DNA from: Allobosea sp. AAP35
Lineage (GTDB): Bacteria; Pseudomonadota; Alphaproteobacteria; Rhizobiales; Beijerinckiaceae
Assembly (NCBI RefSeq): GCF_001295925.1
Contig: NZ_LJHQ01000017.1
Span: forward strand, 1-64,000
Reading direction: 5' to 3'
DNA length: 64,000 bases
Below the pieces are notes generated by a model that worked only from the letters and a program-made list of their open reading frames with translations, was not told the DNA's origin and searched no databases. Numbering within the stretch: position 1 is the stretch's first letter; every line of letters begins with the position of its first letter. This document shows positions 1 to 64,000 of the stretch, one piece after another. A program made the position numbers and the translations under genes.

Positions 1-1275
1 GAGACCGCTGGCGATGTCGCCGAGGCTGGCCGCGACTTCTTGGGCGACCGTGCCAAGGACGCCGCCAGGCTCGCCGGAACTGTCGTCGAGACGGTCGAGG
101 CAAGCGTCGAGACTGGCAAGGGCATCGTTGATGGCGCCGGTCGCATGATCGGCACCATCGGCGAGAAGGCCAGCGAAGTGGTCGAGGCGAGCACCGACTT
201 CGTCGGCGATCGCGCCAAGGACGGCACGGAGTTTGTGAGCGACCGTGCCAAGGATGTGGCTGATGCGATCGACTACGCCGATGATCTTCGCGGCAGGATC
301 GCCGACGAAGGCGCCGAAGTTGTCGAGGCTGTCGTCGATACCGGCAAGGGGATCGTCGAGGGCATCGGAGACACCGCCCAGAACGTCGCGGACCTCGTCG
401 GCGACCGTGCCAAGGACGTCAGCGAAGGTACTGCAAGCGCCATCTCGGCAATCGGCGATGCCTTTAAGGAAGGCTATGAAGAGGCTCGCGGAGACGATGA
501 ACCCGTCAACTCGGCCAACGATGCGGTGTCAGGCTTGGCCGAAGCGATCGCTGCTGCGGCAGGAGCGGTGGCTGGGTCGAGCGGCAGTTCCTCGGAAACG
601 CGAACGAACTCGTCGAACAGCAGCGGCACCAGCATCTTCGACAGCATAAACGACGCTGTCGAACAGTCTGCCGCCGCGGTCAAAGACGCGGCCGAACAGG
701 CTTCGTCCGCCGCAAAGGACGCCGTCGACTTCGTCTCGCAGAACAGCACCTCTTCGAACTTCTTCGACGAGGCGCAGGCTGCGGTTGCCATCAAGCTCGC
801 CAAGGAAGAAGATTTGAGCAAGGGGCTCAAGCTGTCGGATGAGAGCCAGGCGCGTGTGGATGCCATGGTCGGTTCGAGCAAGCCCAAAAAGCCCGAATTC
901 GAGCCCGAAGAAAAGTTCGATCTCGACTTCTCGCTTCAGGGCGGCATCGCTCCCAAGCCAAAGGGCGCAGCCAAGGACGACTTCCCCCTCGAAATCGACG
1001 GCGTCAGGAGCGGCACAGCCGCCAGGAAGCCCAAGGGCGAGCAGGACTTCAACCTGGATTTCGGCGATATCTCGGCCTTTGTGAAGGACGACGGCAAGGG
1101 CGGGAGCTTCGGCAAGAACCAGCGCGCGGGGCTGGACGACGACTTCGCACCCAGGCCTGCCATCAAGGGCGGCAAGGGGTCCTCGTTCCAGGACATCGCG
1201 GTGCAGAAGCCCGATCTCGGCGTCGATTTCGACAACGACCTGCCCTCGGGGTCCAACCAGAACCTCTTCGGCTGA
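1..1275 (+). CDS. Repetitive Ala/Asp/Glu-rich protein, 5' end missing; possible type I secretion substrate
   Basis: The frame is open through the left edge, so the true start lies outside the window; the first in-frame start-like codon inside is TTG at 40. The first 130 visible residues are built from amphipathic repeats. GDRAKD occurs at residues 2-7, 56-61 and 121-126 (counted from 40) with a variant SDRAKD near 67-72, and ETGKGIVDG/DTGKGIVEG recurs. The DNA repeats too: a 19-nt block at 43-61 recurs at 400-418. The middle is Ser/Ala rich, and the C-terminal third is charged and Gly/Lys/Asp rich with FDLDF, FNLDF and VDFD. There is no recognisable enzyme domain. It sits directly before a HlyD-type adaptor, so export by a type I system is plausible but unproven. 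An LEA- or phasin-like helical protein is an alternative. Confidence 0.7.
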   Translation, partial: ETAGDVAEAGRDFLGDRAKDAARLAGTVVETVEASVETGKGIVDGAGRMIGTIGEKASEVVEASTDFVGDRAKDGTEFVSDRAKDVADAIDYADDLRGRIADEGAEVVEAVVDTGKGIVEGIGDTAQNVADLVGDRAKDVSEGTASAISAIGDAFKEGYEEARGDDEPVNSANDAVSGLAEAIAAAAGAVAGSSGSSSETRTNSSNSSGTSIFDSINDAVEQSAAAVKDAAEQASSAAKDAVDFVSQNSTSSNFFDEAQAAVAIKLAKEEDLSKGLKLSDESQARVDAMVGSSKPKKPEFEPEEKFDLDFSLQGGIAPKPKGAAKDDFPLEIDGVRSGTAARKPKGEQDFNLDFGDISAFVKDDGKGGSFGKNQRAGLDDDFAPRPAIKGGKGSSFQDIAVQKPDLGVDFDNDLPSGSNQNLFG

Positions 1276-1294
1276 ACCACCCCATCCGGCAATC

Positions 1295-1330
1295 GGAACC
1301 GCCGCGCTCACGCGCGGCGGTTCCAGTTTT
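1295..1330 (+). terminator. Rho-independent-like terminator after the repetitive protein
   Basis: A perfect 12-bp stem (GGAACCGCCGCG at 1295-1306 and its complement at 1313-1324) encloses a CTCACG loop and is followed by AGTTTT. It starts 20 nt after the stop of the repetitive protein and lies before the HlyD gene, so it probably separates or attenuates transcription between them. Seen directly in the sequence; termination itself is inferred. Confidence 0.8.
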
Positions 1331-1433
1331 GCGATCCGGCTGTCCCCGGCGTGACAGCGAAGCGTCTCACGATGCGGCAAGAACGCAACAGCCCCGGCGA
1401 CGACCCTCGTCTTCCAGTCACGGACCTGATTGC

Positions 1434-2744
1434 ATGACAACCATATCCACACCGGCCGAAGCCAGCAGCGACCACAGCCTGTTCACGCGTCTGGGCTTCG
1501 GCGCAATCATCCTCGTCTTCGGCGGATTCGGCGTCTGGTCGGCGCTCGCGCCGCTCGACAGCGCCGCCGTCGCCCCCGGCCGTGTGGCCGTGGAAGGCGA
1601 GCGCAAGCCGGTCCAGCATCTCGAAGGCGGCATCGTGCGCGAAATCCTCGTCAAGGACGCACAGCAGGTCTCGGAAGGCGACGTGCTGTTCCGGCTCGAT
1701 TCCACGGCACCGCGCGCCAATTCCGACCTTCTCGGCAAGCAGATGGACGCCGCGCTGGCGCTGGAGGCGCGGCTGATGTCAGAGCGTGAGGGTCACGCTA
1801 CAGTGGTATTCCCGCCGGCACTGCTGGCGCGGGCGGGGACCCCGGAACTGGCGACGATCATGGCGGAACAACAGCGTTTCCTGGCCGAGCGGCGACGCTC
1901 GCTGGACAATCAGATCGAGATCTTCCAGACTCGCATCGAGCAGAACGGCAACGACGCCGATGGCCGCAGCCGCCGTCTGGGCTCGCTGAAGACCCAACTG
2001 CAGAGCTTCGTCGCCGAAATGGACTCGGTCAGCCCGCTCGTCGAAAAGGGATATTTCGCGCGCAACAAATTTCGCGCCCTCGAGCGCGAACGCGCCAGGC
2101 TGGAGGGAGAAATCGGTGCCCTCGAGGGCGACATCGCCCGCCTCAGCCAGGTCGCGGAAGAGGCGCGCGTGCAGATGCGCCAACTCCGTCAGCGCGCACA
2201 GGAGGAGCAGACGCAGGCGCTGACAGAGGTGCGCGCACGCCTTTCGGATCTGCGCGAGAAGCGCGCCGTCGCCGAAGACGTGCTGCAGCGCCTGCAGGTG
2301 CGCGCGCCGCGCTCGGGCGTTGTCCTCAATGTCAAAGTGACGTCTCTGGGGGCGGTGATCGCGCCAGGCGCGACGCTCGCGGAGGTCGTGCCACCGATGC
2401 AAGGGCTGATCCTGATCGCTCGCGTCTCGCCGCTGAACGTCCAGAACATTACGCCGGGCCAGAAGGCGGAGATCCGCCTGACCTCCTTCTCCAGCAAGAC
2501 GGACCCGATCTTCGGCATCGTCGAGACCGTCTCGGCTGATGCCGTGGTCGACGAGCGCACCCGCGAGACCTTTTATCAGACCCGCATCGTCGTGGACCCG
2601 GCCAATCTGCCGCAAGAGATCGCGGGGAAGGTTGTGCCTGGCATGCCGGCCGATATCCTGATTATCACCGGCGAACGCACGCTGCTGACTTATCTTCTTG
2701 CGCCCTTGCGCAACAGTGTCGCCAAAGCGATGCGTGATCATTGA
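1434..2744 (+). CDS. Type I secretion membrane fusion protein (HlyD/PrtE family)
   Basis: This is the periplasmic adaptor that links an inner-membrane ABC exporter to an outer-membrane channel. The ATG at 1434 is preferred over upstream codons because MTTISTPAEA leads straight into the single N-terminal membrane segment (about residues 20-45). The family hallmark VQHLEGGIVREI follows at about residue 60. Then comes a long coiled-coil hairpin (about 100-290) and a lipoyl/beta-barrel part (LQVRAPRSGVVLNV) up to residue 436, which is normal length. The ABC component is not visible and is presumably left of the window. The preceding repetitive protein is a candidate cargo. A hairpin terminator separates the two genes. 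Confidence 0.92.
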   Translation: MTTISTPAEASSDHSLFTRLGFGAIILVFGGFGVWSALAPLDSAAVAPGRVAVEGERKPVQHLEGGIVREILVKDAQQVSEGDVLFRLDSTAPRANSDLLGKQMDAALALEARLMSEREGHATVVFPPALLARAGTPELATIMAEQQRFLAERRRSLDNQIEIFQTRIEQNGNDADGRSRRLGSLKTQLQSFVAEMDSVSPLVEKGYFARNKFRALERERARLEGEIGALEGDIARLSQVAEEARVQMRQLRQRAQEEQTQALTEVRARLSDLREKRAVAEDVLQRLQVRAPRSGVVLNVKVTSLGAVIAPGATLAEVVPPMQGLILIARVSPLNVQNITPGQKAEIRLTSFSSKTDPIFGIVETVSADAVVDERTRETFYQTRIVVDPANLPQEIAGKVVPGMPADILIITGERTLLTYLLAPLRNSVAKAMRDH

Positions 2745-2784
2745 GAGGGCCCGCGATCTCGGCCCGTTCGAAGAGGTGAGGACG

Positions 2785-3399
2785 ATGGCAATCGAATGGG
2801 ATATCGGCAGACGGGAGTTCCTCGCGATCGCGACAACGATGGGCGTTGCCTTGGCCCCCGATCATGCCATGGCCGAAGCGCAGGCCGGTCAGGTGACGGC
2901 ACTCAGCGGCGAGGCCGTCGCACAGCTCAACGAGGCCAGACGCGCGCTGGCGATGAAAGCGCCCGTTTTCGTCGGTGACCGTGTTGCCACCGGTATCGGC
3001 GCACGCGCAAATCTGCTCCTGGGTGAGGCGACGCAGCTCCTCCTCGGCGAAAGGGCACGCCTGACCATCGACCGCTTCATCATGGCGGCCGGCGGGACCG
3101 TGACGCTCGGCTCGGGAGCGCTGGTACTCGACAAAACACCAGGTGCCGGTGGCGCCCTGCGCGTGCGCTCGCCCTATGGCCTGATCGCCGTTCGCGGCAC
3201 GCGCTTCTTCGCGGGACCCAGCAACGGCGTTTTCGGTGTCTTCGTCGTGCGCGGCAGCGTCGCCGTCAGCGCGGCCGGTCGGCGGGTGCTGCTCGGCACA
3301 GGCGAAGGCACCGACATCGCGCGCCCCGGCGCAGCGCCGTCTCTAGCGCGGATATGGTCCGATGAACGGGTGCGTGCCGCACTCGCACAGGTCGCATGA
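2785..3399 (+). CDS. FecR-domain protein with Tat-like signal
   Basis: A FecR-type extracytoplasmic beta-rich domain protein of 204 residues. The N-terminus carries a twin-arginine motif (GRREFLAIATTMG, residues 8-20) and a cut region ending near AMAEAQ. The body has the FecR signature, including VRSPYGLIAVRGTRFF near residues 130-145. The ATG at 2785 is chosen because GAGGTGAGG lies just upstream and the Tat signal begins here. It overlaps the next regulator gene by 4 nt (ATGA), so it is co-transcribed with a Crp-type regulator and a CHASE2 cyclase. Such FecR/CHASE2 sets are known next to type I secretion genes. A sensor or anchor role at the cell surface is inferred. Confidence 0.85.
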   Translation: MAIEWDIGRREFLAIATTMGVALAPDHAMAEAQAGQVTALSGEAVAQLNEARRALAMKAPVFVGDRVATGIGARANLLLGEATQLLLGERARLTIDRFIMAAGGTVTLGSGALVLDKTPGAGGALRVRSPYGLIAVRGTRFFAGPSNGVFGVFVVRGSVAVSAAGRRVLLGTGEGTDIARPGAAPSLARIWSDERVRAALAQVA

Positions 3400-4100
3400 T
3401 GAGCGATCCTGCGGCTTTGGCCGCGCTGCTTGGCCAGACGACCTTCTTCGGGCAGCTCGCGCCGGCTGACCTGTTGACTTGCGCCGAGCAGTTTCGCGAA
3501 CAGCGCTTCGAGCAGGGGCAAATGCTGTTTGCGCGTGGCGATGTGGGTGACCGGCTTCTGATTGTCGCGAAGGGGCGCATCCGGCTCGCCGTCATGGCGG
3601 AGGATGGCCGCGAACTGAGCGTCCGCCATGCCGTGCGCGGCGAATTGCTGGGAGAAATTGCGCTACTGGATGGCGGCGCCCGCTCGGCAGACGCCGTCGC
3701 GCTGACGCCTTGCGTCGTCCATGGCCTGCTGCGCGCGCCATTCGATCGTCTGCTGATGCGGTTCCCCAGCATCGCGCCCGGCGTTATCGGACTGTTGTGC
3801 CAGCGCCTGCGTCAGACGACGGAGCAACTCGAAGGCATCGCGCTGCACTCCATCGAAGTGCGGCTTGCGCGCTTCCTGCTCGTCCAGCTGGCAGGCCGGA
3901 AGGCAGAGCCAGGCAAACGCGTGCCGCTCGACATCACCTTCTCCCAGAGTGAACTCGCGCAGCTGATCGGCGCGAGCCGTCCAAAGGTCAATGCAGCGCT
4001 CGGAGCGCTGGAAACGATGGGCGCGCTGCGCCGCACCTCGGATCGACTGTTCTGTGATCCGGAGATTCTAGCAGATTTCGCAGGCGTGCCCCATGGCTGA
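3396..4100 (+). CDS. Crp/Fnr family transcription regulator
   Basis: A cyclic-nucleotide-binding-type regulator of 234 residues. The N-terminal half is a cNMP-binding fold (about residues 10-135; the stretch GELLGEIALLDGGARSADA fits the phosphate-binding cassette, which supports a true cyclic-nucleotide binder). The C-terminal half is a helix-turn-helix (FSQSELAQLIGASRPKVNAAL, about 185-205). It overlaps FecR by ATGA and overlaps the cyclase gene by 8 nt. The partner cyclase could make its ligand, giving a closed cAMP circuit. An alternative start at 3399 would shorten it by one residue. No N-terminal cysteine cluster is present, so it is not an Fe-S FNR. Confidence 0.9.
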   Translation: MMSDPAALAALLGQTTFFGQLAPADLLTCAEQFREQRFEQGQMLFARGDVGDRLLIVAKGRIRLAVMAEDGRELSVRHAVRGELLGEIALLDGGARSADAVALTPCVVHGLLRAPFDRLLMRFPSIAPGVIGLLCQRLRQTTEQLEGIALHSIEVRLARFLLVQLAGRKAEPGKRVPLDITFSQSELAQLIGASRPKVNAALGALETMGALRRTSDRLFCDPEILADFAGVPHG

Positions 4101-6063
4101 CGCACGCGACTGGCGGCGCTGGCCCGCTCCGCGCTCCCTTGCGCCGGCGGTGATCGCCGGACTGTGTGCGGGCGCCTTCGTCATCGCTGCATTCTGGGCC
4201 GCACCGGATGCCTGGCGCGAGCCGCTGCGCGAACGCGTTTTCGACCTGATGCTGGAAGGAGCTGTTCAGGCGCGCCCCGCGCGATCCATGCTCAATCTCG
4301 CCATCGTTGATATCGACACGACGAGCCTCGAGACGATCGGTCCCTGGCCCTGGCGCCGCGAGACGATCGCCCGGCTGATCCAGGCCACGACCGCGTCCCG
4401 ACCCGCTGCCGTCGCCGTCGATATTCTGCTGGCAGGAAACGACACGCGCTCACCGGCGGCAATCGCGCGGCAGCTCGCGGCAGAGACCAGCCGCAGCGAC
4501 CTTGCCGATCTCGCATCGACCCTGGTGGATGGAGATGGCGTTTTGCGTGAGGCCATGGCGTCGGGACCCGTCGTTCTGGGATGGGTGCTCGATCCGCGCG
4601 GCGATTTCGAGACTGACGGCATCCCGATCCTGACGCGCAACGGCGCGCGGTTTCACCGACTCTGGTCGCAGGAGGGCGCGACCGGCCCGCCGCCCGCTCT
4701 TGCAGGCGATGCGGCCGGGGCCGGCGCGCTTTCGCTGCCGGGCGACACCGACGGGGTGGTGCGCCGCGTGCCGCTCTTTGTCTCGATCGCCGGTGCGGCC
4801 CGGCCCGGCCTGATGCTGGAGGCGCTGCGCGTCTCCGCCGGCGCGTCGGGGTATCTGCTGGCAGGCGACCCGCCAGATCTGTCCGTGGGTGAACTGAGCC
4901 GCAGGGTCTCCGACGATGGCCTGCTGCGTCTGGTTCCCGGCCATGACCCCGTGAGGACGCTGCGGGCGTCGGCCGTCCTCGAGGGCAGCGCGGATCTTAC
5001 AGGCCTCGAAGGCGCGCTCGTCTTCATCGGCGGTTCGGCTGCGGAGCTGGGCGGCCTTCGAACGGGCCTCGATGGCCCGCTGACGCCGTCCACGCTTTTG
5101 CACGCCCAGGCGGCGCGACAATTTGCAGCCGGCATCGTGCCGATAAGGCCCGCCTACGCCACATCTTATGAGTCGGCAGCAGCCCTGGTGCTCGTGCTGG
5201 CAGGAATCATCGCGGCGCAGAGGCTGCGCCCGCTGCCATCGGTTTTTCTCATGGCGTCGGGGGTTGGAATCTTCACACTCGCAGCGCTGTGGCTGGCACG
5301 CAGCGACCGGCTGCTCGACCCGTTGATGCCGCTCGCAGCCGGCCTCGCGGCTTTCCTGACGACCTCCGTCGCAGCCTTCTCCGAATCGCGGTTGCGGGAG
5401 CTGCGTCTGCGGCGGCGTTTCGAGCAGCATCTGGCACCCGATGTCGTGGCCCGAATCGTCGCCAACCCATCCAGCATCCGACTGTCGGGCGAGCGTCGCG
5501 AGATCACGGCGCTGTTCACGGATATCGAAGGATTCACGCTGACCACGCGCGAGGCCGGACCCGAGCAGTTGGTGGCGGTGCTGGACGGCTATTTCGATGG
5601 CGTCACCCGGATCGTGGGCGCGCATGGCGGCATGGTCGACAAGCTGGTGGGCGACGCCGTCCATGCCATCTTCAACGCGCCGCTTGATTTGCCGAACCAC
5701 CCGTCGCGCGCCATCGCGTGTGCCGGCGCGATTCTGGCGTGGACGGAAGCCTATCGTCGGACGGGGCTGGCCGCCCAGATCGGCCTGGGTCGGACGCGTC
5801 AGGGCATCGAAACGGGCCTTGCCATCGTCGGCGATGTCGGTGTCGGCGCCAAGCTCGATTACACCGCCCATGGCGACGCGGTGAACACGGCAGCCCGCCT
5901 GGAAGCGCTTAATAAGGAGTTGGGATCGTCGATCTGCATCGGCCCGGTTGCAGCAGCGCGCTGTAAAGAACGCCGGCTGCGCCCTTTCGCCGCGGTCGCC
6001 TTACGTGGACTCGGCACCCTCGAGATCTTCACGCTGGATGAGGGGCCGATTTCAGTTCCTTGA
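4093..6063 (+). CDS. CHASE2-domain adenylate/guanylate cyclase (class III)
   Basis: A membrane-bound class III nucleotide cyclase of 656 residues. An N-terminal membrane segment (about 15-36) is followed by a periplasmic CHASE2 sensor domain (about 45-330). Three further membrane helices (about 358-430) and a cytoplasmic catalytic domain (about 465-640) come next. The metal-binding aspartates are present in FTDIEGF and KLVGDAVHAIF, and the later YTAHGDAVNTAARLE motif is intact, so it should be active. It is the last gene of the FecR-Crp-cyclase operon, overlapping the Crp gene by 8 nt. The signal sensed is unknown; cAMP is the likelier product because a Crp-type protein is encoded next door. 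Confidence 0.92.
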   Translation: MADARDWRRWPAPRSLAPAVIAGLCAGAFVIAAFWAAPDAWREPLRERVFDLMLEGAVQARPARSMLNLAIVDIDTTSLETIGPWPWRRETIARLIQATTASRPAAVAVDILLAGNDTRSPAAIARQLAAETSRSDLADLASTLVDGDGVLREAMASGPVVLGWVLDPRGDFETDGIPILTRNGARFHRLWSQEGATGPPPALAGDAAGAGALSLPGDTDGVVRRVPLFVSIAGAARPGLMLEALRVSAGASGYLLAGDPPDLSVGELSRRVSDDGLLRLVPGHDPVRTLRASAVLEGSADLTGLEGALVFIGGSAAELGGLRTGLDGPLTPSTLLHAQAARQFAAGIVPIRPAYATSYESAAALVLVLAGIIAAQRLRPLPSVFLMASGVGIFTLAALWLARSDRLLDPLMPLAAGLAAFLTTSVAAFSESRLRELRLRRRFEQHLAPDVVARIVANPSSIRLSGERREITALFTDIEGFTLTTREAGPEQLVAVLDGYFDGVTRIVGAHGGMVDKLVGDAVHAIFNAPLDLPNHPSRAIACAGAILAWTEAYRRTGLAAQIGLGRTRQGIETGLAIVGDVGVGAKLDYTAHGDAVNTAARLEALNKELGSSICIGPVAAARCKERRLRPFAAVALRGLGTLEIFTLDEGPISVP

Positions 6064-6204
6064 GCCGCCGCTAAACCAATCGACCACTAACCGTCACAAG
6101 TCGCCGTGGGGGACGAGCTCGCTTTTGAAAACTGGATGGTTGACGTTGCCCCTCTGTGATAATCCAGTTTGAAATTCGTTCTGGCCAATTGAGAGGACCA
6201 GGAC

Positions 6205-6471
6205 ATGAGGCGCAGCCGCTTCACGGAAGAGCAGATCATCGGGATCCTGAAGGAGCACGAGGCCGGAATCTCGGTCTCGGACCTGTGCCGCAAGCACGGG
6301 GTGAGCGACGCTGGCATCTACAGGTGGAAGGCCCGCTTCGGCGGGATGGACGTATCTGAGGCCAAGCGGCTGAAGGCGCTCGAGGACGAGAATGCCAAGC
6401 TGAAGCGCATGTTGGCCGACGCGATGCTGGACAACGTCGCGCTGAAGGATCTCTTGGGAAAGAAGTGGTGA
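6205..6471 (+). CDS. IS3-family transposase OrfA
   Basis: An 88-residue DNA-binding subunit of an IS3-type transposase. It has the family start [17 protein letters not shown], a helix-turn-helix ([20 protein letters not shown], about residues 25-45) and a C-terminal leucine-rich coil ([18 protein letters not shown]). Its length is normal, so orfA itself is intact. It overlaps orfB by 7 nt in the usual -1 arrangement, but the partner is broken, so this copy cannot transpose by itself. Confidence 0.93.
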
Positions 6472-6894
6472 CGCCCGCTGCCGAGCGGAGAGCTGTCGCC
6501 CACCTCATGGGCACCAATGGGATGAGCGAACGGCGGGCGTGTAAAGCCACGGGCTTTTGCCGCATGACTATGAGATACAAAACCACACGCGAGGATGACG
6601 CCTCGCTGCGCGACCGCATGAAGGCCATCGCCCGGGAACGGCGACGGTTTGGTTACCTCGCACTGGTAGCGGACACGTTGCTGTCGGGTGTGAGGGTTGC
6701 GCGCGAACTCGACAGGCTGCTGGCAGAGCGCGGCAGGCCCAAGATGATCGTGAGCGACAGTGGCAGCGAGCTGACCTCCAACGCCATCCTGGCCTGGGCT
6801 GACGCGGCAAGGATCGAGTGGCACTACATCGCGCCCGGCAAGCCGATGCAGAATGGCTTCATCGAAAGCTTCAACGGCCGCCTGCGGGACGAGC
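6465..6894 (+). pseudogene. IS3-family transposase OrfB, internal deletion and lost 3' end
   Basis: The N-terminal [14 protein letters not shown] and the later catalytic-domain block ([13 protein letters not shown] through [16 protein letters not shown]) are clear IS407-group OrfB. After ERRRFGY the reading jumps in frame directly to LALVADT, so roughly 80-90 residues are missing, including the region holding the first catalytic aspartate (usually WSLDFV). The gene is then cut at 6894 by the IS256-type repeat and reads on into unrelated frame. Two separate lesions make it certainly non-functional. Confidence 0.88.
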
Positions 6895-6918
6895 GGGACT
6901 GTCAGGATTTCCGTGTGC
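6895..6918 (+). repeat. Left inverted repeat of IS256-type remnant
   Basis: Begins GGGACTGTCAGGATTTCC. Its reverse complement occurs at 7333-7356 with a single difference (C/T at the ninth base). Seen directly. Confidence 0.88.
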
Positions 6919-6928
6919 TGGCGGCCCT

Positions 6929-7315
6929 AAAGGCATCTATCGCGCCATCGATGCCGCCGCCGGCGAAGCTGCGCTCAGTGCCTTCGAGGAGGGGCATTGG
7001 GGCCGGCAATATCCGGCGATTGCCCCGAGCTGGCGGCGTGCCTGGAGCGAGGTCGTGCCGTTCTACGCCTTCCCGGCCGACGTCCGCCGCATCCTCTACA
7101 CCACCAACGCGATCGAGGCGCTGAACGCCAAGCTGCGCCGGGCTGTGCGCGCCAGAGGCCACTTCCCGACCGACGAGACTGCGATGAAGCTCCTCTTCCT
7201 CGTCTTGAACCGCTTGGAAAAGGAGTGGAAGATGGCGCCTCGTGAATGGGCGATGGCCAAGGCTCAGTTCGCCGTTATCTTCGGCGAGCGCTTCACCAGG
7301 GCCATGGCGGCCTGA
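6929..7315 (+). pseudogene. IS256-family transposase, C-terminal fragment only
   Basis: The frame reads [19 protein letters not shown] and continues through [19 protein letters not shown], the hallmark of IS256 transposases just after the last catalytic glutamate region, to a normal C-terminus (FGERFTRAMAA). About 128 of roughly 400 residues remain, with no start of its own. An open frame that begins upstream at 6818 merely reads antisense-like IS3 sequence out of frame. It lies inside a pair of matching inverted repeats, so it is a deletion derivative rather than a random scrap. Confidence 0.88.
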
Positions 7316-7332
7316 TGTTCAACCCGCCGCCC

Positions 7333-7356
7333 GCACACGGAAATCCTAACAGTCCC
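7333..7356 (-). repeat. Right inverted repeat of IS256-type remnant
   Basis: Matches the left repeat at 6895-6918 in inverted orientation at 23 of 24 bases. It starts 17 nt after the transposase stop codon, as expected for this family. Confidence 0.88.
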
Positions 7357-7540
7357 TCTTAGCGTCGGGCGGCCTTGCGAACCGGCTTGGCTACCCGGGC
7401 GAGGCCACCCACACTTCCACCGTTGGATTTAATGCGTGATCATGCTACCAGATTCATCCGATGGGGATTAGCACTTCCCTTTGACACCCACCCCTCGCGG
7501 ACACCAAAAAACCGTTTAATATCAATGCTTAACAGCCTAT

Positions 7541-7571
7541 TGTGGAGGTTCGAGCCCTCTCCTGGGCACCA
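7541..7571 (+). other. 3' end of a tRNA-Leu gene; probable att site
   Basis: The stretch contains a T-arm (GGAGG, loop TTCGAGC, CCTCT), the acceptor 3' strand CCTGGGC, the discriminator A and CCA. This matches the 3' end of alphaproteobacterial tRNA-Leu, whose 5' end reads GCCCAGG. No GCCCAGG or the rest of a cloverleaf lies within 90 nt upstream, so only the 3' fragment is present. tRNA 3' ends duplicated in this way are the usual scar of tyrosine-integrase islands, and a broken integrase starts 92 nt further on. Apart from this fragment, I see nothing in the 306-nt gap 7357-7662. Confidence 0.75.
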
Positions 7572-7662
7572 CTCTTTTTCCTCAGCAGGACAAAGAGATC
7601 CGCATTGACAATGGGTTGGATGGTATCCGCTGATACTGCGGTTAGACATCATCACCCCTGCA

Positions 7663-7935
7663 ATGCCTCGACCCTACGCTACCAAGCAGGGTTCCTACGA
7701 CGTGAACAGGAAGGCGCCGGTGGCCCTTCGACGGCTCGCCAAATGGCCGGCGGGTGATGGTGCCCGTGGCGGGCGAGGGTTATGCCGTGGTCGACAGCAC
7801 CAAGGTCGTGCTGTCGCTGCGGACCAGGGAGGCGAAGGTCGCCAAGGAGCGCTTTCCCCTCGCGCTGAACGCCCTCGATGCTTTCTTCGAGACGCTTGGC
7901 CCAAAACCGCCCCAGTCGCTGAGCCGGGTGGAGCT
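7663..7935 (+). pseudogene. Tyrosine integrase, N-terminal remnant with frameshift
   Basis: The first frame reads MPRPYATKQGSYDVNRKAPV and then ALRRLA, the typical opening of phage/island integrases of the DUF6538 type. From about 7754 the similarity moves to another frame (STKVVLSLRTREAKVAKERF, then PLALNALDAFF), which is the following SAM-like N-terminal region of such integrases. No catalytic R-H-R-Y domain follows; after about 7935 the sequence is unrecognisable up to the Crp gene at 8114. Its position next to a tRNA-Leu 3' fragment supports an island-edge integrase that has decayed. Recognition rests on pattern memory, not a search. Confidence 0.55.
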
Positions 7936-8113
7936 TTGGTGGCCCGAGACGATCCGGGTGTTCCTGGATCACCAATTTCTCTGCGTCGGATGCCCGATCG
8001 GCTGTTTTCATTCCATCAGCGAAGCCTGCCGCGCCCACCAGTTCGAACTGGAGCCGTTCCTGCGCTCGCTCAGGACAGTCGGCGCCGGGGTACCTGTCGG
8101 GCCCGGCTGACCG

Positions 8114-8824
8114 TCACTCCTTGGTGCCTTCCGCGAGTTTGAAGAGGCCGTGAGCGTCGCGCACGACGATTTTCTTCCGTCCGCCTTCGACAAGCCCCCG
8201 CGCCTCCCAGCCGCTCAGGGTTCGGCTCACGGTGTGAAGCGTCGTCCCGGTCATCTGCGCGACGTCCTCGCGCGTGATCGGGAACGAGATCTGAATGCCG
8301 TCCTCGACCTTGCGACCGGCCTGCTTGATGAGGCGCAAGAGCGCATGGGCGATCCGGCGCTCGACTTCTTCCGTCGACATTTCGACCACGCGCACATGGG
8401 CGTCGTCCAGCCGCGCGCCGACGATGCGCAGCGCGCTGTCGGCCAAGGCAGGGCAGCGTGAGAGAATCGACGGCCAACTCGAGGACGGCCAGACGAGGGC
8501 GACGCTGTCCATGACGGCGATGGCCGTGGCCGGATAGTGCGGCCGCCCCATCTGGACGGCAATGCCGAACAGTTCGCCCGGCACGACATAGCGGATGACG
8601 ACCTGCTGGCCCGCAGGCGTGAGCTTCACGACCTGAAGGTTCCCGTCGAGCAGCACGAAGAAGCTGTCTGCCTGCCCCCCCTGCTCGAAGACGGCGTCAC
8701 CCTTCGGGTAACGCACCGACCTGGCGTAGGCGAGGACGGCGTCCATCTCTTCGCCGGTCAAACGCGCGAAGGCGGGCGCGGCGGCTAGCAGGGATCGATC
8801 AAGGGAGCTCATCGGCTGCTTCAT
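8114..8824 (-). CDS. Crp/Fnr family transcription regulator
   Basis: A 236-residue regulator using the start MKQPMSSLDRS; an ATG 12 nt further in is also possible, and the longer frame to 8863 looks like leader. Residues 15-130 form the cyclic-nucleotide-binding-like sensor fold (VFEQGGQADSFFVLLDGNLQ, GELFGIAVQMG). Residues 165-225 form the helix-turn-helix (ITREDVAQMTGTTLHTVSRT). It lacks the FNR cysteines, so it belongs to the NnrR/Dnr-like or general Crp group. It is close to copper and nitrous-oxide genes, and TTG-N8-CAA sites occur nearby, so a nitrogen-oxide or redox regulator is plausible but inferred. The 226-nt upstream gap shows no clear operator. Confidence 0.88.
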   Translation of the reverse strand: MKQPMSSLDRSLLAAAPAFARLTGEEMDAVLAYARSVRYPKGDAVFEQGGQADSFFVLLDGNLQVVKLTPAGQQVVIRYVVPGELFGIAVQMGRPHYPATAIAVMDSVALVWPSSSWPSILSRCPALADSALRIVGARLDDAHVRVVEMSTEEVERRIAHALLRLIKQAGRKVEDGIQISFPITREDVAQMTGTTLHTVSRTLSGWEARGLVEGGRKKIVVRDAHGLFKLAEGTKE

Positions 8825-9050
8825 CTCATACAGGACGGGCCATAGCGGGGCCATTCCAACCATCGCGCGGCACAGTCATGCCACCTGTACAGGGTCTCCA
8901 TGCCCTGTCGCAGCGATTTAGCGGGTTGGCAGCCGATCAGCGTCGGCAGAGAGGCCAAAAGCCGACGGTGCTGCCGACAGGGCCGAGGATTTCGGCGACG
9001 CGACGCGACGGACTCCGAGGAGGTCACCTTGCCTCACGCCTATCGGCTGG

Positions 9051-9779
9051 TCATAAACTCGCATTCACCACCTCGACGATCCGCCCATCGCGGAGATGGA
9101 CCATACGGTCGAGGCGCGAGAAGATTTTCTCGTCATGGGTCACGACGATGACCGCAGCGTCACGCTCGATCGCGACCTGCTTCATCAGATCGATGACGAT
9201 GGCGGCTCGTTCCGAATCGAGCGCAGCGGTCGGCTCGTCTGCGAGGATGATGCGGGGCTCGTTGGCGAGCGCGCGCGCGATTGCGACGCGCTGGGCTTCG
9301 CCGCCAGAGAGCTTGGAGGGCAGCGCATCGGCGCGGTGATCGACCTGCAGATAGCCGAGCAGTTCCATGGCGCGTGCCTTCGCCCGTCCGGGGCTCTCGC
9401 CCATCAGCGTGCGAACGATCGCCACGTTCTCCCAGGCTGAGAGGAACGGCAGCAGGTTGTGGAACTGGAAGATGAACCCGATCGTCTCGAGCCTCAGCCG
9501 CCTGAGATCGCCGATCAGCCATTTGCCGTCGAAGATCGCGCGACCATCGAGACGGATGGCGCCGGAATCGGGCTCCGTGATGCAGCCGATGCAGTTGAGC
9601 AGCGTGCTCTTGCCCGAGCCGGAGGGGCCTATCAGGCCGACCACCTCACCGGTCCCGACCGTCAGATCGATGTCGATCAGGGCGGGCACCCGCGTTGCGC
9701 CGGCGCCGAAGGTCTTCGACAGGCGGGCGATCTCGACGACGGGTCTTGGCGCGGCGATGGGTCCGGATGCAGCCATCAT
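9051..9779 (-). CDS. ABC exporter ATP-binding protein (DevA/MacB-type)
   Basis: The ATPase of an adaptor-dependent ABC exporter, 242 residues. Walker A (GPSGSGKSTLLN, about residue 55), the signature LSGGEAQRVAIARAL, Walker B (RIILADEPTAALDSE) and the switch histidine (VVTHDEK) are all present. It is the third gene of a minus-strand operon, adaptor - permease - ATPase, with 1 nt between the permease stop and this start. The order and sequences resemble DevBCA, which works with a TolC-type channel. No channel gene is visible here. The substrate is unknown. Confidence 0.9.
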   Translation of the reverse strand: MMAASGPIAAPRPVVEIARLSKTFGAGATRVPALIDIDLTVGTGEVVGLIGPSGSGKSTLLNCIGCITEPDSGAIRLDGRAIFDGKWLIGDLRRLRLETIGFIFQFHNLLPFLSAWENVAIVRTLMGESPGRAKARAMELLGYLQVDHRADALPSKLSGGEAQRVAIARALANEPRIILADEPTAALDSERAAIVIDLMKQVAIERDAAVIVVTHDEKIFSRLDRMVHLRDGRIVEVVNASL

Positions 9780-9780
9780 A

Positions 9781-10917
9781 TCAGCCTCCGAGCGCCGAGG
9801 CCGGATCGATCTTCAGCGCCGAGCGCACGCCGAAGATGCTGGCGATGAGGCAGACCAGGATGATGATGCCGAGCAGGATCGCCGTGTCGGAGGTCTCCAG
9901 CACCACGCGCCGCGGGAAGTAATCCTGAGCCAGGCGGATCAAGGCCGCCCCGATGGCGAAGCCCACCAGGCCCATCGCCAGCGCCTGCTGCAGGATCAGC
10001 GAGACGATGACGCGGTCGGGCGCGCCGATGAGCTTGAGCGTCGCGATCGCCTTCTTCTTGTCCATGGTCATCGTGTAGACGATCAGGCCGATCACCACCG
10101 TCGAGACGACCAGCAGGATCACCGCGAACAGGCCCAGTTGCCGACGGGCGCGCTCGATCACCGAGCGCGTCAGGATCTCCTCCTGCTGCGCCGCCGTCAT
10201 AGCGGTCAGATGTTTCCAGCGCGCGATCGAGCCGATGACGCCCTCGGGCGACGCATCGGGTCGCATCCGCACGATGATGGCGCTGACCAGGTCGCTCGAC
10301 CCGCCCGCCGGCGTGTCGCGGGCCGCCTCCCGCCTCACCGCCGAGGGATCGAATTGCCACTGGACGATCTGGGCGTCGCGCAAGGTCATCATCAGCACCG
10401 GATCGCCTCCCGAGCTGGTGGCGTTCGCGGTCAGGCCGACGACGGTGAAGTCGTCGCGACCGATGCGGATGCGCTCGCCCAGCACCAGCCCCGTCTTGCG
10501 ATCGGCCACCACTTCGGAGCGGGACTTCACGATGGCACGGCCCTCAACGATCGCGACCTCGCTGCCGGGCCGCCCGATCTGAGCCCCGACGATGAAGACG
10601 CGCAGGTTGGTGCCGCGATAGGGGATCTCGACGGTCTGGTAGACGACCGCGCCAGCAGCCGCCACGCCGGCATGCACGGCGACGGCGTCGCGCGTGTCGC
10701 GCGGCAGGCGGGAGCTCTCGGCGAAAGGGCCCCGCTTGCCCGCTTCGACCGCCCAGGCATCGGCCCCGGCACTCCGGACCAGCCCGAGCGCCTCGTGGAC
10801 CAGCCCGCGATAGATGCCGACCATGCCCATCACGACGCCCAGCAACAGGCTGAGACCGACGCAGGTCAGGATGAACCGTCCGAGTCCGTGCTGGACATCG
10901 CGCCAGGCGAGGTTCAT
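9781..10917 (-). CDS. ABC exporter permease, FtsX/MacB (DevC-like)
   Basis: The membrane subunit of the exporter, 378 residues. There is one N-terminal membrane helix (about 17-38), then a large periplasmic domain (about 45-250) and three C-terminal helices (about 262-285, 310-335, 345-365). This is the FtsX/MacB plan and the DevC length. The start overlaps the adaptor stop by ATGA, so the two are translationally coupled. It acts with the neighbouring ATPase and adaptor in the inner membrane. What it exports cannot be read from the sequence. Confidence 0.9.
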   Translation of the reverse strand: MNLAWRDVQHGLGRFILTCVGLSLLLGVVMGMVGIYRGLVHEALGLVRSAGADAWAVEAGKRGPFAESSRLPRDTRDAVAVHAGVAAAGAVVYQTVEIPYRGTNLRVFIVGAQIGRPGSEVAIVEGRAIVKSRSEVVADRKTGLVLGERIRIGRDDFTVVGLTANATSSGGDPVLMMTLRDAQIVQWQFDPSAVRREAARDTPAGGSSDLVSAIIVRMRPDASPEGVIGSIARWKHLTAMTAAQQEEILTRSVIERARRQLGLFAVILLVVSTVVIGLIVYTMTMDKKKAIATLKLIGAPDRVIVSLILQQALAMGLVGFAIGAALIRLAQDYFPRRVVLETSDTAILLGIIILVCLIASIFGVRSALKIDPASALGG

Positions 10918-12086
10918 CGGGAGCCGCTCGCGGCGACCACCGCTTTGCGCCCGATCGTGAAGCCGTCATCGGGCACGGAGACAACCGCGCGCGCATTGGC
11001 GGGCAGACCTCCGACGATCAGCACGCGACCGTCGAGCAGCCGGTCTCCGAGCGCGACGAGACGCCGATCGAGCTTGCCGTCCTCGACCGTCCAGATCATG
11101 CCCGCACGACCATCGAAGCCGCTCACCGCACGCAGCGGCACGAACAGGCCATCCGGGACGACCCGCTTGATGATCTCGATTTCGGCCTGCTCGCCGAGAT
11201 AGCGTCCCTGATGTTCTGGCTCACAGGTCAAGCAGCGCACATAGACCCTGCGCTCCTCGGTGACGCGGTCATTCTCCTGATCAATCCTAACGATCTGCGC
11301 CTCGACGACGGTGTTCATCTCGGAGCGCAGCCGCACCAGCGCCTTTTGCCCGATCGCGAGTCCGCCGGATACGGCCTCGTCGATGAAGGCGCGCACCCAG
11401 ACCGAATTGGGTTCGATGATCGTGAAGACGACCTCCCCGACACCGGCGACAGCGCCGGCCTCCTTCAGACGCGACAGGATGCGGGCGCGATAAGGCGCAA
11501 TGAGCCGGTGCTGGTCGAGCAGCACCTGTTCGATCGTCAGCGCGGCGGCGACGTCGTCGCGGGCCGCTTCGGCCACCCGGACATCAGCCTTGGCGACGGC
11601 GAGATCGGCCTGGGCGAGCGTCTCGTTGGTCTGAGCTTCATCGGCCTGCTCGCGCGAGACGCTGCCGCGATCGACGAGCGACTGGCGACGCTGGTTCACC
11701 AGCGCCCGTTGCAGGAGGTTGGCCTCCGATCGCTGCAACAGCGCCTGTGCCTTGGCGAGAGCCGCCTGGGCCTGCAGCGTCGCCACCTGCGCCTTGGCGA
11801 CGCGGGCGCGCTGCGAACTGTCCTCGAGCGTGGCCAGCACCGTGCCCGCCGGGACGATCTCGCCCTGATCGGCCGAGAGCTGCACGATCCGGCCCGCGAC
11901 CTGGAAGCCGATCCGCGACAGCACCTGCGCCTCGACGCTGCCCAGCCCGAAAACGCGGATCGCGACGTCCCGCTCTACCTCGGCGGCTTCGACCGTGACG
12001 GGCCTCAGCTTGCGGACATAGGTGAAACCAGCCGCCGCCAGCGCGACGAGGATCAGAAGGGCAGCCAGAGCGGTGCGCTTGGACAT
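10914..12086 (-). CDS. Periplasmic adaptor of ABC exporter (HlyD/DevB-like)
   Basis: A membrane fusion protein of 390 residues. Its N-terminal anchor (ALAALLILVALAAAGFTYV, residues 6-24) is followed by a lipoyl half (AGRIVQLSADQGEIVPAGT), a coiled-coil hairpin (about 95-190), the returning lipoyl half and a beta-barrel domain. It is the first gene of the exporter operon. A TTG-N8-CAA palindrome lies 78 nt upstream of its start. It faces a divergent copper ATPase gene across a 420-nt gap, so the two may share control. Confidence 0.9.
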   Translation of the reverse strand: MSKRTALAALLILVALAAAGFTYVRKLRPVTVEAAEVERDVAIRVFGLGSVEAQVLSRIGFQVAGRIVQLSADQGEIVPAGTVLATLEDSSQRARVAKAQVATLQAQAALAKAQALLQRSEANLLQRALVNQRRQSLVDRGSVSREQADEAQTNETLAQADLAVAKADVRVAEAARDDVAAALTIEQVLLDQHRLIAPYRARILSRLKEAGAVAGVGEVVFTIIEPNSVWVRAFIDEAVSGGLAIGQKALVRLRSEMNTVVEAQIVRIDQENDRVTEERRVYVRCLTCEPEHQGRYLGEQAEIEIIKRVVPDGLFVPLRAVSGFDGRAGMIWTVEDGKLDRRLVALGDRLLDGRVLIVGGLPANARAVVSVPDDGFTIGRKAVVAASGSR

Positions 12087-12506
12087 GAGCGGTCGTGATC
12101 CCAGAACGGCGAATTAGCCGAAGGCCTCTACGGTCAGGCTCCACCATTGCGGCCTCACCTGCATTGCGCAGCGACAAATGCCAGACAGACAGACGCGCCT
12201 TGCGTCGAGATTGTCAGTGGCGCGTCGAGATCGCCAGAGGTGCTGAGCGGTGGGGGGATTGCCCTCTCCCAAGTGGCCGACGTCGAGGCTGTCGAAGACG
12301 GCACTCGAGGCATGTCAGCGACGAGTGAAGGAGGAGCGTTCTGACGCCTCGATGAAGGGCGGGAGCGCGCCGTAGTGACTGGATATCTGTCGCTGGCGGA
12401 CCTTTTGGACGGCCGGCGCGTATTCTAGATGCCACTTCTGGAGAAGAGCCGGGTCGATCGGCCCGGCACTCTCAGGCCGCTCGCTGAACGAGCAGAAAGC
12501 TGGCCG
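12087..12506. other. Divergent 420-nt intergenic region, exporter versus copper ATPase
   Basis: No coding frame here looks real on either strand; the long minus-strand frame that covers part of it continues antisense through the copper ATPase gene. The only site I can point to is the TTG-N8-CAA palindrome at 12164-12177. Promoters for both divergent genes must lie here, but I cannot place them with confidence. Confidence 0.6.
12164..12177. promoter_or_regulatory. FNR/NnrR-type half-site pair TTG-N8-CAA
   Basis: TTGCGCAGCGACAA has the outer TTG and CAA of the FNR/NnrR/FixK box but not the inner AT/AT or A bases. It lies 78 nt before the adaptor start at 12086. Three such sites occur in the intergenic regions of this half of the window, more than base composition predicts by my rough estimate. 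A weak call when taken alone. Confidence 0.35.
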
Positions 12507-14876
12507 ATGACCCATCACGAGCAACATCCCCATCATGGCGGGCACGAACATGGCCCTGTCCCTCCATCGATTTCCTCGGGTGTGAAGGACCCGGTCTGCG
12601 GAATGACCGTCGACCCAGCGAGTGCCGAGCACAGCGCGGTCCATCAAGGCCAGACGTACTACTTCTGCTCGCAGCGCTGCGAGATCAAATTCAAGGCCAA
12701 TCCCGCGACCTATATGTTGAAGGCAGACGCCACCAACACTGCCGCCAAGGCCGAGCCGGCTGGCACGATCTACACCTGCCCGATGCACCCGCAGATCAGG
12801 CGGCCCGCGCCGGGAAACTGTCCGCTCTGCGGGATGGCGCTGGAGCCTGAGATCGCGACGGGCGAGGCCGGCCCAAGCGCCGAACTGCGCGACATGACGC
12901 GACGCTTCTGGATCGGCCTCGTGCTGGCTGTGCCCGTCTTCGTCCTGGAGATGGGCGGTCATCTTATCGATCTGCACAGGTGGCTTGATCCGCAGAGCTC
13001 GAACTGGATCCAGCTCGTTCTGGCGACGCCCGTCGTGCTCTGGGCCGGCTTTCCCTTCTTCGAGCGCGGCTGGCAGTCTCTGGTCAACCGCAGCCTCAAT
13101 ATGTTCACACTGATCGCGATGGGCATCGGCGTGGCCTGGATCTACAGCCTCGTGGGGACCGTGGCCCCGGGGGTCTTTCCGACCACGTTCCGGTCCCCAG
13201 AGGGATCGGTGGCGGTCTATTTCGAGGCGGCAGCGGTGATCACCGTGCTGGTCCTGCTCGGCCAGGTTCTCGAACTGAGGGCGCGCGAGCAGACGAGCGG
13301 CGCGATCCGGGCCTTGCTCGACCTCGTGCCCAAGACGGCACGGCGCGTACGTGAGGACGGCAGCGACGAAGACATCGGTCTCGATGCGGTCGTCGTCGGC
13401 GAGCGCCTGCGAGTTCGCCCCGGCGAGACCGTGCCGGTTGATGGCGAACTGATCGAGGGCCGAAGCTCGATCGACGAATCCATGGTGACGGGTGAATCCA
13501 TGCCGGTCACGAAGGAGGTCGGTTCGCCCCTGATCGGCGGCACGCTCAACCGCAGCGGCGGCTTCATCATGCGCGCCGGCAAGATCGGTAGCGACACCAT
13601 GCTCTCGCGCATCGTGGCCATGGTCGCGCAGGCGCAACGCTCGCGCGCGCCGATCCAACGCCTCGCCGACCAGGTCTCAGGCTGGTTCGTGCCGATCGTC
13701 ATCGGGGTCGCGGTGATGGCCTTTGGGGCCTGGATGCTGTTTGGCCCCGAGCCGCGTTTCGCGCATGGGCTCGTTGCCGCCGTCGCCGTGCTGATCATCG
13801 CCTGTCCCTGCGCGCTTGGGCTCGCCACGCCGATGTCGATCATGGTCGGCGTCGGCCGGGGCGCGAGCCTTGGCGTCCTGATCAAGAACGCCGAGGCTCT
13901 GGAGCTTTTCGAGAAGATCGACACGCTGGTCGTCGACAAGACCGGAACGCTGACCGAGGGCAGACCGAAACTGACCACCCTCAAAGCCCAAAGGGGCTTT
14001 GACGAGAACGACGTGCTTCGCCTCGCCGCGACGCTGGAACGCGCCAGCGAGCATCCGCTTGCCGAGGCCATCGTCGAGGCTGCGAAGCAGCGCGGGCTCG
14101 CACTGGGCGAGGCGCAGGATTTCGACAGCCCCGTGGGCAAAGGAGTCACCGGAACCGTAGAAGGGCATTCACTCGTCATCGGCAGCCATCGCATCATGGA
14201 CGAGGCCGGCATCGACATCGCGGCTTTGGCGACTGAGGCGGAGGCACTTCGCGGCGATGGCGCGACCGTCATCGTGGTTGCGATAGACGGCCGCGCGGCC
14301 GGTCTGCTGGCGATAGCCGACCCCGTCAAGGAAACCACGCCGGCCGCGATCAAGGCGCTTAAATCGGCCGGGATCCGGATCGTCATGTTAACCGGCGACA
14401 ACCGGACGACGGCTGAAGCCGTGGCGCACCGGCTGGGCATCGACGACGTCGAGGCGGAGGTGCTGCCGGAGGAGAAAAGCAGCGTCGTCGCCAGGCTGCG
14501 CTCGCAGGGTCGCGTCGTGGCGATGGCTGGCGATGGCGTCAACGATGCGCCAGCGCTCGCGGCTGCGGATATCGGCATCGCAATGGGGACTGGCACCGAT
14601 GTCGCGATCGAGAGTGCCGGTGTCACCCTGCTCAAGGGCGACCTGCAGGGCATCGTCACGGCGCTCCAGCTCAGCCGCGCAACGATGGGCAACATCCGGC
14701 AGAACCTGTTCTTTGCCTTCATCTACAATGCCGCAGGCGTGCCGGTAGCCGCAGGGTTGCTCTATCCGTTCTTCGGTCTCCTGCTATCCCCGATCATTGC
14801 GGCTGCCGCGATGGCGCTTTCGTCGGTTAGTGTCATCGGAAACGCACTGAGGCTGCGCAGCGTCTCTTTGCGCTGA
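12507..14876 (+). CDS. Copper-transporting P1B-type ATPase
   Basis: A heavy-metal P-type ATPase of 789 residues. The N-terminus has a His-rich tail ([16 protein letters not shown]) and a YHS domain (about 22-65, DPVCGM and CSQRC). A heavy-metal-binding domain follows (about 82-108, YTCPMHPQI and CPLCGMAL) instead of the usual HMA domains. The transmembrane metal site is CPC ([13 protein letters not shown], about 430). Also present are the actuator TGES, the phosphorylation site DKTGTLTEG (about 477) and the hinge [16 protein letters not shown]. The CPC motif and N-terminal domains indicate Cu(I) transport. Copper balance matters here because NirK and NosZ need copper. The ATG at 12507 is preferred because the extra upstream residues of the longer frame are unlike the family. 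Confidence 0.93.
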
Positions 14877-14898
14877 ACGGTATTATCTTAAAGGCCGG

Positions 14899-17800
14899 TC
14901 ATTGCTCGCCCGCGGGCAGCTCGGGATCAGCCCTAGTGGCGGCCAGCGCCAGTCGTGCCAGCGCTGGCAACGACTTCGTACCGGTTCGCCTCATGATGGC
15001 GGCGCGGTGGTTTTCCACGGTCCTTTGGCTGATGCCGAGATCGGCTGCGATGTTCTTGCTGGGGTGGCCAGCCAGGACCATGTCCATGATCTGGTGCTGC
15101 CGAGATGTCAGGCCCGCGACGCTCCGGGCCGCATCGGCTTTCCAGGCAAGGCGTGCGCTGGCGTCGCGCGACAGATCGACAGCCCTTCCGACGCTGGCAA
15201 GGAGTTCGTCCACGCCGACCGGCTTCTCGATGAAATCGAAGGCGCCCGCCTTCATCGCTTCGACGGCCATCGGCACGTCGCTGTGGCCGGTGATCATGAT
15301 GGCCGGCAGGTGCGGATCGGCCTCGCGCATATACCGGAGCAGTTCCATGCCTGACATGCCCGGCAGATAGGCGTCGACAAGAAGGCATGTGCCATCTCCC
15401 GCATGGTAGGCCGAAAGGAAGCTCTCGCAGCTCCCATAGGACGCGACCCGGTAGCCGCCGTTCTCCAGAACCTGATGGAGCTCGCCACGAACATGCTCGT
15501 CGTCATCGATGATGAAGAGGCTTGAATGATCCAAGCCAGGCCCGGCTGCGATCACGGCCGGGGCAGGATTGATCTGCGCGGGAGCCGGTATCGCAAGCAG
15601 CCTCTGGATCGCCCGCGTCACCTCCGCAACCTTGACCGGCTTGCTGAGGTGGAGGCAGTTCCGAGCCTTGATCACCCGCAGCGTCTCCGTCGAGATGTCA
15701 CCGGTAAGGATGATCACCGGTGTCTCCCGATGACCCTGCGCGCGGATCGCCGCGGCCGCCTGAAGCCCGTCCATGCCGCTGGGGAGATTGTAATCCGACA
15801 GGATGACGTCGGGCCGGGGGCCGTCTCCCGCGATCAACGCCAGAGCGCCGGGCCCATCGGCTGCGGCGATCGTCCTGTGGCCTTCGCCCTTGAGCAGGAT
15901 GTCCAGAAGTTCGCGAAGCTCGGGATCGTCCTCGATGATCAGGATCGTCCCGATGCGGTGGCCCCCGACCTTCTGTCGTTTCTCGCTCGTCGCTTCCAGG
16001 CCCGACGGTTGCGCGCCGCCCGCCTCGGTTTCCAGTGCTCCCAGTTCGATCGTGAAGACCGATCCCTTTCCAGGGGTCGAGCGAACCTGCACGCCGTGCC
16101 CGAGCAGATGGCCGAGGCGCTGCACGATCGAGAGCCCCAGACCGAGGCCGAGGCTGCGCTGGCGCGCGGCGTTGTCGATCTGGTGGTATTCGTCGAAGAT
16201 CGCCTGCAGTTCGTGGCCCGGAATCCCGACACCCGTATCCCAGACCTCGACCGTGAGTTTGCCGGCGCGGCGCCTGCACCCGATCAGGACCCGGCCGGTC
16301 TTGGTATATTTGAGGGCATTTGCGATCAGATTGCGGAGCATCTGCTGGAGCAGTTGCGGATCACTCCGGACGATCGCGCTGCATCCCACGATGACGAGAG
16401 CGAGCCCCTGCGCCTGTGCCTGAAACGCAAACGAATCCCGCATGCTGGCCAGCAGATCGCCGATCGGAAAAACGACGACGTCCGGCTGCACCGTGCCGGC
16501 CTCGATCTGGTTGATGTCGAGGAGGGTGTTCAGCATCCCCGACATCGCATCGATGGTATGGCCAAGCCGCGCCACAAGCGTCTGAGCCTTCTCGCCTTCG
16601 ACGACCTTGCCGAGCAGCCCCTGGATCAAGGCGAGGCCCTGGAGGGGCTGGCGAAGGTCATGGCTGGCTGCGGCGAGGAAGCGCGATTTGGCGATATTGG
16701 CCTGTTCGGACTGGCTCGTCGCGTCGCTCAGCGTCCGAGCCGTCCGCCTTTGCTCCGTGATGTCGGAGAAGGTGATGACGACGCCCTCCACCCGGTTGTC
16801 ATGGGCACGGTAGGGCATGATCCGGCGCAGGAACCAGACGCCGTTTTCGGCCTCGATGCGACGTTCCAGCGGTGTCAGCGTCTGCAGGACGGTCCGCGCC
16901 TCGAAGGGAAGAGAGCCGTCGGCCGCCAGTGAGGCAAGGTCGGCCAGGGGGCGCCCGACATCGCCGGGGATGACGTTGAAGAGCGCCTTGGTGGCGGGCG
17001 TGAAGAAGCGGATCTTGAGGTCGCGATCGAGAAAGATCGTGGCGACGTCCGTGCTGTAGAGCACGTTTTGCAAATCGTCGGAGGTCGTGCGTTGGCGCTC
17101 CAGCGTCTCCTGAAGCTGGCCATTGAGGGCGGTCAACTCCTCGTTGAGAGATTGAAGCTCCTCCTTGGAGGTCAGGAGTTCCTCGTTGGTCGACTGGAAT
17201 TCCTCGTTGACCGAAAGCGCCTCCTCGTTGATGGCACGCTGTTCCTCACCCGACATTTCGAGATTGCGGACGGCATCGCGCAACTCGGCCCTCGTCGCAT
17301 CGAGTTCCTTTTCGAGCTCTCCGATCCGGGCGGTGTCCGCGCTGGAACTTCCACCAGCCGAGCGCTTGTCGGGCAGGGACTTGCCGGGGATGGGCTCATC
17401 GATGAAGGCCACGACGAACAAGCGTTCCCCGTCCTGCATGACCGGTTGGACGGCAACGCTGAACGGGCGCTCTTGACCGCTGTGCCGGCTGCGCCCGGCC
17501 TCGATCCGAACGCTGGTCTGGCCCTCCTTGGCCTGAAGGATCGCGGCCCGAAGTCGGGTCCGCAGCCCCTCGGGCGCCATGGCCAGAATGTCGTGGGTGG
17601 AATAGCCAGGGGCGATCTGGAGATAGCGACTGGTCGGGCCGAGGCTGTAGAGGCATTCATGCGCGGCGTTGATCATCACGGCGGCGGGCGCATAGGCCTC
17701 GATCACGACCCGCTTGCACAACTCGCCCAACGCGCTCTGGCGCGACGCGGCCTGGCCCTGTCCAGGCCGTGGCGGAACCCGAACGGCATCGCCTGGCGCA

Positions 17801-19341
17801 CCTGAGAAGCCGATCTCGCCGGGGCGGCTGCGACCGATATGGCGGTAGATGCGCTCCGCCTTGGCGACGACCTCGAAGCGCCCCTCTGAATGGCTGACCG
17901 TCTCGGAGCTGCCGAGCAGCAGAATACCGCCTTCGCGCAGGGCGAAATGAAACAGCGACAGAATCCGAGCCTGAGCTTCCGGCTGGAGATAGATCAAGAG
18001 ATTGCGGCAGGAGACCATGTCCAGGCGCGAGAAGGGCGGGTCGGCCAGCACGTCCTGGATCGTGAAGACGACGAGACCACGCAGTTCGGGCAGCACACGA
18101 TAGTTTTGGCCCTCCCTGGAGAAGAAACGGGCCAGGCGGGCTGGCGATACTTCAGCTTCGATCGTGTCGGGATAGACCCCGTCGCGCGCGCTCGCGACCG
18201 CTTCCGCGTCCACATCCGAGGCGAAGAGCTGAAGCGAGATGGTGCTGTTGACGGCCGTGATCTGCTCGCGGAACAGCATGGCGAGCGAATAGGTCTCTTC
18301 GCCGGTGCTGCAGCCCGCGACCCAGATCCTCAAGGACCGGCCTGGCGGGTGCCGGGCGACCATGTCGGGGATGATCGTCTCGGCCAGCAGCGCGAAGGTT
18401 TTTGGGTCACGGAAGAAGCTGGTGACGTTGATCAGGAGGTCCGTCGCGAGCTGTTGGAGTTCGGCCTCGTCGTTGCGCAGCACCGCGAGGTAGGCGGCCA
18501 TGTCGCCGGTCGCGGTCGCGGCCATGCCCCGTCGGCGCTCGATCCGCCGCTGCAGCGTGCCGGGCTTGTAGAGCGTGAAATCATGAGACGTGCGCTCGCG
18601 CAGAAGGGTGATGATGTCGGCCAGCCAGACCTCCTCGCCGTCATGGCCGGGGGGATCGGCGCGGCTGGCGCTGCGGCCTGCCGCTGTCGCCAACGCCGCC
18701 GGGATCGATGCGACTGGAAGCACCTGAGCCACCGCACCGGTCGCGATCGCACTGCGCGGCATGCCGTCAAAGCCCGCTTCAGCGGGGTCCTGGGCGATGA
18801 CGAAACCGCCTCGCTCTTTCACCGACAGGATGCCGAGGCTGCCATCGGCACCGGTGCCCGACAGGACGACCGCCATGGCGCGGGGGCCGCAGTCTTGCGC
18901 CAGGGAATGCAGCAGAAAATCGAATGGCAGGCGAGCGCCGTGGCGCGCATCGGGCGCCGACAGGCGGATATGACCGTTGGCCACCGAAAGATAGCTTCCC
19001 GGGGGAATGGCATACAGATGATCGCCCTGGAGTTGCATGCCATCCACGGCTTGCAGAACGCTCATCGACGTGTGGCCGGCGAGCAGATCGACCATCATGC
19101 TCTTATGCGTCGGGTCGAGGTGCTGGACCAGAATGAAGGCCATGCCGTGCCCCGGCGGCAAGGCGTTCAGCAAGTTGCGGCTGGCCTCGAGCCCGCCAGC
19201 CGAAGCGCCAACCGCGACGACGGTCAGGTCGGTAGACGAAACCGCGGCGCGGCGCGCATGGGGTCCTCGGTGGACTGGGGAGGCTGCTCCCCCGGAAGCC
19301 TGCGAAGAATTCCCTGGCATGCGGGCTTCGCTTTCTGGCAT
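14899..19341 (-). CDS. CheB-CheR-PAS-histidine kinase-REC-REC-LuxR fusion regulator
   Basis: A 1480-residue single-chain signalling protein. Domains in order: CheB methylesterase (about 30-215; GASAGG, QHLDPTHKS and LSGTGADG supply Ser, His and Asp) and CheR methyltransferase (about 235-490; AGCSTGEETYSLAM). A glutamate-rich coiled coil (about 650-750) and PAS (about 755-870) follow. HisKA (ASHDLRQPLQGLAL) and HATPase (NALKYTKTGR, DTGVGIP, GLGLGLSIV) come next. Then come a first receiver (VILSDYNLP) and a FixJ-like second receiver (LLVDAYLPGMSG, FIEKPVGV). The protein ends in a LuxR helix-turn-helix (LTSRQHQIMDMVLAG, SQRTVENHRAAIM). There are no membrane helices, so it is cytoplasmic. The ATG at 19341 is preferred; the frame is open 81 codons further but that part is unlike the family. 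It lies downstream of the cytochrome gene and its 17-bp box. Confidence 0.92.
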   Translation of the reverse strand: MPESEARMPGNSSQASGGAASPVHRGPHARRAAVSSTDLTVVAVGASAGGLEASRNLLNALPPGHGMAFILVQHLDPTHKSMMVDLLAGHTSMSVLQAVDGMQLQGDHLYAIPPGSYLSVANGHIRLSAPDARHGARLPFDFLLHSLAQDCGPRAMAVVLSGTGADGSLGILSVKERGGFVIAQDPAEAGFDGMPRSAIATGAVAQVLPVASIPAALATAAGRSASRADPPGHDGEEVWLADIITLLRERTSHDFTLYKPGTLQRRIERRRGMAATATGDMAAYLAVLRNDEAELQQLATDLLINVTSFFRDPKTFALLAETIIPDMVARHPPGRSLRIWVAGCSTGEETYSLAMLFREQITAVNSTISLQLFASDVDAEAVASARDGVYPDTIEAEVSPARLARFFSREGQNYRVLPELRGLVVFTIQDVLADPPFSRLDMVSCRNLLIYLQPEAQARILSLFHFALREGGILLLGSSETVSHSEGRFEVVAKAERIYRHIGRSRPGEIGFSGAPGDAVRVPPRPGQGQAASRQSALGELCKRVVIEAYAPAAVMINAAHECLYSLGPTSRYLQIAPGYSTHDILAMAPEGLRTRLRAAILQAKEGQTSVRIEAGRSRHSGQERPFSVAVQPVMQDGERLFVVAFIDEPIPGKSLPDKRSAGGSSSADTARIGELEKELDATRAELRDAVRNLEMSGEEQRAINEEALSVNEEFQSTNEELLTSKEELQSLNEELTALNGQLQETLERQRTTSDDLQNVLYSTDVATIFLDRDLKIRFFTPATKALFNVIPGDVGRPLADLASLAADGSLPFEARTVLQTLTPLERRIEAENGVWFLRRIMPYRAHDNRVEGVVITFSDITEQRRTARTLSDATSQSEQANIAKSRFLAAASHDLRQPLQGLALIQGLLGKVVEGEKAQTLVARLGHTIDAMSGMLNTLLDINQIEAGTVQPDVVVFPIGDLLASMRDSFAFQAQAQGLALVIVGCSAIVRSDPQLLQQMLRNLIANALKYTKTGRVLIGCRRRAGKLTVEVWDTGVGIPGHELQAIFDEYHQIDNAARQRSLGLGLGLSIVQRLGHLLGHGVQVRSTPGKGSVFTIELGALETEAGGAQPSGLEATSEKRQKVGGHRIGTILIIEDDPELRELLDILLKGEGHRTIAAADGPGALALIAGDGPRPDVILSDYNLPSGMDGLQAAAAIRAQGHRETPVIILTGDISTETLRVIKARNCLHLSKPVKVAEVTRAIQRLLAIPAPAQINPAPAVIAAGPGLDHSSLFIIDDDEHVRGELHQVLENGGYRVASYGSCESFLSAYHAGDGTCLLVDAYLPGMSGMELLRYMREADPHLPAIMITGHSDVPMAVEAMKAGAFDFIEKPVGVDELLASVGRAVDLSRDASARLAWKADAARSVAGLTSRQHQIMDMVLAGHPSKNIAADLGISQRTVENHRAAIMRRTGTKSLPALARLALAATRADPELPAGEQ

Positions 19342-19558
19342 CGGCGGCAGGATGATTCCCTGCCGCTCACTTATCACGGCCGCAGATGATTTCGGCCGTA
19401 ATTGTGCAAAGGGTCCGCGCCAGCAGCGCGTCCTCCGCCTGCACGGTTCCTTATCCGAACGTGCCCCATGCGAAGCGGTTCCCCAAGCGCGGCGTTTGCT
19501 CCTTGGGTTGCATGGCGATGATCGAGATCGATAGCCTACCGGAGGTGCGGCATCGGCC

Positions 19559-19942
19559 CTACAGCTTCTTGCCGTCCTTGTCATACTGCTTGATGAACGC
19601 CGTCAGATCCTTGATCTCCTGCTCATTCTTGATGCCGGCAAAGATCATTTTCGTGCCCGGAACTTTCGCTCTCGGGTCCTTGATGTACTCCGCGAAGACG
19701 GCCTCGTCCCAGGTGATGCCGGAGGCCTTGTTGGCCGCCGAATAGGTGTAGCCCTCGACCTTTCCGGCTTCGCGACCGAAAAGGCCGTTGAGGACGGGTC
19801 CGACGGTGTTCTTGGCGGTCTCCCCGACCTGGTGACAGGCACGGCACTTGTTGAACGATCGGGCGCCGGCCGTCAGGTCCTGGGCAGAGAGTGGGGTGGA
19901 TGCAGCCGCACACAAGGCGAGGATCATCAAAACGCGCTTCAT
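19559..19942 (-). CDS. Small c-type cytochrome (class I, c2/c550-like)
   Basis: A periplasmic haem protein of 127 residues: signal peptide (MKRVLMILALCAAASTPLSA), one haem site CRACH (residues 33-37) and a methionine ligand candidate in PGTKMIFAG (about 97). This is the normal size for a soluble electron carrier. It could donate electrons to NirK or NosZ, which fits the nos and nirK neighbours. A strong copy of the 17-bp box lies 122 nt upstream. The fusion regulator follows 217 nt downstream on the same strand and may be co-transcribed. Confidence 0.92.
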   Translation of the reverse strand: MKRVLMILALCAAASTPLSAQDLTAGARSFNKCRACHQVGETAKNTVGPVLNGLFGREAGKVEGYTYSAANKASGITWDEAVFAEYIKDPRAKVPGTKMIFAGIKNEQEIKDLTAFIKQYDKDGKKL

Positions 19943-20064
19943 AAGGGTTTCACTTTCGTTGGGATCAAGGGCCGATCTAGGGCAACGCGGTGCACCAGTG
20001 CCCGAGGAGGCGGACGCGACCGTTTCATCGACACATGCTACGAGGCGGGAATTCGGCCGGGATA

Positions 20065-20081
20065 GGCTCGGAAACTACTCA
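20065..20081 (-). promoter_or_regulatory. 17-bp FixJ-like box, copy 1 (cytochrome c, fusion regulator)
   Basis: Read towards the gene it is TGAGTAGTTTCCGAGCC, an exact fit to the consensus TGMGTAGWTTCCGANCC. It lies 122 nt before the cytochrome start at 19942, in the 195-nt gap after nosX. Copies of the same box precede eleven other genes in the window. Confidence 0.75.
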
Positions 20082-20137
20082 TCGCGTCGTGGTCCGCTCC
20101 TCGGCGGCGCTGCGCGACCTTGAGCACATTGGCGGCT

Positions 20138-21136
20138 CTATCCCGAGCCGATGACCGACGACCGGCCTTCCGCCAGGATGAGATGGGCCCGGCCCGCACC
20201 TTCGGATCGAAGTGCCATCCCGATGGCCTCTTCCGACATGAGCGAAAAAGCCGTCGACAGAGCATCCGCAGCCGTTGCCGTCTCCATCACCGTGGTGACG
20301 CTCAGATAGCGCTTCGGGCTTTGCCCCGTGACGGGATCGAAGAGATGGTTGAAGGCGCCGGCGGCGTCGAAGCGGAAGCCATAGCCCCCTGATGTCGCGG
20401 CCGCCTGATTGATCATTTCGAGCTGATCGGCAACGCGTGAGGGTTGGCGGGGATCGACGATACCCACGCGCCAGGCCGACCCGTCGGGCTTTGGACCAAT
20501 CGCCCGGCTCTCGCCCATGTCGACGATGCTTCGGTCGATCCCTTCCGACCGCAGAAGGTCGACGATCCGGTCGGTCACGTAGCCCTGTGCGATCCCGTTC
20601 AGGGTCAGCGACATGCCTCGTGGGAATGCGATGCGATCCCGGCCGATTGAGACGCGGTCGAACCCGATCTTTCCTCGTGCCTCACCGAGGGCGCGCTGTG
20701 ATGGCCCTTCGGCTGCGGCATCGGCCTGGGAGAAATGACGTCGGTGGAGTGTCCAGAGCGCCTGTACCGTCGGATCGAAGGCCCCCCCGGTCAGATCGAA
20801 GTGACGACGACATTCGCCGAGAAGATCGACCAGATCCTGGGGCGGCGCGACGAGGACGCCATGACGGTTCAGCGAGACGAGGGCGGAATCTTCCCGGTAG
20901 AGGCTGAAGACCCGCTCGAGCCGTTGGGTTTCCGCGACGGCGCGCTCAATGAGGCGTCTGGCGACGCTGCGATCGTGGTGGTGGATCTGGAGGCTGGCGA
21001 CGGCGCCCATGGCCTGGCCTCGCCAGCTCACCACGCCTGAATCCGCGCGCGCGATCCCGCCGAACGGGACGAGGGCCAGCCCCGTCGCGGCTGCGCTGAT
21101 GCCAACGAAGCGCCGGCGTGAGAGCATCGGTTCCAT
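20138..21136 (-). CDS. nosX: NosX, ApbE-type FAD:protein FMN transferase
   Basis: A periplasmic flavin transferase of 332 residues thought to attach FMN to NosR. It has a twin-arginine signal (SRRRFVGISAAATGLAL, about residues 6-22) ending near GIARA. The ApbE body includes GGAFDPTVQALW, LNGIAQGYVTDRIV (metal/FAD region) and TSGGYGFRFD. It is the last gene of the nosRZDFYLX operon. The start at 21136 follows the nosL stop by 11 nt and places the Tat motif at the N-terminus; the open frame runs far upstream but overlaps nosL. Confidence 0.93.
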   Translation of the reverse strand: MEPMLSRRRFVGISAAATGLALVPFGGIARADSGVVSWRGQAMGAVASLQIHHHDRSVARRLIERAVAETQRLERVFSLYREDSALVSLNRHGVLVAPPQDLVDLLGECRRHFDLTGGAFDPTVQALWTLHRRHFSQADAAAEGPSQRALGEARGKIGFDRVSIGRDRIAFPRGMSLTLNGIAQGYVTDRIVDLLRSEGIDRSIVDMGESRAIGPKPDGSAWRVGIVDPRQPSRVADQLEMINQAAATSGGYGFRFDAAGAFNHLFDPVTGQSPKRYLSVTTVMETATAADALSTAFSLMSEEAIGMALRSEGAGRAHLILAEGRSSVIGSG

Positions 21137-21147
21137 CGAAGGTCTCC

Positions 21148-21747
21148 TCAGTGCATGTGGCCCTTCTGGGCCGCCGGGTGCGGAGCCGGGGTCGCGTTCG
21201 TTTGAGTGGCTCCTTGCTCGTTCTTGATGATGCCCGAGGCTTCCGCGCCGGTGCCGAGCACATAGTCCTTGGGTACCTCGGCGAAGGATACAACGCGTCC
21301 GCCGTTCTCTTTCGCGAACGTCTCGGCAGAGGCCTTTTGCAGGAACGGTACCGCCTCGTCGGCTCCCATTCCGCCCTTCATCCGGCTGCCCAGAACGTAG
21401 GATGCCGCTTTCGCATCGATCCAGTTCGTGCGTCCCGGCTTGTCCCAACTAGGAGCCTTGCCCATGTCGGACACGTAGATGGCCCTAATGTCCTTGGGCT
21501 CTTCGGGCAGCATCGTGAACGAAAACGCGTCCCTGGCCGAAGAGAACCAGACAGGATCCTTGCGACTGGCCAGAATGATCTGCGCCTTCGGTCCGGAATG
21601 CTCGAGAACGTTCATGCCGCAGTAATGGCCGATCGCCGCGTTCGTCAGTTCGACCGCAGGTGGTGCAGCCGTTGCGGTCTGCTTCTCATTGCAGCCGGCG
21701 GCAGCGAGTGCGCCGGCGAAGGCTGCGATCAATGCAATCCGTCTCAT
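21148..21747 (-). CDS. nosL: NosL copper-binding lipoprotein
   Basis: An outer-membrane-type lipoprotein of 199 residues that supplies Cu(I) for NosZ maturation. The signal peptide ends in the lipobox LAAAGC (cysteine 19). The conserved copper site is YCGMNVLEHSGPKAQI (about residues 42-57). The C-terminal tail is His-rich (PHPAAQKGHMH), somewhat longer than usual and possibly an extra copper ligand region. It lies between nosY (11-nt gap) and nosX in the operon. Confidence 0.93.
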   Translation of the reverse strand: MRRIALIAAFAGALAAAGCNEKQTATAAPPAVELTNAAIGHYCGMNVLEHSGPKAQIILASRKDPVWFSSARDAFSFTMLPEEPKDIRAIYVSDMGKAPSWDKPGRTNWIDAKAASYVLGSRMKGGMGADEAVPFLQKASAETFAKENGGRVVSFAEVPKDYVLGTGAEASGIIKNEQGATQTNATPAPHPAAQKGHMH

Positions 21748-21758
21748 GGTGTGACTCC

Positions 21759-22586
21759 TCAGAGTTCTTTTTTGGCAAAGGCGAGCGCGGCCAGCGCGAG
21801 CGGAACCAGGGTCCAGGCGGCCAGCGCGGCAAGCAGGGCGGACGGGCTCAGATTGGCTGTCTGCGAGACGCCGCCCATCCCCGACAGCGCGCTGACGTTG
21901 CCGCCGGTCAGGTTCAGGAGGCGGTAGGCGTCGGTCGGGTTGAGCAGGAGAAGGGCGTCCAGCAGCCCTCCTGAAACGGTCTGGCCCTGATCGACGACCA
22001 GCAAGGCCAGAAGGGCCATGTCGTAGATCAAGACGAGCACGAGCCAGACGGCGATGGCGATGCCGGCGGCGGTGCCGCGCTCGCGGACCGAGGCGCTGAT
22101 CAGGTAGCCAAGGGCGATGAAGCCGGCACCGAGCAGCACCGACGAGCCCACCATCTTCGCAAAGGCGGTGAGGCTCTCCGCGTCGATCGCCGACCCGGTC
22201 GCGGCCAGCGCGACGGCGGCAGCCCCGTACCCCAGCAGGGTCGCGAAGGCGAGGATCGAGACGTGCCCGACGAACTTGCCCAGCAGCACCTGCCACCGCG
22301 CGATGGGGTAGCTCAGGAGCAGGACCATCGTGCCGCGCTCGGCTTCGCCGACGATGGCGTCATGCGAGATCAGCAGCGCGATCAGCGGCAGAAGGAAGAC
22401 GGTGAGACTGGAGAGGCTGACGATGACGACGTCCAGGGCGCGGGCGCCGACATTGCCTGTCGGTGCGCTCCCGAGGAAGGTCAACGTCAAGGCGAGCGCG
22501 GCCAGCAGGAGCGTCGTGGTCAGGACCCAGCGATTGCGCAGCCCCTCCTGGATCTCCTTGCGCGCGATGATCAGGATGTTTTGCAT
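21759..22586 (-). CDS. nosY: NosY, ABC transporter permease for NosZ maturation
   Basis: The inner-membrane subunit of the NosDFY complex, 275 residues with six predicted helices (roughly residues 20-40, 53-77, 102-125, 140-162, 172-195 and 248-270). It carries the family N-terminus ARKEIQEGLRNRWVL. The start overlaps the nosF stop by ATGA, so the two are coupled. NosDFY passes copper or sulphur for the CuZ cluster, by knowledge of the family. Confidence 0.93.
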   Translation of the reverse strand: MQNILIIARKEIQEGLRNRWVLTTTLLLAALALTLTFLGSAPTGNVGARALDVVIVSLSSLTVFLLPLIALLISHDAIVGEAERGTMVLLLSYPIARWQVLLGKFVGHVSILAFATLLGYGAAAVALAATGSAIDAESLTAFAKMVGSSVLLGAGFIALGYLISASVRERGTAAGIAIAVWLVLVLIYDMALLALLVVDQGQTVSGGLLDALLLLNPTDAYRLLNLTGGNVSALSGMGGVSQTANLSPSALLAALAAWTLVPLALAALAFAKKEL

Positions 22587-23503
22587 CACGCCGCATCCTG
22601 CGATCGGAGGAAATGGGCGTAGAGGTCGTCGAGCGTCGGCGGCACGACGTCGATATCGGCGATCGGCGCCCCCTCTTCGGACGCGCGGCGCAGCAATTCG
22701 ATCTTCTGATCGGGCGCGGCATCGATCTCGATCATGTGGCCGTTGACGCGCCGCCACGTCGCAAGCGGGCCAAACCAGGTCCGCGCGCGCTCCGCGTCGC
22801 CAGGAGCGCTTGTGATGCGAATGCGCGTGGGCAGGAGCGCGATGCGACGCAATTCCGTCAACGTCCCATCCGCGACCTTGACGCCCCGGTTCATGATGAT
22901 GACGCGCCCGGCGCGATCCTCAAGTTCGGTCAGCGCATGCGACGAGAGCAGGACCGTGGCGCCGCGGTCGCTCAGTTCCTGCACGATCTCGTAGAAGCTC
23001 TGGCGCAAGGCGGGGTCGAGTCCAGTGGTCGGCTCGTCGAGGAGGAGGACAAGGGGTTCACCCAGCAGGGCCTGGGCAAGCCCGAGACGCTGGCGCATGC
23101 CCTTGGAATAGGTTCCGATCCGCCGATCCGCCGCATCGGCGAGGCCGACGCGCTCGAGCAGGGGTTCGATCGTGCTGAGGTCCTCCCGTTTCAAACGGGC
23201 ATAGAATGACATGATCTCGCGCCCGCTCAGCGCTGCATTGAACGAGACGTTTTCGGGCAGGTAGCCAACGCTCCGGCGGGCTGCGAAATCGCCTGCAGCA
23301 GGATCGTCGCCGAGCATCTCGATGGTTCCCAGACTGGCCTGGATCAGCCCCAGCATGAGCTTCATCAAGGTCGTCTTGCCGGCGCCATTATGGCCGACCA
23401 GCGCCACGACTTCGCCTGCATGGAGCCTGAAGGAGACCTCGCGCACGGCCTCGATCCTGCCGAAGCGTTTGGTGACGGACTGCAGATCAATGGTTTTGGT
23501 CAT
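22586..23503 (-). CDS. nosF: NosF, ABC transporter ATP-binding protein
   Basis: The ATPase of NosDFY, 305 residues. Walker A is GHNGAGKTTLMKLML (about residues 38-52), the signature is YSKGMRQRLGLAQALL, Walker B is [15 protein letters not shown] and the switch region is SSHALTELED. Its start overlaps the nosD stop by ATGA. Position and length are as in other nos operons. Confidence 0.95.
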   Translation of the reverse strand: MTKTIDLQSVTKRFGRIEAVREVSFRLHAGEVVALVGHNGAGKTTLMKLMLGLIQASLGTIEMLGDDPAAGDFAARRSVGYLPENVSFNAALSGREIMSFYARLKREDLSTIEPLLERVGLADAADRRIGTYSKGMRQRLGLAQALLGEPLVLLLDEPTTGLDPALRQSFYEIVQELSDRGATVLLSSHALTELEDRAGRVIIMNRGVKVADGTLTELRRIALLPTRIRITSAPGDAERARTWFGPLATWRRVNGHMIEIDAAPDQKIELLRRASEEGAPIADIDVVPPTLDDLYAHFLRSQDAA

Positions 23504-24891
23504 GGCTGCGCGGCCCAGCCGGATTGCGGGCGCGAAGGCGCGCTCATCAGGGGGCTCTTGTCGATCACACCGCCTGGGAGGAGCGCGGGAAACTGGGCCT
23601 GCGCCCAGCGGATGACCTGCACAGCGGGACTGTTCACGAGCACCTTGGCCTGGGGAACCGTCCAGAGGACGGTGTCCATCAGGTCGTTGGGCCGGTAGGC
23701 GTTGTCGCCGATGCCATCCCCGTCGAGATCGAAGGCGGGATTGTCGCTCCAGTAATTGCCGCGCCCGCCCTTCGACCAGTCGAGATACCGGGTCCCGACA
23801 TATTTGACCTGGTTCTGGTTGCGTACGAAGGCGTTGCCGACGATCTCGTTACCCTCGGATCCGGCCGTGAAGTGGATGCCGATTTCGCAGCCCTCGAACC
23901 AGTTGTCGCGGAACTTGTTCTGGTTGGCGTTGTAGATGAACACGCATTTGCCTGGCGCGCTTCGCGCCCCTGCATTCAGGCTCGGCGGCTTTTCGTCAGG
24001 CGCAGGAAGCCCATGCGCGCGTTCCTCGCCTGCCAGCATGCCCGATGTGGTCCAGCGCTCGGCAGGCTGGAGACGGCCCAACACGCTGTTGCCGGTGATC
24101 TGCGAGCCATTGGCATAGTTGAACAGGAAGCCGTGGTCGCGGTCCCCGTCGGAGACGTTGCCCCGGACGACGAGCCGGTGCGAGTACATGATCGCGAAGC
24201 CGACGGTGTTGCCGATCGAGACGTTGTCGCTGATCTCGCTGTCGTTGGTGTACATGTAGTGGACCGCGAAGCGGACATCGCGGAAGCGGTTTCCGATAAA
24301 CTGGTTCTGCTTGCTGGCGATGGTGAAGATGCCGTCCCGGCCGTAGCGGATATCGTTGTCGAGGACCTTGGCTCCGGGCGCGTTCCAGACCGACACGCCG
24401 TTGCCGGCCTCGTTCGTGCGGCCTTCCTGGATGCCGATGATCACATTGGCGCGCGCGACCGCGTTCACGGCACCGTGCAGATAGATACCGTAAAGGTTGC
24501 CTTCGATCCGGTTGTTCTCGACGACCGCCCCCGTTGCGGTGCGCTCCACGAAAACGCCGGCGTTCATCTGGTCTAGGTCTAGCCCCGATCCCCGGATGGT
24601 CAGCCCGCGCACCTTGGCTCCTGGAGCCGCGACTGTGACCACGTTTCCAGTCCCCGAACCGATGAGGATCGCGCCGGGCTCACCCTCGAGAACGAGTTTT
24701 CGCGATAGCCGCAGGGGCGCGCGGTGCTCCCCGGCCGAGAGCGCGATGACGTCGCCGTCCTTCGCGCCGTCTAGGATGGTCTGAAGATTGGCCTCGCCCG
24801 GGCGAACGAGAACGCGTTCGGCCCAGGCGGGGGTGATCAGGCAGGCGCCGGCCAGGGCCGACGCCAACATCAGAATGCGGTATGGACGCAC
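23500..24891 (-). CDS. nosD: NosD, periplasmic beta-helix copper-processing protein
   Basis: A periplasmic protein of 463 residues needed to build the NosZ CuZ centre. A Sec signal peptide covers residues 1-24 (ending TPAWA). The body is a run of parallel beta-helix (CASH) repeats such as NNRIEGNLYGIYLHGA, GNRFRDVRFAVHY and RDNWFEGCEIGIHF. It begins 3 nt after the nosZ stop, so it is tightly coupled. Normal length. Confidence 0.95.
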   Translation of the reverse strand: MRPYRILMLASALAGACLITPAWAERVLVRPGEANLQTILDGAKDGDVIALSAGEHRAPLRLSRKLVLEGEPGAILIGSGTGNVVTVAAPGAKVRGLTIRGSGLDLDQMNAGVFVERTATGAVVENNRIEGNLYGIYLHGAVNAVARANVIIGIQEGRTNEAGNGVSVWNAPGAKVLDNDIRYGRDGIFTIASKQNQFIGNRFRDVRFAVHYMYTNDSEISDNVSIGNTVGFAIMYSHRLVVRGNVSDGDRDHGFLFNYANGSQITGNSVLGRLQPAERWTTSGMLAGEERAHGLPAPDEKPPSLNAGARSAPGKCVFIYNANQNKFRDNWFEGCEIGIHFTAGSEGNEIVGNAFVRNQNQVKYVGTRYLDWSKGGRGNYWSDNPAFDLDGDGIGDNAYRPNDLMDTVLWTVPQAKVLVNSPAVQVIRWAQAQFPALLPGGVIDKSPLMSAPSRPQSGWAAQP

Positions 24892-24894
24892 AGG

Positions 24895-26838
24895 TCAGGC
24901 GTTCTTCGGCTCGACCAGCATCCGGCCCTTCATCTCCATGTGCATCGCATGGCAGAACCAGGTGCAATAGTACCAGTAGAGGCCGGCCTTCTCGGCCTTG
25001 AACGTCACCGACGCCGTCGCCTGAGGTGCGACCTCCATGCTGATGCCGTAGTTCACGATGGCGAAGCCATGCGTCAGGTCGTCGATCTCGTCGACATTGG
25101 TCACGTAGACCGTGACGTCGTCACCCTGCTTGATATCAAAGTGATCGAGGCCGAAGGCCGGCGCCGAGGAGGTCATGTAGACCCGCACCGTGGTGCCATC
25201 GCGGATCACTTTGGAGTCCGACATCAGATCGACACCGTCGGCCTTTGCCTGACGCACGGCATCGGCGAAGAAGACGTCGTCACGCTTCCAACTGTTGATG
25301 GGGTTGATCTTGGACCGGTGGACGATGGTCGCGTCGTGGGGTTCGGCGAAGCTCGGCCCATCGTGGACGATGACCATGCGGTCTCCCGAGATATCGACCA
25401 GCTGGTCGTTTTCGGGCTTCAGCGGGCCGACGTTGAGGAACCTGTCCTTGGAGAACTTATTGAGCGAGATCAGCCATTTGCCGTCGGCTTCCTTGGTCTG
25501 GCCCATCGATGTGTGATTGTGGCCAGGCTGGTAGTGGACGTCGAGCTTCTGGATGACGGGGTTCACCTTCTCGCCCTTGTAGGCGCGCTTGGCGACGTCG
25601 ATGTTCCACTTCACCACCTGGCTGTCGAGGAACAGCGTGGTGTAGGCGTTGCCCCTGCCGTCATAGGCGGTGTGGAGCGGGCCCAGGCCGATCTCGGGCT
25701 CGGCCACGACGGTATCGCGCGGCTTGATCTTGTCGGCGAACAGATCGTCGAACTTGCGGACGTCGAACACCGTCGCGGTCGGCGACAGCTTGCCGGCGAC
25801 GACGACGTGGATGCCATCGGGCGCGGTGTTGATGCCATGAGGGCTGTTGGCGACGGGGACGTAGCGCGTGAACGCCGACCCGGCCCGGCCATTGAGGACC
25901 GGCACGCCGCCGATCGTCTCGAACTGCCCCTTCTTGACCGCCTCTTCGATGCGCTTGAGGTCGAAGATGACGATCCAGTCCTGCTCCTTGGCCATCATCT
26001 CGGCCAGCGTCACACCTTCTTCGGAGTTGTAGCTGGTCGCGAAGGCGTATTTGCCCTGATAGTCGGCATCGACGTTGTCCAGGTTGCCATCGACCATGAT
26101 CTGCCAGGCGACCTTCATGGTGTCGCCATCGATCGCCGAGAAGATCGAACGGTAGGTCTTCGGGTCGTTCATGGTCCGCCCGTCATTGGGAATCGGGACG
26201 CCGTCCTCGCCATTGGCGAAGACGTAGCCAGTCCTCGGATATTTCTGCACGCGCAGACCGTGGACCGTGTGCTGGTTGGGAAGCTGGACGATCTTGTCGC
26301 ACTTCATCACGTCCAGCCGGATGCGGCAGACGCGCGTGTTCAGCTTGTCGTTGGCGAACAGGTAGCGCCCGTCATAGGTGCCGTCGGTGAAGGAGAGATG
26401 GGGGTGGTGCAGGTCGCCGTTGAGGTAGACGCCGCCCTTGTCCTTCAGGTACTCGACGTTCTCCGGCTGCAGTCCCTCGGTGAGGACTTTCCGGCTCTCG
26501 TTAGTCTGGCCCCAGCCCGTCGCGCTGCAGCGATTGAACACGGGAATGCGCATCAGCTCGCGCATCGAAGGACAGCCGACGACGCGGATTTCGCCGCACT
26601 GGCCGCTCGAGAAGAAGGCGTAATACTCGTCGAGCTCGCCCGGCTTGATCTCATATTTCGATGCGGTCGATCGCGCGGCGGGAGCCGAGGCCCTTGTCTG
26701 TGCTTCGGCCGGCGTGGCGGCGCCCATTTGCGTCAGCCCGATACCGCCGGCAAGCCCGGTCGCGCCCGCGGCGGCGACCGCTGCGGTCGTGCCGAGCATG
26801 TCGCGCCGGCTCAGGTCTGATTTCACGTTCTTGGTCAT
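24895..26838 (-). CDS. nosZ: NosZ, nitrous-oxide reductase (clade I, Tat-exported)
   Basis: The terminal denitrification enzyme (N2O to N2), periplasmic, 647 residues. The N-terminus has a twin-arginine signal ([17 protein letters not shown]), which marks clade I. The beta-propeller carries histidines of the CuZ centre (for example [12 protein letters not shown] and [12 protein letters not shown]). The C-terminal cupredoxin holds the CuA ligands [14 protein letters not shown]. All appear intact, so it should be active. It lies 16 nt after nosR. Confidence 0.97.
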
Positions 26839-26854
26839 GATTTATTCCTCGTGC

Positions 26855-29221
26855 TCAGAGAGCAGCGGTCGGGGCAGCCTCAGCCGTCGCATCGCGAACG
26901 GGTTTGCCCTGGTGGGTAATGAGAGGCTTAGCAGGTCCGCCCGCGCCTTCTTTGTTCTGGAGCATAGACGGGGACGAAAGGGCCTCGCGCTTCTCGCGCT
27001 TCAACCGAACCTGGATCATGTGGGGGCAGCGATGATCGTCGTGGTACAGTTCCTGGCAGTGCATGCAGTAGATGCACTCGTTGACGTTGATGTGCCCCTC
27101 GGGATGGATCGACTGGACCGGGCATTCCTTGGCGCAGCGCTGGCACGGCGATCCGCATTCTTGCCAACGCTTCAGCCATTCGAACATGCGAATGCGCCCT
27201 GGGATCGCCAGCGCGGCACCCAGCGGGCAGAGGTAGCGGCAGAAGAAGCGTTCGATGAACAGCCCCGCCGTCAGCAGCGTGAGCACATAGATGACGAACG
27301 GCCAGTCCCGCGAGAATTTCAGGATGATCGAGGTTTTGAACGGCTCGACTTCGGCGAGGACCTCGGCCAGCGCCAGCGAATAGAGCGAGAGGCCGAACAG
27401 GCCGAGGAAGATGATGTATTTGATCGGCCAAAGCCGCTCATGGAGCCCCCACGGCACGGTGTATTGGGGCACCTTGAAATATTTGGCGACGTTGTTGAGG
27501 AGTTCCTGAAGGGCCCCGAACGGGCAAAGCCAGCCGCAGAATGGGCCGCGCCCCCAAAAAAGGAGGCCAGCGGCAATGGCCGCCCAAAGGATGAAGATCA
27601 AAGGCGCCGAGAGGAAAAACTCCCAGTTGAACTCGGTCAGCAGAGAATTCGTGAACGTCAGAACGTTGACGACCGAGAGCTGTGCGTTGGCGTACCACCC
27701 GAGCCAGACCAGCGTGAACGCGAGGTAGCCGCGTCGAACCCACGTATAAAGGACGGGCCGCCTCACCAGGGCCGTCTGAAAGAAGAAGATCACCGTCAGC
27801 ACGATCAGGGCCACGATGGTGATCGCGATCGAGACCGTGTTGGCCTTCCAGATCTTGAGCCAAAGGGGCTCCTCGATCGCCGCCGCCGCTAGCGCCTGCG
27901 CGCCAGCGACCGGAGCGGGCGATGCAGCGGATGCTCCCGCCGGCGCCGTGGCCACCGTCCCGGCAGTCGATGGCGCCGGCTTGGGCGGCGCAGGCAAGGT
28001 CTTGAGGTACTGCTCGGGCAACGCGTATTCGAGGGCAAAGGCCATGACGGCCTTGTCGCGAACCCCGACCGTCCGCTGCGCCAGCAGCTGCAGCTGCCAT
28101 GGCTGCGTCAGATCGAGCTTCAGCTCCTCAGGGACGATGAAGAGAGCGATCTCGGGCAAATCAGGCGCACCCTGTGCCTCAAAGGCACCAAGCCGCGTGT
28201 GATTGCGGTCGCGGAAGCGGGTGCTGGACCCATCTTGAAGCAGTTCGATCCTGTCGAAGATGCCGCCCCGGACATAGGCCGATCCCTTGAACGAATAGGC
28301 GCCTTCGCCCGCGACGACGATCGCCTGTTGGCCCGGCTTCAGGGCCGCCTTCAAGCGCTCGTAACCTGCCGGTCCGAGAAGGCTCCGCCCAATCGAGGGC
28401 ACGCTGACCGGCGCAACATACAGGTCAGAGAACGTCTCGCCGGGCTCGGCTGATTCCGGGTTGTCGGCGGCGCCCTGGTTGCCAGCCTTAGCGAAGGCCT
28501 CGCTGACCTCCCCGATCGTGAGGTTGAGTCGCCGGACAGAGCCATCACCCAGCAGGGTCTGCCAATCGCGGATCTCCGTCTGATCCAGATCAACTGTCCT
28601 TGCGGCCGCAGCGGCTATGGCCGGATCCGGAGCCGTGGCCGAAGGGGTGTTTCCCAGTCGACCGCTTCTGATCAGCCGGACCGCCGAGCGGATCACGCTG
28701 TCGGCCATCACCAGCACGGTCACCGTGGCGCCGCTGACGATCTCGACCTGGGGCGGGGTGGCGGCGCCCGTCGAAACCGGCGCCATGTCCTTTCCGACAA
28801 GCGTGTTGATCGCATCGACGATGCGCTGTGCGGGGATGCCGATCAAAACGATCGGCTCCTTATGATCGACGAGCTTCAACCCCGATATGACGCCTTGAGG
28901 GTCGATGCCCACGAGAAGATGGATGGGCTTGCCCGAATATCCCGTCGCATTGGTCACGTCGGAGTTCAGGTAGACGTAGCCGAGCAGAGTTTCACCGCGG
29001 TAGGTCGGTATGATCTCGGGGCTGCCCTGCGCAGGACCGAACCGGTCGGCGCCGGCAAAGAACTCGCTCGGCTGGGCCTTGCTCAGAAATTCCTGCACGC
29101 GCCCCGCCGACATCGCCGGGACCGCCGTCAACAGGATCATTCCAACGAACGCGAGGAGACGAGCGAGGAAGCTCGCGCCGGCGCGAGGATGCGAAGGGGC
29201 TTCGAAACGTGCCTGAAGCAA
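26855..29221 (-). CDS. nosR: NosR, membrane flavoprotein for N2O reduction
   Basis: A polytopic iron-sulphur flavoprotein thought to feed electrons to NosZ and to aid its expression. After a signal or first helix there is a periplasmic FMN-binding domain (SGATVTVLV, where FMN joins threonine). Membrane helices follow from about residue 470, with two CxxxCP-type motifs (GPFCGWLCPFG and RFFCRYLCPLG). The C-terminus has two cytoplasmic 4Fe-4S sites (CGSPCQRCAKECP and CIYCMHCQ...CP). The start is uncertain. The open frame reaches 29290, and I prefer TTG at 29221 behind AGGA because it gives a normal N-terminus; ATG candidates inside are too late or too early. A TTG-N8-CAA site lies 133 nt upstream. 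Confidence 0.9.
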   Translation of the reverse strand: MLQARFEAPSHPRAGASFLARLLAFVGMILLTAVPAMSAGRVQEFLSKAQPSEFFAGADRFGPAQGSPEIIPTYRGETLLGYVYLNSDVTNATGYSGKPIHLLVGIDPQGVISGLKLVDHKEPIVLIGIPAQRIVDAINTLVGKDMAPVSTGAATPPQVEIVSGATVTVLVMADSVIRSAVRLIRSGRLGNTPSATAPDPAIAAAAARTVDLDQTEIRDWQTLLGDGSVRRLNLTIGEVSEAFAKAGNQGAADNPESAEPGETFSDLYVAPVSVPSIGRSLLGPAGYERLKAALKPGQQAIVVAGEGAYSFKGSAYVRGGIFDRIELLQDGSSTRFRDRNHTRLGAFEAQGAPDLPEIALFIVPEELKLDLTQPWQLQLLAQRTVGVRDKAVMAFALEYALPEQYLKTLPAPPKPAPSTAGTVATAPAGASAASPAPVAGAQALAAAAIEEPLWLKIWKANTVSIAITIVALIVLTVIFFFQTALVRRPVLYTWVRRGYLAFTLVWLGWYANAQLSVVNVLTFTNSLLTEFNWEFFLSAPLIFILWAAIAAGLLFWGRGPFCGWLCPFGALQELLNNVAKYFKVPQYTVPWGLHERLWPIKYIIFLGLFGLSLYSLALAEVLAEVEPFKTSIILKFSRDWPFVIYVLTLLTAGLFIERFFCRYLCPLGAALAIPGRIRMFEWLKRWQECGSPCQRCAKECPVQSIHPEGHINVNECIYCMHCQELYHDDHRCPHMIQVRLKREKREALSSPSMLQNKEGAGGPAKPLITHQGKPVRDATAEAAPTAAL

Positions 29222-29353
29222 CCAATTTGTCCTGAAAGGAGCCGGCTCGCGTGGACATAATCCGGGCGGGTGCAGCCACGTTGGGGGCAACGGGCCGCCA
29301 TCAGGCGGCCGGTCGGGTCCGGGCAGACATGCACCCTCCCCTCAGGCGGTTCG

Positions 29354-29367
29354 TTGCTCTGGAACAA
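29354..29367. promoter_or_regulatory. FNR/NnrR-type half-site pair TTG-N8-CAA before nosR
   Basis: TTGCTCTGGAACAA lies in the 211-nt divergent gap between nosR and the ferritin-like gene, 133 nt before the nosR start and 66 nt before the other. Only the outer TTG/CAA match the FNR consensus. FNR/NnrR control of nosR is well known in denitrifiers, which raises the prior. Confidence 0.45.
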
Positions 29368-29432
29368 GTCGCACGCCGATGGTTGGCCCTAGGATCGCGA
29401 TTCGCCCGAGAGCGGTTGTCGAGAGCAATGCG

Positions 29433-30374
29433 ATGTCACGCCTGAAAGCTGATCCAGACGCGATCGTTGGATCCCTCGCCGAGCTCTTTGCCCTCGCATC
29501 CGCGCTGGCGACGATGGCGGCCTCTCGTTATGCCGCTGTTGCGGCGCGGCTGGGAGAAGCCGAACGCGCCTCCGACGCGGACGTTTTCGAGAGCTTGTCA
29601 GCCGGTCAAACGTCCTATCGCGATGCCTTGTTGCAAAGGGCGCATCGGATCGGCTGCCGCCCGGACCAGACCATCATACTGCGGCCTCTTCCCGATATCT
29701 TCGACGACGAGGGTGCGATGACATCCGCACCCGCCTTGCTCACGCCCTATCGGACTTTCGCCATGGCCGTCCGCAATGACGAGCGCGCCTTTGCCTTCTG
29801 GAGCTATATCGCCGCTCACGCGAATGCGTCCGATGTGCAAAAAGAGGCGGAAGCGCTTGCCCATGAGGTTCTCTTGCAAGCGGCGATCTTGCGCGGCCAG
29901 CGCCGCAACGCCTTCCATGAGCAGCGCATCGCCCATCCTTTCAGCGGCGCCGAAAGCCAGCCCGTCGCTGAGTTGGCGGCGCTCGAACTTCGCCTGGCCG
30001 AACTGCTGGAGCGTCATGCGTCGCATGCTGATGTCGATGGACGGATCCAGCTCCTGGAGGAGGCCGTGCAGGGACGGCGACATGCCCGGTTGCTCGACAG
30101 CCTCCCGGCCTTTTCGAGCCCTCCGTCGCCTGTGGTTCGCGTGCCCGACGAGCCTGTTGCGCTCGCCGAACTCCTGGCGGAGCGCTACCTCGAAGCCGCC
30201 GACATGCTGCTTGACGAGCAAGCCATGGCAACCGCTCAGACCCTCGCCGGGGCTGCGATTTTGCGCCTCGCCCGTGTGAAGCTCCTTGCGCCCAACGCAT
30301 CGGAATCCCGGCTGGGGCGACATCGCTCAAGCGTTGAGACGTTTCAGCGCGGCCCGGTTGCGGATCGCGATTGA
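29433..30374 (+). CDS. Ferritin-like/rubrerythrin-like protein, function unknown
   Basis: A mostly helical protein of 313 residues with no signal peptide. I do not recognise a named family with certainty. The long helices with evenly spaced acidic residues and histidines (AALELRLAELLERHASH, EKEAEALAHEVLLQA-like spacing) suggest a four-helix, ferritin-like fold. The ATG at 29433 follows the nosR divergent promoter region; the longer frame from 29379 is less likely. It is transcribed away from nosR and overlaps the FixK-like gene tail to tail by 48 nt. A role in iron or NO handling is a guess from the neighbourhood. Confidence 0.6.
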   Translation: MSRLKADPDAIVGSLAELFALASALATMAASRYAAVAARLGEAERASDADVFESLSAGQTSYRDALLQRAHRIGCRPDQTIILRPLPDIFDDEGAMTSAPALLTPYRTFAMAVRNDERAFAFWSYIAAHANASDVQKEAEALAHEVLLQAAILRGQRRNAFHEQRIAHPFSGAESQPVAELAALELRLAELLERHASHADVDGRIQLLEEAVQGRRHARLLDSLPAFSSPPSPVVRVPDEPVALAELLAERYLEAADMLLDEQAMATAQTLAGAAILRLARVKLLAPNASESRLGRHRSSVETFQRGPVADRD

Positions 30375-31010
30375 GCGGCGGTGAGCCGGTATCGCGATGA
30401 TCTCGTCGCGGACCAACAATGTCAGCGCGCGCGAAACGGTCGCGATCGTCATTCCGAGATGATCGGCGATGTCGATGCGCGACATGGGAAGGTCGATCTG
30501 ATCGTCGTTGGGGAAACGCCCCGACAGGTCAAGCAGGAAGGTGGCGATCTTCTCGAGCGCGCTTTGTCTGCCGAGCAGCAGCATGTGATCCTGTGCCCGT
30601 CCCAGCGCGACGATCGACGCCCTCATGATCTGACGGGCGAGATGGTCGTCGACCATCGCCAGGGTGTCGAGGTTGCAATGGCGGTAGGTGCCAATCGTCG
30701 AATGGCCCAGCGATTCCGCGCAGAAGCGATGTTCAGGGTCCGACTCGAGGCCGAATATGTCGCCCGCGAGATGGAAAGCGGTGATCTGGCGGCGTCCGTC
30801 ACTGAGGAGTCTGGTCGTCCGGGCTGCGCCGGTCACGATCCTGTAAATGCATCCGGCCCGGTCGCCCTCGGCAAAAACCTCTTCGTCTTTCGCGAAAACG
30901 CGGAGCGACAGCCTCGGCACGAGAAGCGCGCCACGTTCCACCGGAGGAAGGCGAAGGGGCGCGGTCTGAGAGGCATGATCGGCCGCGACGGCTTGTCTTG
31001 AGATGTGCAT
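30327..31010 (-). CDS. FixK/Fnr-like transcription regulator
   Basis: A 227-residue Crp/Fnr regulator. The start at 31010 (MHISRQAVAADH) is chosen because AGGGGAAGA lies 3-12 nt upstream; the open frame extends another 49 codons. The sensor half (LRVFAKDEEVFAEGDRAGCI, AGDIFGLESD) is followed by the helix-turn-helix MSRIDIADHLGMTIATVSRA, a near-perfect FixK/NnrR-type recognition helix (T-x-S-R). It has no FNR cysteine cluster. It lies amid denitrification genes, so it is a candidate binder of the TTG-N8-CAA sites at 12164, 29354 and 34088. Confidence 0.88.
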   Translation of the reverse strand: MHISRQAVAADHASQTAPLRLPPVERGALLVPRLSLRVFAKDEEVFAEGDRAGCIYRIVTGAARTTRLLSDGRRQITAFHLAGDIFGLESDPEHRFCAESLGHSTIGTYRHCNLDTLAMVDDHLARQIMRASIVALGRAQDHMLLLGRQSALEKIATFLLDLSGRFPNDDQIDLPMSRIDIADHLGMTIATVSRALTLLVRDEIIAIPAHRRSIAIRNRAALKRLNA

Positions 31011-31092
31011 GGATCTTCCCCTGATCGGTAGAGCCTCAGTTTCCATCTCGCGCGATGTCTTCATGTCCGATGCGGTCTGCGTTGGCATGGTG

Positions 31093-31112
31093 CCCGGCCT
31101 TCTAAGGCCGGG
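31093..31112. terminator. Strong hairpin between DoxX-like and FixK-like genes
   Basis: A perfect palindrome of CCCGGCCTT and AAGGCCGGG separated by 2 nt overlaps the stop codon of the DoxX-like gene. No T-run follows on the minus strand, so it may be a transcript end, an attenuator or an RNA-stabilising hairpin. Confidence 0.45.
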
Positions 31113-32247
31113 GCCGGTCGGGCGGCGCACCGATGCCCCCGGGCGCCTGCGGACCATGAGGATGTTCGGGGCTATGGGAATGGGTCGACATGTCGGTGGT
31201 CGGATCGCCGACGATCCCGTCCGCGCCGTAGAACCCGGCGTGGAGCCCCCAATACCCGGTCACAAAGACGATGATCGCTGCCGATAAGCCGATCGGCACG
31301 CCTGCCAGGGCCCGCTTGAGAGCGGGCAGGAAATGGACCTCACGCTCATGATCGACCGCGATGAGCACGAGGACGGCCATGATGAGGGCGTGGCCGATCA
31401 TGTCGATGCGCCCGAACGGGTAGACGGCGATGTTGAAGATAATCAGCAGCGAGATGGCCGACAGGCGACGCACGAGCGGCGTCCAGAGCAAGCCGAAGCC
31501 CAGCGTGAATTCCGCGACGCCGGCCATTGGGATGAAGGCGTCGCGCGCCATCCCGAGCGTCAGATAAGGCTTTTCCACAACGAGAGGATGGAACCAGGCG
31601 GGATATGCGAATTTTTCGAGCGATGACCACATCAACGCGATCGCGACCGCCCAGCGGAGGACTTCGAAGCGATGGCGGCGCCATTCCGGCCGGCTGGATG
31701 CTTCCATCACCAGATAGGCTGCGACACCAATCCCGAGCGCGAGATAATCGAGCAGATGGAAGACATCGTAGTCGCGCAAGGCCAGTACCCAGAGGCCGAT
31801 GATACCGGCAGCCGATAGCGGCATCGTCTTGCGCGAGAAGATGCCGGCCGCGATCAACAGCTGGGCCCATGAGACCCATTCCGATGGCGTCTTGAGATCC
31901 GGCGTCAGATAGACCCCGCCGACTGCAAAGATCGCCACGAAGAAGGCGGCCGTGGTGACGCGCATGAAATCGTCGGCGCGCATCCAGAGCGGGTTTGTGA
32001 AGCGGTCCATGCCAGCAAGGATCGCCTCGCCGTTCGTGCTGCGTTCGACGACCCTTGTCGCCAGGAAGAAGCCGAGCACGAGGACTATCGCGCACCAGAA
32101 CCAGAGATTGCTCAGAGTTGCGCCGACAGGTTGGGGTGCCGCTCCCACGATATATGGAGCAAACCATTTTACATGGGCATGGGCCGGCCCGAGCCAGAAC
32201 AGGCCACCGACAAGCGCAAGGAAGCCTGGGGCGAAGCGCCGTGTCAT
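31102..32247 (-). CDS. DoxX-like multi-pass membrane protein
   Basis: An inner-membrane protein of 381 residues with an N-terminal signal or helix (APGFLALVGGLFWLGPAHA) and about eight more membrane helices. It has a His-rich tail (MSTHSHSPEHPHGPQ) that may bind metal. The C-terminal half resembles DoxX-type quinone-linked proteins (GVAEFTLGFGLLWTPLVRRL). The start MTRRFAP at 32247 gives a proper signal. It lies between the FixK-like regulator and nnrS, where similar unnamed proteins are often found. The exact role is unknown. Confidence 0.75.
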   Translation of the reverse strand: MTRRFAPGFLALVGGLFWLGPAHAHVKWFAPYIVGAAPQPVGATLSNLWFWCAIVLVLGFFLATRVVERSTNGEAILAGMDRFTNPLWMRADDFMRVTTAAFFVAIFAVGGVYLTPDLKTPSEWVSWAQLLIAAGIFSRKTMPLSAAGIIGLWVLALRDYDVFHLLDYLALGIGVAAYLVMEASSRPEWRRHRFEVLRWAVAIALMWSSLEKFAYPAWFHPLVVEKPYLTLGMARDAFIPMAGVAEFTLGFGLLWTPLVRRLSAISLLIIFNIAVYPFGRIDMIGHALIMAVLVLIAVDHEREVHFLPALKRALAGVPIGLSAAIIVFVTGYWGLHAGFYGADGIVGDPTTDMSTHSHSPEHPHGPQAPGGIGAPPDRPRP

Positions 32248-32359
32248 GTCCGATGTCTCGGCACGGAAATGAGCAGGGGGAGGCAGAGACGTCACGAGCG
32301 GTACGATCTTCCAGTTCTGCGCCGAGCCCCCGCCTCCGCGATTTCAAGTTGTGGTGGTT

Positions 32360-32608
32360 TCAGAATGCCCGTTCAGCATTCTGGAGATGCCCGTCATCGA
32401 CGTCACGGACACGCAAGGCCTGCAGTCCCCGGTCAGTGACGCGCCAGTGCTGACGCCGCGGCTCGACCAGGCCCTTGTCTCGCAACAACTGAAGTACCGA
32501 GTCGCCGAATATGAAATGGCGGGTCAGTTCCTCCAGGCTTTCAAGTGCGATCCATTCAGGATCGCTCATCACGAGCTTCGTGCTGTCTGGAAGGGATTGC
32601 GTTTCCAT
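32360..32608 (-). CDS. Small winged-helix-like protein, unknown
   Basis: An 82-residue protein, ATG at 32608 behind GAGGGGC. The middle (HFIFGDSVLQLLRDKGLVEP, then WRVTDRGLQAL) looks like a winged helix, but there is no family I can name. An upstream in-frame start at 32680 is less likely. It has a perfect copy of the 17-bp box 132 nt upstream, which is the best evidence that it is a real, regulated gene. Confidence 0.6.
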   Translation of the reverse strand: METQSLPDSTKLVMSDPEWIALESLEELTRHFIFGDSVLQLLRDKGLVEPRRQHWRVTDRGLQALRVRDVDDGHLQNAERAF

Positions 32609-32739
32609 GGGCCCCTCGGTTGGCCTTTCGCCCGAAAGGCAACGCGATCGATCTTGGCCCCCGCGACAGGAGCCGATCACCGACGCATCGCCTACTGCCT
32701 GACGAACCGAGGATAGCCGACTCCGTGCCCGCTCAAGGA

Positions 32740-32756
32740 GGCTCGGAAACTACTCA
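32740..32756 (-). promoter_or_regulatory. 17-bp FixJ-like box, copy 2 (winged-helix gene)
   Basis: Read towards the gene: TGAGTAGTTTCCGAGCC, identical to copy 1. It lies between nnrS and the small winged-helix gene at 32360-32608, 132 nt before its start. Confidence 0.72.
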
Positions 32757-32791
32757 GAGGTGAGGTTTCGGGGTGGTCAGCCGGGCGTGGA

Positions 32792-33973
32792 TCAGGATTT
32801 CATCCGTGGCTGCGTGAACACGCGCCAATAGCTCGCGCCAAAGCCGACGAATGCTCCGACCCAGGCGAAGGCGGCGACATGAAGCAATGGCGTGCTCCAC
32901 TGCGGCTCCAGCGCGGCGCAAATGCGCGCCAGGGTCGAGATGATGACCAGGCCGTAGAGCACTTGCGTCAACGCGGTCGCGATCAGGGCTCGCCCAGTAT
33001 GCCCGAGGCTTGCGCGCGACATCACGGCAAGCGTCATGAGACCGATCGCTCCGCCGGTCCAGGCATGCACGCCTGCGCTCTGGGGAACGAGGTCCATGGC
33101 AGCCAGACCAAGCAGGCCGAACCCCAGCGGCACAAAGGCGTAGGCGATGTGCAGCACCAGCACCAGCCGGTCCCGCCAGGTGCGATCTCCGGCCCAGCGT
33201 GCGAGACGCGTCGCTTGCAGGACGCCGGCGACGAACAGCATGAACGCCGTCGGCAGCCCTTGCGGCGCGGCGATCCAAAAGATGATCGCCACAACCGCAA
33301 CCCCGAGGGAGATGCTGTCGAAGCGCGCATAGGGAGCAGGCAGGCGGCCGGGGTTCTCTCGGACAAGCCAGTTGCGTGTGAAGCTCGGCACCATCCGGCC
33401 GCCCATCAGCATGATCAGGACGATTCCAGCGGCGATACCGAGCCGCACGCCGTAATCGGCTGTGCCCTCCCCATGGGCCTCCAGGTGGAAGATCACATTG
33501 CCGGCGAAAAGACTGCCGAGCAGGATCAGCACCGGGAGATTGTGCCATTTCCGACCTGCGATGATTTCGCGCGCCGCCACGCCGACGATCGCCAGCAGGA
33601 ATGAGGCATCGATCACGGCCGCCGGCAACCAGCCGATCCAGGCCGACGACGATATGGCGAGGCGACCTGCAACCCAGATGCAGACGAGGATCGCCAGTGG
33701 CCAGCCCTGGATCGGCATCCGCCCGGTCCAGTTCGGGATCGCGGTCAGCAGAAAGCCCGTGATGACCGCCGAAAGGTAGCCGTAGAGCATCTCGTGGATA
33801 TGCCAGTCGCGTGGGTGAAACGCGGTCGAGAGTTCAAGCTCTCCAAAATACATCGGCAGCCATGTCAGAATGGCCAATCCCGCATAGAGCGAGCCGATGA
33901 GGAAGAACGGCCGAAATCCATAGGAGAAGAGCGCAGGACCCTTATGGTCCCGCAAACGAGGTATCGGCGTCAT
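32792..33973 (-). CDS. nnrS: NnrS, haem-copper membrane protein of NO response
   Basis: A polytopic inner-membrane protein of 393 residues with about twelve helices and the NnrS hallmarks (ALFSYGFRPFFLIGSLYAG, HPRDWHIHEMLYGY, VPSFTRNWL). Family knowledge links it to protection from nitric oxide and places it in the NnrR regulon of denitrifiers. It is divergent from nirK across a 353-nt gap with a TTG-N8-CAA site 115 nt before this start. Confidence 0.95.
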   Translation of the reverse strand: MTPIPRLRDHKGPALFSYGFRPFFLIGSLYAGLAILTWLPMYFGELELSTAFHPRDWHIHEMLYGYLSAVITGFLLTAIPNWTGRMPIQGWPLAILVCIWVAGRLAISSSAWIGWLPAAVIDASFLLAIVGVAAREIIAGRKWHNLPVLILLGSLFAGNVIFHLEAHGEGTADYGVRLGIAAGIVLIMLMGGRMVPSFTRNWLVRENPGRLPAPYARFDSISLGVAVVAIIFWIAAPQGLPTAFMLFVAGVLQATRLARWAGDRTWRDRLVLVLHIAYAFVPLGFGLLGLAAMDLVPQSAGVHAWTGGAIGLMTLAVMSRASLGHTGRALIATALTQVLYGLVIISTLARICAALEPQWSTPLLHVAAFAWVGAFVGFGASYWRVFTQPRMKS

Positions 33974-34087
33974 CGGTGACCTTTGCGCTCATCTGCAATC
34001 GAGCAAGGCGCCGTTACCACAGACCGCCTCTCGACAACTCGCATCGCTTTGCCGGCACCAACCTAACCGCCTGCGGACGCCGATGGT

Positions 34088-34101
34088 TTGTTCCCGCGCA
34101 A
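34088..34101. promoter_or_regulatory. FNR/NnrR-type half-site pair between nnrS and nirK
   Basis: TTGTTCCCGCGCAA: 115 nt before nnrS and 226 nt before nirK. The position between nnrS and nirK is the classical place for NnrR control. The match is to the outer triplets only. Confidence 0.5.
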
Positions 34102-34175
34102 GGATAGGGACGCCGCGTGGTGCCGCTCACCACTGACCGATCTCGCTGGCCGCATGTCCCGGAACCCTTCATTTT

Positions 34176-34192
34176 TGAGTATTTCCCGACCC
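34176..34192 (+). promoter_or_regulatory. 17-bp FixJ-like box, copy 10 (nirK)
   Basis: TGAGTATTTCCCGACCC on the plus strand, 15 of 17 positions fitting the consensus, ending 134 nt before the nirK ATG. It points towards nirK, as all other copies point to their genes. Confidence 0.6.
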
Positions 34193-34326
34193 TGAGAGCT
34201 CGGAGTCACAAACGATAACGTGGTCGCAGTCCGACCGGCTGGGTGAACCGAGGGGCTTCGCGTTCCGATGATCAGCTCTCGGCCCGACAATTTGCGCGCG
34301 CTTGCGTGCGCCATGGAAATCCGACG

Positions 34327-35466
34327 ATGAACGACCTGAATTTGCTGACGCGGCGCGTCCTGTTGGCCGGAGCGGCCCTATCGAGCGTCGCGGCCACCGT
34401 GGCCACATCTGACAGCGCAATGGCGCAGGAAGCGGCGCCCAAAATCGGGCCGGCCCCCAATCTCGAGACGTTGGCCCGCCACAAGGTCGACCTCGTCGCC
34501 CCGCCCTTCGTGCATGCCCATGACCAGGTGGCCAAGGGCCCTCCCCGGGTCGTCGCGTTCAAACTGGTGATCGAAGAGAAGCGCCTCGTCATCGACGAGG
34601 CCGGCACGACCGTTCAGGCGATGACGTTCAACGGGTCGGTGCCGGGGCCCATGCTGGTGGTGCATCAGGACGATTTCGTCGAGCTGACGCTCGTCAACCC
34701 TGACACGAATACGATGGCGCACAACATCGATTTCCATGCCGCGACCGGCGCTCTGGGCGGGGCCTCACTGACCTTCATCAGCCCGGGAGAGCAGGTCGTC
34801 CTGCGCTTCAAGGCCACCCGTTCGGGCGTCTTCGTCTATCATTGCGCGCCCGGTGGGGCCATGACGCCCTGGCACGTGGTTTCCGGCATGAACGGCGCGA
34901 TCATGGTGCTGCCGCGCGCGGGCCTCGACGACGGACACGGCAAGGCTCTGGCTTATGATCGCGTCTATTACGTCGGCGAGCAGGAGTTCGACATCCCCCG
35001 CGACGAGAAGGGCGCGTTCATCCACTACGACTCCCCAGGGGAAGGCTACTCGGACATGCTCAAGGTGATGCGCGGGCTGATCCCCACGCATGTGGTGTTC
35101 AACGGGGCTGTGGGCGCCCTGACGGGCCCCAATGCCATGAAGGCCTCCGTCGGAGAAACCGTTCTCATCATCCATTCGCAGGCGAACCGCGACACCCGCC
35201 CGCATCTGATCGGCGGACACGCCGATTATGCCTGGGAGACCGGCAAGTTCCGAAACCCGCCAGAGGTCGACCTGGAAACCTGGTTTATCCGGGGTGGCTC
35301 GGCGGGTGCCGCGCTCTACACATTTCTGCAGCCGGGGCACTACGACTACGTCAACCACAATCTGATCGAGGCGGTGGAACTCGGCGCCGCCGCTCATTTC
35401 GAGGTCGACGGCGTCTGGCGCGACGACCTGATGACGCTCGTCAGCCCGCCCGGCGCAATCTCGTAA
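34327..35466 (+). CDS. nirK: NirK, copper-containing nitrite reductase
   Basis: The periplasmic enzyme reducing nitrite to NO, 379 residues. It has a twin-arginine-like signal ([18 protein letters not shown]) and two cupredoxin domains. Type 1 copper ligands are in [18 protein letters not shown]. Type 2 copper histidines are in HNIDFH and HLIGGHADY. All are intact, so it should be active. The ATG at 34327 places the signal correctly. A small gene follows 126 nt downstream. No nirV or nor genes are in the window. Both the FNR-type and the FixJ-like boxes lie upstream. Confidence 0.96.
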
Positions 35467-35592
35467 ACGAGCCGCATCATGCGCCAAGAGACGACTGATC
35501 CCACGATCCTTAATCAGCAGCGTCACAGCTCTTTATCGCGCTGGGATAGCGAGGGTGGCGCTGGTCCTGCAGGACCTCAATCCGGTTTCCCC

Positions 35593-35847
35593 ATGAGCGA
35601 CAGCAAATCCGATGTCCCGTCGCTGACGGACGCCGAGCTGATCCACCTCCGGATCCGCGTGATTGCGTTGGAGAATCTGGTCATCGCTCTGCTTGCGGAC
35701 GGGCCGGAGCGACAATCGATACTCGCTCATGAAATGGCGGCCCATATCTCGCCGCGGCCTGGTTACACGCCGCACGCGCTGACGATCCAGGCTGCGTCCC
35801 TGATGATCGATCTCGCTAAACGCGCCCAATCATTTCGCGCAGCCTGA
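35593..35847 (+). CDS. Small hypothetical protein downstream of nirK
   Basis: An 84-residue helical protein (MSDSKSDVPSLTDAELIHLR at the start, ILAHEMAAHISPRPGYTP in the middle) with no signal and no family I recognise. The ATG at 35593 follows TCCCC; a longer frame from 35479 adds an unlikely leader. It may share the nirK transcript. Confidence 0.55.
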   Translation: MSDSKSDVPSLTDAELIHLRIRVIALENLVIALLADGPERQSILAHEMAAHISPRPGYTPHALTIQAASLMIDLAKRAQSFRAA

Positions 35848-36017
35848 AACGATGCCGCCGTGACAAGGATATCGAAACGTGGCCCATGGTGGCACTGGAT
35901 GCTGCTGAATTGATGAGCCCAGCGCCGATCGCCTTGGCGGCGTTCGTGGTCGGCGCCGATGACGCGCCAGCCGGCGTGTTTCCGGACGCCGTCGCGACGT
36001 TCTCGCATTCACGATCC

Positions 36018-36905
36018 TCAATGCGACATCAGACAGGGGATGGTCGTGCTCGTGAGGAAGTCCCTGGTGACGCCACCGAAGATGCGTTCCTGCATTCGGC
36101 CATGACCATAGGCGCCGGCAACGATCAGTCCGGCGTCGCCCGCCTCGGCGATGGCGAGCAACTGTCCTGACACCTGGCTTTGCGCCTCGAGGCGGGGATG
36201 AGCCCGACTGGCGACACCGTGGCGGCACAGATGCCGGCTGACATCGATCGCGCCTTGATGTTCGCGATCGCCGCCGACCGCCACGACGGTCACGCTTTGC
36301 GCTTGTTTCAACAATGGCATCGCATCCCAAATGGCGCCGCGCGCTTCACGCGAATCCTTCCATGCGACAATGATGCGATCCGAGGACAGACACAGTGACT
36401 TGGGAGGGATGACGAGAAGCGGGCGGCCGATTTCCATCATCAGCCCACCGAGCGAAATCGCCATTCGCCCTTGGCTTGCATCATTGGCGCCTTGCCGAGC
36501 GATGACGACGATATCGGCTGCCCTTGCCTGTTCCATCAGAAACGCACGGGGATTCCCGACGCCCGAACGCCATTCGATCCGTAAGCCGGTTCCCGCCGCT
36601 CGACGAAATGTCTGCTCGGCCCGCATGAGATTATCGGAGAGTTGCCTTTCGGCCTCGTCACCGACGGCCGCTTCCATGGCCAAACCCATCTCACCGCCGA
36701 ACTCGGACACGGCATAGTCCTCGGCTGCGACGCCGATCAGCAGCGCCTGGAATCGTTTCGCCAAGGCGGCAGCGAACGATATGCAACATGCGCAATCGAC
36801 GCCGAGATTGACCGGCGTCATGATCGCCGCATAGCCGGTGTCGCGAGCAGAACTGTCAAACACGCTCAGCTGCAAGCCTCCGGTCTCAACGTCTTCCGCC
36901 ATCAT
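36018..36905 (-). CDS. Tandem universal stress protein (UspA family)
   Basis: Two Usp domains in one chain of 295 residues (about 20-165 and 170-295). The C-terminal domain keeps the ATP-binding pattern (GAYGHGRMQERIFGGVTRDF, G-x2-G-x9-G). Tandem Usp proteins act in hypoxia or NO stress in several bacteria. A copy of the 17-bp box lies 111 nt upstream. It is divergent from the pstB operon across a 326-nt gap. Confidence 0.9.
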   Translation of the reverse strand: MMAEDVETGGLQLSVFDSSARDTGYAAIMTPVNLGVDCACCISFAAALAKRFQALLIGVAAEDYAVSEFGGEMGLAMEAAVGDEAERQLSDNLMRAEQTFRRAAGTGLRIEWRSGVGNPRAFLMEQARAADIVVIARQGANDASQGRMAISLGGLMMEIGRPLLVIPPKSLCLSSDRIIVAWKDSREARGAIWDAMPLLKQAQSVTVVAVGGDREHQGAIDVSRHLCRHGVASRAHPRLEAQSQVSGQLLAIAEAGDAGLIVAGAYGHGRMQERIFGGVTRDFLTSTTIPCLMSH

Positions 36906-37015
36906 TTTTCTATTTTAGAGAACAATATAAATATTAGCCGACTTATAAACTATTAATCTGACGCGCGTCCAGCGATGTAAAGATGATGCTTATCGTATTC
37001 GATTGACTGAGAAAT

Positions 37016-37032
37016 GGATCGGAAATCACTTA
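37016..37032 (-). promoter_or_regulatory. 17-bp FixJ-like box, copy 12 (usp)
   Basis: Read towards usp: TAAGTGATTTCCGATCC, 111 nt before its start. It differs from the consensus at positions 2, 6 and 7 but keeps GT-n3-TTCCGA-n-CC. Confidence 0.55.
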
Positions 37033-37115
37033 CATCCGAACTCATACCACCCGCCAATGACGGTCCGCCTTAGGCTCTTAACGAGAAAAGACAATTCAAC
37101 GACATTGCCGGCGAC

Positions 37116-37132
37116 AGAGTAGTTTCCGATCC
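37116..37132 (+). promoter_or_regulatory. 17-bp FixJ-like box, copy 3 (pstB-phoU-ppdK operon)
   Basis: AGAGTAGTTTCCGATCC, 99 nt before the pstB ATG at 37232. One mismatch (first base). Confidence 0.7.
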
Positions 37133-37231
37133 TGCCCTTCGACCATCCCCGTCGGATAGCGTCGTGACGCGGGCTTGGGCTTCGACGTTGGCTGCGCGCA
37201 TCCGCATCTGCGACATTGAAATGGAGCGGCC

Positions 37232-38110
37232 ATGGACGGGGCAATCATCGAGCGGCCGAGGCCGGCCGACGTCGGTAGCGGCGGCAAAGCTGCGGCTCAG
37301 ACAGTTTCACGCCAGAGCGAAACGCTGGGCAAACCAGCCGACGTTCCAACCCGGGCCAAGACCAAGATCGCCATCCGCAATCTTGATTTCTTCTACGGAG
37401 CGGATCAGGCGCTGAAAGGCGTGGCGCTGGATATCCCCGAGAAGCAGGTCTCGGGTCTCATTGGCCCGTCCGGTTGTGGAAAATCGACGCTGCTGCGAGT
37501 GCTGAACCGTCTGTACGACCTCTATCCAGGCCAGCGCGCGACCGGAGAGGTTCGTCTCGATGGCGAAGACATTCTCGACCCCAAGATCAATTTATGTTGG
37601 CTGCGGGGCCGGATCGGCATGGTGTTCCAGGTGCCCACGCCTTTGCCGATGTCGATCTACGACAACATCGCCTTCGGCATGCGGTTACACGGGAGGCTGC
37701 CGCGGGCGGAGATCGACGCGCGGGTGGAAGCAGCCCTTGCGCGCGCGGCGTTTTGGGACGAGGCCAAGGACAGGCTGCGCGCCCCGGCTGCGAGCCTGTC
37801 GGGCGGACAGCAGCAACGTCTTTGTATCGCGCGCGCGCTGGCGATGGCGCCCGACGTCCTCCTGCTCGACGAGCCAACGAGCGCGCTCGACCCGGTCAGC
37901 ATGGAGAAGATCGAGGCTCTGATCATTGATCTGAAGCGCGATGTGACGATCATCCTGGTCACCCACAACCTGCAGCAAGCCGCGCGCTGCGCCGACCACG
38001 TCGCGTTCGTGTATCTCGGCGAGATCATCGAGACCGGATCAACGGAGCAGATATTCCACGCTCCCCGTCGGCCGAAGACCCAAGCTTATGTGTCGGGGCA
38101 ATTCGGCTGA
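37232..38110 (+). CDS. PstB-like ABC ATP-binding protein, orphan
   Basis: A phosphate-type ABC ATPase of 292 residues. A 45-residue unusual N-terminal extension precedes [17 protein letters not shown]. Walker A ([15 protein letters not shown]), signature ([15 protein letters not shown]), Walker B ([15 protein letters not shown]) and switch ([13 protein letters not shown]) are intact. The membrane subunits PstC/PstA and the binding protein PstS are absent here. Instead it is followed by a PhoU-like protein and a short PPDK-like protein on the same strand. Because of this it may do something other than phosphate uptake. It is the first gene after a 17-bp box. Confidence 0.85.
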
Positions 38111-38139
38111 TGCGGCCGGTTTGATACCGGTCAACGCAT
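38110..38139 (+). other. Intercistronic hairpin after pstB-like gene
   Basis: CCGGT-TTGAT-ACCGG forms an inner stem, with an outer ATGCG/CGCAT pair and a small bulge. It overlaps the pstB stop and has no T-run, so it may stabilise or partly end the transcript before the PhoU-like gene. Confidence 0.35.
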
Positions 38140-38198
38140 GACGAACGCTGGATATTAAGAATTCCAGCCATCCGGAACCTGAGACGATCGGAACCCCC

Positions 38199-40094
38199 AT
38201 GAAATCCGAAATCCTCGCCGCCATCGGCGAGAGAGAGCTTCAGCCGGCGGCGCAACTCAATGCCGCGCTGGCAGCCAATGACCGGGTCAAATACATCTTC
38301 TCCCTGCTGCAACTGGCCAGCGCCCACGCCAGGGATCCGGACCAGCCTTTTTCGACGTTGAGGCGCGAGCGGACCGCCTGCGGCATCGACGATCCCGATC
38401 TCGATCTCGTCATCGGCCAAGCCCGCACGAAGGGGAAATCCTGTCATGTGGCGGGGGCCGCGAAGATCGTGGCCCGGATCGCCGACGAGATGCGCCTGAT
38501 GGCGGCGCCCGTGCTCGCCGGCAAGCCGGACGGCTTGGCCACGCGGCTCGACGCACTGCTGAAAGCGCTGCCATCGGGCCGGGACGACCTGCTCGATCCC
38601 GAGGCGATTTCGGCCATGACCCAGGCCGGCCACAAGCACGCCGACAGCCTGCACAGCCTGGTGATGGATCTGCACAAGCAGCTCAACGCCATGCAGGAGA
38701 CGCTGGCCGAAGAGACGATCGACGGGGCGGCCGCCTATAACCTCTCCGAGACGGACCGGCCGCTGGTGCAGGCCTTCATGGCGGGGCTCAACCGCACGGC
38801 CAAGCTGAAATTCGACCATCCCGGTCTCGCCACCACCGCGACCCGCTCCGGCGAGCGGCTGCTGATCCAGAACGATATCGGCACGACCGATGCCCATGTC
38901 ATCGTGATCCATGTCGAGGGCCACACCGTCAGCGTGACCTATACCGACGTGCATCCCGAACGCCTGGCCTTCTTCCAGACGATGCTGAAACCTCATGCCG
39001 TGACCTGGGAGGGCGAGCGGACGGCGACCCTGGCCGCCGGCGCGCCATTCTATCTGGCGACCGGGCGCTTCGCGGCGAAGGACGCCAAGGGTTGCCGCGC
39101 CGATCTCGAATTCCTCGGCTCGCGCCTGGTCTTCCTGATCGACTGGAACCGGGCGCGCAAACAGCTGCGCGGGTTCTTGCGCGGGAGCGACCGGCTTGCC
39201 CTGCTGCAAGGCGCTGCGGACACCGAGATCGGCCATCGCGCCTTTCTCGAACTCGGCGGCGCCCGGCTGGTCAATCAGGCGATCGAGGAGACAGCCGGCT
39301 CTTCGATGCGTTTCGGCGACAGGCTCTACGACGTGCTGGGCGACGCCGAGACGCTGGACTTCATGACGTTCGTGCTTCGTACCTCAGCCGAGGGGATGTT
39401 GGCGGGCCAGTCGCAAGCGCTGATCCGGGATCGGGTCCGTGTGACGCTGGCGACGCATTTCAGCAATGAGGAACAGCGGCTGCTCGGGCTCGCCGGCGAT
39501 CATGCCGGGCTGATCTTCGAACTCGCGACCCTGGTGCGGGAAGGCTTGCAGTCCGACCAGAATGGGGCTGGCAAACGGGCCCGGCGCGCCGGACATTTCG
39601 AGCATGACGCCGACCTGCTGGTGATCGAGATGCGCGAGGCCGTCCGCAGACGCCCCGATTATCTTGTGTTCAAGACCTTGCTCGAAGCGGCCGACGATGC
39701 CGCCGACGAACTCGAGGACGCTGCCTTCCTGCTCGATCTCGACGCACTCGAAGGCAAGCCGCTGCCGCTGCTGCAAGGCTTGGCCGATCTGCTGGTCGAG
39801 GCCTCACAGGAATGGATCAAGGCGCTCGGCCACGCCACACAGATCGGGCGGTCGGCAAGCCAGGCCGAGACCGAGGATTTCCTCACGGCGGTCGACCGCA
39901 TCGCCGCGCTGGAGCATCAGGCCGACGATGCCCAGCGCGCACTCGCCGCGAGCGCCATCAAACACAGCAAGGATTTCCGCCAGTTGCATCTCTACAATGC
40001 CATCGGCGGACGGCTCGAGGCGACGGCGGATGCTCTGAAACACGCCAACCACATCCTGCGCGATCATGTGCTGACGGATTTGATCGATGGTTGA
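38199..40094 (+). CDS. Large protein with C-terminal PhoU-like (DUF47) domain
   Basis: A 631-residue cytoplasmic protein. The C-terminal third (about 430-631) looks like a PhoU/DUF47 helical repeat (AGHFEHDADLLVIEMREAV, LLEAADDAADELEDAAFLL). The N-terminal 400 residues are helical and beta mixed (for example LIQNDIGTTDAHVIVIHVEG) and I do not recognise them. The stop overlaps the next gene by 8 nt. With the orphan PstB it suggests a phosphate- or energy-sensing module rather than a transporter. PhoU-like proteins often partner with PstB, which supports a physical link. Confidence 0.75.
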   Translation: MKSEILAAIGERELQPAAQLNAALAANDRVKYIFSLLQLASAHARDPDQPFSTLRRERTACGIDDPDLDLVIGQARTKGKSCHVAGAAKIVARIADEMRLMAAPVLAGKPDGLATRLDALLKALPSGRDDLLDPEAISAMTQAGHKHADSLHSLVMDLHKQLNAMQETLAEETIDGAAAYNLSETDRPLVQAFMAGLNRTAKLKFDHPGLATTATRSGERLLIQNDIGTTDAHVIVIHVEGHTVSVTYTDVHPERLAFFQTMLKPHAVTWEGERTATLAAGAPFYLATGRFAAKDAKGCRADLEFLGSRLVFLIDWNRARKQLRGFLRGSDRLALLQGAADTEIGHRAFLELGGARLVNQAIEETAGSSMRFGDRLYDVLGDAETLDFMTFVLRTSAEGMLAGQSQALIRDRVRVTLATHFSNEEQRLLGLAGDHAGLIFELATLVREGLQSDQNGAGKRARRAGHFEHDADLLVIEMREAVRRRPDYLVFKTLLEAADDAADELEDAAFLLDLDALEGKPLPLLQGLADLLVEASQEWIKALGHATQIGRSASQAETEDFLTAVDRIAALEHQADDAQRALAASAIKHSKDFRQLHLYNAIGGRLEATADALKHANHILRDHVLTDLIDG

Positions 40095-41688
40095 TCATTA
40101 TCTCATCGCACAGGGCGAAGCCCTGGCCCGTGGCGGCGCCAAGGACGTCGGCAACAAGGCCTGGAACCTGATGCGCATGGCCAAGGCGGGTCTGCCCGTG
40201 CCGGCCGCCTTCGTCTTGCCCACGGCCTGGTGCCATCGCGATCTCACGAAGCAGGACGCCAAGCTGCGCCAGGCGCTGGCGGAGGGCGTCGCTGCCCTCG
40301 AATCCGCGACCGGCCTGTCATTTGGTGCCGCGCGCAAGCCCTTGCTGGTGTCGGTTCGCTCGGGCGCGGCCGTCTCGATGCCGGGCATGATGGAGACGGT
40401 GCTCGACATCGGCCTCAATGCGCAGACGGTCGAGGGGCTCATCCGCCTGACCGGGAATCCGCGCCTGGCCTGGGACAGCTATCGCCGTCTGGTGCAAAGC
40501 TATGCCGAGGTCGTCGCGAATCTGCCGACCGAGCCCTTCGACGCGCTCGTCGCAGCCGCGCTCGCCCAGGCCGAAGCCGACAGCGAGCGGGAACTCGATC
40601 ATCGCAGCCTGCGGACCCTGACGGCGGCGATGCTGGACTGCTATCGCGGTCTGGCGGGCAGCGCCTTCCCCGCCAACCCGGCAGAGCAACTGGCGCAGGC
40701 CACGAAAGCCGTCTTTCGCTCCTGGGATGCTCCCAAGGCCGTCAGCTACCGCCGGCTCAACAGTCTCGACGACAAGGCGGGGACGGCGGTGACCGTCCAG
40801 ACCATGGTCTATGGCAATGCAGGTGGCGCTTCGGGGGCCGGCGTCGGCTTCACGCGAAACCCCGCCACGGGGACCCGCGAATTCTATTTCGATTTTCAGT
40901 TCAATGCGCAGGGCGAGGATGTGGTCGCCGGCCGCCAGAAGCTTCACGACAATGATCGCCTGCACCTCGCATTGCCGGCGGTCTGGACGCGATTGGAGCA
41001 AATCTGTCACGAGCTGGAAGCGCTGTTTTGCGACGCGCAGGATTTCGAGTTCACCGTTCAGTCGGGAGAGCTGTTCATTCTCCAGTCGAGGAATGCAAAG
41101 CGAACCGACTGGGCCGCGCTCGCGATCGCCGTCGATATGGTCGAGGACGGCATCATCGCGCCCGGCCAGGCGCTCGAGCATCTCGCAGGCATCGATCTCG
41201 CCGGCATCACGCGCAGCAACTTCGCCTTGCCGGTTCCGGCCACGCTGGCGATCGCCGAGGTCGCGGGAATGGGCGTCGCAAGCGGCGTGATCGCGCTCGA
41301 TTCCGAGGCCGTGAAGCGCTTCTCCGCGGCGGGCGAGCCAGCCATCCTCGTCCGGCGCGACACGGTGACCTCCGACATCGAGGGCATGGCGCTGGCCGCC
41401 GGCATCCTCACCGCCTCGGGCGGGCGCACCTCCCATGCGGCGGTCGTCGCCCGCCAACTCGGCAAGGTCTGCCTCGTCGCCTGCCCCGACCTCGAGATCG
41501 ATCTCGATCACCGCCGCTGCAGCATCGCCGGCACGCAATTGAGCGAGGGCGATGTGCTGTCGTTGGATGGCAATACGGGTGCGATCCATGCCGGCCGGCT
41601 GACGCCGCTGAACGAGCGTCCGGAGAAGGCTCTGGCCACCGTCGCGGCCTGGCGCAAGGATGCGGCCGCGCGGCTGGTCGAGGCTTGA
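40087..41688 (+). CDS. Short pyruvate phosphate dikinase-like protein
   Basis: 533 residues. The ATP-grasp part of PPDK (GGAKDVGNKAWNLMRMAKAG near residue 16; SVRSGAAVSMPGMMETVLDIG near 95) is followed by the phosphohistidine swivel domain with the catalytic histidine in TASGGRTSHAAVVARQLGK (about 437-455). It ends at 533, whereas true PPDK is near 900 residues; the PEP/pyruvate barrel is missing. A similar short protein (Rv1127c) is in the mycobacterial DosR regulon, as I recall. Its reaction is therefore unknown. It is the third gene of an operon behind a 17-bp box and overlaps the PhoU-like gene. Confidence 0.9.
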   Translation: MVDHYLIAQGEALARGGAKDVGNKAWNLMRMAKAGLPVPAAFVLPTAWCHRDLTKQDAKLRQALAEGVAALESATGLSFGAARKPLLVSVRSGAAVSMPGMMETVLDIGLNAQTVEGLIRLTGNPRLAWDSYRRLVQSYAEVVANLPTEPFDALVAAALAQAEADSERELDHRSLRTLTAAMLDCYRGLAGSAFPANPAEQLAQATKAVFRSWDAPKAVSYRRLNSLDDKAGTAVTVQTMVYGNAGGASGAGVGFTRNPATGTREFYFDFQFNAQGEDVVAGRQKLHDNDRLHLALPAVWTRLEQICHELEALFCDAQDFEFTVQSGELFILQSRNAKRTDWAALAIAVDMVEDGIIAPGQALEHLAGIDLAGITRSNFALPVPATLAIAEVAGMGVASGVIALDSEAVKRFSAAGEPAILVRRDTVTSDIEGMALAAGILTASGGRTSHAAVVARQLGKVCLVACPDLEIDLDHRRCSIAGTQLSEGDVLSLDGNTGAIHAGRLTPLNERPEKALATVAAWRKDAAARLVEA

Positions 41689-41724
41689 CCCAACGGCCGC
41701 CAACTTCAAGCGGCGGTCAGCCGC

Positions 41725-42717
41725 TCAATGGCCGTAGCCCTGGAGGATCTTGACGTAGTTGGCGCGTTCGAACGCCCTGGGCTCGTGAAGCCTGCTCTGG
41801 CTCATGATGCCCCGGGCCATGTCGATCGAGGCAAACTCCCGTGTGTCGAGCCAATGGGCGAGGCCTTCGAGCAGAACGCCGACATGGCCCGGCCCATGTC
41901 GCAGCAGAGCAGAGGTGGTCATCACCGCATCGGCGCCGGCCAGCAAATATTTCACGACCTCGTCCGAGGTCGTCACCCCGGTCGCGGCGGCAAGCGACAG
42001 CTTGACCCGGCCCGACAGCACGGCCAGCCAGAGCAGCGGCAGGCGGATCTCATGAGGTTCGCTCAGATGCAGATCGGTCAGCACCTTCAGCCCGACGATA
42101 TCGAGATCGGGCTGGTAGAACCGGTTGAACAGCACGAGCGCGTCGGCGCCGTTGCGCTCCAGTTCCAGCGCGATATGGCCGACCGCGCTGAAATAGGGGC
42201 TGAGCTTGACCGCCACCGGGATCGCCACGGCGGCCCGCACGGCCCGCACGGCATCGAGATAGCGCTGCTCGACGGCCCGGCCATCGAGCGTGATGTCGGT
42301 CGGGATGAAATAGATGTTGAGTTCCAGCCCCTGCGCGCCGGCCTGCTCGATCGACCGCGCGTAATCGGTCCAGCCCTCGGCGGTGACGCCGTTGAGGCTC
42401 GCGATCACGGGAATCGCGGTCATCTCGCTGGCGCGCCTGACCAGATCGAGATAGCGGTGCGGTCCGCGCGCGGCGTCCGGAAGCGTGGGAAAATTCGTGC
42501 GCGCCTCGGGCCAACTCTCGTCATGGGCGCCGGTCAAATGGTCGTGGCGCGCCTCCTCGGCCTCGATCTCCTCCTGGAAGAGCGAGGGCAGTATGATCGC
42601 GGCAGCGCCCGCATCCTCGATCTGCCGAATGCCATCAAGCGTCCCCGTCAGCGGCGAGGAGGAGGCCACGATCGGGTTCTTGAGAGCCAAGCCCATATAG
42701 CGCGAAGACAGATCCAT
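41725..42717 (-). CDS. Dihydroorotate dehydrogenase-like flavoprotein
   Basis: An FMN-type TIM-barrel oxidoreductase of 330 residues (MDLSSRYMGLALKNPIVASS; VIASLNGVTAEGWTDYAR; PVAVKLSPYFSAVGHIA). It lacks the Fe-S tail of PreA. It overlaps the nifJ stop by ATGA, so it is coupled with pyruvate:ferredoxin oxidoreductase. A role in ferredoxin-linked redox chemistry rather than pyrimidine synthesis is inferred from context. It is the last gene of the MFS-gltD-like-nifJ operon. Confidence 0.88.
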   Translation of the reverse strand: MDLSSRYMGLALKNPIVASSSPLTGTLDGIRQIEDAGAAAIILPSLFQEEIEAEEARHDHLTGAHDESWPEARTNFPTLPDAARGPHRYLDLVRRASEMTAIPVIASLNGVTAEGWTDYARSIEQAGAQGLELNIYFIPTDITLDGRAVEQRYLDAVRAVRAAVAIPVAVKLSPYFSAVGHIALELERNGADALVLFNRFYQPDLDIVGLKVLTDLHLSEPHEIRLPLLWLAVLSGRVKLSLAAATGVTTSDEVVKYLLAGADAVMTTSALLRHGPGHVGVLLEGLAHWLDTREFASIDMARGIMSQSRLHEPRAFERANYVKILQGYGH

Positions 42718-45700
42718 CATGCCGCTCCCGTCACGGGCGTTCCGACGCCCGGTTGAAACCGCCCGCCGTCCAGTGCGGCAAGCTCCTCATAGCGGCGATA
42801 TTTGGCATCGACGCCGGCTTGGGCTTCGAGAAGCAGGGCCGCCGCATCGTCAGGCATCGTCCGCGCCAGGGACGAATAGCGGATCTCGTTATAGGCATAG
42901 TCCTTGAAGGGGATCGTCGGTCGCGGCGAGTCGAGCTGGAACGGGCTCAAGCCCACGCTCTGCATCGTCGGGTTGAAGCGCATCAGCGGCCAGTAGCCGC
43001 TGGCGACGGCGAGATCCTGCTGCTTCATGCCGAAGCGCATATCGATGCCGTGGGCGATGCACTGGCTATAGGCGATGATGAGCGAAGGACCGTCAAAAGC
43101 TTCCGCTTCGCGGAAGGCGTCGAGGGTCTGTTGGGCGTTGGCCCCCATCGCGACCTGCGCGACATAGACATTGCCATAGGCGATCGCCAGCAGCGCGAGA
43201 TCCTTGCGCGGCACCCGCTTGCCGGCGGCGGCGAATTTCGCCACGGCGCCCAATGGCGTCGCTTTCGAGGCCTGCCCGCCGGTGTTGGAGTAGAGCTCGG
43301 TGTTGAGTACCAGGATATTGACGTTGCGACCGCTGGCCATGACATGGTCGAGACCGCCATAGCCGATATCGTAAGCCCAGCCGTCGCCACCGACGATCCA
43401 GATGCTGCGCCGGACGAGATGGTCGATCACGGACAACAGTTCCCGCGCCTCCTCCGTGTCGAGCGCGACGAGCCTGTCCTTCACATCGGCGACGCGCCGC
43501 CTTTGCGTGCGCAGTTCGTGCTCTGCGATCTGGGGCGCGTCGAGCATGGCCTGGACCAGATTGTCGCCGAGCGTCGGGGCGAGCGTCGTCAGCAGGGCGC
43601 GGGCCATGGCCAGATGCTTGTCGGCCGCGAGGCGGAAGCCCAGGCCGAATTCGGCATTGTCCTCGAACAGCGAGTTCGACCAGGCCGGGCCACGACCCTC
43701 ATCGTTCTTCGTCCAGGGGGTCACCGGCAGGCTGCCGCCATAGATCGACGAACAGCCCGTTGCGTTGGCGATCTGGGCGCGGTCGCCGAACAGTTGCGAC
43801 AGAAGCTTGAGATAGGGCGTCTCGCCGCAACCGGCGCAGGCGCCCGAGAATTCAAACAGCGGCTCGAGATACTGGACGCCGCGGACATTGGCGAAGTCGA
43901 TGCGCGAGCGGTCATTGACCGGCAGCGTCTCGAAGAAGGCCATGCTCGTCCGCTCGGCCTCCAGCAGCGGGGCTTTTTCGGCGAGGTTGATCGCTTTCTT
44001 GCCCGGCTCGCGCGGGCTGGTGGCAGGGCAGGCCTCGATGCAGAGCCCACAGCCGGTGCAATCCTCGACATAAAACTGCAGCGTGAAGCGCGCCTCCGGA
44101 TAGCCGCGCGCATTCACCGGCGCCGATTTGAAGCTTGCCGGAGCGTCGACCAGCACGGCCTCGTCATAGGTACGCGAGCGGATGACGCTATGGGGGCAGA
44201 CGAAGCTGCACTGGCCGCACTGGATGCAGAGATCGGTCTCCCAGACCGGCACGAACTCGGCGATGTTGCGCTTCTCATATGCGCTGGTGCCGGAGGGAAA
44301 CGTGCCATCCGCCGGCATCAGGCTGACGGGAATCTCCTCGCCGCGGCCGACCAGCATAAGGGCAGTGACCTCGCGAACGAAAGCAGGTGCGTTCGATGGG
44401 ACGATGGCGGGCCGATCATGCGCACTCGTCGCAGCGTTCGGCACCGCGATCTCGAACAACACGGCCAGCGTGTCGTCCACCGCCGCGAAGTTCTTGGCGA
44501 CGACCGCCTCGCCCTTGTGGCCATAGGTTTTTTTGATCGACGCCTTGATCTGCGCGATGGCCTCGTCGCGGGGCAGGACGCCCGAGATGGCGAAAAAGCA
44601 GGTCTGCAACACGGTGTTGGTGCGGACGCCGAGCCCGACATCGCGCGCCACTTTCGAGGCGTCGATGACGAACAGTCGCAATTTTTTGTCGATGATCTCC
44701 TGCTGGACTGAGCGGGGCAGCTCGTCCCAGGTTTCGTCCTTGCCATAAGGGCTGTTGAGCAGGAACACGGCGCCGGGCGCGGCGACGCGCAGGACATCCT
44801 GGCGTTCGAGAAAGCCGAACTGGTGGCAGGCAACGAAGCTCGCCTGCGAGATCAGATAAGGCGCGCGGATCGGCTGGGGCCCGAAGCGCAGATGAGACAC
44901 GGTCTGCGCGCCGGATTTGTGCGAATCATAGACGAAATAGCCCTGCGCATAGCGGCCGGCATCTTCGGCGATGATCTTGACGCTGTTCTTGTTGGCGCCG
45001 ACCGTGCCGTCGGCTCCAAGCCCGTAGAAGACCGCGCTCGTCCGGTCCCCGGGCTCGATCGAGAACAGCGGATCGACCGCAAGGCTGCTGTGGGAGACAT
45101 CGTCATTGATGCCCAGCGTGAAGCCGTTGCGACCCGAGAAGCGTCCGTTCGCATCGACGAGACCGAGTTCGTCCAGGGCCGCCTTGGCCATGGCCGGCGT
45201 GAAATCCTTCGAGGACAGGCCATAGCGGCCACCGATGACGCGCGGCATCGCCGCGCGCGTTCCGGCCGAAAACCCCTGCGCCAGCGTCGCGATCACATCG
45301 AGATAGAGCGGCTCGCCGGCCCCGCCGGCTTCCTTGGCCTGTTCAAGCACGGCGATGCTCTGGACGCAGGCCGGGATCGCCGCCAGGAAATGGGCAGCCG
45401 AGAACGGCCGGTACAGCCGCACCTGGAGCACGCCGACCTTCTCGCCTTTGGCCACAAGGGCCTTGACGGTCTCGCGCGCCGTCTCGGCACCCGAGCCCAT
45501 CAGGATCAGAATGCGGGTGGCGTCAGGAGCGCCTTCATATTCGAACAGCTCATAGGCGCGTCCCGTCAGCGCGGCGAAGCGGGCCAACGCCTCGTCCAGG
45601 ATGCCGGGAACGGCGGCATAAAAGGGGCTCACCGCCTCACGCGACTGGAAGAAGGTGTCGGGGTTCTGCGCGGTCCCGCGAATGAAGGGGTTTTCGGGGT

Positions 45701-46388
45701 TGAGGCCCCTGCCGCGATGGGCCCGCACGAGATCGTTCGAGATCATTGCGCGCATGGTGTCGTCGTCGATCAAGTCGAGCGTGTTGAGCTCATGGGAGGT
45801 GCGAAACCCGTCGAAGAAATGGATGAAGGGCACGCGCGAAGCCAGCGTCGCGGCCTCGCAGACGAGCGCCATGTCATGCGCTTCCTGCACATTGGCCGAG
45901 GAGAGCAGCGCAAAGCCGGTGGTGCGGCAGGCCATCACGTCGGAATGATCGCCGAAGATCGACAAAGCCGACGTCGCCAGCGAACGGGCCGCGACATGGA
46001 AGACGGTCGCGTTGAGTTCGCCGGCAATCTTGAACAGGTTGGGCAGCATCAGCATCAGGCCCTGCGACGAGGTGAAGGTCGTCGTCATCGCGCCCGATTG
46101 CAGCGCGCCATGAACCGCGCCGGCCGCGCCGCCCTCGCTCTGCATCTCCTGCACGACCGGGACATTGCCCCAGATATTGGGCAGCTGGTCGGCGGACCAT
46201 TGGTCCGCGAGCTCCGCCATCGTCGAGGACGGCGTGATCGGATAGATCGCGCAGACCTCGTTGACCCGGTAGGCGACATGGGCGACCGCCGCATTGCCGT
46301 CCATCGTCATGCGCAGGGCGGCCCGGGCGAGCGGGTCTGCCACCGGCACTGCAGCAGCAGACGACATGATCTTGATATCCGCGTTCAT
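42717..46388 (-). CDS. nifJ: Pyruvate:ferredoxin (flavodoxin) oxidoreductase NifJ
   Basis: A single-chain enzyme of 1223 residues turning pyruvate and CoA into acetyl-CoA, CO2 and reduced ferredoxin. The N-terminal PYR domain (AIYPITPSSTMAELADQW) is followed by the gamma domain, two 4Fe-4S clusters (CIQCGQCSFVCPHSVIR and CTGCGLCIEACPATSP) and the TPP domain (CAGCGETPYLKLLSQLFG; ATGCSSIYGG). All are intact. The ATG at 46388 overlaps the GltD-like stop (ATGA); the longer frame to 46553 is out-of-frame leader inside that gene. An oxygen-sensitive enzyme such as this points to anoxic metabolism. Confidence 0.95.
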   Translation of the reverse strand: MNADIKIMSSAAAVPVADPLARAALRMTMDGNAAVAHVAYRVNEVCAIYPITPSSTMAELADQWSADQLPNIWGNVPVVQEMQSEGGAAGAVHGALQSGAMTTTFTSSQGLMLMLPNLFKIAGELNATVFHVAARSLATSALSIFGDHSDVMACRTTGFALLSSANVQEAHDMALVCEAATLASRVPFIHFFDGFRTSHELNTLDLIDDDTMRAMISNDLVRAHRGRGLNPENPFIRGTAQNPDTFFQSREAVSPFYAAVPGILDEALARFAALTGRAYELFEYEGAPDATRILILMGSGAETARETVKALVAKGEKVGVLQVRLYRPFSAAHFLAAIPACVQSIAVLEQAKEAGGAGEPLYLDVIATLAQGFSAGTRAAMPRVIGGRYGLSSKDFTPAMAKAALDELGLVDANGRFSGRNGFTLGINDDVSHSSLAVDPLFSIEPGDRTSAVFYGLGADGTVGANKNSVKIIAEDAGRYAQGYFVYDSHKSGAQTVSHLRFGPQPIRAPYLISQASFVACHQFGFLERQDVLRVAAPGAVFLLNSPYGKDETWDELPRSVQQEIIDKKLRLFVIDASKVARDVGLGVRTNTVLQTCFFAISGVLPRDEAIAQIKASIKKTYGHKGEAVVAKNFAAVDDTLAVLFEIAVPNAATSAHDRPAIVPSNAPAFVREVTALMLVGRGEEIPVSLMPADGTFPSGTSAYEKRNIAEFVPVWETDLCIQCGQCSFVCPHSVIRSRTYDEAVLVDAPASFKSAPVNARGYPEARFTLQFYVEDCTGCGLCIEACPATSPREPGKKAINLAEKAPLLEAERTSMAFFETLPVNDRSRIDFANVRGVQYLEPLFEFSGACAGCGETPYLKLLSQLFGDRAQIANATGCSSIYGGSLPVTPWTKNDEGRGPAWSNSLFEDNAEFGLGFRLAADKHLAMARALLTTLAPTLGDNLVQAMLDAPQIAEHELRTQRRRVADVKDRLVALDTEEARELLSVIDHLVRRSIWIVGGDGWAYDIGYGGLDHVMASGRNVNILVLNTELYSNTGGQASKATPLGAVAKFAAAGKRVPRKDLALLAIAYGNVYVAQVAMGANAQQTLDAFREAEAFDGPSLIIAYSQCIAHGIDMRFGMKQQDLAVASGYWPLMRFNPTMQSVGLSPFQLDSPRPTIPFKDYAYNEIRYSSLARTMPDDAAALLLEAQAGVDAKYRRYEELAALDGGRFQPGVGTPVTGAA

Positions 46389-48028
46389 GCCTGCACCATC
46401 ATCTGTTCGGGGACCATTTCCATGGCGTGGCAGGGGCATTGCTCGACGCAGACCGAGCAGCCCGTGCAGGTCTCGAGATTGATCTCGTAGCCTTTGGTCG
46501 GACCAAGCTTGATGATCGCGTCCTCCGGGCAGGCGGCGAAGCAATTGTCGCATTCGAAGCAGTTGCCGCAGGACAGGCAGCGTTTGGCTTCATGAAGCGC
46601 CTCGGCTTCGCTGAGGCCGGCGAGGACCTCGTCGAAGCCGGTCTTGCGCGCGCTCGGGGAAAGCTCGGACTGACGCGAAGGAGCGGCATCGGCATAGATC
46701 GGCAGGTTGAGGCCGGCATAGGTGATACCCGGATGCTTCTCGACCTGGGCGGGCTTCACATCGCGCAACCAGGCATCGATGTGACGCGCCGCCTTTTTCC
46801 CGTGGCCGGTCGCGATCGTGACCGAGCGCTGGCTCGGCACCATGTCGCCGCCGGCGAAGATGCCCGGCCGCCCCGTCATCATGCTGGCATCGACGACCAC
46901 GATGCCGCCGGGGAGATAGGTGATCTCGGGGATGTTTCCGAGAAAGCCGCTCTCGGCTTCCTGGCCCAGCGCGAGCACCACCGAATCCGCCTTCAGCGTC
47001 TCGAACTCGCCCGTAGGCTGGGGATGGCCGGCCTCGTCCATCCGCATCCGCTCAACGACCATCGTATCCGCGCCGATATCCTTGATCGCGCTCAGCCATT
47101 TGAACGTCACGCCTTCATCGACCGCCTCCTGGGCCTCGAAGGCGCGCGCTTCCATACGCGACTTGTCCATGATGAAGACGACGAGCGCTTCCTCGGCGCC
47201 GAGCCGCTTGGCTGTCCGCGCAGCATCCATCGCAGAGTTTCCGGCGCCATAGACGACGACGCGGCGGCCGAGCTGCGGGGCCGTCCCGGCCTCGACCTGA
47301 TGCAGCAATCCGACAGCGCTGTAGACGCGCGCCGCGTCACGGGCAGGGATCTCGACGTGGTGGGCTTTCTGGGCGCCGATGGCGATGAACGCGGCGTCGA
47401 AGCCACCTGAAGCCTGTTCGGCGAGCAGATCCTCGACCTTGTGGTTGAGCACGATCTTGACGCCGAATGCCTCGATCCGGGCGATCTCGCGCATCAGATC
47501 CGCGCGCGGCAGGCGGTAGGCCGGGATGCCGAAATGCAGCATCCCGCCCGGCAGCGGTCCAGCCTCGCGGATCTCGACCTGATGGCCCAGCCGGGTCAGG
47601 TGATAGGCCGCCGACAGCCCGCTCGGGCCCGCGCCCACGACCAGAATCCGCTTGCCCGATGATGCAGCCGCTTTGGGGATGCTCCAGCCCTGCAAAGAGG
47701 CCTGGTCGCCCAGAAAGCGCTCGACGGCGTGGATGCTGACCTCGCTGTCGAGATCCTTGCGGTTGCAGCTCGTCTCGCAGGGGTGATAGCAGACGCGCCC
47801 GTGAATGGCTGGCATCGGATTGTCGGCGATCAACGCCTCCCAGGCGGCCTTGAACTTGCCCGCCTGCGCCAGGCCGAGCCATCCTTGAATGTCCTCGCCC
47901 GCCGGACAGGCCGCGTTGCAGGGCGGCAGAAGATCGACATAGATCGGGCGCTGGCTGCGGACAGGGCCTGTGCCATGGGGCAGGGTCAGATCAACTCGCG
48001 GCGTCATATCGCGTGCAAAGACGGTCAT
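46385..48028 (-). CDS. GltD-like FAD/Fe-S oxidoreductase
   Basis: A 547-residue flavoprotein. The N-terminal cysteine-rich domain (CNAACPAGEDIQGW; CYHPCETSCNRKD) is followed by an FAD fold (VVGAGPSGLSAAYHL) and an NAD(P) fold (VVYGAGNSAMDAARTAK). A C-terminal ferredoxin has two 4Fe-4S sites (CLSCGNCFECDNCFAACP and CTGCSVCVEQCP). It resembles glutamate synthase small subunits, PreT and NADPH:ferredoxin reductases. Between an MFS gene and nifJ it probably passes electrons between NAD(P)H and ferredoxin. An inner start at 48007 is also possible. Confidence 0.88.
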   Translation of the reverse strand: MTVFARDMTPRVDLTLPHGTGPVRSQRPIYVDLLPPCNAACPAGEDIQGWLGLAQAGKFKAAWEALIADNPMPAIHGRVCYHPCETSCNRKDLDSEVSIHAVERFLGDQASLQGWSIPKAAASSGKRILVVGAGPSGLSAAYHLTRLGHQVEIREAGPLPGGMLHFGIPAYRLPRADLMREIARIEAFGVKIVLNHKVEDLLAEQASGGFDAAFIAIGAQKAHHVEIPARDAARVYSAVGLLHQVEAGTAPQLGRRVVVYGAGNSAMDAARTAKRLGAEEALVVFIMDKSRMEARAFEAQEAVDEGVTFKWLSAIKDIGADTMVVERMRMDEAGHPQPTGEFETLKADSVVLALGQEAESGFLGNIPEITYLPGGIVVVDASMMTGRPGIFAGGDMVPSQRSVTIATGHGKKAARHIDAWLRDVKPAQVEKHPGITYAGLNLPIYADAAPSRQSELSPSARKTGFDEVLAGLSEAEALHEAKRCLSCGNCFECDNCFAACPEDAIIKLGPTKGYEINLETCTGCSVCVEQCPCHAMEMVPEQMMVQA

Positions 48029-49321
48029 CGGACGGCTCCCAAAGCGGGGTGCAGCGGGGGCGGCGGCGCCAGCTTCAGCGTCGTCCCGGCGGCCGAACCG
48101 GTCTCGCGGATGAAGACCGACAAAATAATCGCCAGCACGATCCCGGCGACACCGATCACGCCGGCTTTCTGAAAGATCTCGATGCCGAGCACGCCACCGG
48201 CCGATAACTCAAGCAGGACCCAGCCATAGACCGGCGCCATCAGGGCGCTCAGTGTGAAGACGAGGAAGTTGATGGCTCCGGTCGCGCTGCCCTTCACCTC
48301 ATCGGCATTGACTTCCTTGATGATCGTGTAGGGGATCATCGCCGCGCCCGAACCGACGCCGAGCAGGAAGCCGGCCAGATAGGGCGGAACAACGCTGTGG
48401 GGCGCATAGAGGATGACCAGCGAGGTCAGCAGCATGACCACGGCGCCGCCGATGAGGACCGGTTTGCGGCGGCCGAAATGATCGGCGACATAGCCGAGCA
48501 GCGGGCTGCCGACGACCCAGCCGAGAGGCACCATGGCGGCCCGGTTGACGGCTTCGGCATGGTCGATCTGCCACCCGGCGCGCAGGAACGAAACGCCCCA
48601 GATCATGTCGCCGATCGTCGTCGGCAGGAACAACAGCCCCGCCGCGAAACCGCAGAGATAGGACTGCGGATTGGTCAGGACGGATTTGTACGGCGCAAAC
48701 ATCGACCAGATCGATCTCTGCGCCGGGGTCTGAACCGGATGCCCTCCGGGCGTCACCGCCACGACGACAATGGCGAGCGCCGCCGATCAGCCAGAATTGC
48801 TGCCAGCCGAAGACGCCGTGGATCAGTGGTGCGACGGCGAATTGTCCCGAGGCGCCGCCGAGCATGCCGAAGCACTGGGTGAAGCCGATCGCCGTGGCGA
48901 GATACTTCGCCGGAAATCCGCGGGTGGCGAGATAAACCGCGCCGGTAAACGCGAAGGCCGAACCGGCTCCCTGCAGGAGCCGCCCCGTCTGCGCCGCCGC
49001 ATTGGACCCGACACCGAAGAGCACCGCGCCGCCGGCCAGCAGCACCAGCCCGACCGGGATGACATAACGCGCCCCATAGCGATCGAAGCAGGCGCCCGAG
49101 ACGATCGCGAAGGCGGAATAGGTATAGTAATAGAGGCCGATCAGCGCGCTGATGCCAAGGGCCGAGAGCCCGAAAGCCGTGGTGAGCTCGGGCACCATGA
49201 CGCCGGGCGCGGATCTCAGCGCATATTGCAGGAAGTAAAACAGAACACAGCAGGCCCAGGCGATGATGTAGGGCGTCTTCGACGCCGCATCAGAGGGAGG
49301 GGAGGATGTCGTGATGGCCAC
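48025..49321 (-). pseudogene. MFS transporter with a frameshift
   Basis: The N-terminal half (TPYIIAWACCVLFYFLQYAL to VFGWQQFWLIGG) and the C-terminal half (AVTPGGHPVQTP to FIRETGSAAGT) are in different frames. The break is near 48775-48785, where GGCGGCGCTCGCC would read G-G-A-L-A if two bases (GC) were restored. Twelve helices are present overall. It starts with GTG at 49321 behind a strong AGGAGA site. It is the first gene of the operon with the GltD-like gene, nifJ and DHOD. The substrate is unknown. A sequencing error is possible and would make it a normal gene. Confidence 0.8.
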
Positions 49322-49403
49322 ACGCGTTCTCCTGCAGATGTCGCCATCAGCGATCGGCTGGATGCCGTTGCCATGGTCTAGCAGCCGGCCTCGCGGCCCA
49401 TCA

Positions 49404-49420
49404 GCGTCGGAATCTACGCA
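49404..49420 (-). promoter_or_regulatory. 17-bp FixJ-like box, copy 4 (MFS-gltD-nifJ-DHOD operon)
   Basis: Read towards the gene: TGCGTAGATTCCGACGC, 82 nt before the GTG at 49321. Positions 1-14 fit fully; the last two bases before the gene differ. Confidence 0.68.
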
Positions 49421-49519
49421 GTTGGATTGATCGAGGAGCGCCACCCGAACGTCCAAATGGCTGTGAGAGCCGACATGAGGGCGCCAGGCAGCCAGCGTGA
49501 TTGTCCAGCGGTCATGACG

Positions 49520-50617
49520 TCACGCCACGATGACGGCCGAAACGGGCCGTCGCGGCGCGTAGGGAAGCGCGGGTCCATAGCCGAACCGCATCACGATATC
49601 GGGGCGCCTGCCGGTGAGGCCGATCAACGCGGCGAGATCCGGCCGCAGGGCTGGAACCTCGACCGGCTGGTTGATGAAGGCGTGCTTCAACCCCAATGCC
49701 GTCGCCTGCAGGGCGAAGCGTTGGCAGGCCTGCCCCACGGCGACCCAATGCGCCGGGGTTTCCCCGGCCCCGGCAAACACCGCGATTCCGGACGAAGACC
49801 GGATCTGGCGGGCATAGGCGTCATTTTGCGCTTGCGCCGTCGAGAACCAGTCGAACGCATGGGGCCCAAGCCAGTCGGGCAGCGCAGGGTTGCCGCTCGC
49901 CACACTGTAGAGGCCATCGCCGGTTCGCAGGGCCTGTCGAGGATTGAACCGGAGCCAGGATTTCAGCTCGCAGACGAAGGCCGCATCGGCCATCTGCGCG
50001 CTGTTGCCGGTCAGGACGAGATCGCGCAGGCGATCGATGCGGCTGCGATCTGTCAGCAAGACGAGATCGACGCCGGGCATGGCCGCCGCCCGGCCGAGCA
50101 TGTCGAGATCGGCCGGGAGGACGGTGCGGCCGTCAAATTCGGCGCGGGTCGACTGCCTTTGGGTTATGGCCTCGAACAGGAAGGACGAGATCGCTCGCGC
50201 CGGCTCGAAGTCGAAGATGACAGAGCCTCCGTTGCCCTGCTCGAATCGGACGGCACCGGGTGCGCCGCGCGCGGCGGACGCCAGAGACACATTCTCGGCG
50301 GCGGCACCGAGGCTGACAAACAGATGATGGTCGTCGGGATCGACGACCGGCGTCCGTCGCGCAAAATCGGGCAAGATCTCGATCCTCTTGTCGCCGATGC
50401 GGAAAAGCCAGGGCTGGGCGTTGTGGCCATTGGGCGCGAGCGTCGCATAGCCGATAAGATCCCGCGCCGAGGGCGTATCCGCCAGCGGTCTACGCAAAGG
50501 GGCGATCCCGCGGGCATAGTCCGCTGAAGACCCCATGCTGGATGCAGACAAGTAGGCGGCCGCGCCGCCAAGCACGGTGACCGTGCCCGCACCAATAAGC
50601 AGATGGCGACGGTTCAC
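49520..50617 (-). CDS. Acg-like nitroreductase family protein with Tat signal
   Basis: A flavin-type nitroreductase fold of 365 residues. It starts at GTG 50617 with a twin-arginine signal (NRRHLLIGAGTVTVLGG), so it is exported. LIGYATLAPNGHNAQPW is the classical start of the nitroreductase domain, and VAVGQACQRFALQATALGL lies in the C-terminal half. It is long and divergent like the Acg/Rv2032 group of the DosR regulon. A 17-bp box lies 76 nt upstream. A flavin-storage or redox role is suggested in the literature for Acg; here it is inferred. Confidence 0.82.
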   Translation of the reverse strand: MNRRHLLIGAGTVTVLGGAAAYLSASSMGSSADYARGIAPLRRPLADTPSARDLIGYATLAPNGHNAQPWLFRIGDKRIEILPDFARRTPVVDPDDHHLFVSLGAAAENVSLASAARGAPGAVRFEQGNGGSVIFDFEPARAISSFLFEAITQRQSTRAEFDGRTVLPADLDMLGRAAAMPGVDLVLLTDRSRIDRLRDLVLTGNSAQMADAAFVCELKSWLRFNPRQALRTGDGLYSVASGNPALPDWLGPHAFDWFSTAQAQNDAYARQIRSSSGIAVFAGAGETPAHWVAVGQACQRFALQATALGLKHAFINQPVEVPALRPDLAALIGLTGRRPDIVMRFGYGPALPYAPRRPVSAVIVA

Positions 50618-50693
50618 GGGGAGCCCATCGCCAGAGATCGTTTTGTCTGCTTCGCCATCAGAGCACACTGGACGCTCCTGGCGGCCATGATGA

Positions 50694-50710
50694 GGATCGG
50701 AATCTACCCC
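50694..50710 (-). promoter_or_regulatory. 17-bp FixJ-like box, copy 5 (nitroreductase)
   Basis: Read towards the gene: GGGGTAGATTCCGATCC, 77 nt before its GTG. It lies 83 nt from copy 6, which faces the other way towards adhP; together they make a divergent promoter pair. Confidence 0.66.
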
Positions 50711-50792
50711 CGTCGCGTCAGCAGTGGCAGATGTCACCGCCGCGCGAGGGCCAGGCGGCTCGATGCCGCCATCTGCTGGACCGACCGCTGCC

Positions 50793-50809
50793 TGCGTAGT
50801 TTCCGAGCC
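50793..50809 (+). promoter_or_regulatory. 17-bp FixJ-like box, copy 6 (adhP)
   Basis: TGCGTAGTTTCCGAGCC, a perfect fit, 138 nt before the adhP ATG. The 329-nt gap 50618-50946 shows no gene, only this and copy 5. Confidence 0.75.
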
Positions 50810-50946
50810 TGCCGGTGAAATCCTCGCGCCTTATCGTCGGTAACGACAACGCTATTGAGACGGGCTCGGCGCCAGCGGGGCGCAAGGCTTGATCCGACAC
50901 TTCCGATGCCCACAGCGCGCACCGCGGCAACTGCTAAGGATATCCC

Positions 50947-51984
50947 ATGACACGCATGATGCAGGCCGCGACCGTCGAGCATTTCGGCAAGCCGCTGGTC
51001 TTGCGGGAATGGGCGGTGCCGACGCCCGGCCCTGGCCAGATCCTCGTCAAGACGGAAGCCTGCGGCGTCTGTCATACCGATCTTCACGCCGCCAGTGGCG
51101 ATTGGCCGGTCAAGCCGTCGCTGCCTTTCATTCCCGGCCATGAGGGCATCGGGCTCGTCGTCGAGGTCGGTGCTGGCGTGACGGCGGTGAAGCAAGGCGA
51201 ACGCGTCGGTGTCCCCTGGCTATTCTCGGCCTGCGGCCATTGCGAGCATTGCCTTGCCGCATGGGAGCCGGTCTGCGCCGAGGCCGAATTCGGTGGCTAC
51301 ACCCGCAATGGCGGCTTCGCCGAATACATCCTGGCCGATCCCGACTATGTCGCGCATATCCCGGTCGGTCTCGCGGCGCGCGATGCGGCGCCGATCATCT
51401 GCGCCGGCATCACGACTTACAAGGGCATCAAGGAGACAGGCGCCCGGCCCGGCGAATGGATCGCGATCTCCGGCGCCGGCGGCCTCGGGCATCTCGCCAT
51501 CCAATATGCCAAGGCGATGGGCCTGCAGGTCTGCGCGGTCGATATCGACGACGGCAAGCTCGACCACGCGACGCGGCTGGGCGCCGACGTCGTCGTCAAT
51601 GCCAGGACGAGCAACGATCCCGCGGCGGAGGTGAAAGCGGCGACTGGAGGTGGCGCCCATGGCGTCCTGATCACCGCGCCGTCGCTTCCGGCCTTCAAGC
51701 AGGGCGTCGCCATGACGCGCAAGCGCGGGACCTGCGTGCTGGTCGGCCTGCCGCCCGGCGAATTTCCGGTACCGCTGTTTGGCGTCGTCGCCGACTGCAT
51801 CACCATCCGCGGTTCCTTCGTGGGCAGCCGGCACGACATGGCCGAGGCTCTCGCCTTCGCCGCCGCCGGAAAGGTTCGCGCCGACATCGAATTGCAGCCG
51901 CTTTCGGCGATCAACGACGTCTTCGGGCGCCTTCAGCGCGGCGAGGTGCCGGCCCGCGTCGTGATCGATTTCGCCCCGGCGTGA
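50947..51984 (+). CDS. adhP: Zinc-dependent alcohol dehydrogenase, AdhP type
   Basis: A medium-chain NAD-dependent alcohol dehydrogenase of 345 residues. Catalytic zinc ligands are in ACGVCHTDLHAASGDWP and PGHEGIG. The structural zinc cysteines are in ACGHCEHCLAAWEPVC, and the nucleotide fold is SGAGGLGHLAIQYAKAMG. All are intact. It probably reoxidises NADH by making ethanol, or oxidises alcohols. A perfect 17-bp box upstream fits use under low oxygen, together with NifJ. Confidence 0.93.
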   Translation: MTRMMQAATVEHFGKPLVLREWAVPTPGPGQILVKTEACGVCHTDLHAASGDWPVKPSLPFIPGHEGIGLVVEVGAGVTAVKQGERVGVPWLFSACGHCEHCLAAWEPVCAEAEFGGYTRNGGFAEYILADPDYVAHIPVGLAARDAAPIICAGITTYKGIKETGARPGEWIAISGAGGLGHLAIQYAKAMGLQVCAVDIDDGKLDHATRLGADVVVNARTSNDPAAEVKAATGGGAHGVLITAPSLPAFKQGVAMTRKRGTCVLVGLPPGEFPVPLFGVVADCITIRGSFVGSRHDMAEALAFAAAGKVRADIELQPLSAINDVFGRLQRGEVPARVVIDFAPA

Positions 51985-52131
51985 CGCTGTTGGTGGCGGC
52001 GCTCGCCAGCGCATGCGCGCGCCTTCAGACCGAAGGCGACTGCGAGACCGCCACGCTGGAGATTTGGGATGGCAGGTTGACCAGCGCATGGCCGTCTGGT
52101 GAGCCTGCCCCTGCTGCATCTCGATGCCTGA

Positions 52132-52854
52132 TCAGGCTTTTGCATTGGCCTGGGCTTCGGCTGAACTTTGCACGATCCGCCCATCGATCATGTCGATGAT
52201 ACGGTCGGTGCGGGCCGCGAGATCGAGATTATGCGTCACGATCAGGAATGTCGTTTTTTCCGATTGGTTGACCTCCCGCATCAACGCGAAGACGTCATCG
52301 GCCGATTTGGAGTCGAGGTTTCCGGTCGGCTCGTCGGCAAGGATGAGCCCTGGTTTCATCGCCAGGCTTCGCGCGATGGCGACGCGCTGTTGCTGTCCGC
52401 CCGACATGTTGTTGGCGAGGTTGTCCTGCCATTTCGTCAGACCGACTTTCGCCAGCAGTTCGTGTGCCCGCACCCGCATCGCCTCGCTGGGAAAGGCCTT
52501 GTCGACGAGCATCGGCATCATCACGTTTTCCAGCGCGGTGAATGCCGAGATCAAGCAGTGATGTTGGAAGATGAAACCGATCCTGTGACCGCGCAGGCTG
52601 GTGACGTCGGTGTCGTCCAGCGCGCTCGTGTCGCGACCTTCGATGATGAGCCGACCGGCCGTCGGACGGTCGAGGAGACCGATGATGTTGAGCATCGTGC
52701 TCTTGCCGGAGCCGGATGCGCCGGTCAGTGCGATGAACTCGCCCGCTTGCAGCGTGAGATCGATGTCATGGAGAACCTCGACGGGGACCGGCGTCCCGAT
52801 GCCATAGGATTTGCAGACACCCTCCAGCCGCAGCAGGGGCTCCGGGTCAGCCAC
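52132..52854 (-). CDS. ABC exporter ATP-binding protein (MacB/LolD-type)
   Basis: 240 residues using GTG at 52854 ([13 protein letters not shown]), which overlaps the permease stop. Walker [16 protein letters not shown], signature [16 protein letters not shown], Walker [16 protein letters not shown] and switch VTHNLDLAA are intact. It is the last gene of adaptor - permease - ATPase on the minus strand. Substrate unknown. Confidence 0.9.
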
Positions 52855-54076
52855 GGATAGCCACCACGGGGTCGAGCCTGGCCGCACCTAGCGCCGGTAT
52901 TGCGGCCGCAGCGATACCGGTCAGACCTGCCAGGACTACCGCGCCGATGAAGAGGCTCGGCTCGAATATCAGACTGAAAATCTCGCTGCCATCAGCCTGG
53001 CGCATATAGGAGTGCCAGAACACAAGTCCGGCGCCGCCCACGCCCGCGCCGAGGATGGCTCCGAATATCCCCAACAGACCGCCTTGCAGCAGAAACAGGC
53101 GCAGGATCTGCCCGCGCGACGACCCCATGGCACGCAGAATGCCGATATCCTTCGAGCGCTGGATGACGGAAACGACCAGCACGCTGGCGATGCCGAAGGC
53201 CACCGACAATCCCACGAACAGCCGGATCAGGGTGTTCGAGGATTGCTGCGCTTTGACCGCCGTGAAGAACTGGGCGTTGGTCTTGATCCAGCTATCGGCT
53301 TCGACGCCGGTTGCCGCCTGCACCGCCCGTGCGATGGTCTCGGCGGCGTAGATATCGGTCACGGTGAGATCCAGCGTCGTGACGCCGCCGACCAAGTCGG
53401 ACAGCGCCTGCGCCGTCCGCAGGGCAACGAAGGTCGAGCGGAGATTGGCGCCCTTGTTGCCGAGATCGAAAATGCCGGTGATCGTGAGCGTGCGGGTCGC
53501 GCCCGAAGCCGCGCGGATGATGATCTTGTCGCGCAGCGTGACCCCCAGTTCGCGGGCCAGATCCGTGCCGACAAGGATGTCGTCGGTCAGAACCTGTGCG
53601 GTCCCCGACACGATATAGTCGGGGATCCGAACGATTCTGAAATAGAGATCCTGTTCGATGCCCGTCAGCGTCACGGAGCGGCTGGCGGCGCCCCGGATCG
53701 CGAGGGCCGACGCACTCGTGGTCGGCGATACGGTCACGATGCCGGGCCAGCTCGCGAGCATCGTGACGAAAGTCTGCCATTGGTCGATCGAGCGGGTGCG
53801 CTGCGTCGGCCGCTGGATCGTCGCCGCCACCATGCTGCCGGCCGTTGACAGACGCTGAGGACGGGCGACCTCGTCGGGCGGAACCAGCTGGATATGAGCT
53901 TGCGACGTCAACACGCGCTTGAGAAAGTTGGCCTGCAGGCTCGAGAGCATGGCCGACATGAACACGATGACCGCCACGCCGATCGCGACCGCTGTCAGGA
54001 TGAAGATCGTCTGCATCCGGCCCTCCCGCAGGAAGCGTAGCGCCGCGATCCACTCGAAAGGCAACCATGAGGTCAT
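52847..54076 (-). CDS. ABC exporter permease, FtsX/MacB type
   Basis: 409 residues: one N-terminal helix (about 22-45), a large periplasmic part (about 50-280) and three C-terminal helices (about 290-312, 335-360, 370-395). It overlaps the adaptor stop by ATGA. It forms the inner-membrane pump with the neighbours. It belongs to the LolC/MacB-like group; no outer-membrane channel is encoded nearby. Confidence 0.9.
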
Positions 54077-55296
54077 GGCGTGGACTTCGGATTGAGTTTG
54101 GGACGGATGCGTGCGCCTTCGGCGATCGCTGCCGTGGCCGGCACGATCAGCGCGCCCTCATCGACGCCGGAGAGGATTTCGGCGCGACCGGCGCCCATCA
54201 ACCCGACCGTGACGGCTTGCCTGCGCGCGCGCCCATCGACCGCGACGAGAAGCCAGGGCTTGCCGGTCGCGAACTCGCGAAGCGCTGCCATCGGCACGAC
54301 GAGCGTGGCATCGCGTCGGCCGACCTCGATATCGACCGATATCGTCATGTCCTGCCGGAGATAGGCCGGAGCGTCCGGCATATTGAGTTTGACCTCGACG
54401 GAGGCGCGCTGGATGTCGATGGCCGGATTGATGAATGAGACTTCGGCTCGAAAGGTCTGGCGCGGATAGGCGTCGGCCGATGCGATCGCCGGCTGGCCGA
54501 GTGCGACCAGCCCGATATTCTTCTCGTCGATCTGCAGGACGATCTGGCTTGCTCCGATCGGCGACAGGGTCATCAGCACCGTCGAAGGCCCGACCACATT
54601 CCCGGTTTCGACATTCCGCGAGATCAGGATACCGTCCGTGGGCGTGGTGATGACGGTGTAGGCCAGTCGCGACCTCGCCGACCCGAGCGCGGCGTTCGCC
54701 TGATCGAGCTGGGTCTGCTGCATCACGACATCGCTGCCGCCTGGACTATTGGTGAACACCTGGAGATCGGCGTTGCGAACCTGGGCCCTGGCGATGTCGA
54801 GCCCGCGGATCGCATCATCGAGCGTGGTTCGCGCTCCATAGCCATCTTCAACGAGCTTGAGGGCCCTGGCATGGATCTGCTGCGCATTCACCAGCGTCGC
54901 CTTGGCCTGCGTCAAGGTCTCGCGCGCCGAGGGCAGGGTCAGCTCCCGTAACTGGCGGATGCGCGCAACAGCCTGATCGCGAACGCCCTCGGCTTGCACC
55001 ACGGCGGCTTTCGCCTCGCGATCGTCCAGCATGATCAAGGTATCCCCGGCCTTGACAGTCTGGCCTTCAATGACCGGGATCTGCGTCACCGTGCCGGTGA
55101 TCTGCGCGCCGATGCTGATGCGGAATGGCGCCTCGACATGGCCGCTGGCGACGATGCTGCGAACGAAATCGGTCCGCACGACGGCATCGACCGGAACAGT
55201 GCTTCCGACAATGAGGGGCATGCCGACATAGCCTGCGATCGCGGCGACAGCGATGGCTCCGCCGACGAAAAGGGCGATGCGTCGGGAGACCTTCAT
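54073..55296 (-). CDS. Periplasmic adaptor (HlyD/MacA-like) of the second ABC exporter
   Basis: 407 residues. The N-terminal anchor (RIALFVGGAIAVAAIAGYVG) is followed by the lipoyl and hairpin domains (IPVIEGQTVKAGDTLIMLDD; coiled coil about 95-185), the second lipoyl half and a barrel ending near residue 395. It is the first gene of the second exporter operon, with a 17-bp box 73 nt upstream. It is a different subfamily from the adaptor at 10914-12086. Confidence 0.9.
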   Translation of the reverse strand: MKVSRRIALFVGGAIAVAAIAGYVGMPLIVGSTVPVDAVVRTDFVRSIVASGHVEAPFRISIGAQITGTVTQIPVIEGQTVKAGDTLIMLDDREAKAAVVQAEGVRDQAVARIRQLRELTLPSARETLTQAKATLVNAQQIHARALKLVEDGYGARTTLDDAIRGLDIARAQVRNADLQVFTNSPGGSDVVMQQTQLDQANAALGSARSRLAYTVITTPTDGILISRNVETGNVVGPSTVLMTLSPIGASQIVLQIDEKNIGLVALGQPAIASADAYPRQTFRAEVSFINPAIDIQRASVEVKLNMPDAPAYLRQDMTISVDIEVGRRDATLVVPMAALREFATGKPWLLVAVDGRARRQAVTVGLMGAGRAEILSGVDEGALIVPATAAIAEGARIRPKLNPKSTP

Positions 55297-55368
55297 GGGT
55301 TCTGCAAATGGCCGTCTGCGTTGGGTCGCTTCTACCTAATCCTAGCGAAGGATCGGCATCTCGCGGCA

Positions 55369-55385
55369 GGCTCGGAATCTACGCA
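55369..55385 (-). promoter_or_regulatory. 17-bp FixJ-like box, copy 7 (second exporter operon)
   Basis: Read towards the adaptor gene: TGCGTAGATTCCGAGCC, a perfect fit, 73 nt before the ATG at 55296. Confidence 0.74.
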
Positions 55386-55470
55386 ACGCGTCCGTGACGA
55401 CGCGCGCGTGATGGCGGCGAGCTGGAATGCGGGCCAGGCCGCTGCCAGCTCGTCTCGTCAGATGTCCGGC

Positions 55471-56007
55471 TTAGCTGCGGTCACGCTGCATCCGGGCGCG
55501 GTGATTGCGCTGGCGCTTCTGAGAGCGCCGCGAGGGAGGCGCCGAAATCTCCGTCAATGTCAGGGCGGCAACGCCAACCGCGAGGTTGACGCCGGTCTGT
55601 CCCTGGACCGAAAGCGGCTGCAGCGTCACGGCGCCATCGTTCCCACCGACCAGAACACTGGCGCCCCCGCCGACGCCGACAGTCGCCTCGGCGCTGACCC
55701 CGGCATAGGTGCCGTTGAGGCCACCGGGCCGCAGAGCGGGCTCGACCACAGCCCAGACCATGCCGCCCTTGGTCGTCGTGCCGATATCGAGCCCGAACTT
55801 CCGGATCGTGCCGGTGTAGAACTCGACGCGCCCGCCCAGCGCGTCATAACGACAGGTCATGGCCTTTTCCGATGTCAGGATCATGCCCGTGCCGCCTGCA
55901 ACGTTGCAGATGAGTTCGCCTGCGCGAACGACTGGCGCTGCAGACGCTGCGGACGGCGCGACGGCGACGATCGCGGCCAATCCGAGGAGGCGGATCGTGT
56001 TCGTCAT
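55471..56007 (-). CDS. DUF992 family exported protein
   Basis: A 178-residue exported protein. A signal peptide (IRLLGLAAIVAVAPSAASA) is followed by RAGELICNVAGGTGMILTSE, typical of the alphaproteobacterial DUF992 family, and a Gly-rich middle. The C-terminus is unusually basic (PPSRRSQKRQRNHRARMQR). The start at 56007 gives the signal; a longer frame to 56028 is less likely. A degenerate 17-bp box lies 64 nt upstream. Function unknown. Confidence 0.8.
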   Translation of the reverse strand: MTNTIRLLGLAAIVAVAPSAASAAPVVRAGELICNVAGGTGMILTSEKAMTCRYDALGGRVEFYTGTIRKFGLDIGTTTKGGMVWAVVEPALRPGGLNGTYAGVSAEATVGVGGGASVLVGGNDGAVTLQPLSVQGQTGVNLAVGVAALTLTEISAPPSRRSQKRQRNHRARMQRDRS

Positions 56008-56070
56008 GGTGCTGCTAGCCCTTCGCAATGGTCATGGCGGCTCTTCACCGCTTGCGTCAGATCGCGAGCA

Positions 56071-56087
56071 CCGTCGGAAATCACTCA
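56071..56087 (-). promoter_or_regulatory. 17-bp FixJ-like box, copy 11 (DUF992 gene)
   Basis: Read towards the gene: TGAGTGATTTCCGACGG, 64 nt before 56007. It shares TGATTTCCGA with copy 12, so these two may be a subclass. The weakest of the set. Confidence 0.5.
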
Positions 56088-56330
56088 GTTCGCGATTTCG
56101 ACCGGGTCCAAGCCCCCGCAGCCCATGCTGGCGCCCCGCTGTCACTGCGCCCGCGTCAGCCGCTCGTCATCGATCTCCGCAAAGGGCGGCGGAGATCGTC
56201 GCGCGGGCCGATCGAGGACAGCCTAACGGGCGGCGCCTGCTAGTCCGTCGCCATCGCGGCGCGGCGTTGCCGGATCAGGCGACGCGAGCGACGTCGATCT
56301 GCAAGCCCATTGATCGAAACGAGGCCACTC

Positions 56331-56347
56331 TGAGTATTTTCCGAACC
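56331..56347 (+). promoter_or_regulatory. 17-bp FixJ-like box, copy 8 (small ORF and P2-ATPase)
   Basis: TGAGTATTTTCCGAACC, one mismatch. It is only 28 nt before the small ORF start at 56375, which hints that the real start of that gene is later (56399 or 56420s) or that the ATPase is the main target. Apart from this copy and copy 11, the 367-nt gap 56008-56374 shows nothing. Confidence 0.65.
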
Positions 56348-56374
56348 TGTTCGATCGAAAAGACGCTTCGCATC

Positions 56375-56722
56375 ATGAGCGAAGCGACGTTTGCGCGGAT
56401 GGGCCACGTCAATTTCGCGTGGATGAGAACCATGCCGCTTCAACGACATCCTGCTGCAATTCAACAGCGACCCGAATGCGGCACCGGCATTTGGCGCGAG
56501 ATGCCCGATGCAACGCTGCTGGCGAGGATCGCAGAGCGCATGAACGACCCCTCCGACGCTATGACGGCCGATGCAAGTGCCGCCGTTTCGCGCGAGCCGT
56601 TGAAGCAAGACGCCGCAAAGATCGGCGGGCGACGTATCGATTGCCGCGGCGCGAGAACTGAAACCCGCGCTCTCGTCCTGGCGGGACTGCGCCGTTTCGA
56701 TCCGGCGATGACGACGTGGTGA
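56375..56722 (+). CDS. Hypothetical protein before the P2-type ATPase
   Basis: A 115-residue frame (MSEATFARMGHVNFAWMRTM at its start, WREMPDATLLARIAERMNDP in the middle) with no family I recognise. Later ATGs at 56399 and 56423 are possible. It runs into the region just before the ATPase and would be translated from the same box-driven message. Codon use looks ordinary, but I cannot rule out that it is leader RNA. Confidence 0.4.
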   Translation: MSEATFARMGHVNFAWMRTMPLQRHPAAIQQRPECGTGIWREMPDATLLARIAERMNDPSDAMTADASAAVSREPLKQDAAKIGGRRIDCRGARTETRALVLAGLRRFDPAMTTW

Positions 56723-56802
56723 CTGCGCCGCTCGCCAGCCCGCACCGTCAGACGCGATCGACCACGACCCTGTCGGAGCGGGCCGGCTCCCGCGAGCGCC
56801 AG

Positions 56803-59664
56803 ATGGATCAGATGAGCATCGTGCATAATTCCGATGGCGAGATCGACGCCTACCGCCGATCGGCAGACTACGTCGTCGGGCAGCTCGAAACGCATTCGCA
56901 GCTTGGGTTGACGGAAGAAGAGGCGTCGATACGCCTCGCCCGTGACGGCCCGAACACGCTCGAGGCCGAACCTGTCGTTCCGGCCTGGCAGCGATTTCTT
57001 GCCCAGTTCAGCGATGTCCTGGTCATCCTGCTTTTGGTCGCGGCTCTGATCTCGGCCGGGCTGTGGTTTGTCGAGCGCGCAACGGCGCTGCCCTATGAAG
57101 GGCTGGCCATTCTCGCTATCGTCCTGCTCAACGCGGTGATGGGGTTCGCCCAGCAATCACGGGCCGAGCAAGCCGTCCTGGCCTTACGCCGGATGTCGGC
57201 TGCGACAGCCACCGTCATCCGGGACGGGGCGCGCAACAGCATCGCCGCCGCCGGCCTCGTCGCGGGCGATGTCATCCTCATCGAAGAGGGCGATCTCGTT
57301 TCTGCCGATGCGCGCCTGATCGAATCCGTGTCGCTGCGCATGGCCGAAGCGCCCTTGACGGGTGAGAGCCTGCCCGTTGCAAAAAACACCGCTGTGATCG
57401 CGCAGGACGTGGCGCTGGGCGATCGCGGCAACATGGTCTTCAGCGGCACGTCTGCGAGCTATGGCCGTGGTCGGGCGGTGGTGACCGCGACGGGTAAGCA
57501 CACGGAACTCGGTCGCATCTCCGAGATGCTGAAGGCCACATCCAAGGAGGCGACACCGCTTCAGCGCGAGCTCGATCGCCTCGGCAAGCAGCTCGGCCTG
57601 ATCGTTGTCGCGATCGCCGTGGCGATGATCGCCACGATTCTGGTCACCCAGGACGTTCGCGACGCAAAAGCGGTGTTCGACGTGTTCATCCTCGGCGTTG
57701 CGCTGGCGGTGGCGGGCGTGCCCGAAGGTTTGCCTGCGGTGGTGACGGCGTCACTGGCTCTGGGCGTCCAGCGTCTGGCCAGGCGCAATGCGATCGTGCG
57801 TCACCTGGCCGCCGTCGAGACGCTCGGCTCTGCGACCGTGATCGCCTCGGACAAGACCGGGACGCTGACGAAGAACGAGATGACGGTGCGGCGCATCGTG
57901 ACGAAAGCCGGCATCATCGAGATCAGCGGTGCGGGGTATGCGCCCAGGGGCGAACTGAAGCGCGAGGGCGGAGGGGCGATCGAGGGCGCGCTCCTGCTGG
58001 AGGCTATGGCCGCGCTGACCGCAGCGCAGCGGGCCAGCAACGCCGTCGTGCGAGAGCAGGACGGGCATTGGACAGTCTATGGCGACCCGACCGAAGGGGC
58101 CTTGCTCGTCGCCGCGCGCAAAACGGGTCTGGCGGACGTCGAAGACGACCCACGCTTTGAGCGGATCGCGGAGGTGCCGTTCTCCTCGCAACGCAAGCTC
58201 ATGAGCACCGTCCATCGCGATTTGGAAACGCCGGATGCCATCCTGGTTTCGGTCAAGGGTGCGCCGGGCGTGGTGTTGGCGCGGTGCTCGCATGAACAGG
58301 TCGGTGGCGAGGCGCGCCCACTCAGCGCCGCGCGCCGCGCGGCCATTCTCGACAGCAACGCCGAACTGGCCAGTGCTTCCTTGAGGACGCTGGCGGTTGC
58401 CTCCCGGGCACTGGCGCACACGCGGTCTGACGACGACGCCGGCTTTGACGAACGCATCGAGACAGACCTCGTTTTTCTCGGCCTGATCGGCATGATCGAT
58501 CCGCCGCGGCCCGAGGCGAAAACGGCTGTCATCCGTGCGCAGCGGGCCGGCATTCGTCCTTTGATGATCACCGGAGATCACGCTGCGACCGCCAGCGCGA
58601 TCGCGGCCGAAATCGGTATCGCCAGCGACGGTCAGGTCGTGACCGGCATCGAACTGGCGACAATGTCGGATGAGGTGCTGCAGCAGACCGTTAGCAAAGT
58701 CTCCGTCTATGCGCGCGTCAATCCGGAGCACAAGCTGCGGATCGTGAGGGCCTTGCAACGCGATGGCGCGACCGTCGCGATGACGGGTGATGGCGTCAAC
58801 GACGCCCCGGCGCTGAAAGCTGCCGATATCGGCGTCGCGATGGGGATCACCGGCACCGACGTCTCGAAAGAGGCCGCCGATATCGTGCTTTCCGACGATA
58901 ATTTCGCGTCGATCGTTGCAGCCGTCGAAGAGGGACGTGCAATCTTCGACAATATCCGCAAGTTCCTGCGCTATCTCCTGTCGTCGAACCTCGGCGAAGT
59001 CCTGACGATGTTTTTCGGCGTGCTGTTGGCCAATGTGATCGGATTAAGCGATCATGGTCCCGGCCAAATCGTATTGCCGCTGCTCGCGATCCAGATCCTT
59101 TGGATCAATCTCGTCACTGATGGTGCGCCGGCTTTGGCGCTCGCAGTGGATCCGGCCGCTCCCGATACGATGACGAGGCTGCCGAGGCGACGCGATGAAG
59201 GCGTCATCACAGCGACTATGTGGATGGGCATCGCCTATGTCGGCGTCATCATGGCGGCCGGGACGCTGCTGGTTCTCGACGCTGCTCTCCCCGGTGGAAT
59301 GATCGAGGGCACGGGATCGCTTGTCTATGCCCAGACCATGGCCTTCACGACGCTGACGCTGTTCCAGCTTTTCAATGTCCTGAACGCGCGTTCCGATGTC
59401 CGCAGCGCATTCAGCGGGCTGTTCGAGAACCGCTGGCTCTGGGCGGCGATCGGGTTGTCGCTGTCGATGCATGGTGCCGTGCTTTACTTGCCGTGGCTCC
59501 AGCAGGCGTTCTCGACCTCCCCGCTCACGGCAGGTGATCTGGGCCTCTGCACCGTGGTGGCGAGTTCCGTGCTTTGGCTGCGCGAGGCGAGCAAGTTGGT
59601 GTCGCGTGCGCGAGCGAGTGGGGAACGCAGAGCGGCGAGCGCGGGACCGGCGATTGCAACGTGA
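56803..59664 (+). CDS. P2-type cation-transporting ATPase (Ca2+/CtpF-like)
   Basis: 953 residues. The cation-ATPase N-domain (SRLG-like QLGLTEEEASIRLARDGPN), actuator (LTGESLPV), phosphorylation site (SDKTGTLTKNEMTV, about 350), hinge ([21 protein letters not shown]) and the six C-terminal helices are all present. The membrane motif PEGLPAVV is of the P2A type (SERCA/PMR1/CtpF). The ion is probably Ca2+ or Mn2+. The ATG at 56803 is chosen; GTG codons at 56716/56719 overlap the preceding ORF. A similar ATPase (CtpF) is in the DosR regulon. Confidence 0.92.
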   Translation: MDQMSIVHNSDGEIDAYRRSADYVVGQLETHSQLGLTEEEASIRLARDGPNTLEAEPVVPAWQRFLAQFSDVLVILLLVAALISAGLWFVERATALPYEGLAILAIVLLNAVMGFAQQSRAEQAVLALRRMSAATATVIRDGARNSIAAAGLVAGDVILIEEGDLVSADARLIESVSLRMAEAPLTGESLPVAKNTAVIAQDVALGDRGNMVFSGTSASYGRGRAVVTATGKHTELGRISEMLKATSKEATPLQRELDRLGKQLGLIVVAIAVAMIATILVTQDVRDAKAVFDVFILGVALAVAGVPEGLPAVVTASLALGVQRLARRNAIVRHLAAVETLGSATVIASDKTGTLTKNEMTVRRIVTKAGIIEISGAGYAPRGELKREGGGAIEGALLLEAMAALTAAQRASNAVVREQDGHWTVYGDPTEGALLVAARKTGLADVEDDPRFERIAEVPFSSQRKLMSTVHRDLETPDAILVSVKGAPGVVLARCSHEQVGGEARPLSAARRAAILDSNAELASASLRTLAVASRALAHTRSDDDAGFDERIETDLVFLGLIGMIDPPRPEAKTAVIRAQRAGIRPLMITGDHAATASAIAAEIGIASDGQVVTGIELATMSDEVLQQTVSKVSVYARVNPEHKLRIVRALQRDGATVAMTGDGVNDAPALKAADIGVAMGITGTDVSKEAADIVLSDDNFASIVAAVEEGRAIFDNIRKFLRYLLSSNLGEVLTMFFGVLLANVIGLSDHGPGQIVLPLLAIQILWINLVTDGAPALALAVDPAAPDTMTRLPRRRDEGVITATMWMGIAYVGVIMAAGTLLVLDAALPGGMIEGTGSLVYAQTMAFTTLTLFQLFNVLNARSDVRSAFSGLFENRWLWAAIGLSLSMHGAVLYLPWLQQAFSTSPLTAGDLGLCTVVASSVLWLREASKLVSRARASGERRAASAGPAIAT

Positions 59665-60191
59665 CGGCGTTCACGACAGCCCCACGCCGTGCTCGGGTGG
59701 AAGGCCGTAAAACCGGCAGCCAATCGCACCTCATCGCACCGGGCTAGCCCATGCGAAACGGAAGCGCGGAATATCTCAAGCGTGCTGGAAATGATGCGCA
59801 GCGAGGAGAGCAGCACCGCGCCGCGTCGGTGCGAGAGCATGTTCCTGTCGATGATTTGCGGCTGGTCGGAGCAATTTCTGCTCGCTGGCAAGCGTCTGCT
59901 GGCCGGCGAGACGGCGCGCGGCGACCAGTGACGCAGCGGAGGAATTGCGCAGCGAAGCCCAGGTCCGGAAGGAGCTGAAGCCGGTCTGACCTTGGAGACC
60001 GAAGTCTGAATGAGGCATGCTCACCGTTGGGGAGGACGACGCATGAGCCAATTTCATCCGAGATGGTCGAGGCTTGGTATCTGCCGGCGCAGCTTACGCA
60101 AGAGAAACTCGGCATGACGCGGCACCATCGCACCCAAGATCGGATCTGGCGGGCATGGTCGAGATGTTGCGATGGCGCCGTCGAGAATCCG
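59665..60191. other. 527-nt region without a confident gene
   Basis: A plus-strand frame at 59689-59931 (80 codons, NISSVLEMMRSEESSTAPRR in the middle) could be a small gene but has no clear start signal. The rest is antisense to nothing and shows no box. A P2-ATPase terminator is expected here but I cannot see a clear one. Confidence 0.5.
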
Positions 60192-60557
60192 TCAGCAGCC
60201 CCATGCACCGCAGCCGCGGCGATAGCCGCGCCCTCCGTAGTAGTTTCTGTTGTAGCCTCGGCCGCCGTAGCCGCGACCATAATAGCCTCTGTCATAGTAG
60301 CGCGAGGATCTGCTGTCGGCGACGAGCGCAGCCCCGATGAGGCCCGCCGTCGCACCTGCCACGACCACCCCTGTGGCCGCATCGGACTGCCGCCGGTCCT
60401 GCCGGATATTGGCTGCGACGCAGTTTTGGTAGGACCGGGTCGTTGGGCGAAAGCCGGATTGCTGGCAAACGACGTCGGCATTGGCCTGCGACTGCTCGAG
60501 CGTCTGGCAGCCCGCCAGCCCAGTGGCCAGGATGGCGGTGATGATCAGGGTTCGCAT
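60192..60557 (-). CDS. Small lipoprotein with Tyr/Gly/Arg-rich tail
   Basis: 121 residues. A lipoprotein signal with lipobox LAGC (cysteine 17) is followed by a short Gln-rich part, a glycine-zipper stretch (GVVVAGATAGLIGAALVA) and a tail rich in RGYGGRGY-type repeats (about 85-118). It is probably anchored in the outer membrane. A 17-bp box lies 75 nt upstream. Function unknown. Confidence 0.8.
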   Translation of the reverse strand: MRTLIITAILATGLAGCQTLEQSQANADVVCQQSGFRPTTRSYQNCVAANIRQDRRQSDAATGVVVAGATAGLIGAALVADSRSSRYYDRGYYGRGYGGRGYNRNYYGGRGYRRGCGAWGC

Positions 60558-60631
60558 AGGCTTGCTCCGGTGCGCCGACCCAGGACGAGGGCGGCTTTGC
60601 CCGAAGCTAGGCCGAAGCCCGCGGCACGCTA

Positions 60632-60648
60632 GCCACGGAAACTACGCA
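60632..60648 (-). promoter_or_regulatory. 17-bp FixJ-like box, copy 9 (lipoprotein)
   Basis: Read towards the gene: TGCGTAGTTTCCGTGGC, 75 nt before the ATG at 60557. Positions 1-13 fit fully. Confidence 0.65.
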
Positions 60649-60683
60649 TGGCGGGTTGGCGGCAAGTTCAAAACCTTCCAGAT

Positions 60684-61460
60684 TTACCATGTCATGAGAT
60701 CAAGCAGATGCGCGGCGATGGCCTCGCGGCTGCGGCCGATGTGGATCGCGGCGATCCCCAAGGTCTCCGCTCCGATGATATCGGTCTCGCGGTTGTCGCC
60801 GATCATCACGGCGTCTGCGGGAGCGACGTCTTCCAGCGCGCGATGGAACATCTCCCGCGACGGCTTTCCGACAATCGTGATGTTTGCATTGGTTACGGCA
60901 GCGCGCAGTGCCGCCAGGATCGTGCCGGTCTCGATCAGAGGTGCCCCGCCGCGATCCGGACGCCAGCGATCGGGATTGGCGACGATGACCGGGGCGCCGC
61001 TATGCGCGGCCGTGACGATCTGTTGGAGCCGCTCGATGTCGAGCGTCGGATCGTTGCACAGGACGACGACGTCAGGTTTGGAACCGGCCAAATGCAGCCC
61101 CAATGCCTCGGCGCGCTGTCGGATCGCGGGCGAGGCAGCAATGAGAATCGTCGTGTTGGGATGATGATCGCGGACATGGGCAAGTGCCACTTCGCCAGCC
61201 AAAAAACAGCGCGCAGCCGGCACTTCGAGACCGAGCGTGTCGAGATAGGTCGAGAATGCGGCCGCAGTCATTGTCGAGTTGTTGGTGACGAGCCGCAACC
61301 GTTCGCCATGTTGGGCTACAAACGCGGCGGCGCCCGGGCACAGCGCGTCGCTCTCGACGAGGCAGCCATCGACATCACAGAGAACGAGCTTGGCTCGATC
61401 GAGCTGTGCCCTTGCGGTCGCCAGCGAGTCGCCACGTGTCGCCACGAGGGGGGTGATCAT
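60684..61460 (-). CDS. HAD-family phosphatase (NagD-like)
   Basis: A HAD hydrolase of 258 residues. Motif I is LCDVDGCLVE, motif II is VTNNST, and the C-terminal motif is KPSREMFHRAL with MIGDNRETDIIGA. It has a C2-type cap (NagD/4-nitrophenylphosphatase group). It overlaps the phosphoesterase stop by ATGA. Together with the phosphoesterase and ABC importer it suggests use of phosphate esters. It is the last gene of the operon. Confidence 0.88.
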   Translation of the reverse strand: MITPLVATRGDSLATARAQLDRAKLVLCDVDGCLVESDALCPGAAAFVAQHGERLRLVTNNSTMTAAAFSTYLDTLGLEVPAARCFLAGEVALAHVRDHHPNTTILIAASPAIRQRAEALGLHLAGSKPDVVVLCNDPTLDIERLQQIVTAAHSGAPVIVANPDRWRPDRGGAPLIETGTILAALRAAVTNANITIVGKPSREMFHRALEDVAPADAVMIGDNRETDIIGAETLGIAAIHIGRSREAIAAHLLDLMTW

Positions 61461-62332
61461 TCGGCGCTCATGCCAAGAGCGTAGCTTCTTCCCGCCGTTT
61501 CCTCGGCGGTCAGCGAAAAGCGCGCGCCTTGGTCGAGAAACGCAACCGCATGGACGACGATACGATCCTCCGCGATCAGAGCGACATTGTAGCCGGGCGG
61601 TTCGCGGTTGCCGACGATGTCGCCGCCGTCCTCGCTTCCCTCGATGCGCAACTGTCCGTCCAGCGAGAGTTGGTGGTTGAGCCCACGCGTGCACGAAAAC
61701 GGAATGCCGCGCCAGCTTCCGGAGATCGGCCGGTGCAGATGGCCGAAGAACAAGTGCCGGATGCGCTCGCGATGCGGCGCCACGACAGCCGCGAAAGCCT
61801 CGGCATCGGCCAGAGCGATCGCGTCCATGGCCGCGACGCCGACTGCGAAGGGCGGGTGGTGCATGAAGATCAGGACATCGCCCGGCGCCTCGCCAAGCGC
61901 CTGTGCGAGCGAGGCACGCCTGCGCTCGCAATAGGCCCCGGCATGGCTGCCGGTCGAGGCGGTATCAAGAAAGAGGCAGGTGAGATCGCCGAGGAGACGT
62001 TGGCCTTGGACGAAGCCATCGGCATCAACCATCGCGGGTGAGATGACCTCCTTGAACGCCTCCCGGTCGTCGTGATTGCCGATCATCAGGACGGTCGGCA
62101 CCGGGCACGTTTCCCAGATGCCGGCAAAGGCCGCATAGGCGCTCCGCTCACCCCAATGCGCGAGATCGCCCGTCACCACGCACAGCGCCGCATCGTCATG
62201 GCGAAGAGCGATATCGGCGATGGCGCGTGCGAGACGATCGCGCGGATCGAGGCCATAGAGCGTGTGAGGGGCAGCCACGACATGGGTGTCGCTGACATGG
62301 ACGATCTTGATCACGGACGGCATTTCCATCAA
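61457..62332 (-). CDS. Metallophosphoesterase (CpdA/GpdQ-like)
   Basis: 291 residues with the dinuclear metal motifs: HVSDTHVV, GDLAHWGE, GNHDDREA, MHHPPFAVG and FGHLHRPISG. It probably cleaves phosphodiesters such as cAMP or glycerophosphodiesters. It is coupled to the HAD phosphatase and follows the binding-protein gene at 62394 by 61 nt. The neighbouring importer favours the second substrate type. Confidence 0.9.
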   Translation of the reverse strand: MMEMPSVIKIVHVSDTHVVAAPHTLYGLDPRDRLARAIADIALRHDDAALCVVTGDLAHWGERSAYAAFAGIWETCPVPTVLMIGNHDDREAFKEVISPAMVDADGFVQGQRLLGDLTCLFLDTASTGSHAGAYCERRRASLAQALGEAPGDVLIFMHHPPFAVGVAAMDAIALADAEAFAAVVAPHRERIRHLFFGHLHRPISGSWRGIPFSCTRGLNHQLSLDGQLRIEGSEDGGDIVGNREPPGYNVALIAEDRIVVHAVAFLDQGARFSLTAEETAGRSYALGMSAE

Positions 62333-62393
62333 AGCGGGGGCAAGAGCGAAAGGTCCGGCGGACGTATCCGCCGGATCCGATGCGGTCAGGAGG

Positions 62394-63665
62394 TCACTTG
62401 CCGGCGGGCAGGAGCGCCTGGGTGTCGCGGGCCATTTCGGTGAGGACCTCGTTGGCCTGCGCGGTGCGCTTGCCGTCCATCACCGACTGGAGATGATCCT
62501 TGATCACATCGGTAATCTTCAGGCCATTGTCGCCGGGGAAGGCATACCAGTTCGTCAGATAGGGCAACTGGGCGAGCGCGGTGTACTGGTTGGGGTTGCG
62601 CTTGTAGAAATCGGCCAGATGGTCGGCGGCTTTCGCGTTGGGGGCCATATAGCCGGTGGTCTCGACCATGGCGGCGCCGCCTCGCGGACCGGTCCAGTAC
62701 TTGACCACTTCCCAGGCCGCCTTGCGCTTTTCGGCCGAGGCTGCCGTGATCATCATTACATTGCCGCCGGCCGGCAGGCGGGACAGGCCCTGCGTCAGGC
62801 CCGGAAAGAGCGACGTCTTCATGGTGAACCGGTCGCCGATCTGGCGGGTAAAGGCGTTCACATAGGCCGTCGTCGTCAGCAGCACACCGACCTGCCCGGC
62901 CGCAAAGGCGGTCCGCATGTCGTTGCCGGAGATGTTGGGCGTCTTCGTCTCGGTCACCAGGCGGGCGAGCGTGCCGATCGCCTTGCGTCCGGCCTCGTCA
63001 TCGAATGCCACCTTTGTCTCGCCAGCATCCATCATGTTGCCGCCGTTTTCGAAGACCAGCGCCTGGAAGAGCCAGTTGCCGGAGATCGGCCACTCGGCTG
63101 CGATGCCGTGGACGCCGGGACGCAGGCCCTGGATCTTCGCGGCCAGGCTAATGACGCCGTCCCAACTGGTCGGCAGCGCGGCGGGGTCGCCTCCAGCGGC
63201 CTTGACGAGATCCAGGTTGAAATAGGCGATCGGCAGCGACACGGCGAAAGGCAGGCCATAGACTTTGCCGCCGATCGAGCCGGCGTCCCGCATGGCCTTG
63301 TGGAAGCCCTGTGCCTCGAAATCCGTCTCGGCCTTGATGAAATCGTCGAGAGGGGCGGCGACCTGCTTGTCGGCAAGGGCGCGGACGCGGTTCAGGCCCT
63401 GGAAGGTGATGTCCGGCGTCGTGCCCGTGACCGCTTCGCGCAGGATGCGCTGCGTGGCGTCCTCATAATCCTTGTAAGGCGCGCGGAAGCTGACCTTGAT
63501 CCCCGGATGGGTCTTGGCGAACTCCTCGACGAGGCGGTTATGGGTCTCCTTGAAGACGTCGCCGTAAGGATATTGGACGACGATCTCGGTCACGGGCTGA
63601 GCCGCGGCCGGGAGCGTGAAGGCGAGAGCCAGGGCGAGCGCCCGGCATGAGTGTTTCGCAAGCAT
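62394..63665 (-). CDS. ABC transporter substrate-binding protein (UgpB/sugar type)
   Basis: 423 residues: signal peptide (CRALALALAFTLPAAAQP) and a family 1 extracellular solute-binding fold (VVQYPYGDVFKETHNRLVEE; VYGLPFAVSLPIAYFNLDLV; SGNWLFQALVFENGGNMMDA). The ATG at 63665 gives the signal. Neighbours suggest a glycerol-phosphate or sugar-phosphate ligand. Confidence 0.9.
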   Translation of the reverse strand: MLAKHSCRALALALAFTLPAAAQPVTEIVVQYPYGDVFKETHNRLVEEFAKTHPGIKVSFRAPYKDYEDATQRILREAVTGTTPDITFQGLNRVRALADKQVAAPLDDFIKAETDFEAQGFHKAMRDAGSIGGKVYGLPFAVSLPIAYFNLDLVKAAGGDPAALPTSWDGVISLAAKIQGLRPGVHGIAAEWPISGNWLFQALVFENGGNMMDAGETKVAFDDEAGRKAIGTLARLVTETKTPNISGNDMRTAFAAGQVGVLLTTTAYVNAFTRQIGDRFTMKTSLFPGLTQGLSRLPAGGNVMMITAASAEKRKAAWEVVKYWTGPRGGAAMVETTGYMAPNAKAADHLADFYKRNPNQYTALAQLPYLTNWYAFPGDNGLKITDVIKDHLQSVMDGKRTAQANEVLTEMARDTQALLPAGK

Positions 63666-63726
63666 TGAAGGATCCAGTTCTCGAGGGGAAATCGACCGCC
63701 GCGCCCACGGCGGATCGGGGTGAAGG

Positions 63727-64000
63727 TCACTTGATGCCGGTGAAGGCGATGCCTTCGATGAAGCGGCGTTGGGCAAGCAGGAAGGCGGCGACCAGCGGCA
63801 GGACGATGATCGTCGCCGCTGCCATCAGGGGGCCATAATGGGTGCCGGCATCGTCGTTTCGGAACGCGACGACCCCGAGCGGCGGCGTGAACAGGGCGTC
63901 GCTCGACACCGCGATCAGCGGCCAGAAATAGTCGTTCCAATGAGCGACCACCGAAAAGACCGCGAAGGATGAGATCGCTGGCAAAGCGGCCGGCGCCATG
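63727..64000 (-). CDS. ABC sugar-type permease, partial (cut by right edge)
   Basis: The last 90 residues of an UgpE/MalG-type permease (AHWNDYFWPLIAVSSDALFT; RRFIEGIAFTGIK). The frame is open through the right edge. It is upstream of the binding-protein gene in the same minus-strand operon. Confidence 0.9.
   Translation of the reverse strand, partial: MAPAALPAISSFAVFSVVAHWNDYFWPLIAVSSDALFTPPLGVVAFRNDDAGTHYGPLMAAATIIVLPLVAAFLLAQRRFIEGIAFTGIK

Follow-up and report, generated by a model that had tools for sequence, protein, structure and literature searches.

A 17-bp box, TGMGTAGWTTCCGANCC, stands before a set of genes in the window (the whole 64,000-nucleotide stretch of DNA that was analysed), and the same box accompanies one all-in-one sensor-regulator in many soil and water bacteria. 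The box is very probably the site of the hybrid regulator encoded at 14899..19341 on the reverse strand, which is predicted to activate sigma70 promoters by way of a phosphorelay. This stress control system appears to be so far undescribed, as a search of the open-access literature, with most subscription journals outside its scope, found no description of the box or the regulator system.

Results

All twelve copies of the box that had been reported in the window were confirmed. Measured against TGMGTAGWTTCCGANCC, those at 20065, 32740, 50793 and 55369 are exact, those at 37116, 49404 and 56331 carry one mismatch, those at 34176, 50694 and 60632 carry two, and those at 37016 and 56071 carry three and four respectively. 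The earlier count of five essentially perfect copies is corrected to four exact copies and three with one mismatch. Searching the window with up to three mismatches gave 13 matches where 1.64 were expected, a number reached in 0 of 100 shuffles; these were eleven of the twelve together with 5261 and 23105, the copy at 56071 being missed because it carries four mismatches. Across the whole genome (4,461,984 bases) 10 of the 12 matches with at most two mismatches lay inside the window, as did every one of the seven boxes with at most one mismatch, and a backwards control gave 6 matches at two mismatches and none at one. A matrix trained on the twelve window sites scored them at 19.0-27.7, which are thus training scores, and the best other site in the window at 15.3. 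The 17-bp box is genuine, occurring far more often than chance predicts.

A simple gene caller placed ten of the twelve boxes between genes and facing the next gene, at a distance of 25-153 nt, and the claim that every copy points at a gene stands for all twelve given one corrected target. The correction concerns the copy at 60632, which was first scored as facing away because the caller had missed a short ORF, while the copy at 49404 faces an MFS gene whose start is hidden because the MFS reads in two frames. The start proposed 28 nt from the copy at 56331 was not upheld: the called starts are 56501 and 56803, and a start at 28 nt is doubtful because it would fall before the predicted start of transcription. 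For the same reason the called start at 50668, 25 nt from the copy at 50694, is probably too far upstream.

Box 1 (20065..20081, reverse strand, exact) lies 122 nt upstream of a cytochrome c gene (19559..19942, reverse; Pfam) whose nearest NCBIfam model, cytochrome c-550 CycA, gave 193.9 bits, below the cut-off of 240; this gene comes first and is followed after a gap of 217 nt by that of the regulator. Box 2 (32740..32756, reverse, exact) is found 131 nt upstream of an 82-aa ORF (32360-32608, reverse), the first of three ORFs in a run on one strand (30327..32608, reverse; gaps of 112 and 91 nt), the second being a 381-aa ORF of no family (31102-32247, reverse). As regards control of fixK, the third member of this run is a FixK/Crp-type regulator (30327-31010, reverse) that matched NF050806 FixK with 211 bits against a cut-off of 300. 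Box 3 (34176..34192, forward) precedes by 134 nt the gene of the copper nitrite reductase NirK (34327..35466, forward; TIGR02376, 507.9 bits, above cut-off), box 4 (37016..37032, reverse) precedes by 110 nt a Usp gene (36018..36905, reverse; Pfam PF00582), and box 5 (37116..37132, forward) precedes by 99 nt an operon (37232..41688, forward; Pfam) encoding a PstB-like ATPase, a PhoU-like protein (631 aa) and a short pyruvate phosphate dikinase (PPDK_N; 533 aa).

Box 6 (49404..49420, reverse) is upstream of an operon encoding the MFS protein (two frames), a GltD-like protein, the pyruvate:ferredoxin oxidoreductase NifJ and a DHOD-like protein (41725..49321, reverse, the upper bound being approximate). 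Box 7 (50694..50710, reverse) is upstream of an FMN nitroreductase of the Acg/Rv3131 family (49520..50668, reverse; NF047509, 305.6 bits, cut-off 199), the start of which is probably further downstream, and box 8 (50793..50809, forward, exact) lies 137 nt upstream of an AdhP-like zinc alcohol dehydrogenase (50947..51984, forward; 329 bits, cut-off 344). An ABC exporter operon of HlyD, FtsX/MacB permease and ATPase (52132..55296, reverse; Pfam) begins 72 nt from box 9 (55369..55385, reverse, exact), and a DUF992 gene (55471..56007, reverse; Pfam) 63 nt from box 10 (56071..56087, reverse). Box 11 (56331..56347, forward) is followed by a small ORF (56501-56722) and then by a P2-type (Ca-type) cation ATPase (56803..59664, forward; Pfam; TIGR01522, 691.5 bits, below the cut-off of 798.3). 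The corrected target of box 12 (60632..60648, reverse), 74 nt away, is a small lipoprotein-like ORF of 121 aa (60192..60557, reverse), judged by eye from its translation; the ORF at 59744-60481 was rejected as its target, being not protein-like when also judged by eye. Searches with tblastn found no homologues of 59744-60481, 32360-32608, 31102-32247 or 56501-56722 in the fetched loci. With Usp, the Acg-type nitroreductase, NifJ and nirK among the predicted products, the best reading of this set is a survival regulon. FNR/FixK boxes were rejected as the common element: the window holds a single exact TTGAYNNNNRTCAA, in the pstB-phoU gap, with 0.12 expected, and such a box is therefore not the explanation.

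The box has a regular position with respect to a promoter. A T is present at position 18 in 98% of sites, box 4 having an A, and the pattern YANNNT stood at offset 40-42 in 213 of the 282 sites, while sixteen further 3-nt bins had it in 8-26 each. A second promoter set, which may share some sites with the first, showed the same -10 pattern at 77 of 113 sites against 1-10 in other bins. Within the window 9 of the 12 sites have the -10 pattern, against a background of 4.6%, and it is absent at the remaining three (boxes 4, 6 and 10). A -10-like element at one offset centres the box near -43 of the predicted starts, which is where class II activators bind, and as it overlaps or abuts the -35 at a fixed distance from the -10 the box is, on its sequence context, a predicted class II activator site. 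The -35 that follows the box matches the consensus poorly.

It is highly improbable that the box instead forms part of a promoter read by an alternative (ECF-type) sigma factor and is no activator site at all. Such a reading would account for a second element (the -10) at a fixed offset and for the stress genes among many targets elsewhere, but the 23-40 nt that separate the box from the -10 are too far for the usual -35 spacing and the downstream element is an ordinary TANNNT. In addition, the loci share, by selection, a gene for a LuxR-type regulator, and no sigma factor was found among the identified gene clusters, many clusters being without identification. That the fused regulator binds the box as a repressor or at an anti-activator site is unlikely, although the -35 region that the box touches is also a repressor position and FixJ, even when unphosphorylated, binds and represses nif promoters of Rhodopseudomonas palustris according to PMC13327599. 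The poor -35 argues against repression, since promoters of this kind should have little strength unaided. Fixed phasing, a typical trait of activators, was also counted against the repressor reading.

The putative activator carries, in order, CheB, CheR, PAS, HisKA, HATPase_c, two REC domains and a LuxR/GerE domain (Pfam). Residues are numbered on the 1561-aa ORF at 14899-19584, in which translation probably starts at Met82 to give about 1480 aa, because most relatives have ORFs of 1392-1491 aa and CheB runs from residue 123; a simple caller put the start at 19143, within CheB. With two Response_reg matches and GerE in Pfam, the protein is a response regulator of the FixJ/NarL (LuxR) type, and kinase and regulator form one polypeptide in place of a separate FixL kinase and FixJ. 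Its second receiver and HTH gave 217 bits with the NCBIfam FixJ equivalog NF006900, below the cut-off of 255, and the closest solved structure is FixJ (5xso, E 7.9e-39), so that judged by these matches the regulator is FixJ-like and not FixJ. Catalytic residues are kept in 67-68 of 68 aligned rows with the exception of the CheB Ser (58 rows, 9 gaps): the CheB His is present in 67, the CheB Asp in 68 and the CheR motif residues in 67-68, and the Asp of the second receiver is present in 68 and four HTH residues in 67-68. Pfam scanning of 40 proteins from the window (8114-63776) showed neither a chemoreceptor nor a FIST/NosP protein.

A 220-aa C-terminal piece of the regulator found relatives, as parts of long frames, in 27 of 199 genomes of the family (own included); the named loci with such a protein number 80 and come from Alpha-, Beta- and Gammaproteobacteria. 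Using the matrix from the window only, a site of at least 18 was present at 78 of these 80 loci, all of them picked by presence of the regulator, and at 0 of 80 with the reversed matrix; the two siteless loci, L095 (4.9 kb) and L162 (4.1 kb), are both short. The 284 sites at regulator loci divide into 260 facing a gene, 16 facing away, 6 at a contig end and 2 inside ORFs (lying over 40 nt from both ends of an ORF called by the simple caller), in loci that are 82% coding by called ORFs; equal density inside genes, named beforehand as evidence against the regulon, was thus not seen.

Box counts track the fused protein. Three or more boxes were found in 16 of 27 family genomes with the fusion and in 2 of 172 without it (Fisher p 1e-14), and for the class the corresponding figures for the exact box were 5 of 7 and 7 of 233 genomes. 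A control with other FixJ-like proteins, covering 27 loci (93 kb) and leaving out L179, L180, L181, L196 and L198, gave no site scoring 16 or more; three of the omitted loci (L179, L181 and L198) had no site of 15.5 or more, and one site each was found at L180 (G264; 18.1) and L196 (a second copy in G325; 17.5). The 27 siteless loci, together with the box counts, point to the fused protein as the binder. Two genomes, G050 and G154, hold 3 and 8 boxes yet no fusion, both being fragmented (450 and 870 contigs). Six of the 27 fusion genomes have no box within one mismatch and carry only weaker sites near their regulators (17.9-21.8), with G144 and G159 having a single weak site each of 17.9. In G249 a close relative of the second receiver and HTH lies in a 377-aa frame (E 1.4e-98), the exact box is absent from the genome and no box was found in the 3.6 kb read. 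A match to A1 in G354 has three stops and was excluded from the fusion count.

These counts bear on whether ordinary FixJ, or another separate FixJ-like regulator, binds the box with the fused protein a mere neighbour or upstream kinase, which we regard as very unlikely. FixJ is the nearest solved relative, REC-HTH matches occur in 199 of the 199 family genomes searched, the single-contig genome G198 has two boxes with the fusion absent, and the left half and TTTCC core of the box are identical to published FixJ sites (PMC4999443). Against this, 170 of the 172 fusion-less family genomes have fewer than three boxes despite their REC-HTH matches, the 27 non-fusion FixJ-like loci lack sites of 16 or more, and the fixK site of S. 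meliloti scores only 12.0 on the matrix. Canonical FixJ was rejected as the binder on the co-occurrence of the box with the fused protein. The original prediction of a FixJ-like regulon was supported overall with two amendments, one to the identity of the binder and the other to its locality: the regulon is local in its own genome but not elsewhere, one relative having 33 boxes (at most one mismatch) on several contigs.

The motif was largely kept in relatives: most recurring target operons are box-led in other genera, among them the MFS - GltD - NifJ - DHOD operon. Homologues of the PhoU-like protein and of PPDK were box-led at 3 of 3 loci each, the P2-ATPase and the nitroreductase at 1 of 2 each, and CopA-like genes, which have no leading box in the window, at 3 of 5 elsewhere. 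Homologues of cytochrome c (0 of 1) and DUF992 (1 of 6) are mostly without a leading box, and NosF and the FNR-type gene had none (0 of 1 each). Since L154 and L225 are both contigs of 21,709 with identical values and L139 and L149 seem to be one species, these box-led counts represent fewer independent events than rows. Target kinds elsewhere include Dps, CsbD, OmpA-type, PRC and BON proteins and PhyR-like receivers, the Pfam/NCBIfam tallies covering 103 of 206 usable first-downstream genes. As the box-led cytochrome c gene sits just upstream of the regulator, positive autoregulation may occur here; it is not general, because outside the window only 3 of 73 regulator genes lie behind a facing box.

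Discussion

The mechanism that we propose builds on what was computed: the box and where it is placed, a -10-like element at constant offset, co-occurrence with the fused protein and conservation of the catalytic residues. Phosphate from the kinase core (PAS, His975, ATPase) would pass to Asp1264 of the first receiver, to Asp1404 of the second, FixJ-like receiver, or to both, in an order that we infer, and phosphorylation would let the FixJ-type LuxR domain bind TGAGTAGTTTCCGANCCT at about -43, touching the poor -35. The bound regulator would then recruit sigma70 RNA polymerase to promoters with a -10 and without a good -35, and so activate them. In its own genome the regulon would span 40 kb, an island of genes for anaerobic energy and survival that includes the FixK-like gene closing the box 2 run, and in relatives it would be a larger, genome-wide stress regulon. 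Our guess from the targets is that the protein responds to low oxygen, to NO or to limited energy, and CheB and CheR would perhaps serve adaptation by methylation.

A wider reading, offered tentatively and at somewhat less than even chances, is that this is an unrecognised proteobacterial master stress/dormancy system, joining methylation-type adaptation, a phosphorelay and a FixJ-type HTH at one -43 box and working beside or instead of PhyR-EcfG. If true, it would be a gene-expression switch with built-in adaptation machinery. The large CheB-CheR-kinase-LuxR family, whose output is nowhere described in the literature searched, now has a probable DNA site along with a list of targets, and the regularity of the box and the -10 allows regulons to be predicted wherever a genome encodes the fused protein. 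Questions made testable are the signal sensed, the role of CheB and CheR when fused to a kinase and transcription factor, and the overlap of a FixJ-type stress regulon with the sigma-factor-based general stress response.

The resemblance of the box to FixJ sites, which had been proposed earlier, is upheld by the sites cited in PMC4999443, namely the fixK site of S. meliloti, TAAGTAATTTCCCTTA, and the SELEX consensus sequences GTAGTTTCCC and GTAMGTAG. The core GTAGTTTCC is common to the box and one SELEX site; the right half, CGANCCT, and the terminal CT belong to the box alone. The position in the promoter is similar to that of FixJ at fixK, where protection covers -69 to -44 and -57 to -31 (PMC4999443). 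That paper also gives fixK as the sole known conserved member of the FixJ regulon, in contrast with the many targets here, where a FixK-like gene stands in the run behind a box. The REC-HTH is nearest to FixJ, but unlike FixL/FixJ the kinase, two receivers and HTH are here in one protein with CheB and CheR ahead.

The kinase and first receiver are most like NahK/ErcS (best match NF041832, 347 bits), although below the curated cut-off of 400. NahK/ErcS are NosP-linked hybrid kinases that respond to NO in pseudomonads, and NahK is not known to carry CheB, CheR, a second receiver or a LuxR domain.

The lxa locus of Burkholderia cenocepacia is likened to DosR in PMC6127331, and the passages on it there treat BCAM0049/FixK and FixLJ and not the regulator described here. 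Like the DosR regulon of mycobacteria, the system here has a LuxR-type response regulator, but of a different architecture from that of DosR/lxa. DosR members include Usp, an Acg-type nitroreductase and a P-type ATPase, kinds also present here, but the box and most genes of DosR/lxa differ from ours.

Likeness to PhyR-EcfG lies in the target kinds found elsewhere, from Dps to PhyR-like receivers, with which EcfG targets overlap. As a sigma factor EcfG has a -35 and a -10 of its own, whereas here a putative activator site at about -43 is combined with a sigma70-like -10, and whereas PhyR-EcfG belongs to Alphaproteobacteria the fused regulator is also found in Beta- and Gammaproteobacteria.

Clustering of the FixJ-like box

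The original prediction, that twelve gene-facing copies of a 17-bp FixJ-like box mark an undescribed local regulon, holds as to the sites themselves, all twelve of which are present between 20065 and 60632. With up to three mismatches allowed the window contains 13 matches, 11 of them among these twelve, against an expectation of 1.64, and this number was not reached by any of 100 dinucleotide shuffles of the window. Across the 4,461,984 bases of the genome 10 of the 12 matches with at most two mismatches fall in the window, as do all seven with at most one, while a backwards-pattern control finds none at one mismatch and six at two. On a weight matrix trained on the twelve window sites the two sites outside the window score 16.2 and 17.8, compared with 19.0-27.7 for the window sites, whose scores come from the matrix's own training set.

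A fused regulator accompanies the box

A single ORF (14899-19584, minus strand) carries CheB, CheR, PAS, HisKA, HATPase_c, two receivers and a LuxR-type GerE domain (Pfam). As the ORFs of relatives are mostly (67 of 79) 1392-1491 aa long and its own first 81 residues, inspected by eye, do not resemble coding sequence, we placed its start near 19341. The gene comes after a cytochrome c gene, itself behind box 1 (20065). FixJ is the closest solved structure to the second receiver and HTH (E 7.9e-39), with 217 bits against the FixJ equivalog model (cut-off 255), and the kinase part is closest to the NahK/ErcS family, again under the cut-off (347 bits, cut-off 400). Of 68 full-length rows, 67 or 68 retain the phospho-acceptor His975, both receiver Asp residues, the kinase boxes, the CheB His and Asp and the CheR motif residues; the CheB Ser is retained in 58, and 9 rows have a gap there. 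As catalytic and phospho-acceptor residues are kept across these rows, we propose that the protein is a one-piece phosphorelay ending in a FixJ-like activator, with box binding, the phosphate path and activation as its putative steps.

A 220-aa C-terminal query was run against 199 family genomes. A clear group of 27, including our own genome (E 1.1e-55 or better, open frames of at least 958 aa), was taken as carrying the fusion. At least three boxes with at most one mismatch occur in 16 of these 27 versus 2 of the 172 others, with totals of 173 and 39 sites respectively; the two box-rich genomes outside the group are fragmented assemblies (G050, G154). Six fusion genomes have no box at this stringency, and each has a weaker site (17.9-21.8) near the regulator. 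Two fused regulators (G144, G159) are about 40% identical, with an altered recognition helix region and one weak nearby site only, possibly a natural example of altered specificity. The single-contig genome G198 holds two good boxes 1.3 kb apart (9953 and 11263 of locus L223), and the fused regulator was not found in it. None of the nine other genomes of our genus in the family sample belongs to the fusion group, so the island may have been acquired.

Among 240 genomes sampled evenly across the class, the exact 18-bp pattern matched 12 and its backwards control 6. The exact pattern occurs in 5 of the 7 genomes with a nearly whole, stop-free match to the regulator C-terminal alignment versus 7 of 233 others, and the remaining two of the seven have boxes scoring 19.5-24.7 in the regions fetched.

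Placement of sites at other loci

Scanning named genomes with the same alignment gave 80 loci (best 80 of 457 relatives), which include Bosea, Bradyrhizobium, Rhodoblastus, Methylocella, Lichenifustis, Xanthobacter, Rhodopila, Acidocella, Parvibaculum, Magnetospirillum, Sphingorhabdus, Caballeronia, Paraburkholderia and Dyella, genera of the Alpha-, Beta- and Gammaproteobacteria. A site of at least 18 on the window-trained matrix is present at 78 of these 80 and none with the reversed matrix; the two exceptions are short contigs. The expectation that sites would lie between rather than within genes is borne out, with only 2 of 284 inside called ORFs where 82% of bases are called coding. The next called gene is faced by 260 of the sites and not by 16, 6 reach the contig end, and called starts lie a median of 135.5 nt away. 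No site of at least 16 occurs in 27 loci (93 kb) of other FixJ-like proteins.

Among 73 loci with enough flank 64 have a box (at least 17) no more than 700 nt from the regulator gene, lying 5' and pointing away in 51 and 3' and pointing onward in 37, and only 3 have one facing the regulator gene itself. The commonest regulator neighbour in clustering is a protein of about 130 aa that consists of a receiver alone (35 genes in 34 loci), and its gene is directly behind a box 17 times.

A shorter relative of 610 aa (G264; PAS-HisKA-HATPase-REC-GerE, HisKA slightly under cut-off) has no CheB or CheR, and eight boxes occur within the 36 kb read. All eight have T at position 18, most have a -10-like stretch (by eye) and six start TC or TA-C/TA-G in place of TGA. 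This is a second regulator architecture on nearly the same site, which suggests that the box accompanies the kinase-HTH core rather than CheB/CheR. Counter-evidence comes however from G249, in which the exact box is absent from the genome and no box was found near its close REC2-HTH relative (377-aa frame).

Promoter architecture

In 282 aligned non-redundant sites, those of the window included, T18 (98%), C17 (97%) and G4, T5, C11, C12 and G13 (about 100%) are conserved. Positions 17-21 form a weak stretch resembling CTGCC, and positions 41-47 a -10-like element. YANNNT begins at offset 40-42 in 213 of the 282 versus 8 to 26 in each of sixteen other bins, in 77 of 113 sites of a second set versus 1 to 10, and in 9 of the 12 window sites (background 4.6%). 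Given the usual placement of a -10 element, the predicted transcription start falls about 53 nt downstream of the start of the box, which puts the box centre near -43. Judged from sequence, this would be a class II activator position touching a poor -35.

Target genes

A Pfam scan of 40 proteins (window 8114 to 63776), together with NCBIfam, recovered the targets originally named and also identified genes for denitrification (NosR, NosZ, NosD, NosF, NosY, ApbE, NnrS, NirK) and a FixK/Crp-type gene in the box region. nosRZDFY-apbE and nnrS share the island (20138-33973), and neither nosR nor nnrS there has a box directly upstream. Behind box 2 (32740) a same-strand run (30327-32608, minus strand; gaps of 112 and 91 nt) comprises an 82-aa and a 381-aa ORF, both without a family match, and lastly the FixK-like gene. 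The MFS gene at 48025-49321 (minus strand), behind box 6, is split between two reading frames, since a Bradyrhizobium relative matches one frame with its residues 23-203 and another with residues 214-433; this is a frameshift, real or from assembly.

Loss of the motif where relatives keep the genes had been named as evidence against the regulon; most of the target operons that recur in other genera are box-led there. In the fetched loci boxes lead homologues of MFS (4/4), GltD (4/4), NifJ (3/3), DHOD (2/2), PhoU-like (3/3), PPDK (3/3), Usp (1/1), AdhP (5/6) and PstB (4/6), and less often those of the nitroreductase (1/2), P2-ATPase (1/2), DUF992 (1/6) and cytochrome c (0/1), all counts including some near-duplicate rows. 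With 305.6 bits (cut-off 199) the window nitroreductase falls in the Acg/Rv3131 family, which is under DosR control in mycobacteria. Of the 206 usable first-downstream genes at other loci, the 103 that were scanned included PhyR-type receivers (9), Dps/ferritin (6), OmpA (5), SPFH (4), P-type ATPases, CsbD and PRC (3 each), and KaiC and Usp (2 each), while proteins of the BON and Ysc84 families are each encoded at 8 loci. Judging by these targets, the signal may be a shortage of oxygen or energy, NO, or the stress of stationary phase.

Comparison with known systems

No description of the fusion, the box or the regulon was found in the open-access literature searched; a passage of one paper mentions a CheB-CheR hybrid in Rhodospirillum centenum (PMC2890560). 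The predicted likeness to the FixJ site proved close in the core, as GTAGTTTCC is identical to a SELEX FixJ consensus in PMC4999443, where the published fixK site also has much of the left half of the box in common. That fixK site nevertheless scores only 12.0 on the box matrix, and the right half of the box differs. The run behind box 2, in which a FixK-like gene comes after a FixJ-like box, recalls the FixJ-fixK pair and would parallel it. On sequence grounds the system would be a regulon of FixJ type whose regulator has a new architecture and whose box is its own.
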